Shown in pieces: positions 1-64,000 of a DNA stretch of 64,000 nt. The position numbers and the translations under genes are program-made. The notes under the pieces are model-generated. The model was not told the origin of the DNA. It was given only the letters and a program-made list of their open reading frames with translations, and ran no database searches. The stretch's first letter is position 1; each line of letters begins with the position of its first letter. Source of the stretch: Streptomyces scopuliridis RB72 (GTDB taxonomy: Bacteria > Actinomycetota > Actinomycetes > Streptomycetales > Streptomycetaceae); assembly GCF_000718095.1 (NCBI RefSeq), contig NZ_JOEI01000022.1, positions 30,875-94,874 of the forward strand, in the 5' to 3' direction.

Positions 1-423
1 GACCAGAGCAGCATCGCCCGGTGTATGGAACTGGCCCTGAACAACGCCGGTGTGAAGCCGGCCGAGGTCGACCTGATCTCCGCGCACGGAACCGGGACCA
101 AGGCCAACGACGTCACCGAGACCCGTGCTGTCCGCGACGTCTACGGTGCGGCGGCGCCGCGTACCGTCTCGCTCAAGTCCATGCTCGGCCACACCATGGG
201 CGCCGCCAGCGCGCTCGCGGCGATCGCCTGTGCGCTCGCGATCGTGGGCGAGTTCATCCCACCGACCATCAACCACCGGGAGACCGATCCCGAGTGCGAG
301 ATCGACTGCGTGCCCAACCACGCGGTCGACGCGCCGCTGAGGATCGTGCAGAACAACGGAATGGCCTTCGGCGGCAACAACGCCGTGGTGATCCTCTCCA
401 AGTACGAGGAGCAGGCGTCATGA
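1..423 (+). CDS. Type II beta-ketoacyl synthase (KS-alpha type), 3' part
   Basis: This is the C-terminal part (140 residues) of a ketosynthase whose start lies left of the window; reading frame 1 is open from base 1. Two His-containing KS signatures are visible: HGTGT near residue 28 and a GHT motif in KSMLGHTMGAAS near residue 66. The typical ending FGGNNAVVIL is also present. The active-site Cys would lie upstream and cannot be checked. Known family role: decarboxylative Claisen condensation of malonyl-ACP with acyl-ACP. The stop overlaps the next start (ATGA), so it is translationally coupled to a second KS gene, as in KS/CLF pairs of type II polyketide synthases. I infer that it elongates the polyene chain that becomes the cinnamoyl cap. 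The KS assignment is firm; its partner is inferred. Confidence 0.93.
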   Translation, partial: DQSSIARCMELALNNAGVKPAEVDLISAHGTGTKANDVTETRAVRDVYGAAAPRTVSLKSMLGHTMGAASALAAIACALAIVGEFIPPTINHRETDPECEIDCVPNHAVDAPLRIVQNNGMAFGGNNAVVILSKYEEQAS

Positions 424-1556
424 GCTGGCCCATCACCGGTATCGGCGCGCTCGCGAGCATCGGCCGCGACCCGGACGAGCTGTTCGAGAGCCTGTGCGGC
501 GGTCGCAGCGGACTCGCTCCGCTCCGCGGCTTCGACTCGGCGAAGTTCAAGGCCGGCCACCTCTTCGAGATCGACGACCGGCCGGCGCCTGGGGCGGACG
601 TGCCGGGCCGGGCGACCCGGTTCCTGCTCGACGCGGTCGGCCAGGCGGCCCGCGACGCCGGACTCGGCGAGGACCTCAGCGACGTGCCGGTGCTGATCGG
701 CACCGGTCTGCGGGAGCTGCGCTCGCTGGAACTGTGGTGGCGCGACGGTGCCGAGTTCGCGGCGGAGCGGATGCACTTCGGCACCGCGCTGCGCGAGCGG
801 TTCGGCGCGGTGAACACGCACACGTTCTCCAACGCCTGCTCCGCCTCGCTGTACGCACTCGCGCTCGCCGTCGACCAGTTGGAGTCCGGTGCGGCGGAGC
901 ACGTGATCGTGGCGGGCGCCGACTCGATCACCGAGAGCATGTTCGGCCTGACCGATGCCTTCCAACTGCAGCCGCCCGGCCGGCTGAGACCCTTCGACGT
1001 CAACCGCAAGGGCACCATCCTCGGAGAGGGCGCGGGCGCGATCGTGCTGAGCCGCGGGGCGGACGGCCACCGCAGGATCTACGGCCGGGTGCGCTCGGTC
1101 GGCGTCAACTGCGACGCGTACCACACCACCGCGCCCGACCGGGCCGGGGTGGCCGCCGCCATCAGGCAGGCGCACGAGCGTGCCGGGGTGAAGCCGGGGA
1201 ACGTGGACCTGGTCATGCTGCACGGCACCGGTACCCCGCTCAATGACGAGGTCGAGGTCCGGGCCATGTGCGACGTCTTCGGCGAGCACGCGAAAGTACC
1301 GCTGGTGACCGCCATCAAGTCGATGACCGGGCACACCGCCGGGTCGGCCGGGGTGCTGAGCGTCATCACAGCCCTGCAGGCCATGTCGACCGGACGGATC
1401 CCGCCGGTGACCGAGCTCGACGAGCCCACCGAGGAGGTGCGGGCGCTGAGGCTGGTGCACACCACCGCGGCCACCGGACATATCGATGTGGCCCAGATCA
1501 ACGGTTTCGGCTTCGGTGGGCTGAACGCGGTTGCCATCGTGGAGGCGGTCCGATGA
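420..1556 (+). CDS. Type II beta-ketoacyl synthase with intact Cys-His-His triad
   Basis: A 378-residue ketosynthase. The start is the ATG inside the ATGA overlap with the preceding KS gene. The nucleophile is Cys140 in NACSAS. The catalytic histidines are His268 in HGTGT and His305 in GHTAGS, followed by a terminal FGFGGLNAV motif. In classical type II sets the second gene of such a pair is a chain-length factor that lacks the Cys. Here the triad is complete, so this protein could condense chains itself. It is somewhat shorter than typical KS-alpha subunits (about 420 residues). Neighbours are a KS upstream and a Cys-less KS-like gene downstream, each with a 4-base overlap, which suggests co-translated subunits of one complex. 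Inferred role: chain extension in cinnamoyl-chain assembly. Confidence 0.92.
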   Translation: MSWPITGIGALASIGRDPDELFESLCGGRSGLAPLRGFDSAKFKAGHLFEIDDRPAPGADVPGRATRFLLDAVGQAARDAGLGEDLSDVPVLIGTGLRELRSLELWWRDGAEFAAERMHFGTALRERFGAVNTHTFSNACSASLYALALAVDQLESGAAEHVIVAGADSITESMFGLTDAFQLQPPGRLRPFDVNRKGTILGEGAGAIVLSRGADGHRRIYGRVRSVGVNCDAYHTTAPDRAGVAAAIRQAHERAGVKPGNVDLVMLHGTGTPLNDEVEVRAMCDVFGEHAKVPLVTAIKSMTGHTAGSAGVLSVITALQAMSTGRIPPVTELDEPTEEVRALRLVHTTAATGHIDVAQINGFGFGGLNAVAIVEAVR

Positions 1557-2515
1557 GTGAGTTCGCGCAGATCGTGGTGAGCGGTGTCGGGCCGGCCCTG
1601 CCCGGCGTGGCAGGTGCGGGGGACCTGGTGACCGGGCCGGCCCCCTCGGCGGAGCCCGTCGACCCGGCCGTCCTTCTCGGCAAGAAGGGCCTGAAGTACA
1701 AGGACCGCGCCACCCGGCTCGGACTGAGCGCGGCCCTCGCCGGGCTGCGCGACGCCGGGCTGCGGGACGAGGACGGTCCCCCGGCCGTCGGTGACCGCGT
1801 CGGTGTGGTGGTGGCCTGCAACTACGGCAATGTCGAGACCATCTGCCGGGTGGTCACCACCATCGCGGCGGAGACGACGCGCGGCACCAGCCCGATGGAC
1901 AGCCCCAACGCCTCCAGCAACATCATCGCCTCCGAGATCGCCATCCGGTTCGGATTGCGCGGCCCGAACCTGACCGTGTGCAACGGCGACGCCTCCGGGC
2001 TGGACGCGCTGCACTGGGCGGCGAGCATGCTGCGAGCGGGGCGGGCCGAGCAGATTCTGGTCGTCGGGGTCGAGCCGGACCATGAGACGGTGCGCAAGCT
2101 CGTCGGCGCCGACCGGATCGTGGACGGGGCCGTCGCGGTCGTCCTGGAGCGGGCGGAGACCGCCCGGGCGCGTGGCGCCAGGGTCGGCGCCCGGCTGGGT
2201 GGCTACGCGCGCGCCGGCGGGGTCGAGGAGTGCGCCCGTCGGCTCGGCTGTCTCAGCCCGGACACCCCGGGCGGCTGGTACGTTCCGGAAGTCGTCGGCG
2301 ACACCGAACTGCCCGCCGGACTGCTCGCCGGCGTTCCCCGGCACGCGATGCCCGACGTCTGGGGCTCGCTCTCCGGTGCGCTGGGAGTCGTGCAGTGCGC
2401 CGCCGCGGTCGCCCGGTTCGACGCGGGAGAGGCGGGCCCGTTCTACGCCCTGGCCGGCCGTGAGGACGACGGAGTCGCCGGACTCCTCCTGCTCGCCCCT
2501 GGAGACCCTCGGTGA
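1553..2515 (+). CDS. Ketosynthase-like protein lacking the active-site Cys (CLF-like?)
   Basis: A 320-residue protein of the thiolase/ketosynthase fold, short for the family. Its start lies in an ATGA overlap with the upstream KS. The region aligning with the KS nucleophile reads CNGDASGLDALHWA, so Asp stands where NACSAS of the neighbouring KS has Cys. No HGTGT or GHT histidine motif is visible. It should not catalyse condensation. By analogy with chain-length factors it may dimerise with one of the KS subunits and shape the chain tunnel or prime it; this is inference. The 3' end overlaps a GTG-started hydrolase gene. A divergent function outside condensation cannot be excluded. Confidence 0.8.
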   Translation: MSEFAQIVVSGVGPALPGVAGAGDLVTGPAPSAEPVDPAVLLGKKGLKYKDRATRLGLSAALAGLRDAGLRDEDGPPAVGDRVGVVVACNYGNVETICRVVTTIAAETTRGTSPMDSPNASSNIIASEIAIRFGLRGPNLTVCNGDASGLDALHWAASMLRAGRAEQILVVGVEPDHETVRKLVGADRIVDGAVAVVLERAETARARGARVGARLGGYARAGGVEECARRLGCLSPDTPGGWYVPEVVGDTELPAGLLAGVPRHAMPDVWGSLSGALGVVQCAAAVARFDAGEAGPFYALAGREDDGVAGLLLLAPGDPR

Positions 2516-3375
2516 GTCCCGACCGGCCGGATTCGGTGGACGCGCCTCGCGGCGCGGCGTGCACGGTGCGCCACAGGCGGCCCACGGAAGGCCCGCGGGC
2601 GCTTCTGCTGCACGGCCTGGCCAACAGCCCCTCGGTCTGGGAGCCGTTGGCCGGGAGCGATGCCGGCGGCTCGGACTTGTGGACCGCCGAACTGCCCTGG
2701 AGCGGCGGGCAGCCGCCGGACTGGGCCTACGGGCCGGACGCCGGCTGGGCGATCGCGGACGCGCTCGACCAGGTCCCCGGCGGCGTCGGCCTCGTGGTCG
2801 CGCACTCCTTCTCCGCAGTGCTGCTGCTGAATCTGCTCAGCGACGAACTCGCCCGGGGCCGCGACCCGTTCGCGCGCTACGGCATCGACGCCCTGGTGCT
2901 CGTCTCCCCGTTCTACCGGCGCGATCCGGAGTGCTTCGAGTACGACGTCGTCGGCGAGTTGCTGGACAGCTTCCGCAGCACGATGGACGAGGGGATCCGG
3001 GTGATGGCCGGTCCCCGGCTCGATCCCTCGCTGCGCCACGACATGGCGCGGCGGGTCTGCGAACGGGTCGGCCCCTACGGCTACCTGAGCTTCTTCCGCA
3101 GCTACCTGCGCACGCCCTGGCTGCGCACCGATCTGATCACCGTTCCCACCCTGGTGATCAGCGGGGAAGGCGACGCCATCGCCCGCTCCGCCGAGAGCAT
3201 GGCGCTCACCGCCGACCTTCCCGACGCACGCTGCCGGCTCATCGCCGGCGCCGGGCACTTCCCGATGGTGGAGCAGGTGGATGCCTTCTCCGCCGCCCTG
3301 GGCGAGTTCGCCCGTTCGATCAGCGGGCCGAACCAGCAGTCGCCGACCAAGCCGCTCGACCTACGAGGAGCCTGA
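2512..3375 (+). CDS. Alpha/beta-hydrolase
   Basis: A 287-residue alpha/beta-hydrolase starting at the GTG of a GTGA overlap. The oxyanion-hole segment LLLHGLA lies near residue 31. The nucleophile elbow is AHSFS with Ser99, a variant of GxSxG with Ala first and Ser last. The acid is probably Asp221 in SGEGDAIA and the base His249 in GAGHFP. No signal peptide is present. In this position it could be an editing or release thioesterase for acyl-ACP intermediates, or could help hand the finished acyl chain to the NRPS; neither can be read from sequence. Coupling to the KS-like genes ties it to acyl chain formation. Confidence 0.82.
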   Translation: MSPDRPDSVDAPRGAACTVRHRRPTEGPRALLLHGLANSPSVWEPLAGSDAGGSDLWTAELPWSGGQPPDWAYGPDAGWAIADALDQVPGGVGLVVAHSFSAVLLLNLLSDELARGRDPFARYGIDALVLVSPFYRRDPECFEYDVVGELLDSFRSTMDEGIRVMAGPRLDPSLRHDMARRVCERVGPYGYLSFFRSYLRTPWLRTDLITVPTLVISGEGDAIARSAESMALTADLPDARCRLIAGAGHFPMVEQVDAFSAALGEFARSISGPNQQSPTKPLDLRGA

Positions 3376-3380
3376 GCACG

Positions 3381-4421
3381 ATGACGTCACCCATCAGCCA
3401 CACCCCGGAGCTCACCGAACAGGCGCTGAACGACTTCTTCGACGTCACCAGCAACTTCACGCTGCGCCCGTCCTACGAGGGCGGCAATATCAGCACCACC
3501 ATCGGGTTCAAGCAGGTGCACTACCTCATCGAGGCCGCCGTCCTGGAGCACTTCCGCGCCGCCGGCCTGGGGGCCACCACCCTTTACGTCGAGTACGGCG
3601 TCGGGCTCGACGTGGTCTCCGTGGACACCCGGCTGCACACCGTCCTCATGCTGGACGACGCCGTCGCCGTCGAGGTCAAGCCGGCCACCAGGGACGCCGA
3701 CACCCGGCTGCGGTTCAGGATAACCGCGACCGTGCAGCGCGACGGCGCTCCCCGCAAGGCGGTCACCACCACGTTCGAGGTCGCGCTGCGGGCGATCGAG
3801 CACGTGGAGAACTCGAAGCCGGTTCCGGGGCGCCTGACCCGTTTCGTGGTCCCGCGACTGGGCCGGGCGACGCCGAGGAAGATCGCCGCGGTGCCGGTGG
3901 ACAACATCGACCTGTCCGCGCAGCGCGGCGTCACCACGCGCTCCGGCGACCCGGTGCTGGCCGAGATCATCGGCGACGACAACGCCTTCGGCTGGAAGTG
4001 GCGGGTGCCCTACTTCTACTGCCACTTCACCAGCCATATGCAGATGTCCGGCTTCCTGAGGCAGATGGAGGAGGTGCTGCATCTGTTCGTCGCGGACCGG
4101 GGCATCGCCATCCGCCGCATGCTCGACGAGCGCAGCTGGATCCCGGTGGTGACCAAGTGTGACATCCGGCTCACCGACGAAGTGCGCATCGAGGACGAGC
4201 TGTACACCGTCTTCACGATCGAGGACGTCTTCAAGGCCATCCTGTTCACCGCCCGGATGGACTGCTACGTGGTCCGCGACGGCGCGCTGTTGCAGGTCGC
4301 CACCGGGCACATCACGCACGGTTACGTCACCAAGGAGTCACCGGAGCGCGACTGGTCCCTGGTCACCTTCGACGAGGAGGTACTGGCCGCGCTGAGCGGC
4401 AAGAACCTCACCGCCAACTGA
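3381..4421 (+). CDS. Double-hotdog-fold protein, thioesterase/dehydratase-like
   Basis: A 346-residue protein starting at an ATG preceded by GAGGAG (3365-3370). Two segments look like hotdog folds. An N-terminal half begins near residue 25 with a long helix (HYLIEAAVLEHF) followed by alternating strands. The C-terminal half resembles 4HBT/acyl-CoA thioesterase proteins (TKCDIRLTDEVRIEDELYTV, then a GHITHGYV-like strand near the end). I see no clear FabZ HxxxxxxPG motif. No transmembrane or signal segment is present. It sits inside the acyl-chain operon and could act on ACP-bound polyene intermediates as a dehydratase, isomerase partner or thioesterase. Fold call moderately sure; exact function unknown. 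Confidence 0.6.
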   Translation: MTSPISHTPELTEQALNDFFDVTSNFTLRPSYEGGNISTTIGFKQVHYLIEAAVLEHFRAAGLGATTLYVEYGVGLDVVSVDTRLHTVLMLDDAVAVEVKPATRDADTRLRFRITATVQRDGAPRKAVTTTFEVALRAIEHVENSKPVPGRLTRFVVPRLGRATPRKIAAVPVDNIDLSAQRGVTTRSGDPVLAEIIGDDNAFGWKWRVPYFYCHFTSHMQMSGFLRQMEEVLHLFVADRGIAIRRMLDERSWIPVVTKCDIRLTDEVRIEDELYTVFTIEDVFKAILFTARMDCYVVRDGALLQVATGHITHGYVTKESPERDWSLVTFDEEVLAALSGKNLTAN

Positions 4422-4448
4422 CCGGCCCGGCCGGAAGGAGCTGTTGTC

Positions 4449-5552
4449 ATGAGCAGCCGCACCACAGGCGCCGTCGGGGCGCCGGTCATCACGGCATGGT
4501 CGGCCGTGTCCCCGTTCGGAATGGGCCGTTCCGCGTTCGCCGACGGACTGCACGAAGGCAGCGAGACGGCCGTCCTCATCGATCGCGACCAGTGGCGCGT
4601 ACCCGACGAGCGGGCCAGGCTGGTGCCCGACTTCAGCCCGCGCGCGGCGCTGGGCCGCAAGGGCACCCGGTCGATGGACCGGGTGACGGGCCTCGCGGTC
4701 AGCGCCGTCGGTGCTCTGCTCGCCGACGCCGAGCGCAACCGCGAGGTGGCGACCGGCGAGCGCGGGGCCATCGTCCTCGGCACCACCACCGGCAGTGTGC
4801 AGAGCATGATGGACTTCACCCGCGACTCGCTCACCGGCGAGCAGCCCTATTTCGTCGACCCGGCGCAGATGCCCAACACGGTGATGAACTGTGCCGCCGG
4901 CCAGTGCGCGATCTGGCACCGGATCAAGGGGCCGAACGCCACCATCGCCGGGGGGCGGCTGGCCGGCCTGCTCGCGCTGAACTACGCCCGCAGGCTGCTG
5001 GGCGCCGGCCGCGCCAAGGCGGTGCTGTGCGGTTCCGCGGAGGAGTACTCCGACGAGCGTGCCTGGCTTGAGTGGCATGCCAGAGGAGCGGAGGAGGCCC
5101 CGGCGCTGCTCGGAGAGGGCGCCGGCATGCTGCTGCTGGAGCCTGCGTATGGTGTCGACGCCCACCACGTGCTGGCGGAGGTGCTCGCCGTGGAGAGCGG
5201 TGTGTTCGGCGAGGGCGGGCCGGCGACGGTGCTCGGCTCCTGCCTGCGCCGCGCCATGGACCGTGCCGGGGTCGACCCGTCGCAGGTGTGGGCCGCTGCC
5301 CCGTGCGGCGCGGCAGGCTCGCTCGGCGAGCAGGAACGCGCGGTGCTCACCGAGATGTTCGGCCCGTCGGTTCTCGAAGAGCCGCGGAACACCGCGTTGT
5401 TCGGGGACGCGTCGGCCGCATCGGCGAGCCTGCAGATCGCCTCCGTGCTCGCGGTCGCCGAGCGCAGGCCCGATGTCGTCGGCCGGGTGGCGGTCGTCAC
5501 CGCGGTCGAGCGCGACGGCGGGGCCGGTTGCGCGCTGCTGCGGCTGCGCTGA
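4449..5552 (+). CDS. Second ketosynthase-like protein lacking the active-site Cys (CLF-like)
   Basis: A 367-residue ketosynthase-fold protein with its own ribosome site GGAAGGAG (4433-4440). The thiolase-type N-terminus (PVITAWSAVSPFG) and the central dimer region are recognisable. The nucleophile site reads TIAGGRLAGLLALN, with Gly in place of Cys, and the HGTGT position is replaced by AAAPCGAAG. It is therefore catalytically dead as a condensing enzyme. It resembles chain-length-factor-like partners in dissociated polyene synthases, and probably pairs with one of the two active KS subunits. With the Asp-variant protein at 1553-2515 the operon has two different inactive KS-like proteins, which is more than a classical minimal PKS needs. 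The ACP gene follows 46 bases later. Confidence 0.8.
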   Translation: MSSRTTGAVGAPVITAWSAVSPFGMGRSAFADGLHEGSETAVLIDRDQWRVPDERARLVPDFSPRAALGRKGTRSMDRVTGLAVSAVGALLADAERNREVATGERGAIVLGTTTGSVQSMMDFTRDSLTGEQPYFVDPAQMPNTVMNCAAGQCAIWHRIKGPNATIAGGRLAGLLALNYARRLLGAGRAKAVLCGSAEEYSDERAWLEWHARGAEEAPALLGEGAGMLLLEPAYGVDAHHVLAEVLAVESGVFGEGGPATVLGSCLRRAMDRAGVDPSQVWAAAPCGAAGSLGEQERAVLTEMFGPSVLEEPRNTALFGDASAASASLQIASVLAVAERRPDVVGRVAVVTAVERDGGAGCALLRLR

Positions 5553-5598
5553 GCACCGATCCCCCCGCCTGGCACCCGAATCGAGAACGGAGAGAGCG

Positions 5599-5862
5599 AT
5601 GACGGCACAGCCCATCGAGACCCTGGACAAGGAAGATCTGCGGCGGACTCTGGCCGAGGTGATCGACGTCGACGCCACCGAGATCGGGGAGGCGACCGAC
5701 TTCGTGGACGAGTTGAACGTCGACTCGCTGCTCCTGCTGGAACTGGTCGTGGTGCTGGAGAAGAAGTACGGGGTCAAGTTCAGCGAGCGGGAGATGCGAA
5801 CGGCCCGCACCTTCCGTGACGCGCACGCGCTGCTGGAGCGCAAGCTGGCGGTGTCGGCATGA
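5599..5862 (+). CDS. Acyl carrier protein
   Basis: An 87-residue carrier protein with start ATG after GGAGAGAG. The phosphopantetheine attachment site is Ser43 in LNVDSLLLLELV, a good match to the DSL signature, set in the usual four-helix pattern. It is acidic, as expected for ACPs. It is the only free-standing carrier protein in the window, so it is the likely platform on which the KS, KR and dehydratases build the acyl chain and from which the first NRPS condensation domain takes the starter. The stop overlaps the start of a dehydratase gene (ATGA), which supports a common complex. Confidence 0.95.
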   Translation: MTAQPIETLDKEDLRRTLAEVIDVDATEIGEATDFVDELNVDSLLLLELVVVLEKKYGVKFSEREMRTARTFRDAHALLERKLAVSA

Positions 5863-6317
5863 CCACGTCGCCGTCCGGGGCGCAGGTCGCGGCGGGCCGC
5901 TTCGCCGCGAAGCCCACCCCGGTGGACGCGGCGATCGACGTGATCTCGGTGGCGAGTTCCGAGGCGGCCGCGGGAGGCGGCGCCGTCCTCACCGCGGTCA
6001 CCGGCGTCGCGATCGAGAAGTCGGAGCCGGTCTTCGCCGGCCACTACCCGGACTTCCCGATCTTCCCCGGTGTGTGTGTCGTCGACTGCGTCGAGCGCAG
6101 CGCGCTCGCCGTGGCCGAGCGCACCGGGATGGCCGAACCCCGCCTGGTCGCCGTGGAGTCCACCCGCTTCCTCGGTGCCGTCTATCCCGGCGATCTGCTC
6201 ACCGTGCGCCTGGAAATGCGTAACCACGAGGGCGCTGTGCGGTGCAAGGCCCTTGCGAGCACCGAGCGGGGCGACGCCGCGTCGGTGCGGCTGCGGATGT
6301 CGGGGAGAGTCGCATGA
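5859..6317 (+). CDS. FabA/FabZ-type 3-hydroxyacyl-ACP dehydratase
   Basis: A 152-residue hotdog dehydratase. The catalytic motif GHYPDFPIFPGV places His62 and the spacing PGVCVVD gives Asp76 as the acid, the FabA-type choice (FabZ enzymes have Glu). About 45 extra N-terminal residues precede the fold. The start is in an ATGA overlap with the ACP gene and the end overlaps the second dehydratase, so the two may form a heteromeric dehydratase. Reaction: loss of water from 3-hydroxyacyl-ACP to give trans-2-enoyl-ACP, here probably repeated without enoyl reduction so that a polyene forms. No enoyl reductase is seen nearby, in line with that. Confidence 0.88.
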   Translation: MTTSPSGAQVAAGRFAAKPTPVDAAIDVISVASSEAAAGGGAVLTAVTGVAIEKSEPVFAGHYPDFPIFPGVCVVDCVERSALAVAERTGMAEPRLVAVESTRFLGAVYPGDLLTVRLEMRNHEGAVRCKALASTERGDAASVRLRMSGRVA

Positions 6318-6802
6318 ACGCGGCGTACGAGGTCGAACGGCTGCTGCCGCACCGCTTTCCCCTGCTGCTCGTCGACCGGGTCCTCGACCTGGTGCCGGGT
6401 GAGAGCATCACTGCGGCCAAGGCCGTCACCCGCAACGAGCAGTGCTACCGGAGGGTCGGCGCGCACACCGCCGACGCCTGCCTGGAGTACCCGCGGGCGC
6501 TGCTGATCGAGTCGTGGGGCCAGACCGCCGGCATCCTGGCGACCTGGCGCACCCCCGGCCAGGAGCCCGACGCGCGTGAGGCGGATCGGGTGATGCTGCT
6601 CGGCGGGCTCACCGGAGTCACGTTCCACCTGCCGGTGCTGCCGGGTGACGTGCTCCACCATCGGGCCCGGCTCTCCCGCGCCCTGTCCGACACCGTGATT
6701 TTCGAGGGCGAGACCGTGTGCGACGGCGAGGTGGTGATGTCGGTCGAGCGGATGGTGATGGCTTTCCGTCCCGCCGACAGCCTTCTGCCGTCCGCCGGGT
6801 GA
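6314..6802 (+). CDS. FabZ-type 3-hydroxyacyl-ACP dehydratase, second subunit
   Basis: A 162-residue hotdog dehydratase starting in an ATGA overlap. The N-terminal signature LLPHRFPLLLVDRV is diagnostic for FabZ. Alignment by eye puts His51 and Glu66 (RALLIES) at the catalytic positions, but the usual GHFPxxPxxPG segment is altered (VGAHTADACLEYP). It may be active with shifted substrate preference, or it may serve as the structural partner of the upstream dehydratase. It acts on acyl-ACP in the cytosol. Followed after 21 bases, with a GAGGAGGAGGAA ribosome site, by the ketoreductase gene. Confidence 0.87.
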   Translation: MNAAYEVERLLPHRFPLLLVDRVLDLVPGESITAAKAVTRNEQCYRRVGAHTADACLEYPRALLIESWGQTAGILATWRTPGQEPDAREADRVMLLGGLTGVTFHLPVLPGDVLHHRARLSRALSDTVIFEGETVCDGEVVMSVERMVMAFRPADSLLPSAG

Positions 6803-6823
6803 GACGAGGAGGAGGAACACCCG

Positions 6824-7570
6824 ATGGAGCAGGACAGAAAGCCGGTCGCGCTGGTCAGCGGCGGCTCTCGCGGCATAGGCCGGGCCGTGGTGAAGCGGCT
6901 CGCCGCGGACGGCCACGAGGTGAGCTTCTGCTACCGGTCCGACGACCAGGCCGCGAGCTCCCTTGAGAAGGAACTCGCCGAACTCGACGTCCGGGTGATG
7001 GCCAGGAAGGTGGAGGTGGCCTCGCCGGACTCGGTGCGCGAGTGGGTGGCCGAGACGCAGGAGACCCTGGGCACGGTGGACGTCGCGGTCACCGCGGCCG
7101 GCATCACCCGGGACAACCCGCTGCTGATGATGACGGACGAGCAGTGGAAGGACGTCCTCGCGGTCAACCTCGACGGCGTCTACAACGTGTGCCGGTCGGT
7201 GGTGTTCGAGATGATGAAACGCCGGTCCGGCTCGCTGGTCCTGATCTCCTCGGTGGCCGGTGTGTACGGCCACGCCACGCAGTCCAACTACGCGGCGACC
7301 AAGGCCGGGATCATCGGCTTCGGCAAGTCGCTGGCCAAGGAGGTCGGCCGCTACGGCATCCGCTCCAACGTGGTCGCCCCCGGATTCATCGAGACCGACA
7401 TGACCTCGGTACTGAACGACAAGATCCGCGACCAGATGCTGAAGTCAATCGCGCTCAACCGCTTCGGCGACGCGGGCGAGGTCGCCGACCTGGTCTCCTT
7501 CCTGGCCTCCGAGCGTGCCGGCTACATCACCGGCTCGGTCTTCCAGATCGACGGCGGCATCACCATCTGA
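6824..7570 (+). CDS. 3-oxoacyl-ACP reductase (FabG-type SDR ketoreductase)
   Basis: A 248-residue classical short-chain dehydrogenase/reductase. The cofactor loop GGSRGIG is at residues 13-19. The catalytic tetrad reads Asn115 (VNLDGV), Ser143, Tyr156 and Lys160 (YAATK). The C-terminus ends in GGITI as in FabG. The Arg in the cofactor loop suggests NADPH. It reduces beta-ketoacyl-ACP to 3-hydroxyacyl-ACP for the adjacent dehydratases. It is the only ketoreductase in the window, so it presumably serves every cycle. A strong GAGGAGG ribosome site lies upstream. Confidence 0.95.
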   Translation: MEQDRKPVALVSGGSRGIGRAVVKRLAADGHEVSFCYRSDDQAASSLEKELAELDVRVMARKVEVASPDSVREWVAETQETLGTVDVAVTAAGITRDNPLLMMTDEQWKDVLAVNLDGVYNVCRSVVFEMMKRRSGSLVLISSVAGVYGHATQSNYAATKAGIIGFGKSLAKEVGRYGIRSNVVAPGFIETDMTSVLNDKIRDQMLKSIALNRFGDAGEVADLVSFLASERAGYITGSVFQIDGGITI

Positions 7571-7603
7571 GCCCGTTCCCAACGACCACACGAGGACACC
7601 GCC

Positions 7604-8314
7604 ATGGCCAAGAAGCCGCCGCGTTGGTACTTCTCCCTGCGCAGTCCCTACTCCTGGTTCGCCTACCGCGACCTCACGAAGCACCACCCGGACGTCCTGG
7701 CCGCCGTGCAATGGATCCCGTTCTGGGAGCCGGACGCACACAGCCGGGAACTGCTCGCACGCATGGGGGTCGAACTGCCACTGGTTCCCATGGCACGTGA
7801 GAAGAACTTCTACATCCTCCAGGACACCCGGCGGCTGGCCGAGGACCGCGGACTTGAGGTCACCTGGCCCCTCGACCGGGAGCCGGTCTGGGAGGTGTCC
7901 CACCTGGCGTACCTGGTGGCCGAGGACGCCGGGAAGGGCAAGGAGTTCGTCGACGCGGTCTACCGGGCCCGCTGGCAGGAGTCGAAGAACATCTCCAGCC
8001 CGGCTGTGATCGGTGAGATCGCCGCCGAACTCGGCCTGGACGCGGACCGGGCCGCCGGCGCTGCCGACGATCCGGACCTTCGCGCCCGGGGCGTGGGGAT
8101 CCTCGCCGCCTCGGCGAAGGACGGCCTCTTCGGCGTGCCGTTCTTCATCCACGGGCACGACAAGTTCTGGGGCGTCGACCGGGTGGACGCGTTCGTCGCC
8201 GCGCTGCGCGGTGTCCCGCGCGACGCGGTCGCCCTGTCGGACGCGGAGCTTGCCGCACTGCCCGCCACGGCCGAGGCGGGCGGGGACGCCGGCCATGCCG
8301 GCGGCTGTGGCTGA
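7604..8314 (+). CDS. DsbA-family / HCCA-isomerase-like protein
   Basis: A 236-residue thioredoxin-fold protein of the DsbA/GST-kappa/2-hydroxychromene-2-carboxylate isomerase group. The first strand is followed by SLRSPYSWFA, which has Ser rather than a CxxC redox pair, so it is an isomerase-like rather than a disulfide-exchange member. The cis-Pro loop FGVPFFI is near residue 182. A Gly/Ala-rich tail ends in GGCG. Known members use glutathione or a similar thiol to isomerise double bonds. In cinnamoyl-lipid clusters such a protein is thought to turn a trans double bond cis so that the polyene can cyclise. I infer that role here from its place directly before the desaturase-like gene. Confidence 0.83.
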   Translation: MAKKPPRWYFSLRSPYSWFAYRDLTKHHPDVLAAVQWIPFWEPDAHSRELLARMGVELPLVPMAREKNFYILQDTRRLAEDRGLEVTWPLDREPVWEVSHLAYLVAEDAGKGKEFVDAVYRARWQESKNISSPAVIGEIAAELGLDADRAAGAADDPDLRARGVGILAASAKDGLFGVPFFIHGHDKFWGVDRVDAFVAALRGVPRDAVALSDAELAALPATAEAGGDAGHAGGCG

Positions 8315-8347
8315 GCCTCACACCCGAGACGATCCCGAGAGGTTGCG

Positions 8348-10024
8348 ATGAGCAGAGGGCACCGGCTTCCGGCCGACTGGGACGCGATCGTGGTCGGCAG
8401 CGGCATGGGCGGCCTGACCTGTGCCGCGTATCTCGCGGTGACGGGTCACCGGGTGCTGGTGCTCGAACAGGCCGGGGTGCTGGGCGGCAACAGCCATGTC
8501 TTCCGCCGCCGCTCGGCCTATGAGTTCGACGCCGGTGTGCACTACATCGGCGACTGCGGGCCCGACGGCGTGCTGCCGTCGATCCTGCGCGGGCTGGGGC
8601 TGGACGGCCGTGTCGAGTTCCGTGCGATGGACCCGGACGGATTCGACGAGGTCGTCCTGCCCGGACTGCGGATGTTCGTGCCTGTTGGCTGGGACCGGTA
8701 TCTCGACCGGCTGATCGAGGTGCTGCCGACGGACAAGGAGGGGTTGCGGGAGTTCACGCGGGTGTGCTCGGCGGTCGGCGCGGAGATGCGCTGGACCCTG
8801 CTGTCCGCGGCCGGTGTCGACCCGGCCGAGATCCTGCGGTGCACCCCCACCGCGATGGCCTGGGGCCGCCGCACGCTGCACGACCTGTTCGAGCACTGTC
8901 GTCTCTCCGCCGCCGCGCGTACCGTGCTGGCCGCCCAGGCGCTCAATTACGGGATCGGCCCCGAGGCGGCGACGGTCGGCACGCACGCCAGTGTGACCGA
9001 CCACTACCTGCGTGGCGCCGCCTACCCGGTCGGCGGCGGCCAGATGCTGTCGGCATCACTGAGTGAGACGATCACCGGCCACGGCGGCGCGGTCAGGGTG
9101 GGGCACCGCGTGGAGCGGGTGCTGGTCGAGGAGGGCCGGGCGCGCGGTGTCGTCTTGGCCACCGGTCAGGAGCTGCGCGCCCCGATCGTGGTGTCGAACG
9201 CGGACTACCCGCGCACCGTTCTGGAGCTGGTCGGTGAACAGCACTTCCCGAAGTCGATAGTCAAGCGGGCCCGGACCGCCGTGATGGGCTTCCCCCTGGT
9301 GGTGCTCTACGTGGGGCTCGACCGGGAACTGCCCGGGAGGCGCAACGCGAACCTGTGGTGGCACGGGAACGCCGACATCGAGGAGGCGTTCCGCGGGCTG
9401 GCGGACGGCCGGTTCGACGCGCCGCCGTCGGTGTTCATCTCCTTCGCCTCCGGCAAGGACCCGCACACCCCGGCCATCCGGCCGCCCGGCCACGCCAACT
9501 TCCAGGTGATGGCTCTGTGTCCGCGCTCCCTGGAACCCTGGGGCGCGGCGGCCGAGCCCGCCGGCGGCGAGCGGTACCGCCGCGACCCGGCCTACCTGGC
9601 GCAGAAGGAGAGGGTCACCGAGACGATGCTGGCCACCGCGGAACGCGCGCTCGGCCCGTTCCGCCGTCATGTCACCCACCTCGAACTGGCGACCCCGGCC
9701 ACCCAGCGCCGCTACACCCGTTCCACCGGCGGATCGCCCTTCGGACTGGCGCGCTGGGGTGGCACGGGCGCCAGGCCGGACACCCGGACCAGCGTGGCCG
9801 GCCTGTACGTGGTGGGGCAGAGCACGCGCTACGGCAGCGGCATCACCGGTGCGGCGGTGAGCGGCATCGCCTGCGCCGGGCAGATACTCGGCCGTCCGCT
9901 CCTGCCGGAGGTGTACGCCGGGGCGGTGCTGGGAGACCACCGGCTGCTTCCGGAACGCGCCGCGGACTGGGACCCGCTGCGGGTGTGCGGCGGTCGCGCC
10001 CCCCGCGGCACCCGCTCGTCCTGA
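8348..10024 (+). CDS. CrtI/phytoene-desaturase-like FAD oxidoreductase
   Basis: A 558-residue flavoprotein with the N-terminal dinucleotide fold VVGSGMGGLTCAA (about residues 15-27), the acidic end LEQAGVLGGNS, and the C-terminal CrtI-type segment GLYVVGQSTRYGSGITGAA. ATG start after GAGAGG. Relatives remove hydrogen from carotenoids or retinoids. Here no carotenoid genes are present and it closes the acyl-chain operon, so its likely substrate is a cyclohexadiene formed from the polyene, which it would oxidise to a benzene ring, giving the cinnamoyl group. The family call is strong; the aromatase role is an inference from related clusters. The last 40 residues are Arg-rich and poorly conserved-looking. 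Confidence 0.88.
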   Translation: MSRGHRLPADWDAIVVGSGMGGLTCAAYLAVTGHRVLVLEQAGVLGGNSHVFRRRSAYEFDAGVHYIGDCGPDGVLPSILRGLGLDGRVEFRAMDPDGFDEVVLPGLRMFVPVGWDRYLDRLIEVLPTDKEGLREFTRVCSAVGAEMRWTLLSAAGVDPAEILRCTPTAMAWGRRTLHDLFEHCRLSAAARTVLAAQALNYGIGPEAATVGTHASVTDHYLRGAAYPVGGGQMLSASLSETITGHGGAVRVGHRVERVLVEEGRARGVVLATGQELRAPIVVSNADYPRTVLELVGEQHFPKSIVKRARTAVMGFPLVVLYVGLDRELPGRRNANLWWHGNADIEEAFRGLADGRFDAPPSVFISFASGKDPHTPAIRPPGHANFQVMALCPRSLEPWGAAAEPAGGERYRRDPAYLAQKERVTETMLATAERALGPFRRHVTHLELATPATQRRYTRSTGGSPFGLARWGGTGARPDTRTSVAGLYVVGQSTRYGSGITGAAVSGIACAGQILGRPLLPEVYAGAVLGDHRLLPERAADWDPLRVCGGRAPRGTRSS

Positions 10025-10229
10025 GCGGCGGCCCCGCCCGCTGCTCCGGCGGCCTGACGATGGCTTATCGAGGCTTCTTATAAGAACGTTCCTGCCGAGC
10101 CGGGTGCTTGGTAACGTCCGGGCCCGGGTCGGGTTCCGCTCGTCCGACCGGCTCGAATGCGCAGAATTCGGTGTGTTGGCTCGCAGGGGCTGTCTCCACT
10201 GTTTCTTGACTCAAAGGGAGTGAGTAGTC
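10025..10229. other. Intergenic gap before the NRPS operon
   Basis: A 205-base gap, the longest between + strand genes in the first 50 kb and the natural place for the NRPS promoter. It is less GC-rich than its flanks and holds the 12-base palindrome at 10075-10086. No convincing -10/-35 pair is evident, though TGGTAACGT at about 10108-10116 could be an extended -10. The NRPS ribosome site AAGGGAG is at 10214-10220. Confidence 0.5.
10075..10086. promoter_or_regulatory. 12-base perfect palindrome, candidate operator
   Basis: TTCTTATAAGAA is a perfect, AT-rich palindrome in a GC-rich region, about 145 bases before the first NRPS start. A dyad of this type in a promoter gap suits a dimeric regulator. 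Which regulator binds cannot be told from the sequence. Confidence 0.4.
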
Positions 10230-13200
10230 GTGCCACAATCCGGTGATACCCGACTCCCTCTGACGCCGGCCCAATCAGGTATTTGGTTCGCGCAGCGGAT
10301 TGACGTCACCAACACCGTCTACAACATCGCCGAATACGTGGACATTCACGGGCCGATCGATCCGGAATTCCTGGAAACCGCGCTTCGCCGGGTGGTCGGC
10401 GAGACGGACGCGCTGCGGGTGCGGTTCGCCGAGCAGGGCGACATCCCCGAGCAGCGGATCCTTGCCACCGTCGACTTCCCCTTCCACGTCCTGGACGTCT
10501 CCGCGGATGCCGACCCGGTCGGGAGAGCGCGGACGTGGATGGACGAGGACCGCGAGCGTCCGGTCGACCTGTTCGGCGACCGGCTGTTCACCTTCGCCCT
10601 CTTCAGGATCGCCGCGGATCGCTGGTTCTGGTACCTGAGGGTCCACCACATCCTGCTGGACGGCGCCAGCATCGCCATGTTCGTGCCGCGGGTGGCCCAG
10701 GTCTACTCCGCCCTGATGGCGGCCGTCCCCGTGCCGGCCAACCCGTTTCCTCCGCTGCGGGGCCTGGTGGACGCCGCCCGCGACTACGACGGTTCCACGG
10801 ACCGCGAGGCCGACCGGGCCTTCTGGACGGAGCGGCTGACCGGCGCGCAGACCCCGGTGAGCCTCTCCGGCGGCGGGCAGCACCTGCCCCGCAAGGTGAT
10901 CCGCCGCAGCCATCTGCTGGGCGCCGACGAGACCGAGGCGATCCGGGGCATCGCGCGCGAGGCCGGCACCGGCTGGCCGACCGTGGTCGTGGCCGCGCTC
11001 GCCGTTTACCTGCGGCGCCTCACCGGCACCGACGAGGTGGTCATCGGGCTGCCGGTCGCCGCACGGCAGGACCAGGCCATGCGGGCCGTCCCCGGCAGCG
11101 TGTCCAACCTGGTCCCCCTGCGGCTGCGTGTCCGGCCGGACACGAGCGTGAGCGACCTGTTCACCACCGTCGCCGCCGAGATGCGGCAGGCCGTCCGCCA
11201 CCAGCGGTACCGCCACGAGGACATGCGGCGTGATCTGAAACTCGGCCCTGAGCAGCACCTGATCGGACCGCACGTCAACCTGATCCTGTTCGACTACGGC
11301 CTGGACTTCGCCGGCCTCGGTGCGACCGTGCGCAACCTGCCCAGCGGCCCGGTCACCGACCTCGCGATCGTGCTGGACACCCGCGCCGCCGACGGCGCCC
11401 TGCGCTTCGACTTCGACGCCAACTCCGCGCTGTACGACGATGAATCCCTCGCCACGCACCAGGACCGTTTCCTGGACCTGCTCTCCAGGCTGTGTGCCTG
11501 TGACCCCGGCACGCCGCTCGGGCGCCTGGACGTCGTCACCGCCGGGGAAGTCGCGCACCTGCTCACCCGGCCCGTGCCCGTGGAGACCCCCGCCGCGACA
11601 CTGCCGGAGCTGTTCGAGCGGGTCGCCGCCGACCACCCCGAGCGCACAGCCGTCGCGCTGGACGGCGTCGGCCACAGCTACCGGGTGATCAACGCCCGGG
11701 CCAACCGGCTGGCCAGGGCGCTCATCTCCCGGGGCATAGGTCCCGAGCGGTTCGTCGCGCTCGCGCTGCCCCGCTCGGTGGAGATGCTCGTCGCGCTGCT
11801 CGCCACCCTCAAGGCCGGCGCGGCCTACCTGCCGTTGGACCCGGCTTACCCCGCCGAGCGGATCGCGTTCATGCTCGCGGACGCCGCGCCCGACGTGGTG
11901 CTGACCGACACGGCGAGCGCGGAACGCCTGCGGGAGGCCGGCGCCGCCGAGCTTCTGGCGCTCGACGACCCACTGACCGCCGCCGAGGTGGCCGGCCGGG
12001 CGAGCGGCGACGTCACCGACGCGGAGCGGCGCGCCCCGCTCGACCCGCGGCACCCGGCGTACATGATCTACACCTCCGGGTCCACCGGCCGGCCCAAGGG
12101 CGTGGTCGTCCCGCACCGCAACGTGCTCCGGCTGTTCACCGCGACCGGGCACTGGTTCCGCTTCGGGGCCGAGGACGTGTGGACGCTGTTCCACTCCTAC
12201 GCCTTCGACTTCTCGGTGTGGGAGATCTGGGGCCCGCTGCTGCACGGCGGCAAGCTGGTGGTCGTCCCGCACGAGGTGAGCCGCTCGCCGGTGGAGTTCC
12301 TGCGGCTGCTGGCCCGCGAACGCGTCACGGTGCTCAACCAGACCCCGTCCGCCTTCCACCAGCTCATGCGGGCCGACAGGGAGAACCCCGAGGCCGGAGC
12401 CGAACTGGCCTTGCGGTACGTCGTCTTCGGCGGCGAGGCGCTCGATCCACGGCGGCTGGAGAGCTGGTACGAACGGCATCCGGACCACGCGCCGGTCCTG
12501 GTGAACATGTACGGCATCACGGAGACCACCGTGCACGTCAGCCACGTCGCGCTCGACCGGCGGACCGTGCTCGCCGAACGGGGCAGCGTGATCGGTGTGC
12601 CGATCCCCGACCTCGGGATCTATCTGCTGGACGACGCACTGCGACCGGTGCCGCCCGGAGTGGCCGCGGAGATGTATGTCTCAGGCGACGGGCTCGCACG
12701 CGGCTACCACCAACGTGCCGACCTGACCTCGCATCGGTTCGTCGCCGATCCCTTCGGCGCGCCCGGCAGCCGCATGTACCGCACCGGCGACGTGGCGTGC
12801 TGGACACCGGACGGGGAGCTGGAGTTCGTCGGCCGGGCCGACCAGCAGGTGAAGATCCGTGGTTTCCGGATCGAGCTGGGCGAGGTCGAAGCCGTGGTGG
12901 AGGGCGTGGCCGAGGTCGCGCAGGCCGCGGTGATCGTGCGCGAGGACCAGCCCGGCGACAAGCGCCTGGTCGCCTACCTCACACCGGTCGGCGACCGCGC
13001 CGGTCTCGACCTCCGCGCGCTGCGCGAGGCCGTGGCGGCCGCCCTGCCGGACTACATGGTGCCCGCGGCGTTCGTGGTCCTGCCTGAACTGCCGATCACC
13101 GTCAACGGCAAACTGGACCGCAAGGCGCTGCCGGAGCCGGAGTTCGTCGCCGGCTCGGCCGGCCGGGCCCCCCGCACACCGGCCGAGGAGGTCCTGTGCG

Positions 13201-13415
13201 GTCTGTTCGCCGAGGTCCTCGGCGTGTCGAGCGTCACGATCGACGACAACTTCTTCGACGTGGGCGGCCACTCCCTGCTGGCCACCCGGCTGGTCAGCCG
13301 GATCCGCTCGGTGTTCGGCGTGGAGCTGCAGATCCGGACGCTGTTCGAGACGCCCACCGTCGCCGCCGTGGCGGAGCGCGTCGGCTCCGCCGAGAACGCC
13401 CGTTCCGGCGTCTCC
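10230..13415 (+). other. NRPS module 1: C(starter)-A(Thr)-T
   Basis: Adenylation code DFWNVGMVHK, a near-textbook threonine code. The C domain (HHILLDG, residues 139-145) is the first in the assembly line and should acylate Thr with the cinnamoyl chain. The Thr side-chain hydroxyl is the probable nucleophile for final ring closure. Carrier Ser1015. Confidence 0.85.
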
Positions 13416-16400
13416 CCGATGCCCCGGCCGGCGGAGATACCGCTGTCGTACGCCCAGAACCGTCTGTGGTTCCTGGACCGGCTGGAAGGACCGGGCTCGG
13501 CTTACAACATCCCGCTGGTGTTGCGCCTGTCCGGACCGCTGGACCAGGACGCGCTGCTCGCGGCGTTCGGCGACCTGCTCGCCCGGCACGAGAGCCTGCG
13601 CACCGTCTTCCCCGACGTGAAGGGCATTCCGAGCCAGGTCGTCCTGGACCCGGAGGCAGCCACGATCGAGCTGCCTGTCTCGGCGATCGCCGCCGAGGAC
13701 CTGCCCGCGGCACTGGCGGGCTGCGCGGCCGGGCCGTTCGACCTGGCGACCGAACTGCCGCTGCACGTCGACCTGTTCTCGCTCGGCGAGGAAGAGCACG
13801 TGCTGTCCGTCGTGGTGCACCACGTCGCCGCGGACGGATGGTCGCTGGGCGTACTGGCCGGGGACCTGTCCACGGCGTACGCCGCCCGGGTCCGGAGATC
13901 GGAGCCGGACTGGCAGCCGCTCGCGGCCCAGTACGCCGACTACACACTGTGGCAGCGGAATGTGCTCGGCGACGACCGGGACCCCTACAGCACCATGGCG
14001 CGGCAACTCGCCTTCTGGCGCTCGGAGCTGGCCGGGCTGCCGGAGGAGACCGCGCTCCCCACCGACCGGCCGCGACCGGCTGAGGCGGACTACCAGTCCG
14101 ATGTGGTGGAGCTCGGGCTGCCGGCCGAGCTGCACCACGGCCTCGCCGAACTGGCCCGGCAGACCGGTACCACACTGTTCATGGTGCTCCAGGCGGGCCT
14201 CGCCTCGCTGCTGTCGGTGCTGGGCACCGGCCCCGACGTGGTGCTCGGCAGCCCGATAGCCGGCCGTACCGATGACGCCCTGGACCGGATGGTCGGCTTC
14301 TTCGTCAACACCCTGGTGTTGCGGACCGACGTCTCCGGCGATCCCACCTTCCGCGAGCTGCTGGACAGGGTGCGGGAGTCGGACCTGGCGGCCTACGCCC
14401 ACCAGGACGTGCCGTTCGAGCGACTGGTCGAGGTGCTGAACCCCGAGCGCTCACTGGCCCGCCACCCGCTGTGCCAGGTGCTGTTCTCGCTACAGAAGAA
14501 GTTGGACACCACCCTGGACTTCCCCGGTCTGAAAGCGGTCGCGGAGCCGGGCGTGCGCACGATGGCCAAGTTCGACCTTTCCTTCGAATTCAGCGAGTAC
14601 GTCGACGGTACGGGGGTGCCGGGCGGTATCGACGCGACGGTCGAATTCCGGATGGACCTCTTCGACCGCTCCAGCGTGGAATTGCTCACCGACCGTCTGC
14701 TGCGTTTCCTCCAGGTAGTCGTCGCGAATCCGGAAACGCCGGTGCGGGCGGTCGACGTGTTGTCCCCGGCCGAGCGGCGGCGGATTCTGCGGGAATGGAA
14801 CGACACGCACGCCGACGTACCGGCGGGGACATTGGTCGACCTGCTGGAGCGGACGGCGGCGGAGAATCCGGACGCGGTGGCGGTGTGCGACGGCTCCCGG
14901 TCACTCACCTACGGCGAACTGCACGCGTGCGCCAACCGGCTGGCGCACGAACTGATCACCCGGGGAGCCGGTACCGAGCGTGTGGTCGCACTGGGCCTGC
15001 CACGTTCCGTGGATCTGGTCGTCGCCCTGCTGGCGGTGCTCAAGTCGGGTGCGGCGTACCTGCCCGTGGACCCGTCGTATCCCATCGAGCGCGTCGCGCT
15101 GCTGCTGTCCGACGCCGCCCCGGTGCTGCTGGTGAGCACCGAGGGGGTGCTGGCCGGCTGGCCGGAGGAGGCGGTCGCGAAGGTGCCCGCGCTGGCACTG
15201 GACGACCCCGGGACGGTGGAGTCGGTCGCGGCCCGGCCCGGGACCAATCCGGTCGACGCGGAACGGATGGCGCCGCTGCGGCCGGACAACGCCGCCTATG
15301 TCATCTACACCTCCGGCTCGACCGGAACGCCCAAGGGCGTCGTGGTGCAGCACCGCAACGTGGTCAACCTCGTCACCTGGGCGGCACGGGAGATCGGCAC
15401 GCCCGCCCTGTCCCACGCGCTGGCGTCGACCTCGCTCAACTTCGACGTATCGGTCTTCGAGATCTTCGGGCCGCTGGCGGCCGGCGGACGCATCGACGTC
15501 GTGCGCGACCTGCTAGCACTTGCCGAGCGACGGGACGGCTGGTCGGGCGGCATGATCAGTGCGGTGCCGTCCGCGCTGGCCCAGTTGATCAGCCAGGACA
15601 CCGTCCCCGCCTCGGCCGGTCTGCTGGTGCTCGCCGGAGAGGCACTCACCGGCCGGGCGATGACGGACATCCGCGCGGTCATGCCGAAGGCGCGCATCGC
15701 CAACATCTACGGCCCGACCGAGGCCACGGTCTACGCGACGGCGTGGTATTCCGACGACGGCCCGGCCGAGCCGCTGATCGGCCGTCCGGTCTCCAACACC
15801 CAGGTCTACGTGCTGGACTCCTGGCTGCGTCCGGTTCCCGCCGCCGTCGCGGGCGAGCTGTATTTGGCGGGCGCGTGCCTGGCCCGCGGCTACCTGGACC
15901 GCCCTGCCCTGACCGCGGAGCGTTTCGTGGCCAGCCCGTTCGGTCCTCCGGGCTCCCGCCTGTACCGGACCGGTGACCTGGTGCGGTGGACGCCCGACGG
16001 CCAGTTGGTGTACCAGGGGCGCACCGACGAGCAGGTGAAGGTGCGCGGATTCCGTATCGAGACCGGCGAGATCGAGTCGCTGATCGCCAAGGACCCCGCC
16101 GTGGCACAGGTGGTGGTGGTCGCCCGGGAGGACCGGCACCACCACAAGCAGCTCGTCGCGTACGTCGTGCCGGTCTCCGGCTCCGAGGCCGACACCGAGC
16201 GCCTGCGCGAGCTGGTGACAACGACCCTGCCCAGCTACATGATGCCGGCGGCCTTCGTCACCCTGCGCAGACTGCCGCTCAACCCCAACGGCAAGCTCGA
16301 CCGCAACGCCCTGCCCTCACCGCAGTTCGCCGGCGACAAGGCGGGCCGGCAGCCCCGCACCCCCCACGAGCAGGTGCTGTGCGGTCTCTTCGCGGAGATC

Positions 16401-19400
16401 CTGGAACTGTCCTCGGTCGGCATCGACGACGGCTTCTTCGACCTCGGTGGGCACTCGCTGATCGCCAACCGGTTGATCATCAGGATCCAGTCGGTGCTCG
16501 GCGTCGACCTCGCGGTGCGCGACCTGTTCGAGGCGCCGACCGTGTCCGAGCTGGCGAAACTGGTCGAGCAGGCCGGTACGGCCAGGCCCCGCGTCGTCCC
16601 GATGGAACGCCCGGCGGAGGTGCCGGTGTCGTTCACCCAGCAGCGGCTGTGGTTCCTCAACCGCCTGGAGGGCCCGAGCCCGACCTACAATCTCGGCGTC
16701 TCCCTCCGCTTCACCGGCCAGGCCGACCGTGCTGCGCTCTACGAGGCCCTGCACGACGTGATGGTCCGGCACGAGAGCCTGCGCACGGTCTTCCGCGAGC
16801 GCGACGGCGTGCCGATCCAGTACGTCGTGCCCCCGCGGGAGGCCCGTCCGCGGATCTCGGTGACCGAGCTGACCGAGCCGGAACTGGACGCCGCGTTGAC
16901 GGCGGCCGCCCGCCGCGGATTCGACCTGGAGAACGAACTGCCCATCCGGGCGGAGCTGTTCGTGCTCAGCCCCACCGAGCAGGTCTTCTTGATCCTGGTA
17001 CACCACATCGCGGCCGACGGCTGGTCGTTCGCCGGGCTGGTGAGCGACTTCGCCGGCGCCTACACCGCGCGCCGGGCGGCCCACGCCCCGGACTGGACGC
17101 CCCTGCCGGTGCAGTACGCCGACTACGCGCTCTGGCAGCGGCAGATCCTCGGCGGCCTCGACGACTCCGGCAGCGTGCTGAGGCGGCAGATCGACTACTG
17201 GAAGTCCGCGCTGGCCGGCCTGCCGGACCAGCTGGACCTGCAGACCGACCGGCCCCGCCCGGCTCTGCCCAGCCACGGCGGCGGATTCGTGCCGATCGCC
17301 ATCGGCGCCGAGCTGCACGCCCGGCTGCAGGAGATCGCCCGCGCCAGCGGCGCCAGCCTGTTCATGCTCATGCAGGCCGCTCTGGCCGCGCTGCTGAACC
17401 GAATGGGCGGCGGCGAGGACATCCCGATCGGCACCTCGGTCGCCGGGCGCAACGACGAGTCGCTGGTCGACCTCATCGGCTTCTTCGTCAACACCCTCGT
17501 GCTGCGCAACGACCTGTCCGGTGACCCGACCTTCCGGCAGCTCCTCGGCCGGGTGCGTGAGGCGGACCTGTCCGCCTACGCCAACCAGGACGTGCCCTTC
17601 GAGCTGCTGGTCGAGACGCTCAAGCCGGAACGCTCGCTCTCCCGGCATCCGCTCTTCCAGGTGCTGCTCAACTTCGAGAACACGCCCGAGATGGAGCTGG
17701 AGTTCCCCGGCGTGCGCACCCGCCTGCACCCGGTCAACACCGAGGTCGCCAAGTTCGACCTGTCGTTCTCCATGGGCGACCGGTACGCCGACGACGGCAC
17801 GCCGGCCGGCATCACCGGTCTGCTCAGCTACAGCACCGACCTGTACGACCGCGTCACGGCGGAGGACATCTCCGCCCGGTTCCGCTGCCTGCTGGAGTCG
17901 GTCGCCGCCGACCCCGCGCAGCGGGTGAGTGAGCTGGAGCTGCTCGACGAGGCCGGCCGCCGGCGCATCCTCGCCCTCGGTGTCGGTGAGATCCGCGAGG
18001 AGGCCCCACCGACGTTCGTCGAGCGGTTCACGCACCAGGTGGCGAAGACCCCGGACGCCGTCGCGCTGGTCTGCCGGGACGACGAGGTGACGTACCACGA
18101 CCTCAACGAGCGCGCCAACCGGTTGGCGCACCACCTGATCGCGCGCGGCGTGGGGGCCGAGGACTGGGTCGCGGTCGCTCTGCCCCGCACCCCGCAGCTT
18201 GTGGTCGCGCTGATCGCCGTTCTCAAGGCGGGCGCCGCCTACCTGCCGCTCGACCCGGACTACCCGCCGGAAAGGATCGAGTTCATGGTCGAGGACGCCT
18301 CGGCCATGCTGCTCATCACCGACTCGGCGGTCGGCGCGGGCATCCCGGACTCCGCGGACCTGCCGCGGCTGTTCCTGGACGATCCGGCCACCGTCGGGGC
18401 GGTCGCGAGCCGCCCGGTCACGGATCCCACCGACGCGGACCGGCTGTACCCCGTCAGCCCGCACCACTCCGCGTACGTCATCTACACCTCCGGTTCCACA
18501 GGGCGTCCCAAGGGAGTGCTGACCGAGCAGCACTGCCTGAGCGACTACCTGCGCTGGAGCACCTCGGCCTATCCGAGCACCACGGGCGCCGCGGTGCTGC
18601 ACAGCCCGATCTCCTTCGACCTGACCGTGACCGCGCTCTACACAACGCTGTCCGTCGGAGGAAAAGTGGTCCTCGCCACCCTGGACGACAGCGATCCGCG
18701 GACGCTGGCGGCGCTGGAGAAGACCCCGTGCACGTTCCTCAAGGCCACTCCGAGCCATCTGCCGCTGCTGGAGGCGCTTCCCGACGCGTTCTCACCCACC
18801 CGCGAGCTGATGCTGGGCGGCGAGTTGTTGCTCGGCGGGACGCTGACCGAGTGGCGCACGCGCCACCCCGCGGCGCACATCTACAACGGCTACGGGCCCA
18901 CCGAGACCACGGTCAACTGCACCCAGTACGTGATCAGGGCCGGCGAACCGGTCGACAGCGGCCCGCTGCCGATCGGCCGCCCCATGCCCAACACCTGGCT
19001 GTACGTGCTCGACGAGGCCCTACGGCCGGTGCCCATGGGTGTGGCCGGTGAGCTGTACGTGGCCGGCGAGGGGATCGCCCGCGGCTACCTGCACCGGCCG
19101 ACGATGACCGCCGAGCGGTTCGTGCCCAACCCGTTCGGCCCGTCCGGCTCACGCATGTACCGCACCGGCGACATCGTGAAGTGGACCTCGGACGGCGAGC
19201 TGTACTTCCTGCGGCGGATCGACGACCAGGTCAAGGTCCGCGGCTTCCGGGTCGAGATCGGCGAGATCGAGAACGCGCTGCTGCGCCGCCCCCATGTCGC
19301 CCAGGCCGCCGTCGTGCTTCGGGAGGACACACCCGGTGATCGGCGCCTCGTCGCCTACCTCGTGCCCGACGGGCCGCTGGACGAGGCGACGGTCGCCCGC

Positions 19401-22400
19401 GAGACGGCCGGGGACCTGCCGGACTACATGATGCCCGCGGCCTTTGTGGTGCTGGACGAACTGCCGCTCAGCCCCAACGGCAAGGTCGACCGGCGGGCCC
19501 TGCCGGTGCCGGACTACTCCGCCACCGTGTCCGGCCGCGCACCGCGGACGCCGCAGGAGGAGATCCTGTGCGGACTCTTCGCGGAGATCCTCGGCGTGCC
19601 CGAGGTCGGGGTGGACGACAACTTCTTCGACCTCGGCGGGCACTCCCTGCTGGCCACCCGGCTGGTGAGCCGGATCCGCTCGGTCTTCGGCACGGAGCTG
19701 CCGATCCGCGCGCTGTTCGAGACCCCGAGCGTGGCCTCCGTCGCCGGATCGCTGCGGGAGGCGCCGCAGGGCAGGCCCGCGCTGCGCGGCGGACAGCGGC
19801 CGGCGAACCTGCCGCTGTCGTACGGCCAGACCCGGCTGTGGTTCCTCAACCGCCTGGAGGGCCGTAGCGCCACCTACAACCTGCCGGTCGCGCTGGAGCT
19901 GGACGGCCCGGTGGACGCCTCCGCGCTGCGCGCCGCGCTCGCCGACGTCGTCGCCCGCCACGAGTCGCTGCGCACGATCTTCCCCGAGCGCGACGGCGTT
20001 CCGTACCAGGTGGTGCTCGACCCGTCGGTCGCCGCGCCCGAGTTCACCGTGCTCGACCTCGCGGCGGACGAGCTGGACGGCGCGCTGCGGGGCATCGCCG
20101 ACCAAGGCTTCGACCTCACCGTCGAACCACCGCTGCGGGCCGCCCTGCTGCGAGCCGGCGAGCGGGAGTCGGTGCTCGTGGTCGTGATGCACCACATCGT
20201 CGTCGACGGCTGGTCGACCGGGCCGTTCGCCAGGGACCTCGCGGCCGCCTATGGCGCGCGGTGCACCGGTGCCGCGCCGCAGTGGACACCGCTGCCGGTG
20301 CAGTACCCGGACTACACCCTCTGGCAGCGTTCCGTGCTGGGCAGCGAGGCCGACCCGGACAGCGTGGCCTCGCGGCAGCTGGCGTACTGGCGCGAAGCGC
20401 TGGCCGGACTCCCGGACGAGCTCGGCCTGCCGACGGACCGGGCGCGCCCGGCGACTCCCTCCTACCGCGGCGGCTGGGTCACCTTCCGGCTCGACCCACG
20501 GCTGCACCGGAGCCTGAGCGCTGTTGCCAGGCGTTACCGGACGAGCATGTTCATGGTCCTCCAGGCCGGAGTGGCGGTGCTGTTGCACCGTCACGGCGCG
20601 GGCACCGACATCCCGCTGGGCACGCCGATCGCCGGCCGCACGGACGAGGCCCTCGACGAACTGGTGGGATTCTTCGTCAACACACTGGTGCTGCGCACCG
20701 ACCTGTCCGGCGACCCCACGTTCGCCGAGCTCCTCGACCGCGTCCGGGACGCCGACCTGGCCGCCTACGCCCACCAGGACGTTCCCTTCGAACGGCTGGT
20801 CGACGTGCTGGGCCCCGAGCGCGCCATGGCCCGTCACCCGCTCTTCCAGGTGATGGTCAGCCTGCACAACAACCCCGAGGCGGACTACGACCTTCCGGGG
20901 GTGCCCGCGCGGCGCCGCATGCTCGACCTGAACGTGGCGAAGTTCGATCTCAACATCAATCTGCGCGAGCTGTTCGACGCCGGCCACGAGCCCGCGGGGA
21001 TCGAGGCGGTCGCCGAGTACAGCTCGGACCTGTTCGACCACGACACCGTGGCGCGGATGACCGAGCGGTTCACCCACCTGATGGAACGGCTCTGCGCCGA
21101 ACCCGACCGGGCCATCGGCGACATCGACATCCTGACCTCCGCCGAGCGCACCCGGCTGCTGAGCGGCTGGAACGCCACGACCGCCGACCTCGGCCCGCAC
21201 TCGCTGATCGAGGCGATCGAGGCGGCGGCCGCCCGGAACCCCGAGCGTGTCGCGGTCGTCGCCGACGACGGCGAGGTCACCTACGCCGAACTGAACGCCC
21301 GCGCCAACCGGTTGGCCCGCTACCTGGCCGACCGGGGCGCCGGGCCTGAGGTCAGGGTCGCGGTGAGCCTGCCGCGCGGGCTGGACCTGGTGGTGGCGCT
21401 GCTCGCGGTGGGCAAGTCCGGCGCGGCCTACGTCCCGCTCGATCCGGCCTACCCGGCCGAGCGGGTGCGTCACATCCTCACCGACGGCTCGCCCGCGCTG
21501 GTGCTGACCACCCGCGAACTGGCCCACGACCTGCCCGTCGCGGCCGGGGCCGAGCTGATCGCGCTGGACGACCCCGCTACGCGGCAGCGGATCGCCGCTT
21601 TGCCGGAGACCGACCCGCCCGGCACGGCGCGCGGCGACCACCCGGCGTACGTGATCTACACCTCCGGTTCCACCGGCCGGCCCAAGGGCGTCGTGGTAAC
21701 CCGTGCGAACGTCACCAACTTCGTGCTGGACATGCGCGACCGGCTGCCGGTCAGCGAGGCGGACGGTCTGGTCGCGGTCACCACCGTCGCCTTCGACATC
21801 GCCGGGCTGGAGCTGTATGTACCGCTGGTGGCCGGGGCCCGGCTGGTGGTCGCCACCGCCGAGCAGGTGCGGGACGTGGACCAGCTCGCCGAGCTGATCA
21901 CCGGAGCCGGCGCGACCCTCGTCCAGGCGACGCCGACGCTGTGGCAGGCGCTGGCGTCCGAGCGCCCGGAGGCGCTGGCCGGGCTGCGGGTGCTGGTCGG
22001 CGGCGAGGCGCTGCCGGCAGGACTCGCCACCCGGCTGGGCGAGTTGTCCGCCGGGGTGCGCAACATGTACGGCCCCACCGAGACCACGGTATGGTCCACC
22101 ACCGCCGAGGTCGACGACCGGCCCGGCGCGCCCGCGATCGGCCGGCCGATCGCCAACACCCAGGTGTACGTGCTGGACTCCCGCCTCGCGCCGGTGCCGG
22201 CCGGTGTGGCGGGCGATCTGTACCTCGCCGGTGACGGCGTGGTCCGCGGCTATCTGGACCGACCCGGGCTGACCGCCGAGCGGTTCGTGGCGGACCCGTT
22301 CGGCCCGCCGGGCACCCGCATGTACCGCACCGGCGACCTGGCCCGGTGGAACACCGCGGGCGAGCTTGAGTTCGCCGGCCGCGTCGACGACCAGGTCAAG

Positions 22401-24455
22401 GTGCGCGGCTTCCGCATCGAACCCGGCGAGATCGAGGCCGTCCTCGCCGCCCACCCGGCGCTCGCCCAGGCCACCGTGGTGGCCCGCGCGGACCGTGAGG
22501 GAGACAAGCGCCTGGTGGCCTACCTCGTCGCCACGAGCGGGGGAGAGGTACCGGCCGCGGCCGAGCTACGGGAGTACGCGGCCCGCGTCCTTCCGGACTA
22601 CATGATCCCTGCCGCGTTCGTCGCCCTTGACGCCCTGCCGCTCACTCCGAACGGCAAGGTCGACCGCAAGCTGCTGCCGGCTCCCGACTTCATCGCGCTC
22701 ACCGGCGGCGAGGAACCGCGCACCCCCCGCGAGGAAGCGCTGTGCGAGGTGTTCGCAGAGGTCCTCGGCCTGCCCTCGGTGGGCGTCCGGGACAGCTTCT
22801 TCGACCTCGGCGGCGACAGCATCGTCTCGATCCGGCTGGTCAGCCGCGCCCGGAAGAAGGGCCTGAGGATCAAGCCCGAGGACGTTTTCGTCCACCGCAC
22901 CGTCGAAGGGCTGGCGTCCGTGGCGGCCGACGTCGCCGACATCGTCGTCGAATCACCCGGCAGCGGAACCGGCGGGGTCCCGCTCCCGCCGCCCGTGCAC
23001 GCGCTGCGGGAGCGGGGTGGCACGGTCGCGGCGTGGCACCGGTCGCTGCTGCTGGACGCCCCGTCCGGCCTGGACCTCGACCGGCTGCACGACATGGTGG
23101 GCATGCTCACCGACCGGCACGACGTGCTCCGGCTGGCACTCGGCAGGCACGATGACGGCCCCCGGTGGAGCCTGGAGGTCAGGCCCACCGGCACGGTGGA
23201 CGTCGGCAGCCGCATCACCCGCGTCGCGGTCGACGGGCCGGACGCCGACGGGCCGGCCGCCGTCCGCGACAACACCCGGCGGGCGGCCGGCCGACTCGAC
23301 CCCGAGGCGGGGGATGTCGCCCACTTCGTCTGGTTCGACGCCGGACCCGCCCGGCAGGGCCGGTTGCTCGTGGTTCTGCACCGGCTGGTGGCGGACGCGG
23401 CATCCTGGCGCATCCTGCGGACCGAACTGGCCGGCTGCTGGCGGGCCCTCACCGGTGACGTACCGGAAGCCCCCCGGCCGGTGGGGACCTCCTACCGACG
23501 CTGGGCCCAGCAACTGGTGGTCGCCGCGCAGGACCCGGAACGCGAGCGCGAACTGGACCTGTGGACGGGGATGCTCACCTCCGCGGAACCCCGGCTCACC
23601 GACCGGCCGACGGACCCCGGCGCGCCCGGCGCTTCGGGCACGCTTCGCCGTACGCTGCCGCAGCGGTCGACCGAACCGCTGCTCGGCCGGGTACCCGCCG
23701 CCTTCAACTGCGACGTGGACGACGTGCTGCTCACCGCGTTCGCGCTGGCCGTCGCGCACTGGCGGCGCCGGCACCTGCGCGACCACCGCGGCGGTACGAG
23801 CATCCTGCTGGACCTGGAGCGAGACGGACGCGAACCCTTCGCCGACGGCCAGGACCTGACCCGCACCCTGGGCTGGCTCGCCACGGAGCACCCCGTGCGC
23901 CTGGACCCCGGCACCGTCGACTGGGCCGAGCTGACCGCGGGCGGCCCGGCCGTCGGCACCGCCATCAAGGCGGTCAAGGAGCAACTGCGTTCGGTGCCGG
24001 ACCACGGCATCGGCTACGGCATGCTGCGCCACCTCAACCCGCGTACCGCCCCGGTGCTGGCCGGACTGCCCCGGCCGGCCATCGGCTTCGGCTACCTCGG
24101 CCGGCTCGACACCACGGAGCTCGCCGAGTGGCCGCTCTCCGCCGGATCGGCCGAATCGCTCCAGGCACCGGACCCGGGGCCGCGGACCGGGCACGCACTG
24201 GAGGTGACCGCCCTGGTCACCGACGGTCCTGACGGGCCGTGCCTCGTCCTCGCCTGCACCTGGGCAACCGATCTGTTCGACGAGACGGCCGTGCGGGACC
24301 TGGCCGACGACTGGCTTCGCGCGCTGGAAGCCCTCGCCGCCCATGCCGGGGCCGCGGGTGTCGGCGGCCACACCCCGTCCGACCTCTCCCTGGTCGGCCT
24401 CGACCAGGACGACATCGACGTACTGGAAGCTGACGGAAGGTTCTTCTCCTCATGA
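10230..24455 (+). CDS. sky29: Non-ribosomal peptide synthetase, modules 1-4 (C-A-T x4, terminal E)
   Basis: A 4741-residue NRPS with domain order C-A-T, C-A-T, C-A-T, C-A-T-E. GTG start with AAGGGAG nine bases before. Carrier Ser residues are 1015, 2076, 3139 and 4197. Condensation motifs HHxxxDG start at residues 139, 1197, 2258 and 3321, all intact. Read-off specificities are Thr, Ala(?), Asp-type and Gly. Having a condensation domain first and no loading module implies initiation by an external acyl donor, here most likely the cinnamoyl-ACP made by the upstream genes. The terminal epimerization domain follows a glycine module and has a damaged catalytic motif. The C-terminal tail ([10 protein letters not shown]...) looks like a communication-mediating donor for the next synthetase. 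The stop overlaps the next start (ATGA). The symbol is by recalled similarity to skyllamycin. Confidence 0.93.
13416..16595 (+). other. NRPS module 2: C-A(Ala?)-T
   Basis: Adenylation code DVFSVAIVYK read by eye. A small hydrophobic residue, most likely Ala, is predicted, partly by analogy with skyllamycin position 2. C-domain motif HHVAADG at residue 1197; carrier Ser2076 in GGHS. Confidence 0.6.
16596..19790 (+). other. NRPS module 3: C-A(Asp-type, probably 3-methyl-Asp)-T
   Basis: Adenylation code DLTKMGGVNK. The DLTK prefix marks the Asp/Asn/methyl-Asp group. The glutamate mutase genes at 59008-60827 make 3-methylaspartate the best guess for the substrate. C-domain HHIAADG at residue 2258; carrier Ser3139. 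Confidence 0.65.
19791..24455 (+). other. NRPS module 4: C-A(Gly)-T-E(degenerate)
   Basis: Adenylation code DILQLGMVWK indicates glycine. The carrier is of the GGDS type (Ser4197) that normally precedes epimerization domains. The E domain (about residues 4245-4700) reads [10 protein letters not shown] at residue 4384 where active E domains have HHxxxDGxSW, and ERDGRE where EGHGRE is usual. It cannot have a stereochemical job on glycine and is probably inactive. Confidence 0.8.
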
Positions 24456-27400
24456 CGAAGCCGGGATTCCAGGACGTTCTGCCGCTCTCGCCACTGCAGG
24501 AAGGCCTGCTGTTCCACACCGTCTACCACGAGCGCTCGCTGGACATCTACACAGCCAGACTCCGCATCGACCTCGACGGTGAGCTGGACACGGCCGCGAT
24601 GCGGGAGTCGGTGGCGAGCCTGCTGCGCCGGCACCCCAACCTGCGGGCCGCCTTCCGCCACGAGCGGCTCAGCAGACCGGTGCAGCTCATACCCCGCGAC
24701 GTGCCTCTGCCGTGGGAGGAGTTCGACCTGCGCGGCCTGCCCGAGGAGCGGCAGGCGGCGGAGCTGCGGGAGCGCACCGAGGCCGCGTCGGACCGTACCT
24801 TCGACCTGACCAGGCCCCCGCTGCTGCACTTCACGCTGATTCACCACGGTGAGCGCAGCCACCGGTTGATCATGGCGCACCACCACATCCTGCTGGACGG
24901 CTGGTCGGTGGGCAGGCTGATGACTGACCTGTTCACCCTCTACGCGACGGACGGCGACGAGTCGGCGCTGCCGCCCGTGACGCCCTACCGCGACTACCTC
25001 GCCTGGCTGGCCGGGCAGGACCGCGCGGCGGCGGAGGAGGCGTGGCGGACCGTGCTCCACGGGGTCGAGGAGCCGACCCGGCTCGTGCCAGAGGACCGGC
25101 TGCGCGCCCCCGTCGCGCCGGAACGCCTTGTGGTGGAGGTCCCGGGGGAGCTGAGCCGCGAGCTGACCGCGATGGCACGCAAGCACGACCTGACCCTCAA
25201 CACGGTCTTCCAGGGAGCCTGGGCGGTCGTCCTCGGCCGTCTGACCGGCCGTAGCGACGTGGTCTTCGGCGGCACCGTCTCCGGACGTCCGGCGGACATC
25301 CCCGGAGTGGAGAGCATCGTCGGCCTGTTCATCAACACGCTGCCCGTACGGGTGCGGCTGGACCCGGCCGAGCCGGTGGGCGAGATGCTGGCCCGGTTCC
25401 AGCGGCAGCAGGCCGGGCTCATGTCCCACCAGCACCTGAACCTGCCCGATGTGCACGCCCTGGCCGGCGCGTCCGGTGAGCTGTTCGACACGATCACCGT
25501 CACCGAGAACTACCCCTTCGACGAGAAGGGCTTCCGGGAGCTGGCCGGCCTGACCATCGTCGGCGCGCAGGGTGCGGACGCCAACCACTACCCGCTCAGC
25601 GTGGCCGCCCTCCCCGGTGAGACGCTGCGGATCCGCTTCGGCTACCGGCCCGACGTCTTCAGCCCGGCAGACATAGAGGCGATCGGCGACCGGCTGGTGC
25701 GGGCGCTGGAAGCCGTGGTGCGTGACCCGGGCCGCCCCGTCGGCCGCCTGGATCTGCTCGCCGCGAACGAGCGCGACGAGGTCCTGCACGCCCGCGACGA
25801 CACCGGGACCGAGCGCCCGCGGACCCTGCCGGAGCTGTTCGCCGCGCGGGTCCACCAGGCGCCGGCGGACCCGGCCGTGATCTTCGAGGACACCACGCTG
25901 TCCTACGCCGAGCTGGACCGCCGGGCGAACCAGTTGGCCCACCGCCTCGTCGCGGCCGGAGCCCGGCCGGAGCAGTTCGTCGCCCTGGCACTGCCGCGGT
26001 CGGCGGAACTGGCCGTCGCCGTGCTCGCCGTGCACAAGGCCGGCGCCGCGTATCTTCCGGTGGACCCGGACTACCCGGCCGACCGCATCGCGTACATGCT
26101 GGACGACGCGCGGCCCCGGATCGTGCTGACCACCGCCGCCATCGCCGAGACCCTGCCGGCCGGCGGCCCGCCACGGATCGTGCTGGACGACCCGGACACC
26201 ATGGCGCGCGTCGCCGCCGCTCCGGGCGACCGGGCGCCGGCCCCGGCGACGACGGTGGACCATCCCGCCTACCTCATCTACACCTCCGGATCCACCGGCA
26301 GGCCCAAGGGCGTCGTGGTCTCGCACCGCGGCATCGCGAGCCTGGTCGCCGCGCAGATCGAACGGTTCGAGGTCGGTCCCGGCAGCCGCGTACTGCAGTT
26401 CGCCTCGATCAGCTTCGACGCGGCGTTCTGGGAGCTGGTCATGGGCCTGCTGACCGGCGCGGCCCTCGTACTCGCGCCGGCCGAACGGGTCCGCCCGGGC
26501 AGGCCGTTGGCCGAGCTTGTCGCCGAACGGGGCGTGACCCATGCCACGATCCCGCCGGCCGCGCTCGCCGTGCTCGACCGGGACGCGCTGCCCGAGGGCA
26601 TCACGCTGGTGGTGGCCGGCGAGGCGACCGCGCCGGAGCTGGTCGGCCGCTGGTCGGCCGGCCGCCGCATGATCAACGCGTACGGCCCCTCCGAAACCAC
26701 CGTCTGCGCCACCATGAGCGCGCCGCTGGCGGGAGAGACGGCCCCGCCGATCGGCGGCCCGATCACCGGCACCCGGGTCTACCTGCTGGACTCCGCGCTG
26801 CGCCCGGTGCTGCCCGGCGTGCCCGGCGAACTGTACGTGGCCGGGGCCGGCCTGGCCCGCGGCTACCTGGACCGGCCGGGGCTGACCGCCGAGCGCTTCG
26901 TGGCCAACCCCTTTGAGGGCCCTGGTGCCAGGATGTACCGCACCGGCGACGTGGCGACCCGCAACGCCCACGGCCAACTGGTCTTCCACGGGCGCGCCGA
27001 CAGCCAGGTGAAACTGCACGGCTTCCGCATCGAACCCGGCGAGATCGAGTCGGTACTGCTCGCCCGGGACGACATCGCCCAGGCCACCGTGATCATCCGC
27101 GAGGACCGGCCCGGCGACCACAGGCTGGTGGCCTACCTGGTCCCCGGGGCCGGCGCCGAGACGCCGGGCGTGGCCGCCCTGCGCGCGGGGGTCTCGGGCA
27201 CCCTGCCGTCGTACATGGTGCCGGCGGCCTTCGTCGTCCTCGACGAACTCCCGCTGACCCCCAACGGGAAGCTGGACAAGCGCGCGCTGCCCGCCCCGGA
27301 CTTCTCCGGCGTGGCCTCGGGCCGCACGCCGCGGACCCCCCAGGAGGAGATTCTCTGCGGGCTGTTCGCGGAGATCCTCGGCGCGTCCGTGGTGAGCATC

Positions 27401-27570
27401 GACGACAGCTTCTTCGAACTCGGCGGTCACTCGCTGCTGGCGACCCGGCTGGTCACCCGGATCCGCTCGGTGTTCGGCGTGCAGTTCTCAATGCGCAGCC
27501 TCTTCGAAGCGCCGACCGTGGCCGGGCTCGCCCAACTGCTCACCTCGCAGGGCCCGGTCACCCGGCGGAT
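24452..27570 (+). other. NRPS module 5: C-A(Phe)-T
   Basis: Adenylation code DAWTVAAVCK, a standard phenylalanine code. HHILLDG at residue 144 and carrier Ser994. If the cluster follows the skyllamycin plan, carrier-bound Phe is beta-hydroxylated by the P450 at 50404-51675. Confidence 0.82.
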
Positions 27571-30500
27571 CGAACCTGCCCCGCGTCCGGCCGATGTCCC
27601 CCTGTCGATGCAGCAGACCAGGCTGTGGTTCCTCAACCGGTTCGAGGGCCCGAGCCCGGCGTACAACGTGCCCATGGCCGCCCGGCTGACCGGACCGCTG
27701 GACGTCGGGGCGCTGCGCATGGCGCTGGCCGATGTGGCCCGGCGGCACGATTGTCTGCGCACGGTGTTCCCGGAGCGCGACGGCATGCCCTGTCAGGTCG
27801 TGGTGGACACCACACCGGATCTGACCGTGACCGACGTCGAACCGGCCGGTCTGGACGCGGCGCTGGTCGAGGCCGCGAGCCAGTGCTTCGACCTGACCGC
27901 CGAGCCACCGGTGCGGGCGCGGCTGCTGCGGCTCGGCGACGAGGAGCACGTCCTGCTGGTGCTGATGCACCACATCGTGATGGACGAGTGGTCGGCCGTG
28001 CCGTTCGGCCGTGACCTCTCCGCTGCCTACGGCGCTCGCCGCGAGGGCGGTGAGCCGCCATTCGAACCGCTCCCGGTGCAGTACGCGGACTTCGCCCTGT
28101 GGCAGCGCGACGTACTCGGCAGCGAGGACGACCCGGGCAGCACGGTGTCACGGCACCTGGCCTTCTGGCGCGAGGCGCTGGCCGGGCTGCCGCTCGAACT
28201 GGACCTGCCGGTCGACCGGCCGCGTCCGGCGACCGCCTCCTACCGGGGCGGCACGGTGCCCTTCCGGATCAACCAGGAGGTCCACCGGCGCCTCGTCGCG
28301 CTCTCCCGTAACTGCCAGGCCAGCGTGTTCATGACGTTGCAGGCGGGCCTCGCGGTGCTGCTGCACCGGCTGGGCGCCGGAGACGACATCCCGCTCGGCA
28401 CCCCGATCGCCGGGCGCAGTGACGAGTCGCTGGACGACCTGGTCGGCTTCTTCATCAACACCCTGGTGCTGCGCACCGACCTGTCCGGTGATCCCGACTT
28501 CCGTGAACTGCTGGGCCGGGTGCGGGAGGCCGACCTGGCCGCCTACGGCCACCAGGAGGTGCCGTTCGAGCGGTTGGTGGAGGTGCTGAACCCCGACCGC
28601 TCGATGGCCCGGCACCCGCTCTTCCAGGTGATGCTCACTCTCCACAACAACCCGACAGCGCCGTTCCGGCTGCCGGGGGTGCGGGTCGGCAGGCAGCGCG
28701 TCGACGCCGCGGTGGCCAAGTTCGACCTGCTGTTCAGTCTGCGCGAGAGCTACACGCCCGACGGACGTCCCGGCGGCGTCGAGGGCTTCGTCGAGTACAG
28801 CGAGGACCTGTTCGACGAGCAGACCGCCGAGCGCATCGCGGCCTCGTTCGTGAGAGTGCTGGAGGGCGCCGTCGCCGACCCCGGCCGCGCGGTGAGCAAG
28901 GTCGAGGTGCTGGACCCGGTCGCCCGCCACGACCTGCTGGTCACCCGCAACGACACCGAGCACCCGGTACCCGGCGCCTCGCTGCCCGCGCTGTTCGAGG
29001 CCCGGGTCGCGGCACACCCCGACGCCCCCGCACTGGTGTACGGCGACGAGGAGCTGACGTACGCCGGACTGAACGCGCGGGCCAACCGGCTCGCCCGCCT
29101 TCTGATCGGCCGCGGCATCGGTCCCGAGAGCATCGTGGGGCTGGCCCTGCCCCGCTCGGCGGAGCTGATCGTCGGCCTGCTCGCCGTGCTCAAGGCGGGC
29201 GCGGGCTATCTGCCGGTCGACCCGGAGTACCCGGCCGAGCGGATCGCCTTCATGCTTGAGGACGCCAATCCCGGGGCGCTGCTGACGACCACCGAGGTCG
29301 CCGGCCGACTGCCCGCCGGGCAGCCGGCGCTGTCGCTGGACGATCCACGGGTGCTCGCCGAACTGGCCGAGCCGGCGGACACCGACCCCCGCGACGACGA
29401 GCGGACCGTCCCGCTGCTGCCGCGGCACCCCGCCTACCTGATCTACACCTCCGGCTCGACGGGCCGCCCCAAGGGCGTGGTGATGCCGGGCGGCGCGCTG
29501 GTCAACCTGATGTCCTGGCACGCCGCGACCATCCCCGCCGAACCACAAGCCCGGGTCGCCCAGTTCACCGCGATCAGCTTCGACGTCTCGGCCCAGGAGA
29601 TCCTCTCCGCCCTGCTGGACGGCAAGACGCTCGTGATGCCGGACGAGGAGACCCGGCGCGACCCGGCGCGGTTCGCGGCCTGGCTGCGGGAGCGGCACGT
29701 CACCGAGCTGTACGCGCCCACCATGATGCTGGACGCCCTCGGAGAGGCGGTCGTGGAGCACGGCATCGACCTGCCCGCCCTGCGGCATGTCTCCCAGGCC
29801 GGCGAGGCCCTGGTGCTGGGCGATCGCGTCCGTGAACTGTGCGGCGCGGCCCCGCGGACGCTGCACAACCACTACGGCCCGTCCGAGACGCACGTGGTCA
29901 CCGCCCACACCCCGCCGGCGGACGGTCGGGGCCTGCGCGGGAGACCGGTGCCGATCGGGCGTCCCGTGTGGAACACCCAGGTGTACGTGCTGGACGCGGC
30001 CCTGCGTCCGGTACCGGACGGCGTCATCGGCGAACTGTACGTGGCCGGCGCGCAGTTGGCGCGCGGCTACCACGACCGGCCGGGCCTCACCGCGGAGCGG
30101 TTCACGGCCGACCCGTTCGGACCGCCCGGCACCCGCGTGTACCGCACCGGCGACCTGGTGCGCTGGAACGGCGACGGCCTCCTGGAGTACACCGGCCGTT
30201 CGGACCACCAGGTGAAGATCCGCGGCTTCCGGATCGAACCGGGCGAGATCGAGGCCGTACTGCGCGCACACCCCGAGGTCGCCCGGGCCGCCGTCGTGGC
30301 CCAGGACGACCGGAGCGGCGGCCGGCGGCTGGTCGGCTACGTGGTGCCGGTCGCCGGCCCCGTCCGCCCGGCCGCGCTGCGCGCGCACGTCGCGGCGGCG
30401 CTGCCGGACCACATGGTGCCCGGGGCGTTCGTGGCCCTGGACGAGTTCCCGCTGACGCCCAGCGGCAAGCTGGACCGGGCCGCGCTGCCGCTGCCCGAGG

Positions 30501-33500
30501 CCGAATCGCCGGCGGTCCGCGCCCCGCGTGGTCCCCGCGAGGAGATCCTGTGCGGACTGTTCGCCGAGGTGCTCGGCGTTCCTTCGGCCGGCGCCGACGA
30601 CGACTTCTTCGCCCTTGGCGGCCACTCGCTGCTGGCGACCAAGCTGGTCAGCCGGATCCGTTCCACGCTGGGCGTGGAACTGGCCGTGCGCGACATCTTC
30701 CAGACCCCCACCGTGGCGGGCCTCGCCGCCAAGGCGGCCGGTGCGGCCGGCGCCCGCGCCGCCGTCCGCGCCATGCCCCGCACCGACCTCATCCCGCTCT
30801 CCTCCGCGCAGCGTCGGCTGTGGTTCCTCAACCGGCTGGAGGAGAAGAGCTCCACGTACAACCTGCCACTGGCCGCGCGGCTCACCGGGGCGCTGGACGT
30901 GCCGGCGCTGCGGGCCGCGCTCGGTGACGTGGTGGCCCGGCACGAGAGCCTGCGCACCACGTTCCCCGAAGCCGACGGCACCCCCCGCCAGTCGATCGTC
31001 CCGGCGGAGCGGGCCGCTCCCGACCTCGTGGTCGCCCGGGTCGACGAGACGGGGCTGGACGCCGCGATGCAGGAGGCCGCCTTCCGCGGTTTCGACCTGG
31101 CCGGTGAACTGCCGTTGCGGGCACACCTGTACGAGCTGGGTCCGGATCGCCACGTGCTGCTCATCGTGATGCACCACATCGCCGGCGACGGCCTGTCCAT
31201 GGCGCCGATGGCCCGCGACCTCGCCGAGGCGTACGCCGCCCGGTTGCAGGGCCGCGCGCCCGGCTGGGATCCGCTCCCGATCCAGTACGCGGACTACACG
31301 CTGTGGCAGCGCGAGGTGCTGGGCAGCGAGACCGAGCCGGACAGCGAGATCGCCCGGCAACTGGAGTTCTGGCGCACGGCCCTGGCCGGGCTGCCGGACG
31401 AGCTGCGACTGCCGGCCGACCGGCCGCGGCCCGCGGTGGCCGACCATAAGGGTTCCACGGTCCCCTTCGCGGTCCCGGCCGAACTGCACGAGCGGATGGC
31501 GCTGCTGGCCCGGCGGACCAGGACCAGCCTGTTCATGGTCGGCCAGACCGCGCTCGCCGCACTGCTCACCCGGCTCGGCGCGGGCACCGACATCCCACTG
31601 GGCACCCCGGTCGCCGGGCGCACGGACGAGGCGCTGGACGAACTGGTCGGGTTCTTCGTCAACACCCTGGTGCTGCGCATCGACACCGGCGGCGATCCGA
31701 CCTTCACCGACCTGCTGGGCAGGGTGCGCGAGGACAACCTCGCCGCCTACGCCAACCAGGAGGTGCCGTTCGAGCGGCTGGTCGAGGTACTCAACCCCGA
31801 GCGCTCGCTCGGCCGACACCCGCTCTTCCAGGTCTGGCTGAACCTGCAGAACACCCCCGACGCCGAGATCACCCTGCCCGGCGTGGAGATCGGCCCGCAG
31901 GACTGCGGCATCGGCGCGGCCAAGTTCGACCTCGCCTTCAGCCTGCGCGAGCGCTACGACGAACAGGGCCGGCCGGCCGGCATGACCGGCCTCGTCGAGT
32001 ACAGCGACGACCTGTTCGATCCGGGGACCGTCGCGCGCATCGCCGACCGGCTGCTGCGCCTGCTGGACGCGGTGTGCGCGGACCCGGACCTGCCCGTCAC
32101 CCGGCTCGATGTGCTCTCCCCGGCGGAGCGGCACCAGGTGCTGGACGACTTCAACGCGACCGCGCGCGACATGCCGCGGGGCACCATCGCCGAAATGTTC
32201 GGCCGCCAGGCCGCCGCCACCCCGTCCTCCGTGGCGATCCGTTACGACGGTACGGAGCTGACCTACGCACAACTGGACGCCGAGGCAAACCGCCTGGCAC
32301 ACCTGCTGGTGGGCAAGGGCATCGGCCCCGAGGACATCGTGGCCGTCGCCCTGCCGCGTACGCCGCGACTGGTGGCCGCCCTGCTCGCGGTGGGCAAGGC
32401 CGGCGCGGCCTACCTGCCCGTCGACCCGGCCTATCCGGCGGACCGTATCTCCTTCATGCTCGCCGACGCCCGGCCGGCCACGCTGCTGACCGAGAGACCG
32501 GCCGCCGACGGGCTGCCCGGCTCCGAGGTCTCCCACGTGCTGCTGGACGACCCCGGTGTCCGGGGCGAACTGGCCGCGCTGCCGGACACCGCGCCGGACA
32601 CCGGACGGAAGGCATCCCCGGCCAACGCCGCGTACCTGATCTACACCTCCGGCTCCACCGGCGTTCCCAAGGGCGTGGTGGTCTCGCACGAGGGCATCGG
32701 CTGCTTCGGCGCCATCCGTGAGCAGTTCGGCCTCGACGCGAGCAGCCGCATGCTCCAGTTCGCCTCCGCCGGCTTCGACGCCGCCGTCTGGGAGGTGCTC
32801 GCACCGCTGCTCGTCGGGGGAGTCCTGGTGATGGCCCCCGCCGACGACCTGGCGGTCGGCGAGCCGCTCGCGGCGCTGCTGGCCCGCGAACGCGTCACAC
32901 ACGCCAACATCCCGCCGGCCGCCCTTGCCGTGCTGCCCCCGGGCGCGCTCCCCGAAGGCATGAACGTGATCGTCGCGGGGGAGGCGTCCGCACCGGACCT
33001 GATCGCCCGCTGGGCGGACGGCCGACGGCTGCTCAACGCCTACGGCCCGACCGAGGCCACCGTGTGCGCCACGGTCAGCGACCCTCTCACCGGCGGCGTC
33101 ACCCCGCCGATCGGCCGCCCGCTGTGGAACGTCCGGGTGCTGGTGCTGGACGAGACGCTGCAGCCGGTCCCGGTCGGGACGCCGGGCGAGGCATACCTGG
33201 CCGGAGCGAGCCTGGCCCGAGGCTACGCGGGCCAGCCCGGACTGACCGCGGAGCGGTTCGTGGCCGACCCGTACGGCCCCGCCGGCTCCCGTATGTACCG
33301 GACCGGCGACCTGGTCCGCTGGCTGCCGGACGGCAACCTGGAGTTCGCCGGCCGCGCCGACGACCAGGTCAAGATCCGCGGTTTCCGGATCGAGCCGGGC
33401 GAGATCGAGTGGGTGCTCGCCGCCCACCCCGATGTCGCGCAGGCGGCCGTACTGGCCAGGGAGGACGAGCCGGGCGACCGGCGCCTGGTCGCCTACGTGG

Positions 33501-36500
33501 TCGCCCTGGAAGGCCGCGAGGCGCCCTCGGCGGCGGCGCTGCGCGAGCACACCGCCGCGCGGTTGCCCGATTACATGGTGCCGGCGGCGTTCGTCGTACT
33601 CCCGGCACTGCCACTGACCCCCAACGGAAAGATCGACCGCAAGGCGCTGCCGGCGCCGGAGTCCACCGGCCGGACCGCCGGTCGTGCTCCGTCCAACGAG
33701 ACCGAGGCCAGGCTGCGGCGGATCTTCTGCGCGGTGCTCCTCGACGACGAGGTCGACGTCGAGGCGAACTTCTTCGAACTCGGCGGGCACTCCCTCCAGG
33801 CGACCAAGCTGGTCAGCCGGATCCGCAGCGAGTTCGCCGCCGAACTGCCGCTGCGCGACTTCTTCGAGAACCCGACCGTGGCCGGCCTGGCCGTGCTGAT
33901 CGACAGGGCCGACGACGCCCGGCGGACCGTGGTGCCGCAAGCGCGGCCGGAGCGCGTCCCGCTGTCGTGCGCACAGCGCCGGCTGTGGTTCCTGGGAAGA
34001 CTGGAGGGCCCCAGCCCCACCTACAACATCCCCTTGGCCATGCGGCTCGCCGGAGCGCTCGACGTCGTCGCGCTGCAGGCCGCGATCGGCGACGTGGTGG
34101 CCCGGCACGAGAGCCTTCGCACCACGTTCCCCGAGACCGACGGGGTGCCGCGCCAGGAAATCCTGGGCCCCGAGGCGGCCACCCCCCGGCTGCGGATCAC
34201 CGAGACCGGACCGGACGAGGTGGACGCGGCGGTCGCCGAGGCCGCCGCGTACGGCTTCGACCCGGCCGCCGAACCGCCGGTGCGCGTCCATCTGTTCACC
34301 GTGGCGCCGCAGGACCACGCGCTGCTCTTCCTCGTCCACCACATCGCCTGCGACGGCTGGTCGCTCGGCCCGCTGCTGCGCGACCTGTCGGACGCCTACC
34401 GGGCCCGGGTGTCCGGCCGGGCGCCGCAGTGGACGCCGCCGGCCGTGCAGTACGCCGACTACGCCATCTGGCAGCACGACATTCTGGGCGACGAGGACGA
34501 CAAGGACTCGCGGCTGGCGACGGAGCTGGACTACTGGCGCGAGCAGCTCGCCGGCATGCCGGAGGAACTGGCGCTGCCGACCGACCTGCCACGCCCCGCC
34601 AGACCCAGCCACCGGGGCGACGTGGTACGGCTGCGCCTGGAACCCCCGCTGCACCGCGCGCTGGCCGGCCTGGCCAAGAGCGCGGGAGCGAGCCCCTTCA
34701 TGGTGCTGCAGGCCGGGCTCGCCGCACTACTGACCCGGCTCGGCGTCGGCACCGACATCCCCCTGGGCACCACGGTCGCCGGACGCACCGACGACGCCCT
34801 CGATGACGTGGTCGGCTTCTTCGTCAACACCCTGGTGCTGCGCACCGACACCAGCGGCGCCCCGAGCTTCCGGGAACTGGTCGAACGGGTGCGGCGCACC
34901 GACGCCGCCGCCCACGAGAACCAGAACGTGCCGTTCGAACGGCTTGTCGAGGTGCTGAGCCCCAGCCGCTCGATGTCCCGGCATCCGCTGCTGCAGATCA
35001 TGCTCAACCTGCTCAACACCCCGCCCGCCGAACTGAGCCTCGGTGACGACCTGACCATCGCCCAGCAGCCCAGCGGTCTGCGCGTGGCCAAGTTCGACCT
35101 GGCGTTCAACCTGGCCGAGACGGCCGGTGCGGACGGCGAACCCGACGGCATCGTGGGTGTGATCGAGTACAGCACCGACCTGTTCACCCACGGCACCGTC
35201 CAGATGCTGGCCGACCGGCTGGTCGCCCTGCTGGACCGCCTGCTGGCCGAGCCGGACCGCCCCATCGGCGACCACGACCTGCTGACCGCCGACGAGCGGG
35301 AGCGTCTGCTCGGCACGTGGAGCCGCACCCCGGCCGAGGTGCCGGCCGGCACCATGGCGGACCTGTTCGAGGCACAGGCGGCGCGCACGCCCGGGGCCAC
35401 CGCCCTGTGGTGCGAGGGCGAAGCGACCGGTTACGCCGAGCTGGACCGCCGGGCCAACCGGCTGGCCCGTGAACTGATGTCACGCGGCGTCGGCCCGGGT
35501 CGGATCGTCGCGGTCGCCGTACCGCGCTCCGCGCAGCAGGTCACCGCGTTCCTGGCGGTGGTCAAGGCGGGCGCCGCCTACCTTCCGGTGGATCCGGAGT
35601 ACCCCGCCGAGCGCCTGGAGTTCATGCTCGCGGACGCCGCACCGGCCGTGCTGCTGGCCACCGACGCGTCGCGTGGCCTGCTGCCCTCCGCACCGCAGGT
35701 GCCGACATGGGTGCTGGACGAGCCGGAGTTCGCCGCCTCGGTGGCCGCCCGTCCCGCCACCGCCCTCGCGGGACCGGGAAGGGCCACCCCCGGCAGCCCG
35801 GCCTACGTCATCTACACCTCCGGGTCGACCGGCAGGCCCAAGGGTGTGCTGGTCAGCCATACCGGGCTGGCGTCGTTCGCGCACAGCCACGCCGAGAGGC
35901 TGGGCCTGGACGGCAAGAGCCGGGTGTTGCAGGTGGTGTCGACCAACTTCGACGTGTCGATCGGCGACCTGGCGATGAGCCTGCTGTCGGGTGCCGCCCT
36001 CGCCCTGCCCGACCCGGCCCGGGAGTTGGCCGGCGACGGTCTGGCCGATGCCATCGAGTCTGCCGGAGCCACCCATGTGATGCTGCCGGCCCCGCTTCTG
36101 GGCACACTGCCCGAGTGCGAGCTGCCCAGCCTGCGCTGCATCGTCTCCGGCGGCGAGGCACTCTCGCCGGGCCTGCTCGCGCGCTGGTCGGCCGGACGCA
36201 CCGTCATCAACGCGTACGGGCCGACCGAGACCACCATCGCCGCCACGCTCAGCGATCCGCTGTCGGGCGACACCATGCCGCCGATCGGGCGCCCGGTCGC
36301 CAACACCCGGGTCCTGGTGCTCGACGAACGGCTGCGGCCGGTGCCGGTGGGTGTCGCCGGCGAGCTCTACATCGCCGGCTCCGGCGTGGCGCTCGGCTAT
36401 CTGGGCCGCACGGCCCTGACCGCGGAACGGTTCGTCGCCGACCCGTACGGGCCCGCGGGCGGACGGATGTACCGAACCGGCGACGTGGTGCGCTGGAACG

Positions 36501-38625
36501 CCTCCGGGCAGCTGGAGTTCGTCGGCCGCACCGACGAGCAGGTCAAGATACGCGGCTTCCGAGTGGAGCCCGGCGAGATCGAGACCGTGCTGCTCGCCCG
36601 GTCCGGGCTCGCCCAGGCCGCGGTGGTCGTACGCGAGGACCAGCCGGGGCTGCGCCGACTCGTGGCCTACGTGGTGCCCGAAGCGGGTGTCGGCGTACCC
36701 GAGCAGGCCGTGCTGCGCAAGGACGTCGCGGCCGTCCTGCCCGACTACATGGTGCCCGCCGCCTTCGTCGTCCAGGAGGCGCTGCCGCTCACCGCGAACG
36801 GCAAGCTCGACCGTGCCGCGCTGCCGGCACCCGAGTTCGACGCCGGCGTGCCGAGCCGCGACCCGGCCACCGAACGCGAGAAGACCCTCTGCCGGATCTT
36901 CGCCGACCTGCTCGGCCGGGAGACGGTCGGGGCCGACGACAGCTTCTTCGATCTCGGCGGCGACAGCATCGTCTCCATCCAGCTCGTCAGCCGGGCCCGG
37001 GCGGCCGGGATCGAACTGACCGTCCCTGACGTGTTCGAGTGCCGTACCCCCGCGGCGCTCTCGCAGATCGCCGAGGCAGCGTCCGAGACCCTCACCGAGG
37101 ACTCTGACGCCGGCATCGGAGAGCTGCCGCTGACCCCGATCATGCACTGGTGGCGTGAGCACGGCGGACCGGTCGACGGCTTCCACCAGGCGATGGTGGT
37201 CCAGACGCCCGGCGCGCTCGACCTCGCCGCACTGACCGCCGCCGTCCAGGCGGTGGTCGACCGGCACGACGCGCTGAGGCTGCGGCTGACCAGAGCGGGC
37301 GACGAGGACTGGCGGATCGAGGTACGGCCCCGCGATGAGGTCAGCGCCGACGGACTTGTGCACCGGGTGGACTTCGCCGAGGCCGCGGCATCCGGCGAAG
37401 AGGAGGCCCGGCGCGCGCTGCTCGTCGAGCACGGCCGGGCCGCCTCGGAGCGCCTGACCCCCGAATCCGGCTCGCTGGTGCAGGTGGTCTGGTTCGACGC
37501 GGGCGCCGACCGGCCCGGCCTGCTGCTGCTGGCCGTGCACCACCTCGCGGTCGACGGCGTGTCCTGGCGGATCCTGCTGCCGGACCTGGCCGCGGCCTGG
37601 TCCCAGGTGGCGGCGGGCCGGGAACCTGAACGGGACGCCGTGGGCACATCACTGCGCACCTGGGCCGTCCGGCTCGCCGAGGAGGCCCATGAGGCACGCA
37701 GGCTGGAGGAGCTGCCGCTGTGGCGTGCCGCTCTCGGCGGTCCCGACCCGCAACTAACGGCGCGGCCGCTGGACAAGCGGCGGGACGTGTTCGGCACCGC
37801 GCGGACACTGACCCTCACCCTGCCCGCCGAGGTGACCGAACCGCTGCTGACGAGCGTGCCGGCTGCCTTCGACACGGGAATCAGAGACGTCCTGCTGACC
37901 GGGTTCGCGGTGGCCGTCGCCTCCTGGCGGGCCCGGCGTCAGCCGTCACTGGGCAACGCCGTGCTGGTGGAGATGGAGGGCCACGGCCGCGAACCGGTGG
38001 TCAAGGGGGCCGATCTGGCCCGTACCGTCGGCTGGTTCACCAGCTCCTTCCCGGTGCGCCTCAACCCCGGGCAGGTGGACTGGAACGACTTCTGGGCCGG
38101 CGGCGAGGCGGTGGAGACCACGCTCGCCAAGGTGCGCGCGGGCCTCGCCGAACTGCCGGACGGCGGCGTCGGCTACGGAATGCTGCGCTACCTCAACGAG
38201 CGCGCGGGCGCCCAACTGGCCGGGCTGCCTGCGCCGCAACTCGGCTTCAACTACCTCGGCCGGTTCCCCGCGGGCGGTGATGACGCCGAGGCACAGGACT
38301 GGAGTCCGCCGCCCGGCATGGCCGGCCTCACCGGTGGTGGCGACGCCGCCATGCCCATGGCGCACTGCCTGGATCTCAACGCGCAGACCCAGGACCACCC
38401 GGACGGCCCGCGACTGGTCGCCGCGTGGGCATGGCCGGACGGGATGTTCGACGAGGCGGAGGTGCGGGACCTGGCCGAGACCTGGTTCCGCGCCCTGACC
38501 GCCATCACGGACCGGCCGGGGAACCGGCAGGCGGCCCCCGACCGGCCGCAAGCGGCCACCTTGGTCCCGGTGGACCGGCGGGAATGGGACGAGTTCGAGA
38601 ACGAGCTGGACGACGAGGGGTTGTC

Positions 38626-38632
<7 letters not shown>
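24452..38632 (+). CDS. sky30: Non-ribosomal peptide synthetase, modules 5-8 (C-A-T x4, terminal E)
   Basis: A 4726-residue NRPS with domain order C-A-T, C-A-T, C-A-T, C-A-T-E. ATG start in a 4-base overlap with the first NRPS. Carrier Ser residues are 994, 2059, 3114 and 4172; the last is in GGDS. Read-off specificities are Phe, Pro, aromatic and unresolved. The first C domain begins [13 protein letters not shown], typical of domains that follow an E domain on another protein. The second C domain has HHIVMDE instead of HHxxxDG. The terminal E domain has an intact [10 protein letters not shown] at residue 4363, so residue 8 should be D. In the skyllamycin model modules 5 and 7 carry residues hydroxylated on the beta carbon by the P450 encoded downstream. 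The 3' end overlaps the third NRPS by 7 bases. Symbol by recalled similarity. Confidence 0.93.
27571..30770 (+). other. NRPS module 6: C-A(Pro)-T
   Basis: Adenylation code DVQLSAHVVK, close to the proline code DVQLIAHVVK. The C domain motif is HHIVMDE (residue 1173), with Glu for the last Gly. Carrier Ser2059 in LGGHS. Confidence 0.8.
30771..33930 (+). other. NRPS module 7: C-A(aromatic, Tyr or O-methyl-Tyr?)-T
   Basis: Adenylation code DAWNIAAVCK differs from the module 5 Phe code at two positions. It fits an aromatic substrate. The free-standing O-methyltransferase at 55220-56371 and the skyllamycin model suggest tyrosine or O-methyltyrosine. HHIAGDG at residue 2241 and carrier Ser3114. 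Confidence 0.6.
33931..38632 (+). other. NRPS module 8: C-A(unresolved)-T-E
   Basis: Adenylation code DVGMVGAIAK is not one I can assign; a bulky residue such as Trp is possible by analogy with skyllamycin. HHIACDG at residue 3296, carrier Ser4172 in GGDS, and E domain about residues 4215-4700 with intact [10 protein letters not shown] and EGHGRE motifs, so a D-residue is expected. Confidence 0.6.
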
Positions 38633-50364
<11,732 letters not shown>

Positions 50365-50403
50365 TCGGATCCTCTTTCGCAGCCCACGATGAACGGCGGA
50401 AAA

Positions 50404-51675
50404 ATGACCGCGCACACGATGCCGATGCCGGACGACATCTCCACCATCGATCTGACCTGTCCCAGGACGTTCGAGGAGAACGACCTCAGCGAATACTGGC
50501 GGCAGTTGCGTACCACGCGGCCGCTCCACTGGCATCCGCCGGTCGGCGACGCACCGGGCTTCTGGGTGGTCAGCCGGTACGCGGACGTCATGGCGCTGTA
50601 CAAGGAAAACAAGCGGCTCACCTCGGAGAAGGGCAACGTGCTGGTCACGCTGCTCTCCGGGGGCGACTCCGCCGCCGGCAAGATGCTCGCCGTCACCGAC
50701 GGGGCCATGCACCGGAACCTGCGTAACGTGCTGCTCAAGAGCTTCTCCCCGCACTCGCTCAAGCCCATCATCGACCGGGTCCGGACCAACACCACGCGGC
50801 TGGTGGTGGAGGCCGTACGCCGTGGTGAGTGCGACTTCGCCACCGACGTGGCCGAGCACATCCCGCTGAACACCATCTCCGACCTGCTCGGGGTGCCCAC
50901 CGCGGACCGCGAGTTCCTGCTGAGCCTCACCAAGTCCGCGCTCAGTTCGGACGAGGAGGGCCAGTCCGCCACCGAGGCCTGGCTCGCCCGCAACGAGATC
51001 CTGCTGTACTTCAGCGAGTTGGTCGCCGAGCGCCGCGCGAGGCCGACCGAGGACGTGATCAGCGTCCTCGCCAACAGCACCGTGGAGGGCGAGCTGCTGA
51101 CCGAGGAGGTCATCGTCCTCAACTGCTACAGCCTGATCCTCGGCGGCGACGAGACCAGTCGGCTCTCGATGATCGACTCGGTGCAGACCCTCAGCCGGCA
51201 CCCGGACCAGTGGCAACTGCTGCGCGACCGGAAGGTGACGCTGGAGTCGGCCACCGAGGAGGTGCTGCGCTGGGCGACCCCGGCGATGCACTTCGGCCGC
51301 CGCGCGGTGGCCGACGTGGAACTGCACGGCCAGGTGATCGCCGCCGGCGACGTTGTGACGCTGTGGAACAGCTCGGCCAACCGGGACGAGGAGGTCTTCG
51401 CGGACCCGTACGTCTTCGACCTGAACCGGTCACCCAACAAACACATCACCTTCGGCTACGGCCCGCACTTCTGCATCGGCGCGTATCTGGGCCGGGCCGA
51501 GGTGAACGCGATGATCGACGCCCTGCGCACCTACACCACCGGGTTCGAGATCACCGGGGAGCCGCAGCGGATCCACTCCAACTTCCTCACCGGGCTGTGC
51601 AGTCTGCCGACGCGCTTCCAGCCGGACGAGGCCGCGCTGGCCGCGTACGAGACCGAGAGCGGAGCACGCCTGTGA
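50404..51675 (+). CDS. sky32: Cytochrome P450 (P450sky/CYP163-like), amino acid beta-hydroxylase
   Basis: A 423-residue bacterial P450. The heme ligand is Cys357 in FGYGPHFCIGAYLGR. The oxygen-activation helix reads GGDETS and the ExxR motif is in EEVLRWA. I chose the ATG at 50404 (protein MTAHTMP...), preceded by GGCGGA; an in-frame ATG at 50389 would add five residues. The sequence looks very like what I remember of P450sky from skyllamycin biosynthesis, which hydroxylates the beta carbon of three different amino acids while they are bound to NRPS carrier domains. The equivalent targets here are Phe5, the aromatic residue 7 and Leu11. No ferredoxin gene is nearby, so electrons must come from elsewhere. 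The stop overlaps a thioesterase start (GTGA). Confidence 0.9.
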   Translation: MTAHTMPMPDDISTIDLTCPRTFEENDLSEYWRQLRTTRPLHWHPPVGDAPGFWVVSRYADVMALYKENKRLTSEKGNVLVTLLSGGDSAAGKMLAVTDGAMHRNLRNVLLKSFSPHSLKPIIDRVRTNTTRLVVEAVRRGECDFATDVAEHIPLNTISDLLGVPTADREFLLSLTKSALSSDEEGQSATEAWLARNEILLYFSELVAERRARPTEDVISVLANSTVEGELLTEEVIVLNCYSLILGGDETSRLSMIDSVQTLSRHPDQWQLLRDRKVTLESATEEVLRWATPAMHFGRRAVADVELHGQVIAAGDVVTLWNSSANRDEEVFADPYVFDLNRSPNKHITFGYGPHFCIGAYLGRAEVNAMIDALRTYTTGFEITGEPQRIHSNFLTGLCSLPTRFQPDEAALAAYETESGARL

Positions 51676-52448
51676 ACCGGCCCGCCGACGTCAGCCCGCT
51701 GAAGTGGCTGCGTTGGTACCGCAAGGCGGCCGAGCCCCGGCTGCGGCTGGTGTGCTTCCCACACGCGGGCGGCGCGGCCAGCGTGTTCCGTGACTGGCCT
51801 CGGTGGCTGCCCGAGGACATCGAGGTGATCGGAGTGTGCTACCCGGGCCGGCAGGATCGGGTGATGGAGCCGTGCGTCGACGAGATGGGCGCGCTGACGA
51901 CCCGGATCGCCGACGCGCTGCAGGGCTACGCCGGAGGACGGCTCGCCTTCTTCGGGCACAGCATGGGTGCTTCCGTCGCCTACGAGGTGGCGCTGCGCCT
52001 GCAACAGCGCACCGGTTCGCCCTTGGCGTGGCTGTTCGTCTCCGGCCAGCTGCCCTCGCACCGGGTGGTGCCGAAGAATGTGTACCGGCGCGGCGACGAC
52101 GCGATCGTCGACGAGGTGCGCAGGCTCGGCGACCCGGACGCCGGCACCGTGCTGGACGACCCGGATCTGCGGGAGCTCGTACTGCCCGCGATCCGGGCGG
52201 ACTTCCACCTGATCGGCACCTATCTCCCGCGCCCGGTCTCGCCGTTGGCCACTCCGGTCACCGCGTACGTCGGGGACGGGGACGAGGAGGTGCCGGTCGA
52301 GGGCCTGAGGGAGTGGGCGGCGGCGACCGCCACCGGCCGCTTCGACCACCGGGTCTACCCCGGTGGTCACTTCTACCTGCTGGAGGACCCCGAAGCTCTC
52401 GTGCGCGACCTCGCGGGCCATCTCACCACCGCCTCCGCCGCCGGCTGA
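51672..52448 (+). CDS. Type II thioesterase
   Basis: A 258-residue alpha/beta-hydrolase thioesterase starting at the GTG of a GTGA overlap with the P450 gene. The N-terminal CFPHAGGAAS, the nucleophile Ser97 in GHSMGA and the base His233 in PGGHFYL are all present. Length and motifs are standard for free-standing editing thioesterases. Role in the family: removing wrong acyl or aminoacyl groups from carrier domains so that the NRPS does not stall. The gene ends 44 bases from the stop of the convergent membrane-protein gene. Confidence 0.94.
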   Translation: MNRPADVSPLKWLRWYRKAAEPRLRLVCFPHAGGAASVFRDWPRWLPEDIEVIGVCYPGRQDRVMEPCVDEMGALTTRIADALQGYAGGRLAFFGHSMGASVAYEVALRLQQRTGSPLAWLFVSGQLPSHRVVPKNVYRRGDDAIVDEVRRLGDPDAGTVLDDPDLRELVLPAIRADFHLIGTYLPRPVSPLATPVTAYVGDGDEEVPVEGLREWAAATATGRFDHRVYPGGHFYLLEDPEALVRDLAGHLTTASAAG

Positions 52449-52492
52449 CCGGTGCGGGGGCGGTGGTCGGCCGGCCGGTACCGACGCGATGG

Positions 52493-53149
52493 TCAGGAAA
52501 TCGCGAACTGCTTGCCGGCGAGGTCCAGGAGCAAGCCGAACACGTCGATCAGCGCGATGCCCGCGATGAGCGACATCCGCCACCTGCGCCGCCCGGCGGG
52601 CGTGCGAATGAACTGCCAGGCAGCCAGCGCGAGCAGGAGGCCCTGGATCAGGAAGCAGGGCTCGAACACGAGGATGTCCAGTACCGCGGAGTGACGGTTC
52701 TCCGCGGCCGCGGTGGCCGGGCTGACACCGGCCACGACCGGGAAGTTGACGGCGCCGTGCCACCCGCTCAAGTAGAGGGCCTTGGTGATCAGACCGTAGA
52801 TCGCGTGGGAGACGCACACGACCGCCCCGATCCACAGGGGTACCAGCAGCGTCCAGGAGGGAACCCGCCGGCCGATCGGGTGGTTCAGCGCGAGGACGAA
52901 GAGCGCGCCGATCACCATGATGACGCTGACGACCCAGTTGACCGCCTGCACCGCGGCCTTCTCCTGCAGTGCCAGAAGCGGCAGTCCCCAGGTGCCGCCG
53001 ACCGCCCAGTAGAGATGGATCGCCGTGAAAAGGAGCGTGAAAGCGAAAGCCAGCTGAACCCATACCGGTTGCGGTGGAAGTGTTATTTCCGGTTCTCGGT
53101 CGCCCGAATTCGCACTTTCTTCGATCGGCATTGATTTTTCGTAGGTCAT
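52493..53149 (-). CDS. DUF3995-like integral membrane protein
   Basis: A 218-residue protein on the opposite strand from its neighbours, with AAGGA six bases before ATG. It has about 35 polar N-terminal residues and then roughly five hydrophobic helices (near residues 30-50, 68-88, 100-122, 155-178 and 190-208). The GGTWGLP segment after the first helix resembles DUF3995 proteins. No catalytic motif is seen. Function unknown. Its promoter would lie in the 53150-53413 gap shared with the transporter operon, so it could be co-controlled with export or self-resistance, but nothing in the sequence proves that. Confidence 0.72.
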   Translation of the reverse strand: MTYEKSMPIEESANSGDREPEITLPPQPVWVQLAFAFTLLFTAIHLYWAVGGTWGLPLLALQEKAAVQAVNWVVSVIMVIGALFVLALNHPIGRRVPSWTLLVPLWIGAVVCVSHAIYGLITKALYLSGWHGAVNFPVVAGVSPATAAAENRHSAVLDILVFEPCFLIQGLLLALAAWQFIRTPAGRRRWRMSLIAGIALIDVFGLLLDLAGKQFAIS

Positions 53150-53413
53150 TCACAATCCTTACATCCGCGGTCCGACCGGATCGTCAGCACGGTATCACCA
53201 GGCTCTGAGATACATGACTTGCACGTATCAGATTCTTCGATGAGAAGCCCGGCTCCGGCCTTGTCAATGCTAGCTTCGGCGCAGTCGATGCGACAACCGC
53301 CGCGATCGGTGGAGCAGTTGGCGTTATCTGTTTCCCTGCGGAAAGTCCGGCGTTGTCCGACCTGAATCGTTGAGCCGTGACCAGCGCGGACTTTGAGTCT
53401 ATGGGGTGAACGT
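53150..53413. other. Divergent intergenic region between membrane protein and ABC transporter
   Basis: A 264-base gap with divergent genes on both sides and clearly lower GC than its flanks, so it should hold two promoters. It has an imperfect inverted repeat at 53204-53232. I see no coding sequence in it; a TTG-started extension of the ABC gene to 53393 is possible but less likely than the GTG at 53414, which has GGGGTGA before it. Confidence 0.5.
53204..53232. promoter_or_regulatory. Imperfect inverted repeat, candidate operator
   Basis: The arms TCTGAGATACATG and CACGTATCAGA are related by dyad symmetry around ACTTG, with two unpaired bases. Position between divergent transporter and membrane-protein genes suits an operator. 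Weak evidence only. Confidence 0.3.
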
Positions 53414-54388
53414 GTGGACATTGCAATCCAGGCTGAGGGGCTGCGTAAACGATACGGCGGTAAACAGGCCAAGGACGCGCTGAACGGTGTCGACCTGTCG
53501 GTGCCCGCCGGCACGATCTTCGGGCTGCTCGGCCCCAACGGTGCCGGAAAGACCACCATCGTCCGAATCCTTGCCACCTTGCTCTCCGCGGACAGCGGCG
53601 AGGCCGGCGTGGCGGGTTTCGACGTGCGTCGTCAGCCGAAGGAGGTACGGCGGCGCATCGGGCTGACCGGGCAGTACGCGGCGGTGGACGAAAGGTTGAC
53701 CGGCCGGGAGAACCTGCGCCTGATCGGAACCCTCTATCACCTCGGCCGGAGCGCCACGCGCGTCAGAGCGGACGAGTTGCTCGAACAGCTCGACCTGACC
53801 GACGCGGCCGACCGGCCGGTGAAAACCTACTCCGGCGGCATGCGACGTCGACTGGACCTCGCGGCCAGCCTGATCGCGGAGCCGCCGGTGCTGTTCCTGG
53901 ACGAGCCGACCACCGGGCTCGACCTGACGAGCCGGCTGACGCTGTGGGAGGTGATCCGCGGCCAAGTGCGTGGCGGCGCCACCGTCCTCCTCACCACCCA
54001 GTACCTCGAAGAGGCCGACCAGCTCGCGGATCGCATCGCTGTGCTGAACAACGGCGGCGTCATCGCCGAGGGCACGCCGGACGAGCTGAAGGACCGGGTG
54101 GGCGACGACCGCCTCCGGGTCACCGCGGCCTCCGCGAAGGACGTCATCGAGTTGACCAAGGTGCTGAGCCGGTTCAGCGGCGACGAGCCCCTCGTGGACG
54201 AGGAGAGGAGAACGGTCTCGGTGTCGATGACCGAAGGCGTCCGTGGCATAGCGACGGTGGCGACCGAGCTGGCCGAGGCCGGCATCCCGGTGGCCGACTT
54301 CCAGCTCAGTCGCCCGTCGATGGACGAGGTCTTCCTGTCCCTGACCGGCGACGCGCCGCAGCCGGTGGCCGAAGGAGCCGTGGCGTGA
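53414..54388 (+). CDS. ABC transporter ATP-binding protein (DrrA-type)
   Basis: A 324-residue ATPase. Walker A GPNGAGKTT is at residues 40-48, the signature YSGGM at about 139 and Walker B VLFLDEPTTGLD at about 158-169. A C-terminal extension of about 90 residues after the ATPase core is typical of DrrA-type drug exporters. GTG start chosen with GGGGTGA five bases before. It overlaps the next gene (GTGA), an ABC-2 permease. Likely role: powering export of the finished lipopeptide and so self-protection. It is the only ATPase in the window while two permease genes follow, so it may serve both. Confidence 0.94.
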   Translation: MDIAIQAEGLRKRYGGKQAKDALNGVDLSVPAGTIFGLLGPNGAGKTTIVRILATLLSADSGEAGVAGFDVRRQPKEVRRRIGLTGQYAAVDERLTGRENLRLIGTLYHLGRSATRVRADELLEQLDLTDAADRPVKTYSGGMRRRLDLAASLIAEPPVLFLDEPTTGLDLTSRLTLWEVIRGQVRGGATVLLTTQYLEEADQLADRIAVLNNGGVIAEGTPDELKDRVGDDRLRVTAASAKDVIELTKVLSRFSGDEPLVDEERRTVSVSMTEGVRGIATVATELAEAGIPVADFQLSRPSMDEVFLSLTGDAPQPVAEGAVA

Positions 54389-55173
54389 CCGAGTCCCTCA
54401 GTGATTCCCTCGCCCTGATAGGCCGCCACCTGCGGCATCTGGCCCGGGTGCCGGAGCGGCTGTTGAGCGTGACGCTGATGCCGGTGATGTACGTGATCGT
54501 CTTCGGCTTCCTGTTCGGCAGCGCCATGCAGGTCGAGGGCGGCGACTATCGCGAGTACATCATGGCCGGCATCTTCGCCCAGGTCATGCTGGCCAACCTG
54601 CAGACCACCGCGGTCGGCGTCGTCGACGACCTGCGCAACGGGCTGGTCGACCGGTTCCGTTCGCTTCCGATGTCCCGTTACGCCGTGCTGATCGGGCGCA
54701 CCGTCTCCGACCTGCTGCTCTCGTCGATCGCCGTGGTCGTGATGGCTGTGGTCGGCTATCTGATCGGCTGGCGGGTGCACACCGGCGTCGGCAACATCGT
54801 GGCCGCCTTCGGCCTCCTCCTGCTGCTGGGCCTGGGCGCCGCCTGGCTCGGCGCTCTGCTCGGCCTGTCGCTGCGCAACGTCGAAGCGGTCAGCGCGGTG
54901 ATGTCCATGGTCATGATGCCGCTCACCTTCCTCTCCAGCGCCTTCATCCCACCCAGTGGGCTGCCCGGATGGCTCCAAGCCATCACCGTCTGGAACCCGC
55001 TGTCGTCGGTCGTCGAGGCCGTGCGCCAACTGTTCGGCAACCCCTCCTCCGTCGGCGACAGCTCCTTCCCCGCACTCCACCCCGTGCCCGTCGCCATGGT
55101 TCTGGTCGCCGCGATGATCGCGCTGGCCATGCCGCTCGCCGCCCGCAGGTACCGGACTGCCTCGGCCCGGTGA
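54385..55173 (+). CDS. ABC-2 type transporter permease (DrrB-like)
   Basis: A 262-residue membrane protein with six predicted hydrophobic segments, the cytosolic loop DRFRSLPMSR typical of DrrB permeases, and the PLTFLSSAFIPPSGLPGWL motif before the last helices. GTG start in a GTGA overlap with the ATPase. Forms the membrane channel of the exporter. It is similar throughout to the second permease at 56387-57178, with the same order of motifs. Confidence 0.92.
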   Translation: MTESLSDSLALIGRHLRHLARVPERLLSVTLMPVMYVIVFGFLFGSAMQVEGGDYREYIMAGIFAQVMLANLQTTAVGVVDDLRNGLVDRFRSLPMSRYAVLIGRTVSDLLLSSIAVVVMAVVGYLIGWRVHTGVGNIVAAFGLLLLLGLGAAWLGALLGLSLRNVEAVSAVMSMVMMPLTFLSSAFIPPSGLPGWLQAITVWNPLSSVVEAVRQLFGNPSSVGDSSFPALHPVPVAMVLVAAMIALAMPLAARRYRTASAR

Positions 55174-55219
55174 ACGGCTCGGCCGAGAAGGCGCCGCCTA
55201 CCCCCAAAGGAGCACTGCG

Positions 55220-56371
55220 ATGACGCCTGGCGTCAACACGTCCGCCGATCTCGAAGCGGATGACGCGCCCTCACCGGAACACAACATCCGTCCGCTCGTG
55301 GACACCGCGTTGCTGTCCGACTGGCGGGGTAGCGGCAAGGTCGTGCACTCCGCCCACCGGATCTACGAGCACCTGATCTCGCTGTGGGCACCGGGCGCCA
55401 TCGAGGCCGCGCACGACCTCGGCGTGTTCGCGAAGCTGAGCACGGGCCCCATGACCGGTGACCAGCTCGCCGAGGCGTGCCAGGCCAACCGGCGGGCCAT
55501 GCGGGTGCTGATGGACGGCCTGTACGCGTACGACATCGTCGACCGCAGCTCGACCGACGACGGCCCCGCGGTCTACCGGATGCCGGAGGAGATGCGCGAA
55601 TGCCTCCTGCCCGACGGGCTGTTCAGCCTCGTCGGCAAGATCGAATACGACCGTCAACTGGCCTGGCCCGCCTGGCGGAACCTCGCGGACGCGGTGCGCC
55701 ACGACAACCGCGACGAGGTCGGCGAGCTCCAGCTCAACCAGATCAACGAGCACAACTACGCATCGCTCGTGCGCGGCATCAACTTCTGGGCGCCGCCCGT
55801 CGTCGAAGCGCTGCGCGGCGGGTTCGAGACGCTGGACTGGCCCACCGACCGGCCCGCCTCCGTGCTGGACGTCGGCTGCGGTACCGGGCTCTACAGCCAG
55901 CTTCTGCTGCGCCACTTCGGGCAGTGGCGCGCCACGGGCCTGGAAGCCCCGCACATCGCCTCGATCGCCGAGGAGCAGGCCGAGCGGCTCGGCGTCGCCG
56001 AGCGGTTCGAGGTCCAGGTGCGCGACTTCTGGACCGAGAGCTGGGGTTCCGGCCACGACCTGCTGCTCTTCGTCAACATATTCCATCTCCAGACCCCGGA
56101 GTCGGCGCGGGAACTGCTGCACAAGTCCAAGCAGGCCCTCTCGGAAAACGGCATGATCTGCATCGCCGACCACCTGGTCACCGGCGAGCAGGACGCCAAG
56201 TCGATCCAGGACCGGTTCGCGATGCTGTTCGCCGTGTCGATGCTGGCCACCGGGGGCGGCGATGCCTTCCTGGTGGACGAGTACGACGGGTGGCTGGCCG
56301 AGACGGGGCTCCGCCGACTCGCGCTTCTGGACACGCCGATGCATCGGATCTTGCTCGCCGGCCACGCCTGA
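55220..56371 (+). CDS. SAM-dependent O-methyltransferase
   Basis: A 383-residue methyltransferase with AAAGGAG before its ATG. The N-terminal helical region (about residues 40-120, with a winged-helix-like DLGVFAKLSTGPMTGDQLAE) resembles COMT-type dimerisation domains. The SAM-binding motif VLDVGCGTG is near residues 215-223. This architecture fits O-methyltransferases of antibiotic clusters. No methyltransferase domain exists in the NRPSs, so this free enzyme is the obvious candidate for O-methylating a tyrosine, at module 7 in the skyllamycin model. Whether it acts on free or carrier-bound Tyr cannot be told. Oddly, it lies between two permease genes of the same exporter family. Confidence 0.88.
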   Translation: MTPGVNTSADLEADDAPSPEHNIRPLVDTALLSDWRGSGKVVHSAHRIYEHLISLWAPGAIEAAHDLGVFAKLSTGPMTGDQLAEACQANRRAMRVLMDGLYAYDIVDRSSTDDGPAVYRMPEEMRECLLPDGLFSLVGKIEYDRQLAWPAWRNLADAVRHDNRDEVGELQLNQINEHNYASLVRGINFWAPPVVEALRGGFETLDWPTDRPASVLDVGCGTGLYSQLLLRHFGQWRATGLEAPHIASIAEEQAERLGVAERFEVQVRDFWTESWGSGHDLLLFVNIFHLQTPESARELLHKSKQALSENGMICIADHLVTGEQDAKSIQDRFAMLFAVSMLATGGGDAFLVDEYDGWLAETGLRRLALLDTPMHRILLAGHA

Positions 56372-56386
56372 TCGGCATCCGTCGAC

Positions 56387-57178
56387 ATGACCGAGTTCGT
56401 CAGCGACACATGTGCGATCGCCGGCCGCGACCTGCGGCATCTGCTGCGACTGCCGGAGAAGTTGATCGGCTTCACCGTGATGCCGCTCGCGATGGTCCTG
56501 GGCCTGGGGATCCTGTTCGGGGGCAGTATGCGCGTACCGGGCGGCGGGGAGTACGGCGCGTATGTGTCGGCGGGAGTGGTCACCTCGATGGCCGTCTCGA
56601 TGACCGCGCTCTCCGCGCTGGGTGTGGTCGGCGACCTGCAGGACGGCATGTTCGACCGGCTCCGCTCGCTGCCGGTCAGCCGCCTGGCCGTGCTGTGCGG
56701 ACGGGTCGCGGTGGACTCGATACTCGTGGTGGTGGCGATGGTCAGCGTGGCGTCGGCGGCCGGGATCGTCGGCTGGCCGGTGGGCGCCCGGCCGCACGCG
56801 GTGCTGGCGGGGATGGGTCTGGAGATGCTGCTGGGCATGGGCTGTTCGTGTCTGGGAATCTTCCTCGGCCTTACCTTCCGCAACGCCGAGGCGGTCATCT
56901 CCGTGGTACCGGTGTGCCTCCTGCCGGTGACCTTCCTGTCCAATGCCTTCGTGCCTCCGGACGGCCTGCCCGGCTGGCTGCGCGACGTGGTCGGCTGGAA
57001 CCCGGTGACCGCGGTGACCAGCACGGTGCGCGGCCTGCTGAGCACATCGGACGCGGCCTCGACCGCGGGCTTCTTCGGCCACCCCGCCCCGTTCGCGCTT
57101 GCGTTCTGCCTGGTGTTGATCGCTCTGGCCGCTCCGGCGGCGACGCGGGCCTACGATCGCGCGGGAGCCGCACGCTGA
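56387..57178 (+). CDS. ABC-2 type transporter permease, second copy
   Basis: A 263-residue permease with six hydrophobic segments. It has the DRLRSLPVSR loop and the PVTFLSNAFVPPDGLPGWL segment, both nearly the same as in the permease at 54385-55173. ATG start 15 bases after the methyltransferase stop. No ATPase gene accompanies it, so it most likely pairs with the ATPase at 53414-54388, giving either a heteromeric exporter or two exporters sharing one motor. It probably arose by duplication. Confidence 0.91.
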   Translation: MTEFVSDTCAIAGRDLRHLLRLPEKLIGFTVMPLAMVLGLGILFGGSMRVPGGGEYGAYVSAGVVTSMAVSMTALSALGVVGDLQDGMFDRLRSLPVSRLAVLCGRVAVDSILVVVAMVSVASAAGIVGWPVGARPHAVLAGMGLEMLLGMGCSCLGIFLGLTFRNAEAVISVVPVCLLPVTFLSNAFVPPDGLPGWLRDVVGWNPVTAVTSTVRGLLSTSDAASTAGFFGHPAPFALAFCLVLIALAAPAATRAYDRAGAAR

Positions 57179-57290
57179 ACCAGCCGCCGTACCAACCCGC
57201 AAACGGTCAGATGTCGCCCGGGATCAGAGTTTTCGCACAGGCCCGGGCCAGATGTTCCTACTTACTCGGCTCTGTGTGTCAGGAGGCGCC

Positions 57291-58361
57291 ATGGACTTCG
57301 GTCTCTTCTACTTCGCGAACGACAAGGAGGATGTCAGCGACAGATATCGGCTGCTGATAGAGGGAGCCAAATTCGCTGACACCCGCGGTTTCGCCTCGGT
57401 GTGGACTCCTGAACGCCATTTCCACGCGTTCGGCGGCCTTTACCCGAACCCGGCGGTGACCGGGGCCGCGGTGGCCGCGGTCACCGAGAGGGTCGCCGTG
57501 AGGGCCGGCAGTGTGGTGGCCCCGCTGCACCACCCGGTGCGCATCGCGGAGGAGTGGTCCATCGTGGACAACCTCTCCAAGGGCAGGGTGGGCATCGCGT
57601 TCGCGTCCGGCTGGCACGCCGCCGACTTCGTGCTGCGCCCGGAGGGCTACCCCACCCGCAGGTCCGGGCTGATCGACACGGTGACGTCGATCCGCAGCCT
57701 GTGGCGGCAGGAACCCGCGTCGTTCGTCGACGGCGCGGGCGAGACCGTCGACGTGACGGTCTTCCCGCCCCCCGTGCAGTCGGAGCTGCCGGTCTGGCTG
57801 ACCAGCGCGGGCAACCCGCAGACCTTCCGGGACGCGGGCGAGATGGGCGCGGGCGTGCTGACTCATCTGCTGGGCCAGGGCGTCGACGTACTGGAGAAGC
57901 GGATCGGCGAGTACCGGCAGTCCTTCCGTGACCACCACGACGAGACCGAGGGCGACGGACACGTCGCACTCATGCTGCACACCTTCATCGGCCCGGACAG
58001 GGAGAAGGTCAAGGAGACGGTCCGCGAGCCGTTCAGCAAGTACCTGGCCAGCTCCTTCGACCTGGTCATCCATGCCGCCAAGGCTGCGGGCGCGAACGCG
58101 GTCGCACTGGATCTCAAAGAGATGAGCCCGGCGGACATCGACTTCATGGTCGGCCAGGCGTTCGACCGCTACTTCGAGACCAGCGGCCTGTTCGGCACGG
58201 TCCAGGACGGCCTGCGGATGTGTGAGGCCCTGTACGACATCGGCGTGGACGAGATCGCCTGCCTGATCGACTTCGGTGTGGAAACCGACGAGGTACTGGC
58301 CGGCCTGGTCCATCTCGACCAGCTCAGGCAGGCGTGGCGGGAACGCGAACCGGCTCGATGA
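57291..58361 (+). CDS. sky39: Luciferase-like flavin monooxygenase (MupA/Atu3640-type)
   Basis: A 356-residue LLM-class protein. The start ATG at 57291 has AGGAGG four bases before and gives MDFGLFYFAND, the normal family start; an upstream in-frame TTG is ignored. The TIM-barrel features SVWTPERHFHAFGGLYPNP and GIAFASGWHAADF match the luciferase-like monooxygenases often found in NRPS/PKS clusters. These use reduced FMN from a partner reductase, which is encoded by the next gene. In skyllamycin biosynthesis an FMN-dependent enzyme in this position is, as I recall, needed for the alpha-hydroxyglycine unit. Module 9 here activates Gly, so the same job is plausible. Substrate not provable from sequence. 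Confidence 0.86.
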   Translation: MDFGLFYFANDKEDVSDRYRLLIEGAKFADTRGFASVWTPERHFHAFGGLYPNPAVTGAAVAAVTERVAVRAGSVVAPLHHPVRIAEEWSIVDNLSKGRVGIAFASGWHAADFVLRPEGYPTRRSGLIDTVTSIRSLWRQEPASFVDGAGETVDVTVFPPPVQSELPVWLTSAGNPQTFRDAGEMGAGVLTHLLGQGVDVLEKRIGEYRQSFRDHHDETEGDGHVALMLHTFIGPDREKVKETVREPFSKYLASSFDLVIHAAKAAGANAVALDLKEMSPADIDFMVGQAFDRYFETSGLFGTVQDGLRMCEALYDIGVDEIACLIDFGVETDEVLAGLVHLDQLRQAWREREPAR

Positions 58362-58397
58362 CCGGGACGCGGACATCAAGGCGCGGCGAGGAAGGGA

Positions 58398-58961
58398 ATG
58401 GATGTGGAGCCGGATCCGGTCGGCAACGAGGCGTATCGCGCGTTCATGGGTTCCTTCCCGACCGGCGTGTCTGTCGTCACCACGGTCGATGAGGCCGGAC
58501 GGCCTCGCGGAATGACATGCTCCTCCCTGTCGAGCGTCAGCCTTGACCCGCCCATCCTGTCCGTCTGCCTCTCGGTGACCAGCGGCACGCTCAGCGCGTT
58601 GCGCGCCCACGGCTTCTTCGGGGTCAACCTGCTGGGCGCCCAGGGAAGTTCGGTCGCCCGCCACTTCGCCGACTCCACGCTGAGCCACTTCGAGCGGCTG
58701 CCGTGGCGGCCGGCCGCCGGCACCGGAATACCGCGGCTCGACGGAGACACCATCGGCTTCGCCGCGTGCCGGGTGACGGACACCAAGCTCGTCGGCGACC
58801 ATGTCGTGGTCTTCGGTGTGGTCCTCGGCGCCGACTGCGGCGTCGGCGTGCCGCTGCTTTACGGTCGCCGGCAGTTCGCCGCCTGGCCCGGAGCCGCCAA
58901 GGGTGACGTGGCCGGTCAGCGTGCCGGTCTCGACGGTGCGACCGCGGAACGGCCGGCGTGA
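58398..58961 (+). CDS. Flavin reductase family protein
   Basis: A 187-residue protein with the FMN-binding split-barrel pattern of HpaC/flavin-reductase-domain proteins: FMGSFPTGVSVVTT at the start, MTCSSLSSVSLDPPILSVC in the middle and FGVNLLGAQG after it. GAGGAAGGG lies just before the ATG. It should reduce FMN with NAD(P)H and deliver it to the adjacent luciferase-like monooxygenase, the only two-component flavin oxygenase in the window. It ends 46 bases from the stop of the convergent glutamate mutase gene. Confidence 0.9.
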   Translation: MDVEPDPVGNEAYRAFMGSFPTGVSVVTTVDEAGRPRGMTCSSLSSVSLDPPILSVCLSVTSGTLSALRAHGFFGVNLLGAQGSSVARHFADSTLSHFERLPWRPAAGTGIPRLDGDTIGFAACRVTDTKLVGDHVVVFGVVLGADCGVGVPLLYGRRQFAAWPGAAKGDVAGQRAGLDGATAERPA

Positions 58962-59007
58962 CGGGCACGTTCACGTCATCATGGCCGTCACCTGGGCACA
59001 GGGGCCG

Positions 59008-60330
59008 TCACCGCGGGTCGGAGCCCGCGACCGCGGCGGCGGCGCGGTCCGCGCGTGCATCCCGGTCGAACTTCCGCCGTACATAGGAGAGATCAGCCAG
59101 CAGACCCGCGGCGGTCACCTCGTGGCGCCGCCCCGTCCGGACCAGGTGCGCCAGTGGCAGCGCTCCGGTCTCCGCCCAGCACAGCCGGCCTTCCTCGTCC
59201 AGCCGGCTGCGGGTACGGCCCCGGTTGTCAGGATGCACGCAGTACGGGATGTCGAGGTAGCCGCGTTCGAACGCCAGCAGCAGAGCGCGAGCCGGATCGG
59301 AGTGCAGGTTCAGCACGCCGTCGATCAGCGCCAGCGCTTCGGCGTACGTCTGCGAATCCGTACCTGGATCGCGCGCGGTCGTCGGGCACGCCTCGGCCGT
59401 CCGTGCCGCGTACTCCAGGGCCGCCACGTTCTCCGCGACGGTGGGGATCCGCCGGGACTCCGCGACGGTCTTGACGATGAGGCGTTCCGCGCCCGTCCGC
59501 AGGGCGAGTTGGGTGGCGTGGCCGAGCAGCTGGTACGCGCCGGCCTCGGTGACCGGGTACGCCCCCATGTACGTGTAGACGACCGTGTGCCAGTCCACAT
59601 CGGGCAGCAGCGCCTCGCACAGCCGGCGCAGTGCGAACACCGCCTCGGTGTCCTGTCCGGCATGGGTCTGCTGGGCGTAGCTCACCGAGATACTGCGGCA
59701 TCCGTACGCGCGGAAGAACAGCGCCTCCAGCACGCTCAGCGCCACCAACTGGCTCGGCGGGCAGAGCTGGCCCATCATGCAGCCGCCGAAGGTCTCCAGG
59801 TGTGGTTCGGCGCCCAGGTCACGCAGGTGCGAGAACAGTTCGGTGCACTGCCGCCAGGCCGCGATCGACTCGGCCAGCGGGGTGCGCCCGTAGGGAAGGC
59901 AGTAGGACACCGGACCGCCCTCGGTCGCGTCCAGGCCCAGCGTGATCAGTTTGCTGAAGATGTGCCGGGGGAGCGAGGACCCGTGCCGTACCTGCACGGG
60001 GAAGCCGGTGTCCCGGACGCCGGCCAGTACCGCCCGCGTCGTCGAGTCGGGGTGACTGGCGATCGGATATCCGTTGAGCGGCAGGTTCTCGCGCAGGGCG
60101 TGCTCGGCCGATGCCAGGTCGCCCACCCTGGTGTAGCTGTCCAGGGTCAGTGTGCCGCTGGTGTGCGCTCTCGCCGCCTTGGTGGCGGCCAGACCCGCTC
60201 GCATCTGCGTCGGATCGCTGAAACCCATCCGCGGCTGCACCACGAGGGCGCCGGCGTCCGCCCGGGCACGGACGAACGCGCCGAACCCCGGCTGTGTGTG
60301 ACACGGGCGGCTCGGCACAAGGGCGGTCAC
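59008..60330 (-). CDS. sky41: Glutamate mutase (methylaspartate mutase) epsilon/catalytic subunit
   Basis: A 440-residue protein, GTG start at 60330 overlapping the stop of the small subunit gene (GTGA), which argues against the longer reading to 60630. Recognisable epsilon-subunit segments include LVVQPRMGFSDPTQMRAGL near the N-terminus, TTRAVLAG, VRHGSSLPRHIF, FGGCMMGQLCPPSQLVALS and SISVSYAQQTHAGQD. It is slightly shorter than catabolic MutE (about 480). With the B12-binding small subunit it should interconvert L-glutamate and (2S,3S)-3-methylaspartate by a radical carbon-skeleton rearrangement. The product is the natural substrate for NRPS module 3, whose code is of the Asp type. The symbol is given by position in the recalled skyllamycin order. 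Confidence 0.88.
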   Translation of the reverse strand: MTALVPSRPCHTQPGFGAFVRARADAGALVVQPRMGFSDPTQMRAGLAATKAARAHTSGTLTLDSYTRVGDLASAEHALRENLPLNGYPIASHPDSTTRAVLAGVRDTGFPVQVRHGSSLPRHIFSKLITLGLDATEGGPVSYCLPYGRTPLAESIAAWRQCTELFSHLRDLGAEPHLETFGGCMMGQLCPPSQLVALSVLEALFFRAYGCRSISVSYAQQTHAGQDTEAVFALRRLCEALLPDVDWHTVVYTYMGAYPVTEAGAYQLLGHATQLALRTGAERLIVKTVAESRRIPTVAENVAALEYAARTAEACPTTARDPGTDSQTYAEALALIDGVLNLHSDPARALLLAFERGYLDIPYCVHPDNRGRTRSRLDEEGRLCWAETGALPLAHLVRTGRRHEVTAAGLLADLSYVRRKFDRDARADRAAAAVAGSDPR

Positions 60331-60827
60331 TCGGTTCTCCCCACGCACAAGGCCCCCCGCGGGGCGGTCGGGAGCGAGGCGACGAACGCCGCGAACTCGG
60401 CCGTGCCCGACACCTGGTCGGGGAAGACGGCGTCGAAGCCGGCGCCCAGCAGTTCCTGCGCGTGCCGGCCCGGATCCTCGTCGGACACCGTGAGCTTGCC
60501 GCCGATCACCATCGGAGTGGCGGCCAGTTCCGCGCAGTCGCGCAGCCGGGCGACCACCCGCAGGCCGTCGGTGCAGCCGTGCCCGTTGACACTGCCGAGG
60601 GCCACCAGCACGGGGTCGATCCTGCGGCATTCGTCGACCAGCATGTCATCCGGTACGCAGGGCCCGAGGTTGACCACGTGGTAGCCGAGTTCCTCGATGA
60701 CGAGCTGGAGGTAGACCAGGTTCCAGGTGTGTGCGTCACTCGCCAGCCCCGACACCACGACTGTGCCACGGGACCGCATCGCGGACCGCGCGCTCCCCGC
60801 GACGACTTCGATCTCCTGCTGTGCCAC
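60327..60827 (-). CDS. sky42: Glutamate mutase sigma (B12-binding) subunit
   Basis: A 166-residue cobalamin-binding domain protein. GTG start with AAGGAG five bases before. His33 in SDAHTWN is the expected cobalt ligand of the DxHxxG motif, with Asn36 where Gly is usual. The downstream GG pair is at residues 109-110 (MVIGGKL) and the intermediate SxxGHG-like loop is GSVNGHG. It works as the coenzyme carrier for the epsilon subunit, whose gene overlaps its stop. The pair is transcribed against the rest of the cluster. Symbol by position in the recalled skyllamycin order. Confidence 0.88.
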   Translation of the reverse strand: MAQQEIEVVAGSARSAMRSRGTVVVSGLASDAHTWNLVYLQLVIEELGYHVVNLGPCVPDDMLVDECRRIDPVLVALGSVNGHGCTDGLRVVARLRDCAELAATPMVIGGKLTVSDEDPGRHAQELLGAGFDAVFPDQVSGTAEFAAFVASLPTAPRGALCVGRTE

Positions 60828-60897
60828 GGTTCTCCTTTTCCGTAGATTTGGTGAAGTCGCCCCGGGACCGAGGTGGTCATGCGCAGCCGAGCGGCGC

Positions 60898-61185
60898 TTA
60901 TGGCGACATGACCGCCAAGGGCGTTCTGCCGAGTTCCATACATTCTCTTTTGATGTTGTCGATCAGCATCAATGTCGCGCGTGCCGACGGCAGGATCGTG
61001 TGACCTTCGCGCGTGAGAGTGGTGCCGCCTGAACTTCGGGTGAACAGTTTGATGCCAAGAGACCGCTCAAGGCAGACGATCTGATAGCTGATTGCCGGCT
61101 GCGAGTAGCCCAGTTTCTTGGCTGCGAGATCCATACGACCTATCTCGGCAATCGCCACAAAGGCGCGCAGTTCACGCTCATGCAT
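60898..61185 (-). CDS. LysR-type DNA-binding domain protein, no effector domain
   Basis: Only 95 residues, against about 300 for normal LysR regulators. It has the complete N-terminal winged helix-turn-helix (LRAFVAIAEIGRM, AAKKLGYSQPAISYQI, LERSLGIKLFTR) and a linker helix, then stops. Just 70 bases separate it from the mutase small-subunit gene, so the effector-binding domain is not simply frameshifted downstream. It has a good ribosome site (GAGGGG) and reads like an intact small gene rather than a decayed one. Its GC content is lower than that of its neighbours. It could be a stand-alone DNA-binding regulator of the cluster or of the mutase operon, or a remnant still expressed. A T-N11-A palindrome lies just upstream. 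Confidence 0.75.
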   Translation of the reverse strand: MHERELRAFVAIAEIGRMDLAAKKLGYSQPAISYQIVCLERSLGIKLFTRSSGGTTLTREGHTILPSARATLMLIDNIKRECMELGRTPLAVMSP

Positions 61186-61211
61186 AATCGCCCCTCACAA
61201 TTGACGGACTA

Positions 61212-61224
61212 TTGCGTCGCGCAA
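61212..61224. promoter_or_regulatory. LysR-box-like palindrome (T-N11-A)
   Basis: TTGCGTCGCGCAA is a perfect 13-base dyad with the T-N11-A layout of LysR-type binding sites. It lies 27-39 bases upstream of the start of the truncated LysR gene, the usual place for an autoregulatory site. Confidence 0.5.
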
Positions 61225-61293
61225 CCCTAGCGAGCGGCTCTCTCGGCAGTCACGGCTTCTGCAGGAAGCTGTCAGAAAGCGCAAAACGGGACC

Positions 61294-61312
61294 TGTCCCC
61301 GAGTGGGGGACA
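61294..61312. terminator. Hairpin TGTCCCC/GGGGACA followed by CTTTT
   Basis: Perfect 7-base arms around GAGTG, with CTTTTG following on the + strand. It could be a factor-independent terminator, or the decayed end of an insertion sequence since transposase debris follows. Either reading is uncertain. Confidence 0.4.
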
Positions 61313-61649
61313 CTTTTGACCCCGGGCCCGCCAGGGCCGAACCGCACCTCGCCGGGTATTCCGGCCGCGTCGTGGCGCTCGGCGTCGGAGCACCAGGAGT
61401 GTTTGAGCCTCGCACTCAGCGTCCATGACGAAATCCCGGCCCGCACATACTCCGTGCTGCTGCGCGACGGGCTTGCTCCGCACGGCATGAAGGGTGACGC
61501 CCGGCGAGCGCACTATGCGGTAGCGGGACTGATCCCGGCTCGGCCCCGCACGGAACGGTGCCCGACCAGGAGCAACAGAAGCCGGAGCAGGAGACGCCCG
61601 AGGCAGCGGCGGAGCCGGGGGCACGGAAGCGAGCAGCGGCTCGGCAGAC

Positions 61650-61808
61650 CTGGCGAACGCGAACGAGATCCAGCGACTGTTCATCACCTTGGCCGTCCGG
61701 CCCGTGCGCGAGGTAGCCCACCGGCTCGCCTGGTCCGCCTGGCGGCGCCGTCACCAGGCCCGAGCCCAAGCCGGCCATTACCGACGACAAGCCGCGAATC
61801 AGACATGA
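61650..61808 (+). mobile_element. Transposase C-terminal remnant (IS701-like?)
   Basis: One frame reads LANANEIQRLFITLAV, then HRLAWSAWRRRHQARAQAGH and YRRQ before a stop at 61806-61808. The Trp-Arg-rich WSxWRRRHQARA ending is typical of transposases common in Streptomyces. No start and no catalytic DDE region are present upstream, so this is debris of an old insertion. It marks the junction between the lipopeptide cluster and unrelated chromosomal DNA. Family assignment is tentative. Confidence 0.6.
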
Positions 61809-61998
61809 AGATCACAATTTACGGCTGGAGTACTAGCCCTGTCAGGTCGTGGGTGGTGCGGCCGGGGTGGGGGTTCGCTCCACTTCCCGGCTCCCGGAAC
61901 TATGGGCCGTCCACATGGCCCGGCCCACCGGGGGCGCTGACGATGTGCGCCATGGCAAAAGACGCACCCGACCGGGGCGAACCCATCGGAGGAGTTCC

Positions 61999-63381
61999 AT
62001 GCGTGTGAGAACTGGTGTCACCGTGCTGGCCGTCATGCTGCTGGCCGTCACAGCGACCGGCGCCGCGCCTGCCCCCGTACCGGCCTCGGAGGCCAATACG
62101 GCGCCGTCCCACTGCGGCTCCCGTGAGCGTGTCTCCGTGCCCGGCGCGGAATTCCAGACCACGGCCTGTCTGCGGGACATGACCACTGCCGCGCTCGCCG
62201 GCACTCAGTACACCGACTCCACCGACTGGTCCCCGCTCTTCGCCAAGGGCACCAAGAACCCCTCGGGTGTGCCCGGTGTCCAGATCGACGGCTACTTCCC
62301 CGACTCCTCGCGGCTGAACGCCACCCACGGCTGGAAGCACGACGCCCAGTTCGTGATCCGGCTCCCCGACCGCTGGAACGGCGGCCTTGTGGTGACCGGC
62401 GCGCCCGGCAATCGCAAGCAGTACTCGCTGGACCCGCTGATCTCCGACTGGGTGCTGGCCCAGGGCTATGCCTTCGCCTCCACCGACAAGGGGAACAGCG
62501 GCCCCGACTTCTATACGGACGGCACCCGGCCCGGCGACGCGGTCGCCGAATGGAACAGCCGCACAACCGAATTGACCCGCGCCGCGCGCAAGACCCTCCA
62601 GCACGCGTACGGACACGCCCCACGCCGCACGTACATGACCGGCACCTCCAACGGCGGCTATCTGACCCGCTGGCAGCTTGAGAACCATCCCGAGCTGTAC
62701 GACGGCGGAGTGGACTGGGAGGGCGTGCTCTGGACGGAGGGCGGCCCCAATCTCCTCACGTATCTGCCGACCACTGTCGCGTACCGGGCGGGCGCCGCGG
62801 GAGCCGACGACATGTACGCGGCCGGGTTCGCCCCGGGCAGTGAGTTCCTCTGGCCTTACCACCAGAGTGCCTACTGGGGGCTGACACAGAAGGTCTACCG
62901 GGCCGAGTTCGACCCCATGTACGACCCCGACTGCCCCGGTGCTTCGGCCGGTTCGACGACCGCGGAGATCCTCGCGCCCTGCGCCTCGGACGCTTCGTAC
63001 GACTACGCGGCCCGGCCGCGCTCCGTCCACCGGGCCGTCGAGCGCGTGTCGCTGACCGGCAAGATCGGCAAACCCATGATCACGCTCCAGGGCTCGCTGG
63101 ACACCCTGCTGCCGATCGCCACCGACTCGGACGTCTACACACGCATGATCGACGACCAGCACCGGGCCCGGCTGCACCGCTACTACACGATCGAGGGTGG
63201 TACCCATGTCGACGGGCTCTACGACACATATCCGGACCGGCTGCGCCCGATCCTCCCCTGCTACCGGAGCGCGTTCGAGGCACTGACACAGTGGGTCGAG
63301 CGCGGCGCTGCCCCGCCGGCGAGCCGTACCGTCCCGAAGCCCGCCTCGGGCGACGTCGTGAACTCCTGCGCGCTGGGCTGA
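61999..63381 (+). CDS. Secreted tannase/feruloyl-esterase-like alpha/beta hydrolase
   Basis: A 460-residue exported protein. ATG at 61999 with GGAGGAG four bases before; it is followed by a signal peptide (two Arg, then a hydrophobic stretch VTVLAVMLLAVTATGAA, with a likely cut near residues 22-30). The nucleophile is Ser217 in TGTSNGGY, followed by a tannase-like WEGVLW segment. A probable His lies in EGGTHVDG near the C-terminus. Several Cys residues suggest disulfides outside the cell. Relatives cleave phenolic esters or hydroxyalkanoate oligomers. It lies beyond the transposase debris and probably does not belong to the lipopeptide pathway. Confidence 0.82.
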   Translation: MRVRTGVTVLAVMLLAVTATGAAPAPVPASEANTAPSHCGSRERVSVPGAEFQTTACLRDMTTAALAGTQYTDSTDWSPLFAKGTKNPSGVPGVQIDGYFPDSSRLNATHGWKHDAQFVIRLPDRWNGGLVVTGAPGNRKQYSLDPLISDWVLAQGYAFASTDKGNSGPDFYTDGTRPGDAVAEWNSRTTELTRAARKTLQHAYGHAPRRTYMTGTSNGGYLTRWQLENHPELYDGGVDWEGVLWTEGGPNLLTYLPTTVAYRAGAAGADDMYAAGFAPGSEFLWPYHQSAYWGLTQKVYRAEFDPMYDPDCPGASAGSTTAEILAPCASDASYDYAARPRSVHRAVERVSLTGKIGKPMITLQGSLDTLLPIATDSDVYTRMIDDQHRARLHRYYTIEGGTHVDGLYDTYPDRLRPILPCYRSAFEALTQWVERGAAPPASRTVPKPASGDVVNSCALG

Positions 63382-63905
63382 ACCCGCCGGACCGCTCCCC
63401 ACCCGTGACCGATCGGTGAAGGGGCCCGGCTGCGGCGCGCCCAGGTACTGCGACGAGGACATCCAGCTCTCCTCCCGGCTGCGTCGCGCAGCGCAAACGT
63501 ACAAGATCCCCCGAAGAGAGTGGCGGCGTAGGCTCCGCGTCGGAGCAGTGCCCCAAGTACCGGCGGACGACCGGCCCCAGGTAGTCCACGTGGGGACCGT
63601 CCAGGTCCGCGAGGTCATCCGGGGCTCGCACCAGCGCGATCCGGCCCAGCTCGGGTGCACGCCCGAGGGCCCGAGCGCCAGGCACGAGAGCCGCGTAGCG
63701 GTCGCGCAGCACTGACGCCGGTCGGCGCTGGCGTAGGTACGGGTGCGGAACAGTACCGCTCGAACTTGACTGGCGTTGCTGTCCGGCCGCGTACCCCTCA
63801 GTCCGGGCCGGGCAGCTCCCCCACCGTGATGCGGCAGCAGCCCGCACGAGGAGGACTGTCCGTGCGGGTGACGGTTCGGTGGGCACGGTGGACGCCCTTC
63901 GCGGG
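63382..63905. other. Intergenic region with possible coding remnant on the minus strand
   Basis: No intact gene is seen. A minus-strand frame over about 63560-63720 has a protein-like run (RDRYAALVPGARALGRAPEL and APDDLADLDGPHVDYLGPVV) with GC-rich third positions, but no credible start or end. It could be a decayed gene fragment; I cannot name a family. The right part has the hairpin at 63841-63868. Confidence 0.3.
63841..63868 (-). terminator. Hairpin terminator, 8-base perfect stem
   Basis: CCCGCACG and CGTGCGGG pair perfectly around a 12-base loop. It lies 38 bases past the stop of the minus-strand gene that enters from the right edge, a suitable terminator position. There is no clear U-run, as is common in actinomycetes. 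Confidence 0.55.
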
Positions 63906-64000
63906 TCATGGGTTTGGGCGGCGTAGTGCCCTCGGGAGGATGAACCACAGGCCGGTGAACATGGTGAGTGTGGCAGCCGTGATCGTGACGGCGGCGGTCA
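63906..64000 (-). CDS. C-terminal end of a membrane protein (partial)
   Basis: The minus strand is open from the right edge to a TGA at 63908-63906. The last 30 residues form a hydrophobic helix (AAVTITAATLTMFTGLWFIL) followed by a basic end (PRALRRPNP), as in the C-terminus of an integral membrane protein. Too little is present to name it. The hairpin just downstream supports a real gene end. Confidence 0.45.
   Translation of the reverse strand, partial: TAAVTITAATLTMFTGLWFILPRALRRPNP

Follow-up and report, generated by a model that had tools for sequence, protein, structure and literature searches.

A skyllamycin-type biosynthetic gene cluster in Streptomyces, accompanied by a second cytochrome P450 gene

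The window (the whole stretch of 64,000 nucleotides that was analysed) very probably holds a skyllamycin biosynthetic gene cluster, belonging to a Streptomyces lineage that is near to, yet distinct from, the published producers, and known here from its genes alone. The peptide is already known as skyllamycin, and the cluster adds a further version of a known kind. Its predicted core is skyllamycin A, and the final product may differ, given an additional P450 gene, P450sky2, just outside the window; the cluster may also be silent in the strain. Gene content, gene order, domain layout, adenylation (A)-domain codes and orthology were read directly, and every chemical step described below is drawn from experiments on published systems or from proposals in the literature.

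Skyllamycins inhibit PDGF signalling and biofilms (PMC13194151). The chemistry of the pathway is unusual, with three carrier-bound β-hydroxylations by one P450, an α-hydroxyglycine and an epimerising thioesterase. As a natural variant that has diverged, carries an additional P450 and differs at one thioesterase residue, the cluster lends itself to comparisons that show which residues are important, and it is likely to yield a new congener.

Gene order and nearest relatives

The run that starts with an acyl carrier protein (ACP) gene shortly before the window and finishes with the glutamate mutase comprises 27 genes, and every one of them is found in the same order in three further Streptomyces genomes; this collinearity excludes a chance origin. 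One of these relatives, S. anulatus JCM 4721, matches P450sky with 99.05% identity, the skyllamycin thioesterase Skyxy-TE with 99.6% and PCP7sky (77 residues) with 97.4%. Given this 97–99.6% identity to three solved skyllamycin proteins, S. anulatus is usable as a stand-in for Streptomyces sp. Acta 2897, the strain of the skyllamycin (sky) cluster. The sky cluster, as represented by S. anulatus, shares with the window the 27 genes in order, the 4+4+3 modules, equivalent A codes, P450sky, the thioesterase, the glycine hydroxylase and the glutamate mutase. It differs in that its NRPSs are 77–81% identical to those of the window, the window strain adds P450sky2 and a ferredoxin, and the window thioesterase has Ile in place of Phe202. 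The published names Sky26, Sky27, Sky32 and Sky39, counted from Sky17, land on the ketoreductase (KR), isomerase, P450 and luciferase-like genes, respectively.

A preliminary description of the window had set the cluster at 1..60830. The 3′ end is right, as the order shared with the three relatives ends at the glutamate mutase, but the 5′ genes reach 4.8 kb upstream, where ACP, P450sky2, MbtH, ferredoxin and acyltransferase genes lie on the same contig. Its count of 12 acyl genes is likewise correct, except that the first ketosynthase begins ahead of the window. Gene calling and Pfam bore out the rest of that inventory: 4+4+3 NRPS modules, a P450, an O-methyltransferase, a flavin oxygenase pair and a glutamate mutase. 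The Rfam search of the window gave no matches.

The nearest group consists of the sky-type clusters of Streptomyces sp. CB01373, G383, S. nodosus (P0023/P0244/P0127) and S. scopuliridis (P0005/P0241). In CB01373 and G383, whose NRPSs are 82–86% identical to those of the window, P450sky2 lies between MbtH and ACP, and the ferredoxin gene is on the other strand relative to the window strain; an acyltransferase gene was not found in the compared stretches of these two. The NRPS 2 region of S. scopuliridis is 96% identical to that of the window. A paper on S. nodosus is said to describe a “skyllamycin analogue”. Among 392 genomes sampled across the genus, 3 have the P450 at 87% identity or higher, and among 394 sampled across the family, 3 have the thioesterase at 90% or higher; both counts include the strain's own genome, and the two samples partly overlap.

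The acyl set, the assembly line and the predicted product

The cluster has a type II polyene PKS set with an isomerase and a desaturase, all on the plus strand. The first ketosynthase (402 aa; Sky17 position) starts 785 bases upstream on the same contig and enters the window with its 3′ part (1..423); it has the catalytic Cys and both His and is 92% identical to each of the three relatives. A second ketosynthase (420..1556) also has the catalytic Cys and His, and two chain-length-factor-like ketosynthases (1553..2515 and 4449..5552) are without the catalytic Cys. Assigned by Pfam and collinearity are an α/β hydrolase (2566..3375), a 346-aa protein with a 4HBT_2 (hotdog) domain (3381..4421), an acyl carrier protein (5599..5862), two FabA-like dehydratases (5859..6317 and 6314..6802), a ketoreductase at the Sky26 position (6824..7570; name from PMC6510318) and a DsbA-fold isomerase at the Sky27 position (7604..8314). 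The Sky27-type isomerase is proposed, in the same paper, to set a Z double bond ahead of ring closure. The set ends with a phytoene-desaturase-like FAD desaturase (8348..10024), which falls below the NCBIfam cut-offs and presumably aromatises the closed ring.

The three NRPS genes, also on the plus strand, contain four, four and three A domains, with the thioesterase terminal. NRPS 1 (10230..24455) comprises modules 1–4 (Thr, Ala, MeAsp position, Gly) and a degenerate terminal epimerisation (E) domain; NRPS 2 (24452..38632), modules 5–8 (Phe, Pro, OMe-Tyr position, Trp position) with a terminal E domain, the assignments of modules 7 and 8 being by orthology; and NRPS 3 (38626..50364), modules 9–11 (Gly, Leu with E, Leu) plus the thioesterase. 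They are 77, 81 and 81% identical to those of S. anulatus, the stand-in for Acta 2897; these values are not below the limit of about 60% fixed beforehand, and the match to the skyllamycin family made in the preliminary description is thus upheld.

The A-domain codes were extracted by motif-anchored alignment, and the amino acids we take them to specify were checked mainly by orthology. Eight of the eleven codes are identical to those of the S. anulatus cluster, while modules 2, 6 and 8 each differ in one residue. PCP7 is 82% identical to PCP7sky, and at E 1e-20 no part of the window other than module 7 matches PCP7sky. The E domains behind modules 8 and 10 both retain an intact HHxxxDG. Module 8 had earlier been called uncertain and a new congener possible. 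The idea of a changed module 8 was dropped, since its code, DVGMVGAIA, is one conservative residue away from the DVGMVGAVA of S. anulatus. All ten sky-type NRPS 2 proteins examined in one set have one or the other of these codes, and CB01373 has a third, DVGMVGVIA. By orthology, module 8 is the counterpart of the D-Trp module and the A domains do not point to a congener, although P450sky2, outside the window, makes one possible.

Downstream of the NRPSs and on the plus strand, the P450sky orthologue (Sky32; 50389..51675), a predicted β-hydroxylase, aligns with the skyllamycin enzyme at 86% identity (PDB 4l0e). It keeps the interface residues W193 and L194, counted on the alignment and named in PMC5683658, which also places the action of P450sky at modules 5, 7 and 11. 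Residue 7 should therefore be β-hydroxylated as well as O-methylated, by analogy with that system. Assigned by Pfam and collinearity are a stand-alone thioesterase (51672..52448), a DrrA-like ABC transporter ATPase (53414..54388), two ABC-2 permeases (54385..55173 and 56387..57178), an O-methyltransferase (55220..56371) that presumably makes O-methyl-Tyr, and the flavin reductase partner (58398..58961) of a luciferase-like monooxygenase. The latter (57291..58361), at the position of Sky39, the glycine α-hydroxylase (PMC9321520), is 88% identical to its S. anulatus counterpart. On the minus strand lie a DUF3995 protein (52493..53149), conserved in all four clusters (65–66%), and, by Pfam and collinearity, the glutamate mutase E chain for 3-methylaspartate supply (59008..60330) and B12-binding chain (60327..60827), the latter marking the 3′ end of the cluster.

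The thioesterase domain of NRPS 3 (49513..50361, plus strand) is an 86% homologue of Skyxy-TE (PDB 7crn), the enzyme responsible both for epimerising residue 11 and for lactone closure, and it keeps Ser97, Asp124, Gln125 and His254. Phe202 of Skyxy-TE has been called crucial for macrocyclisation (PMC9321520). This position is Ile in the window, CB01373, G383, S. scopuliridis and S. nodosus, Phe in S. anulatus and P0245, and Leu in P0247. As this single residue varies within sky-type clusters, we do not hold the absence of Phe202 to exclude skyllamycin membership.

On this basis, the discrete PKS enzymes would build a C12 polyene on ACP, in which the isomerase would set the Z bond, and 6π ring closure with the FAD desaturase would give a 2-propenylcinnamoyl group, to be loaded by module 1. 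The NRPSs would then append Thr-Ala-MeAsp-Gly-Phe-Pro-(OMe)Tyr-Trp-Gly-Leu-Leu, with MeAsp from the glutamate mutase and OMe-Tyr from the O-methyltransferase. Residues 5, 7 and 11 would be hydroxylated by the P450 on carrier domains and Gly9 by the flavin monooxygenase pair, while the E domains would set D-Trp8 and D-Leu10. Finally, the thioesterase would epimerise residue 11 and close the ring through an ester to Thr1. The residue order predicted earlier is the same as in the published peptide, Thr-Ala-MeAsp-Gly-OHPhe-Pro-OH(OMe)Tyr-D-Trp-OHGly-D-Leu-OHLeu (PMC9864405, Table 6). The assembled formula, C75H94N12O20, has a computed average mass of 1483.64, and the skyllamycin mass is printed in that paper as 1483.6. 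The computed [M+H]+ is 1483.678 for skyllamycin A and 1469.662 for the Asp form.

That the window holds instead the cluster of another cinnamoyl peptide family (nyuzenamide/epoxinnamide, WS9326A, kitacinnamycin) is extremely improbable. The epoxinnamide (epc) and nyuzenamide C (dml) clusters do have a cinnamoyl type II PKS, a P450sky homologue (about 66%) and a Sky39-like hydroxylase, and they have ten modules, Hpg and a cross-linking P450 (PMC9321520). An epoxinnamide look-alike, G375, shares with the window its ketosynthase, KR, isomerase and Sky39-like hydroxylase at 59–73%, and also has a P450sky2 orthologue. However, G375 and a second genome, G096, have ten A domains and a third P450; one code in each is presumably that of Hpg. 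The window differs in having eleven modules, none with a code that we take to specify Hpg, and no third P450 among the scanned genes. In addition, sky-type thioesterases are 86–94% identical to that of the window and the next group about 59–65%. Module count and codes, compared directly with those of G375 and G096, disfavour another family and leave the skyllamycin assignment as the preferred reading.

Distribution of P450sky2

The P450sky2 gene (−2728 to −1544 relative to the window) lies with a ferredoxin gene 1.5–3.8 kb upstream of the window, and its product is 85% identical to PDB 8fz8, an entry whose title carries the name P450sky2. Since 8fz8 is 99% identical to P0127, named S. nodosus, it likely comes from or near the S. 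nodosus lineage; a literature search on 8fz8 found no paper on its function. No counterpart was found in S. anulatus, where the best match is 42%. The genes scanned, which run from P450sky2 to the last base of the window, include no P450 beyond these two.

The survey set comprised 12 genomes with a P450sky homologue (62–67%) or, for G560, a skyllamycin-like thioesterase (61%). Homologues of P450sky2 (54–68%) occur in ten and are missing from two, G125 and G003. In all ten, a cinnamoyl isomerase homologue lies on the contig of P450sky2, 8–13 kb off in five and 59–70 kb off in the other five, and no isomerase was found at E 1e-15 in G125 and G003. By this co-occurrence, P450sky2 goes with the acyl group and not with the β-hydroxylase. 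The isomerase and a Sky39 homologue were sought in 13 genomes, and two of these genomes contradict a tie of P450sky2 to α-hydroxyglycine, which was therefore rejected. In G096 a P450sky2 orthologue is present while no Sky39 homologue exceeds 44%, and G363 has a P450sky2 homologue and no Sky39 homologue at E 1e-60.

Possible roles and history of P450sky2

P450sky2 probably adds one more oxidation. We regard it as close to an even prospect that the product is the skyllamycin core plus an oxygen, as an epoxide placed by P450sky2 on the propenyl side chain in the manner proposed for epoxinnamide. The epoxinnamide cluster has the P450s EpcB, EpcH and EpcF, of which EpcF is the proposed cinnamoyl epoxidase (PMC9321520). 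G375 and G096 each yielded three P450s: a P450sky homologue (66 and 63%), a TamI-like P450 (50 and 46%; that of G096 has as its best PDB match DmlH, a phenol-coupling enzyme) and a P450sky2 orthologue (65 and 68%). EpcB and EpcH fit the first two, leaving EpcF for P450sky2, a match by elimination and not by the EpcF sequence, and the company that P450sky2 keeps with the isomerase gene in all ten survey genomes points the same way. On the other hand, the role of EpcF is itself a proposal, and S. anulatus has the isomerase without P450sky2, which shows that the acyl group does not require this P450. Nor is the G096 cluster of the plain epoxinnamide type, since the 60 kb fetched held no acyl gene and no Sky39 homologue, its isomerase being 59 kb off. 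Of three further stretches, G363 (40 kb examined) has two P450s, L008 (21 kb) no P450sky2 orthologue, and L009 (21 kb) a P450sky homologue only.

In kitacinnamycin, Kcn27 oxidises the terminal methyl instead (PMC6510318). This speaks for hydroxylation by P450sky2 at another position, be it the terminal methyl of the cinnamoyl side chain, an aromatic ring or a peptide residue, as does the range of reactions spanned by the nearest other solved P450s (TamI, PikC and DmlH among them). We nevertheless consider this somewhat unlikely, as the elimination match points to EpcF and the company with the isomerase argues against a peptide residue. It is also unlikely that skyllamycins A and B are precisely what the cluster makes, with P450sky2 silent, redundant or acting elsewhere: the parts that build the peptide all agree with those of the S. 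anulatus type, but P450sky2 is kept in four of the five distinct sky-type genomes examined, and the three of its sequences that were read have an intact heme motif.

A gain of P450sky2 in the lineage of the window is not the simplest account of its distribution and was set aside. Its loss in S. anulatus is simpler, since the sister NPDC005925 has both a sky-type NRPS 3 (P0245) and P450sky2 (P0129), apparently on the same contig, to judge from equal lengths and strain names. Trees of the NRPS 3 end-piece group S. anulatus with NPDC005925 (96/93; thioesterase alone 98/93), and the fork uniting the window's side has only 84/87 in the NRPS 3 tree and is not resolved when the thioesterase is used by itself. 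The P450sky2 tree, whose root sits on a single very long branch, does not contradict a loss; several sky-type rows are unresolved in it, and P0131, sky-type by identity only, falls with the outgroup.

It is tempting to propose, tentatively and at rather less than even confidence, that sky-type clusters with P450sky2 make an epoxidised skyllamycin (1,2-epoxypropyl-cinnamoyl; C75H94N12O21, [M+H]+ 1499.673) and not skyllamycin A. The published skyllamycin would then be a derived form, from a lineage that has lost the epoxidase gene, and Ile202 in many such thioesterases could relate to the changed acyl group. In the literature searched, which left out most subscription journals, only the epoxinnamide work was relevant among the titles listed, and we do not claim that epoxidised skyllamycin is absent from print. 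Ile202 as a mark of all P450sky2 clusters was rejected: NPDC005925 has Phe202 together with P450sky2.

Identity of the cluster and its relatives

The preliminary description took the window for a skyllamycin-type cluster, and this is borne out by gene order, A-domain codes and identities to solved proteins. Among the related loci are those of Streptomyces sp. CB01373 and S. anulatus JCM 4721; a third relative, G383, came to light when 392 genomes of the genus were searched. The contig was set against stretches of all three (S. anulatus, CB01373 and G383; 90, 100 and 120 kb). All 27 genes between the upstream ACP and glutamate mutase, both included, are matched in each of the three relatives with order and strand kept, at 65–92% identity. 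The P450 at 50389 matches P450sky (PDB 4l0e) with 842 bits, the next match being at 310.

The alignment with the sky cluster that the preliminary description had proposed was made for the NRPSs with S. anulatus JCM 4721 standing in for Streptomyces sp. Acta 2897, after a test of its fitness. Its proteins share 99.05% identity with P450sky (4l0e), 97.4% with PCP7sky (4pwv, over 77 residues) and 99.6% with Skyxy-TE (7crn). Given these values, the S. anulatus cluster is in practice equivalent to the published one; the window, at 86, 82 and 86% to the same three proteins, is a diverged sister. A different S. anulatus strain produces skyllamycins A–E (PMC10138632). NRPS 1, 2 and 3 are 77, 81 and 81% identical to those of S. 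anulatus, 82, 85 and 85% to those of CB01373, and 83, 85 and 86% to those of G383. Counting from the first ketosynthase as Sky17, Sky26 falls on the KR, Sky27 on the isomerase, Sky32 on the P450 and Sky39 on the glycine hydroxylase, all fitting the published names (PMC6510318, PMC9321520).

The finding is thus real and, as judged from sequence, its identification is right: the window holds a cluster of the skyllamycin type, for which a skyllamycin A core is predicted. Its interest lies mainly in a second P450 and a thioesterase change, neither unique to S. scopuliridis RB72.

Peptide, acyl group and thioesterase

Nine-residue A-domain codes, read off a motif-anchored alignment, are identical to those of S. 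anulatus in 8 of 11 modules, with one residue different in each of modules 2, 6 and 8. Skyllamycin is given as Thr-Ala-MeAsp-Gly-OHPhe-Pro-OH(OMe)Tyr-D-Trp-OHGly-D-Leu-OH-D-Leu, capped by a propenylcinnamoyl group and with a MW of 1483.6 (PMC9864405, Table 6); the formula assembled here, C75H94N12O20, gives 1483.64. E domains with intact HHxxxDG close modules 8 and 10, in agreement with the skyllamycin configuration; residue 11 owes its D configuration to the thioesterase (PMC11735501). All four clusters also have an E-like domain after module 4 (at the 3′ end of NRPS 1, before 24455 in the window) whose active-site motif has been lost, as expected for a module loading achiral Gly.

The A domains of modules 10 and 11 are 72% identical in the window, the best other module pairs reaching 51–63%. 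Both Leu-type A domains of these modules also share long identical stretches in P0242, a sky-type NRPS 3, and this likeness suggests gene conversion. In the sky-type NRPS P0245 (Streptomyces sp. NPDC005925), module 11 has a Phe-type code, DAWTVAAVC, rather than a Leu-type one; a natural variant with beta-hydroxy-Phe at position 11 is predicted.

For the acyl group, the catalytic Cys is kept in the first two ketosynthases and absent from the other two ketosynthase-like proteins, an arrangement that fits the proposal of two KS/CLF pairs in epoxinnamide formation (PMC9321520). Under the published hypothesis (PMC6510318), the cinnamoyl group would arise by polyene formation, isomerisation, 6-pi closure and desaturation.

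The thioesterase keeps 9 of the 10 residues termed important in Skyxy-TE (PMC9321520), Phe202 being replaced by Ile. Among the seven listed sky-type NRPS 3 clusters (P0241–P0247), residue 202 is Ile in four, Phe in two and Leu in one.

The second P450

The second P450 lies upstream of the window (−2728 to −1544, minus strand) and is 85% identical to PDB 8fz8, an entry titled ‘Structure of cytochrome P450sky2’; 8fz8 and the S. nodosus protein P0127, whose model (mean pLDDT 86) served in reading the title, are 99% identical. Orthologues at 85–86% occur in CB01373, G383 and G693, and the best match in the S. anulatus genome reaches only 42%. P450sky2 is therefore present in four of the five distinct sky-type genomes examined, G001/G629 and G002/G118, with identical coordinates, being counted once each. 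Trees built from NRPS 3 end pieces place S. anulatus together with NPDC005925 (96/93), a strain that has P450sky2. Look-alike families have orthologues as well, and a single loss in the S. anulatus lineage would be the simplest account.

A wider sample comprised 12 genomes, chosen for a P450sky homologue of about 62–67% or, in G560, for a thioesterase of 61%. Orthologues of P450sky2 (64–68%) were found in six: in G099, G058, G375, G096 and G560 no more than about 25 kb separate it from the P450sky homologue or thioesterase, and in G153 it lies on a different contig from the P450sky homologue. G363, G360, G072 and G009 have a 54–55% homologue about 11 kb away; genome searches of G125 and G003 gave none at the cut-off.

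A cinnamoyl isomerase homologue lies on the contig of P450sky2 in all ten of these genomes that have the latter, at 8–13 kb in G099, G058, G375, G153 and G560 and at 59–70 kb in G096, G363, G360, G072 and G009, several of these genomes holding additional isomerase copies elsewhere. In G693, a genome of the sky type, isomerase and P450sky2 are 9 kb apart. G125 and G003, both without P450sky2, gave no isomerase homologue at E 1e-15. A Sky39 homologue (67–68%) adjoins P450sky2 in the first five, and none is near it in the second five. Because the isomerase accompanies P450sky2 throughout and Sky39 does not follow, P450sky2 is, on gene content, a companion of the acyl group. The link runs in one direction only, since S. 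anulatus has the isomerase without P450sky2. The second five, with both P450 homologues and a distant isomerase, probably form a further, differently arranged cinnamoyl-peptide group.

What might P450sky2 do? Stretches of G375 (80 kb) and G096 (60 kb) each encode ten A domains, one with a code that we take to mean Hpg. Each also has three P450s: a P450sky homologue (66, 63%), a TamI-like protein (50, 46%) and a P450sky2 orthologue (65, 68%). In G096 the TamI-like protein best matches DmlH, a phenol-coupling P450, and the orthologue best matches 8fz8. Acyl genes and a Sky39 homologue are present in the G375 stretch and absent from that of G096. Three further stretches gave a less complete picture. 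Two P450s were seen in G363 (40 kb); the 21-kb stretch of L008 has no P450sky2 orthologue, and in L009 (21 kb) the P450sky homologue is the only P450 seen. The epoxinnamide cluster has EpcB (66% to Sky32), EpcH (48% to TamI) and EpcF (PMC9321520). As the first two fit the P450sky homologue and the TamI-like P450, P450sky2 would by elimination match EpcF, whose function, epoxidation of the propenyl group, is itself a proposal (PMC9321520). P450sky2 may instead oxidise the terminal methyl, a reaction known for Kcn27 (PMC6510318).

Contig and flanking genes

The window covers bases 30875–94874 of contig 22 (94874 bases) in a genome of 8.24 Mb and 117 contigs. Its end at 64000 is exactly the contig end, and by shared gene order the cluster finishes before that point. 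Genes were called by a codon-usage model across the whole contig, with Pfam scans. Upstream of the window lie the ACP (−1148 to −897), an MbtH protein (−3142 to −2921), a ferredoxin (−3769 to −3575, or 7105–7299 of L060, a stretch of the contig that takes in this part; plus strand), an acyltransferase (−4775 to −3870, L060:6099–7001, plus strand) and LuxR-type regulators, whose Pfam matches are slightly under the cut-off. The ferredoxin gene is on the minus strand, as is the P450, in CB01373 and G383; the opposite strand here is a small local inversion. The acyltransferase, beside the cluster, has an 84% counterpart in S. anulatus; the stretches compared from CB01373 and G383 gave none. Farther upstream, a polyprenyl synthetase (L060:3946–4890, plus strand), flanked by two LuxR-type regulators, has a 45% homologue close to the cluster start in S. 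anulatus. None of the stretches compared from the relatives contains a counterpart of the tannase/feruloyl-esterase-like gene that lies 3′ of the cluster (62023–63381, plus strand). In all four genomes a DUF3995 protein is encoded inside the cluster on the opposite strand (52493–53149 in the window, minus strand); at 65–66% it shows the lowest conservation of any cluster gene.
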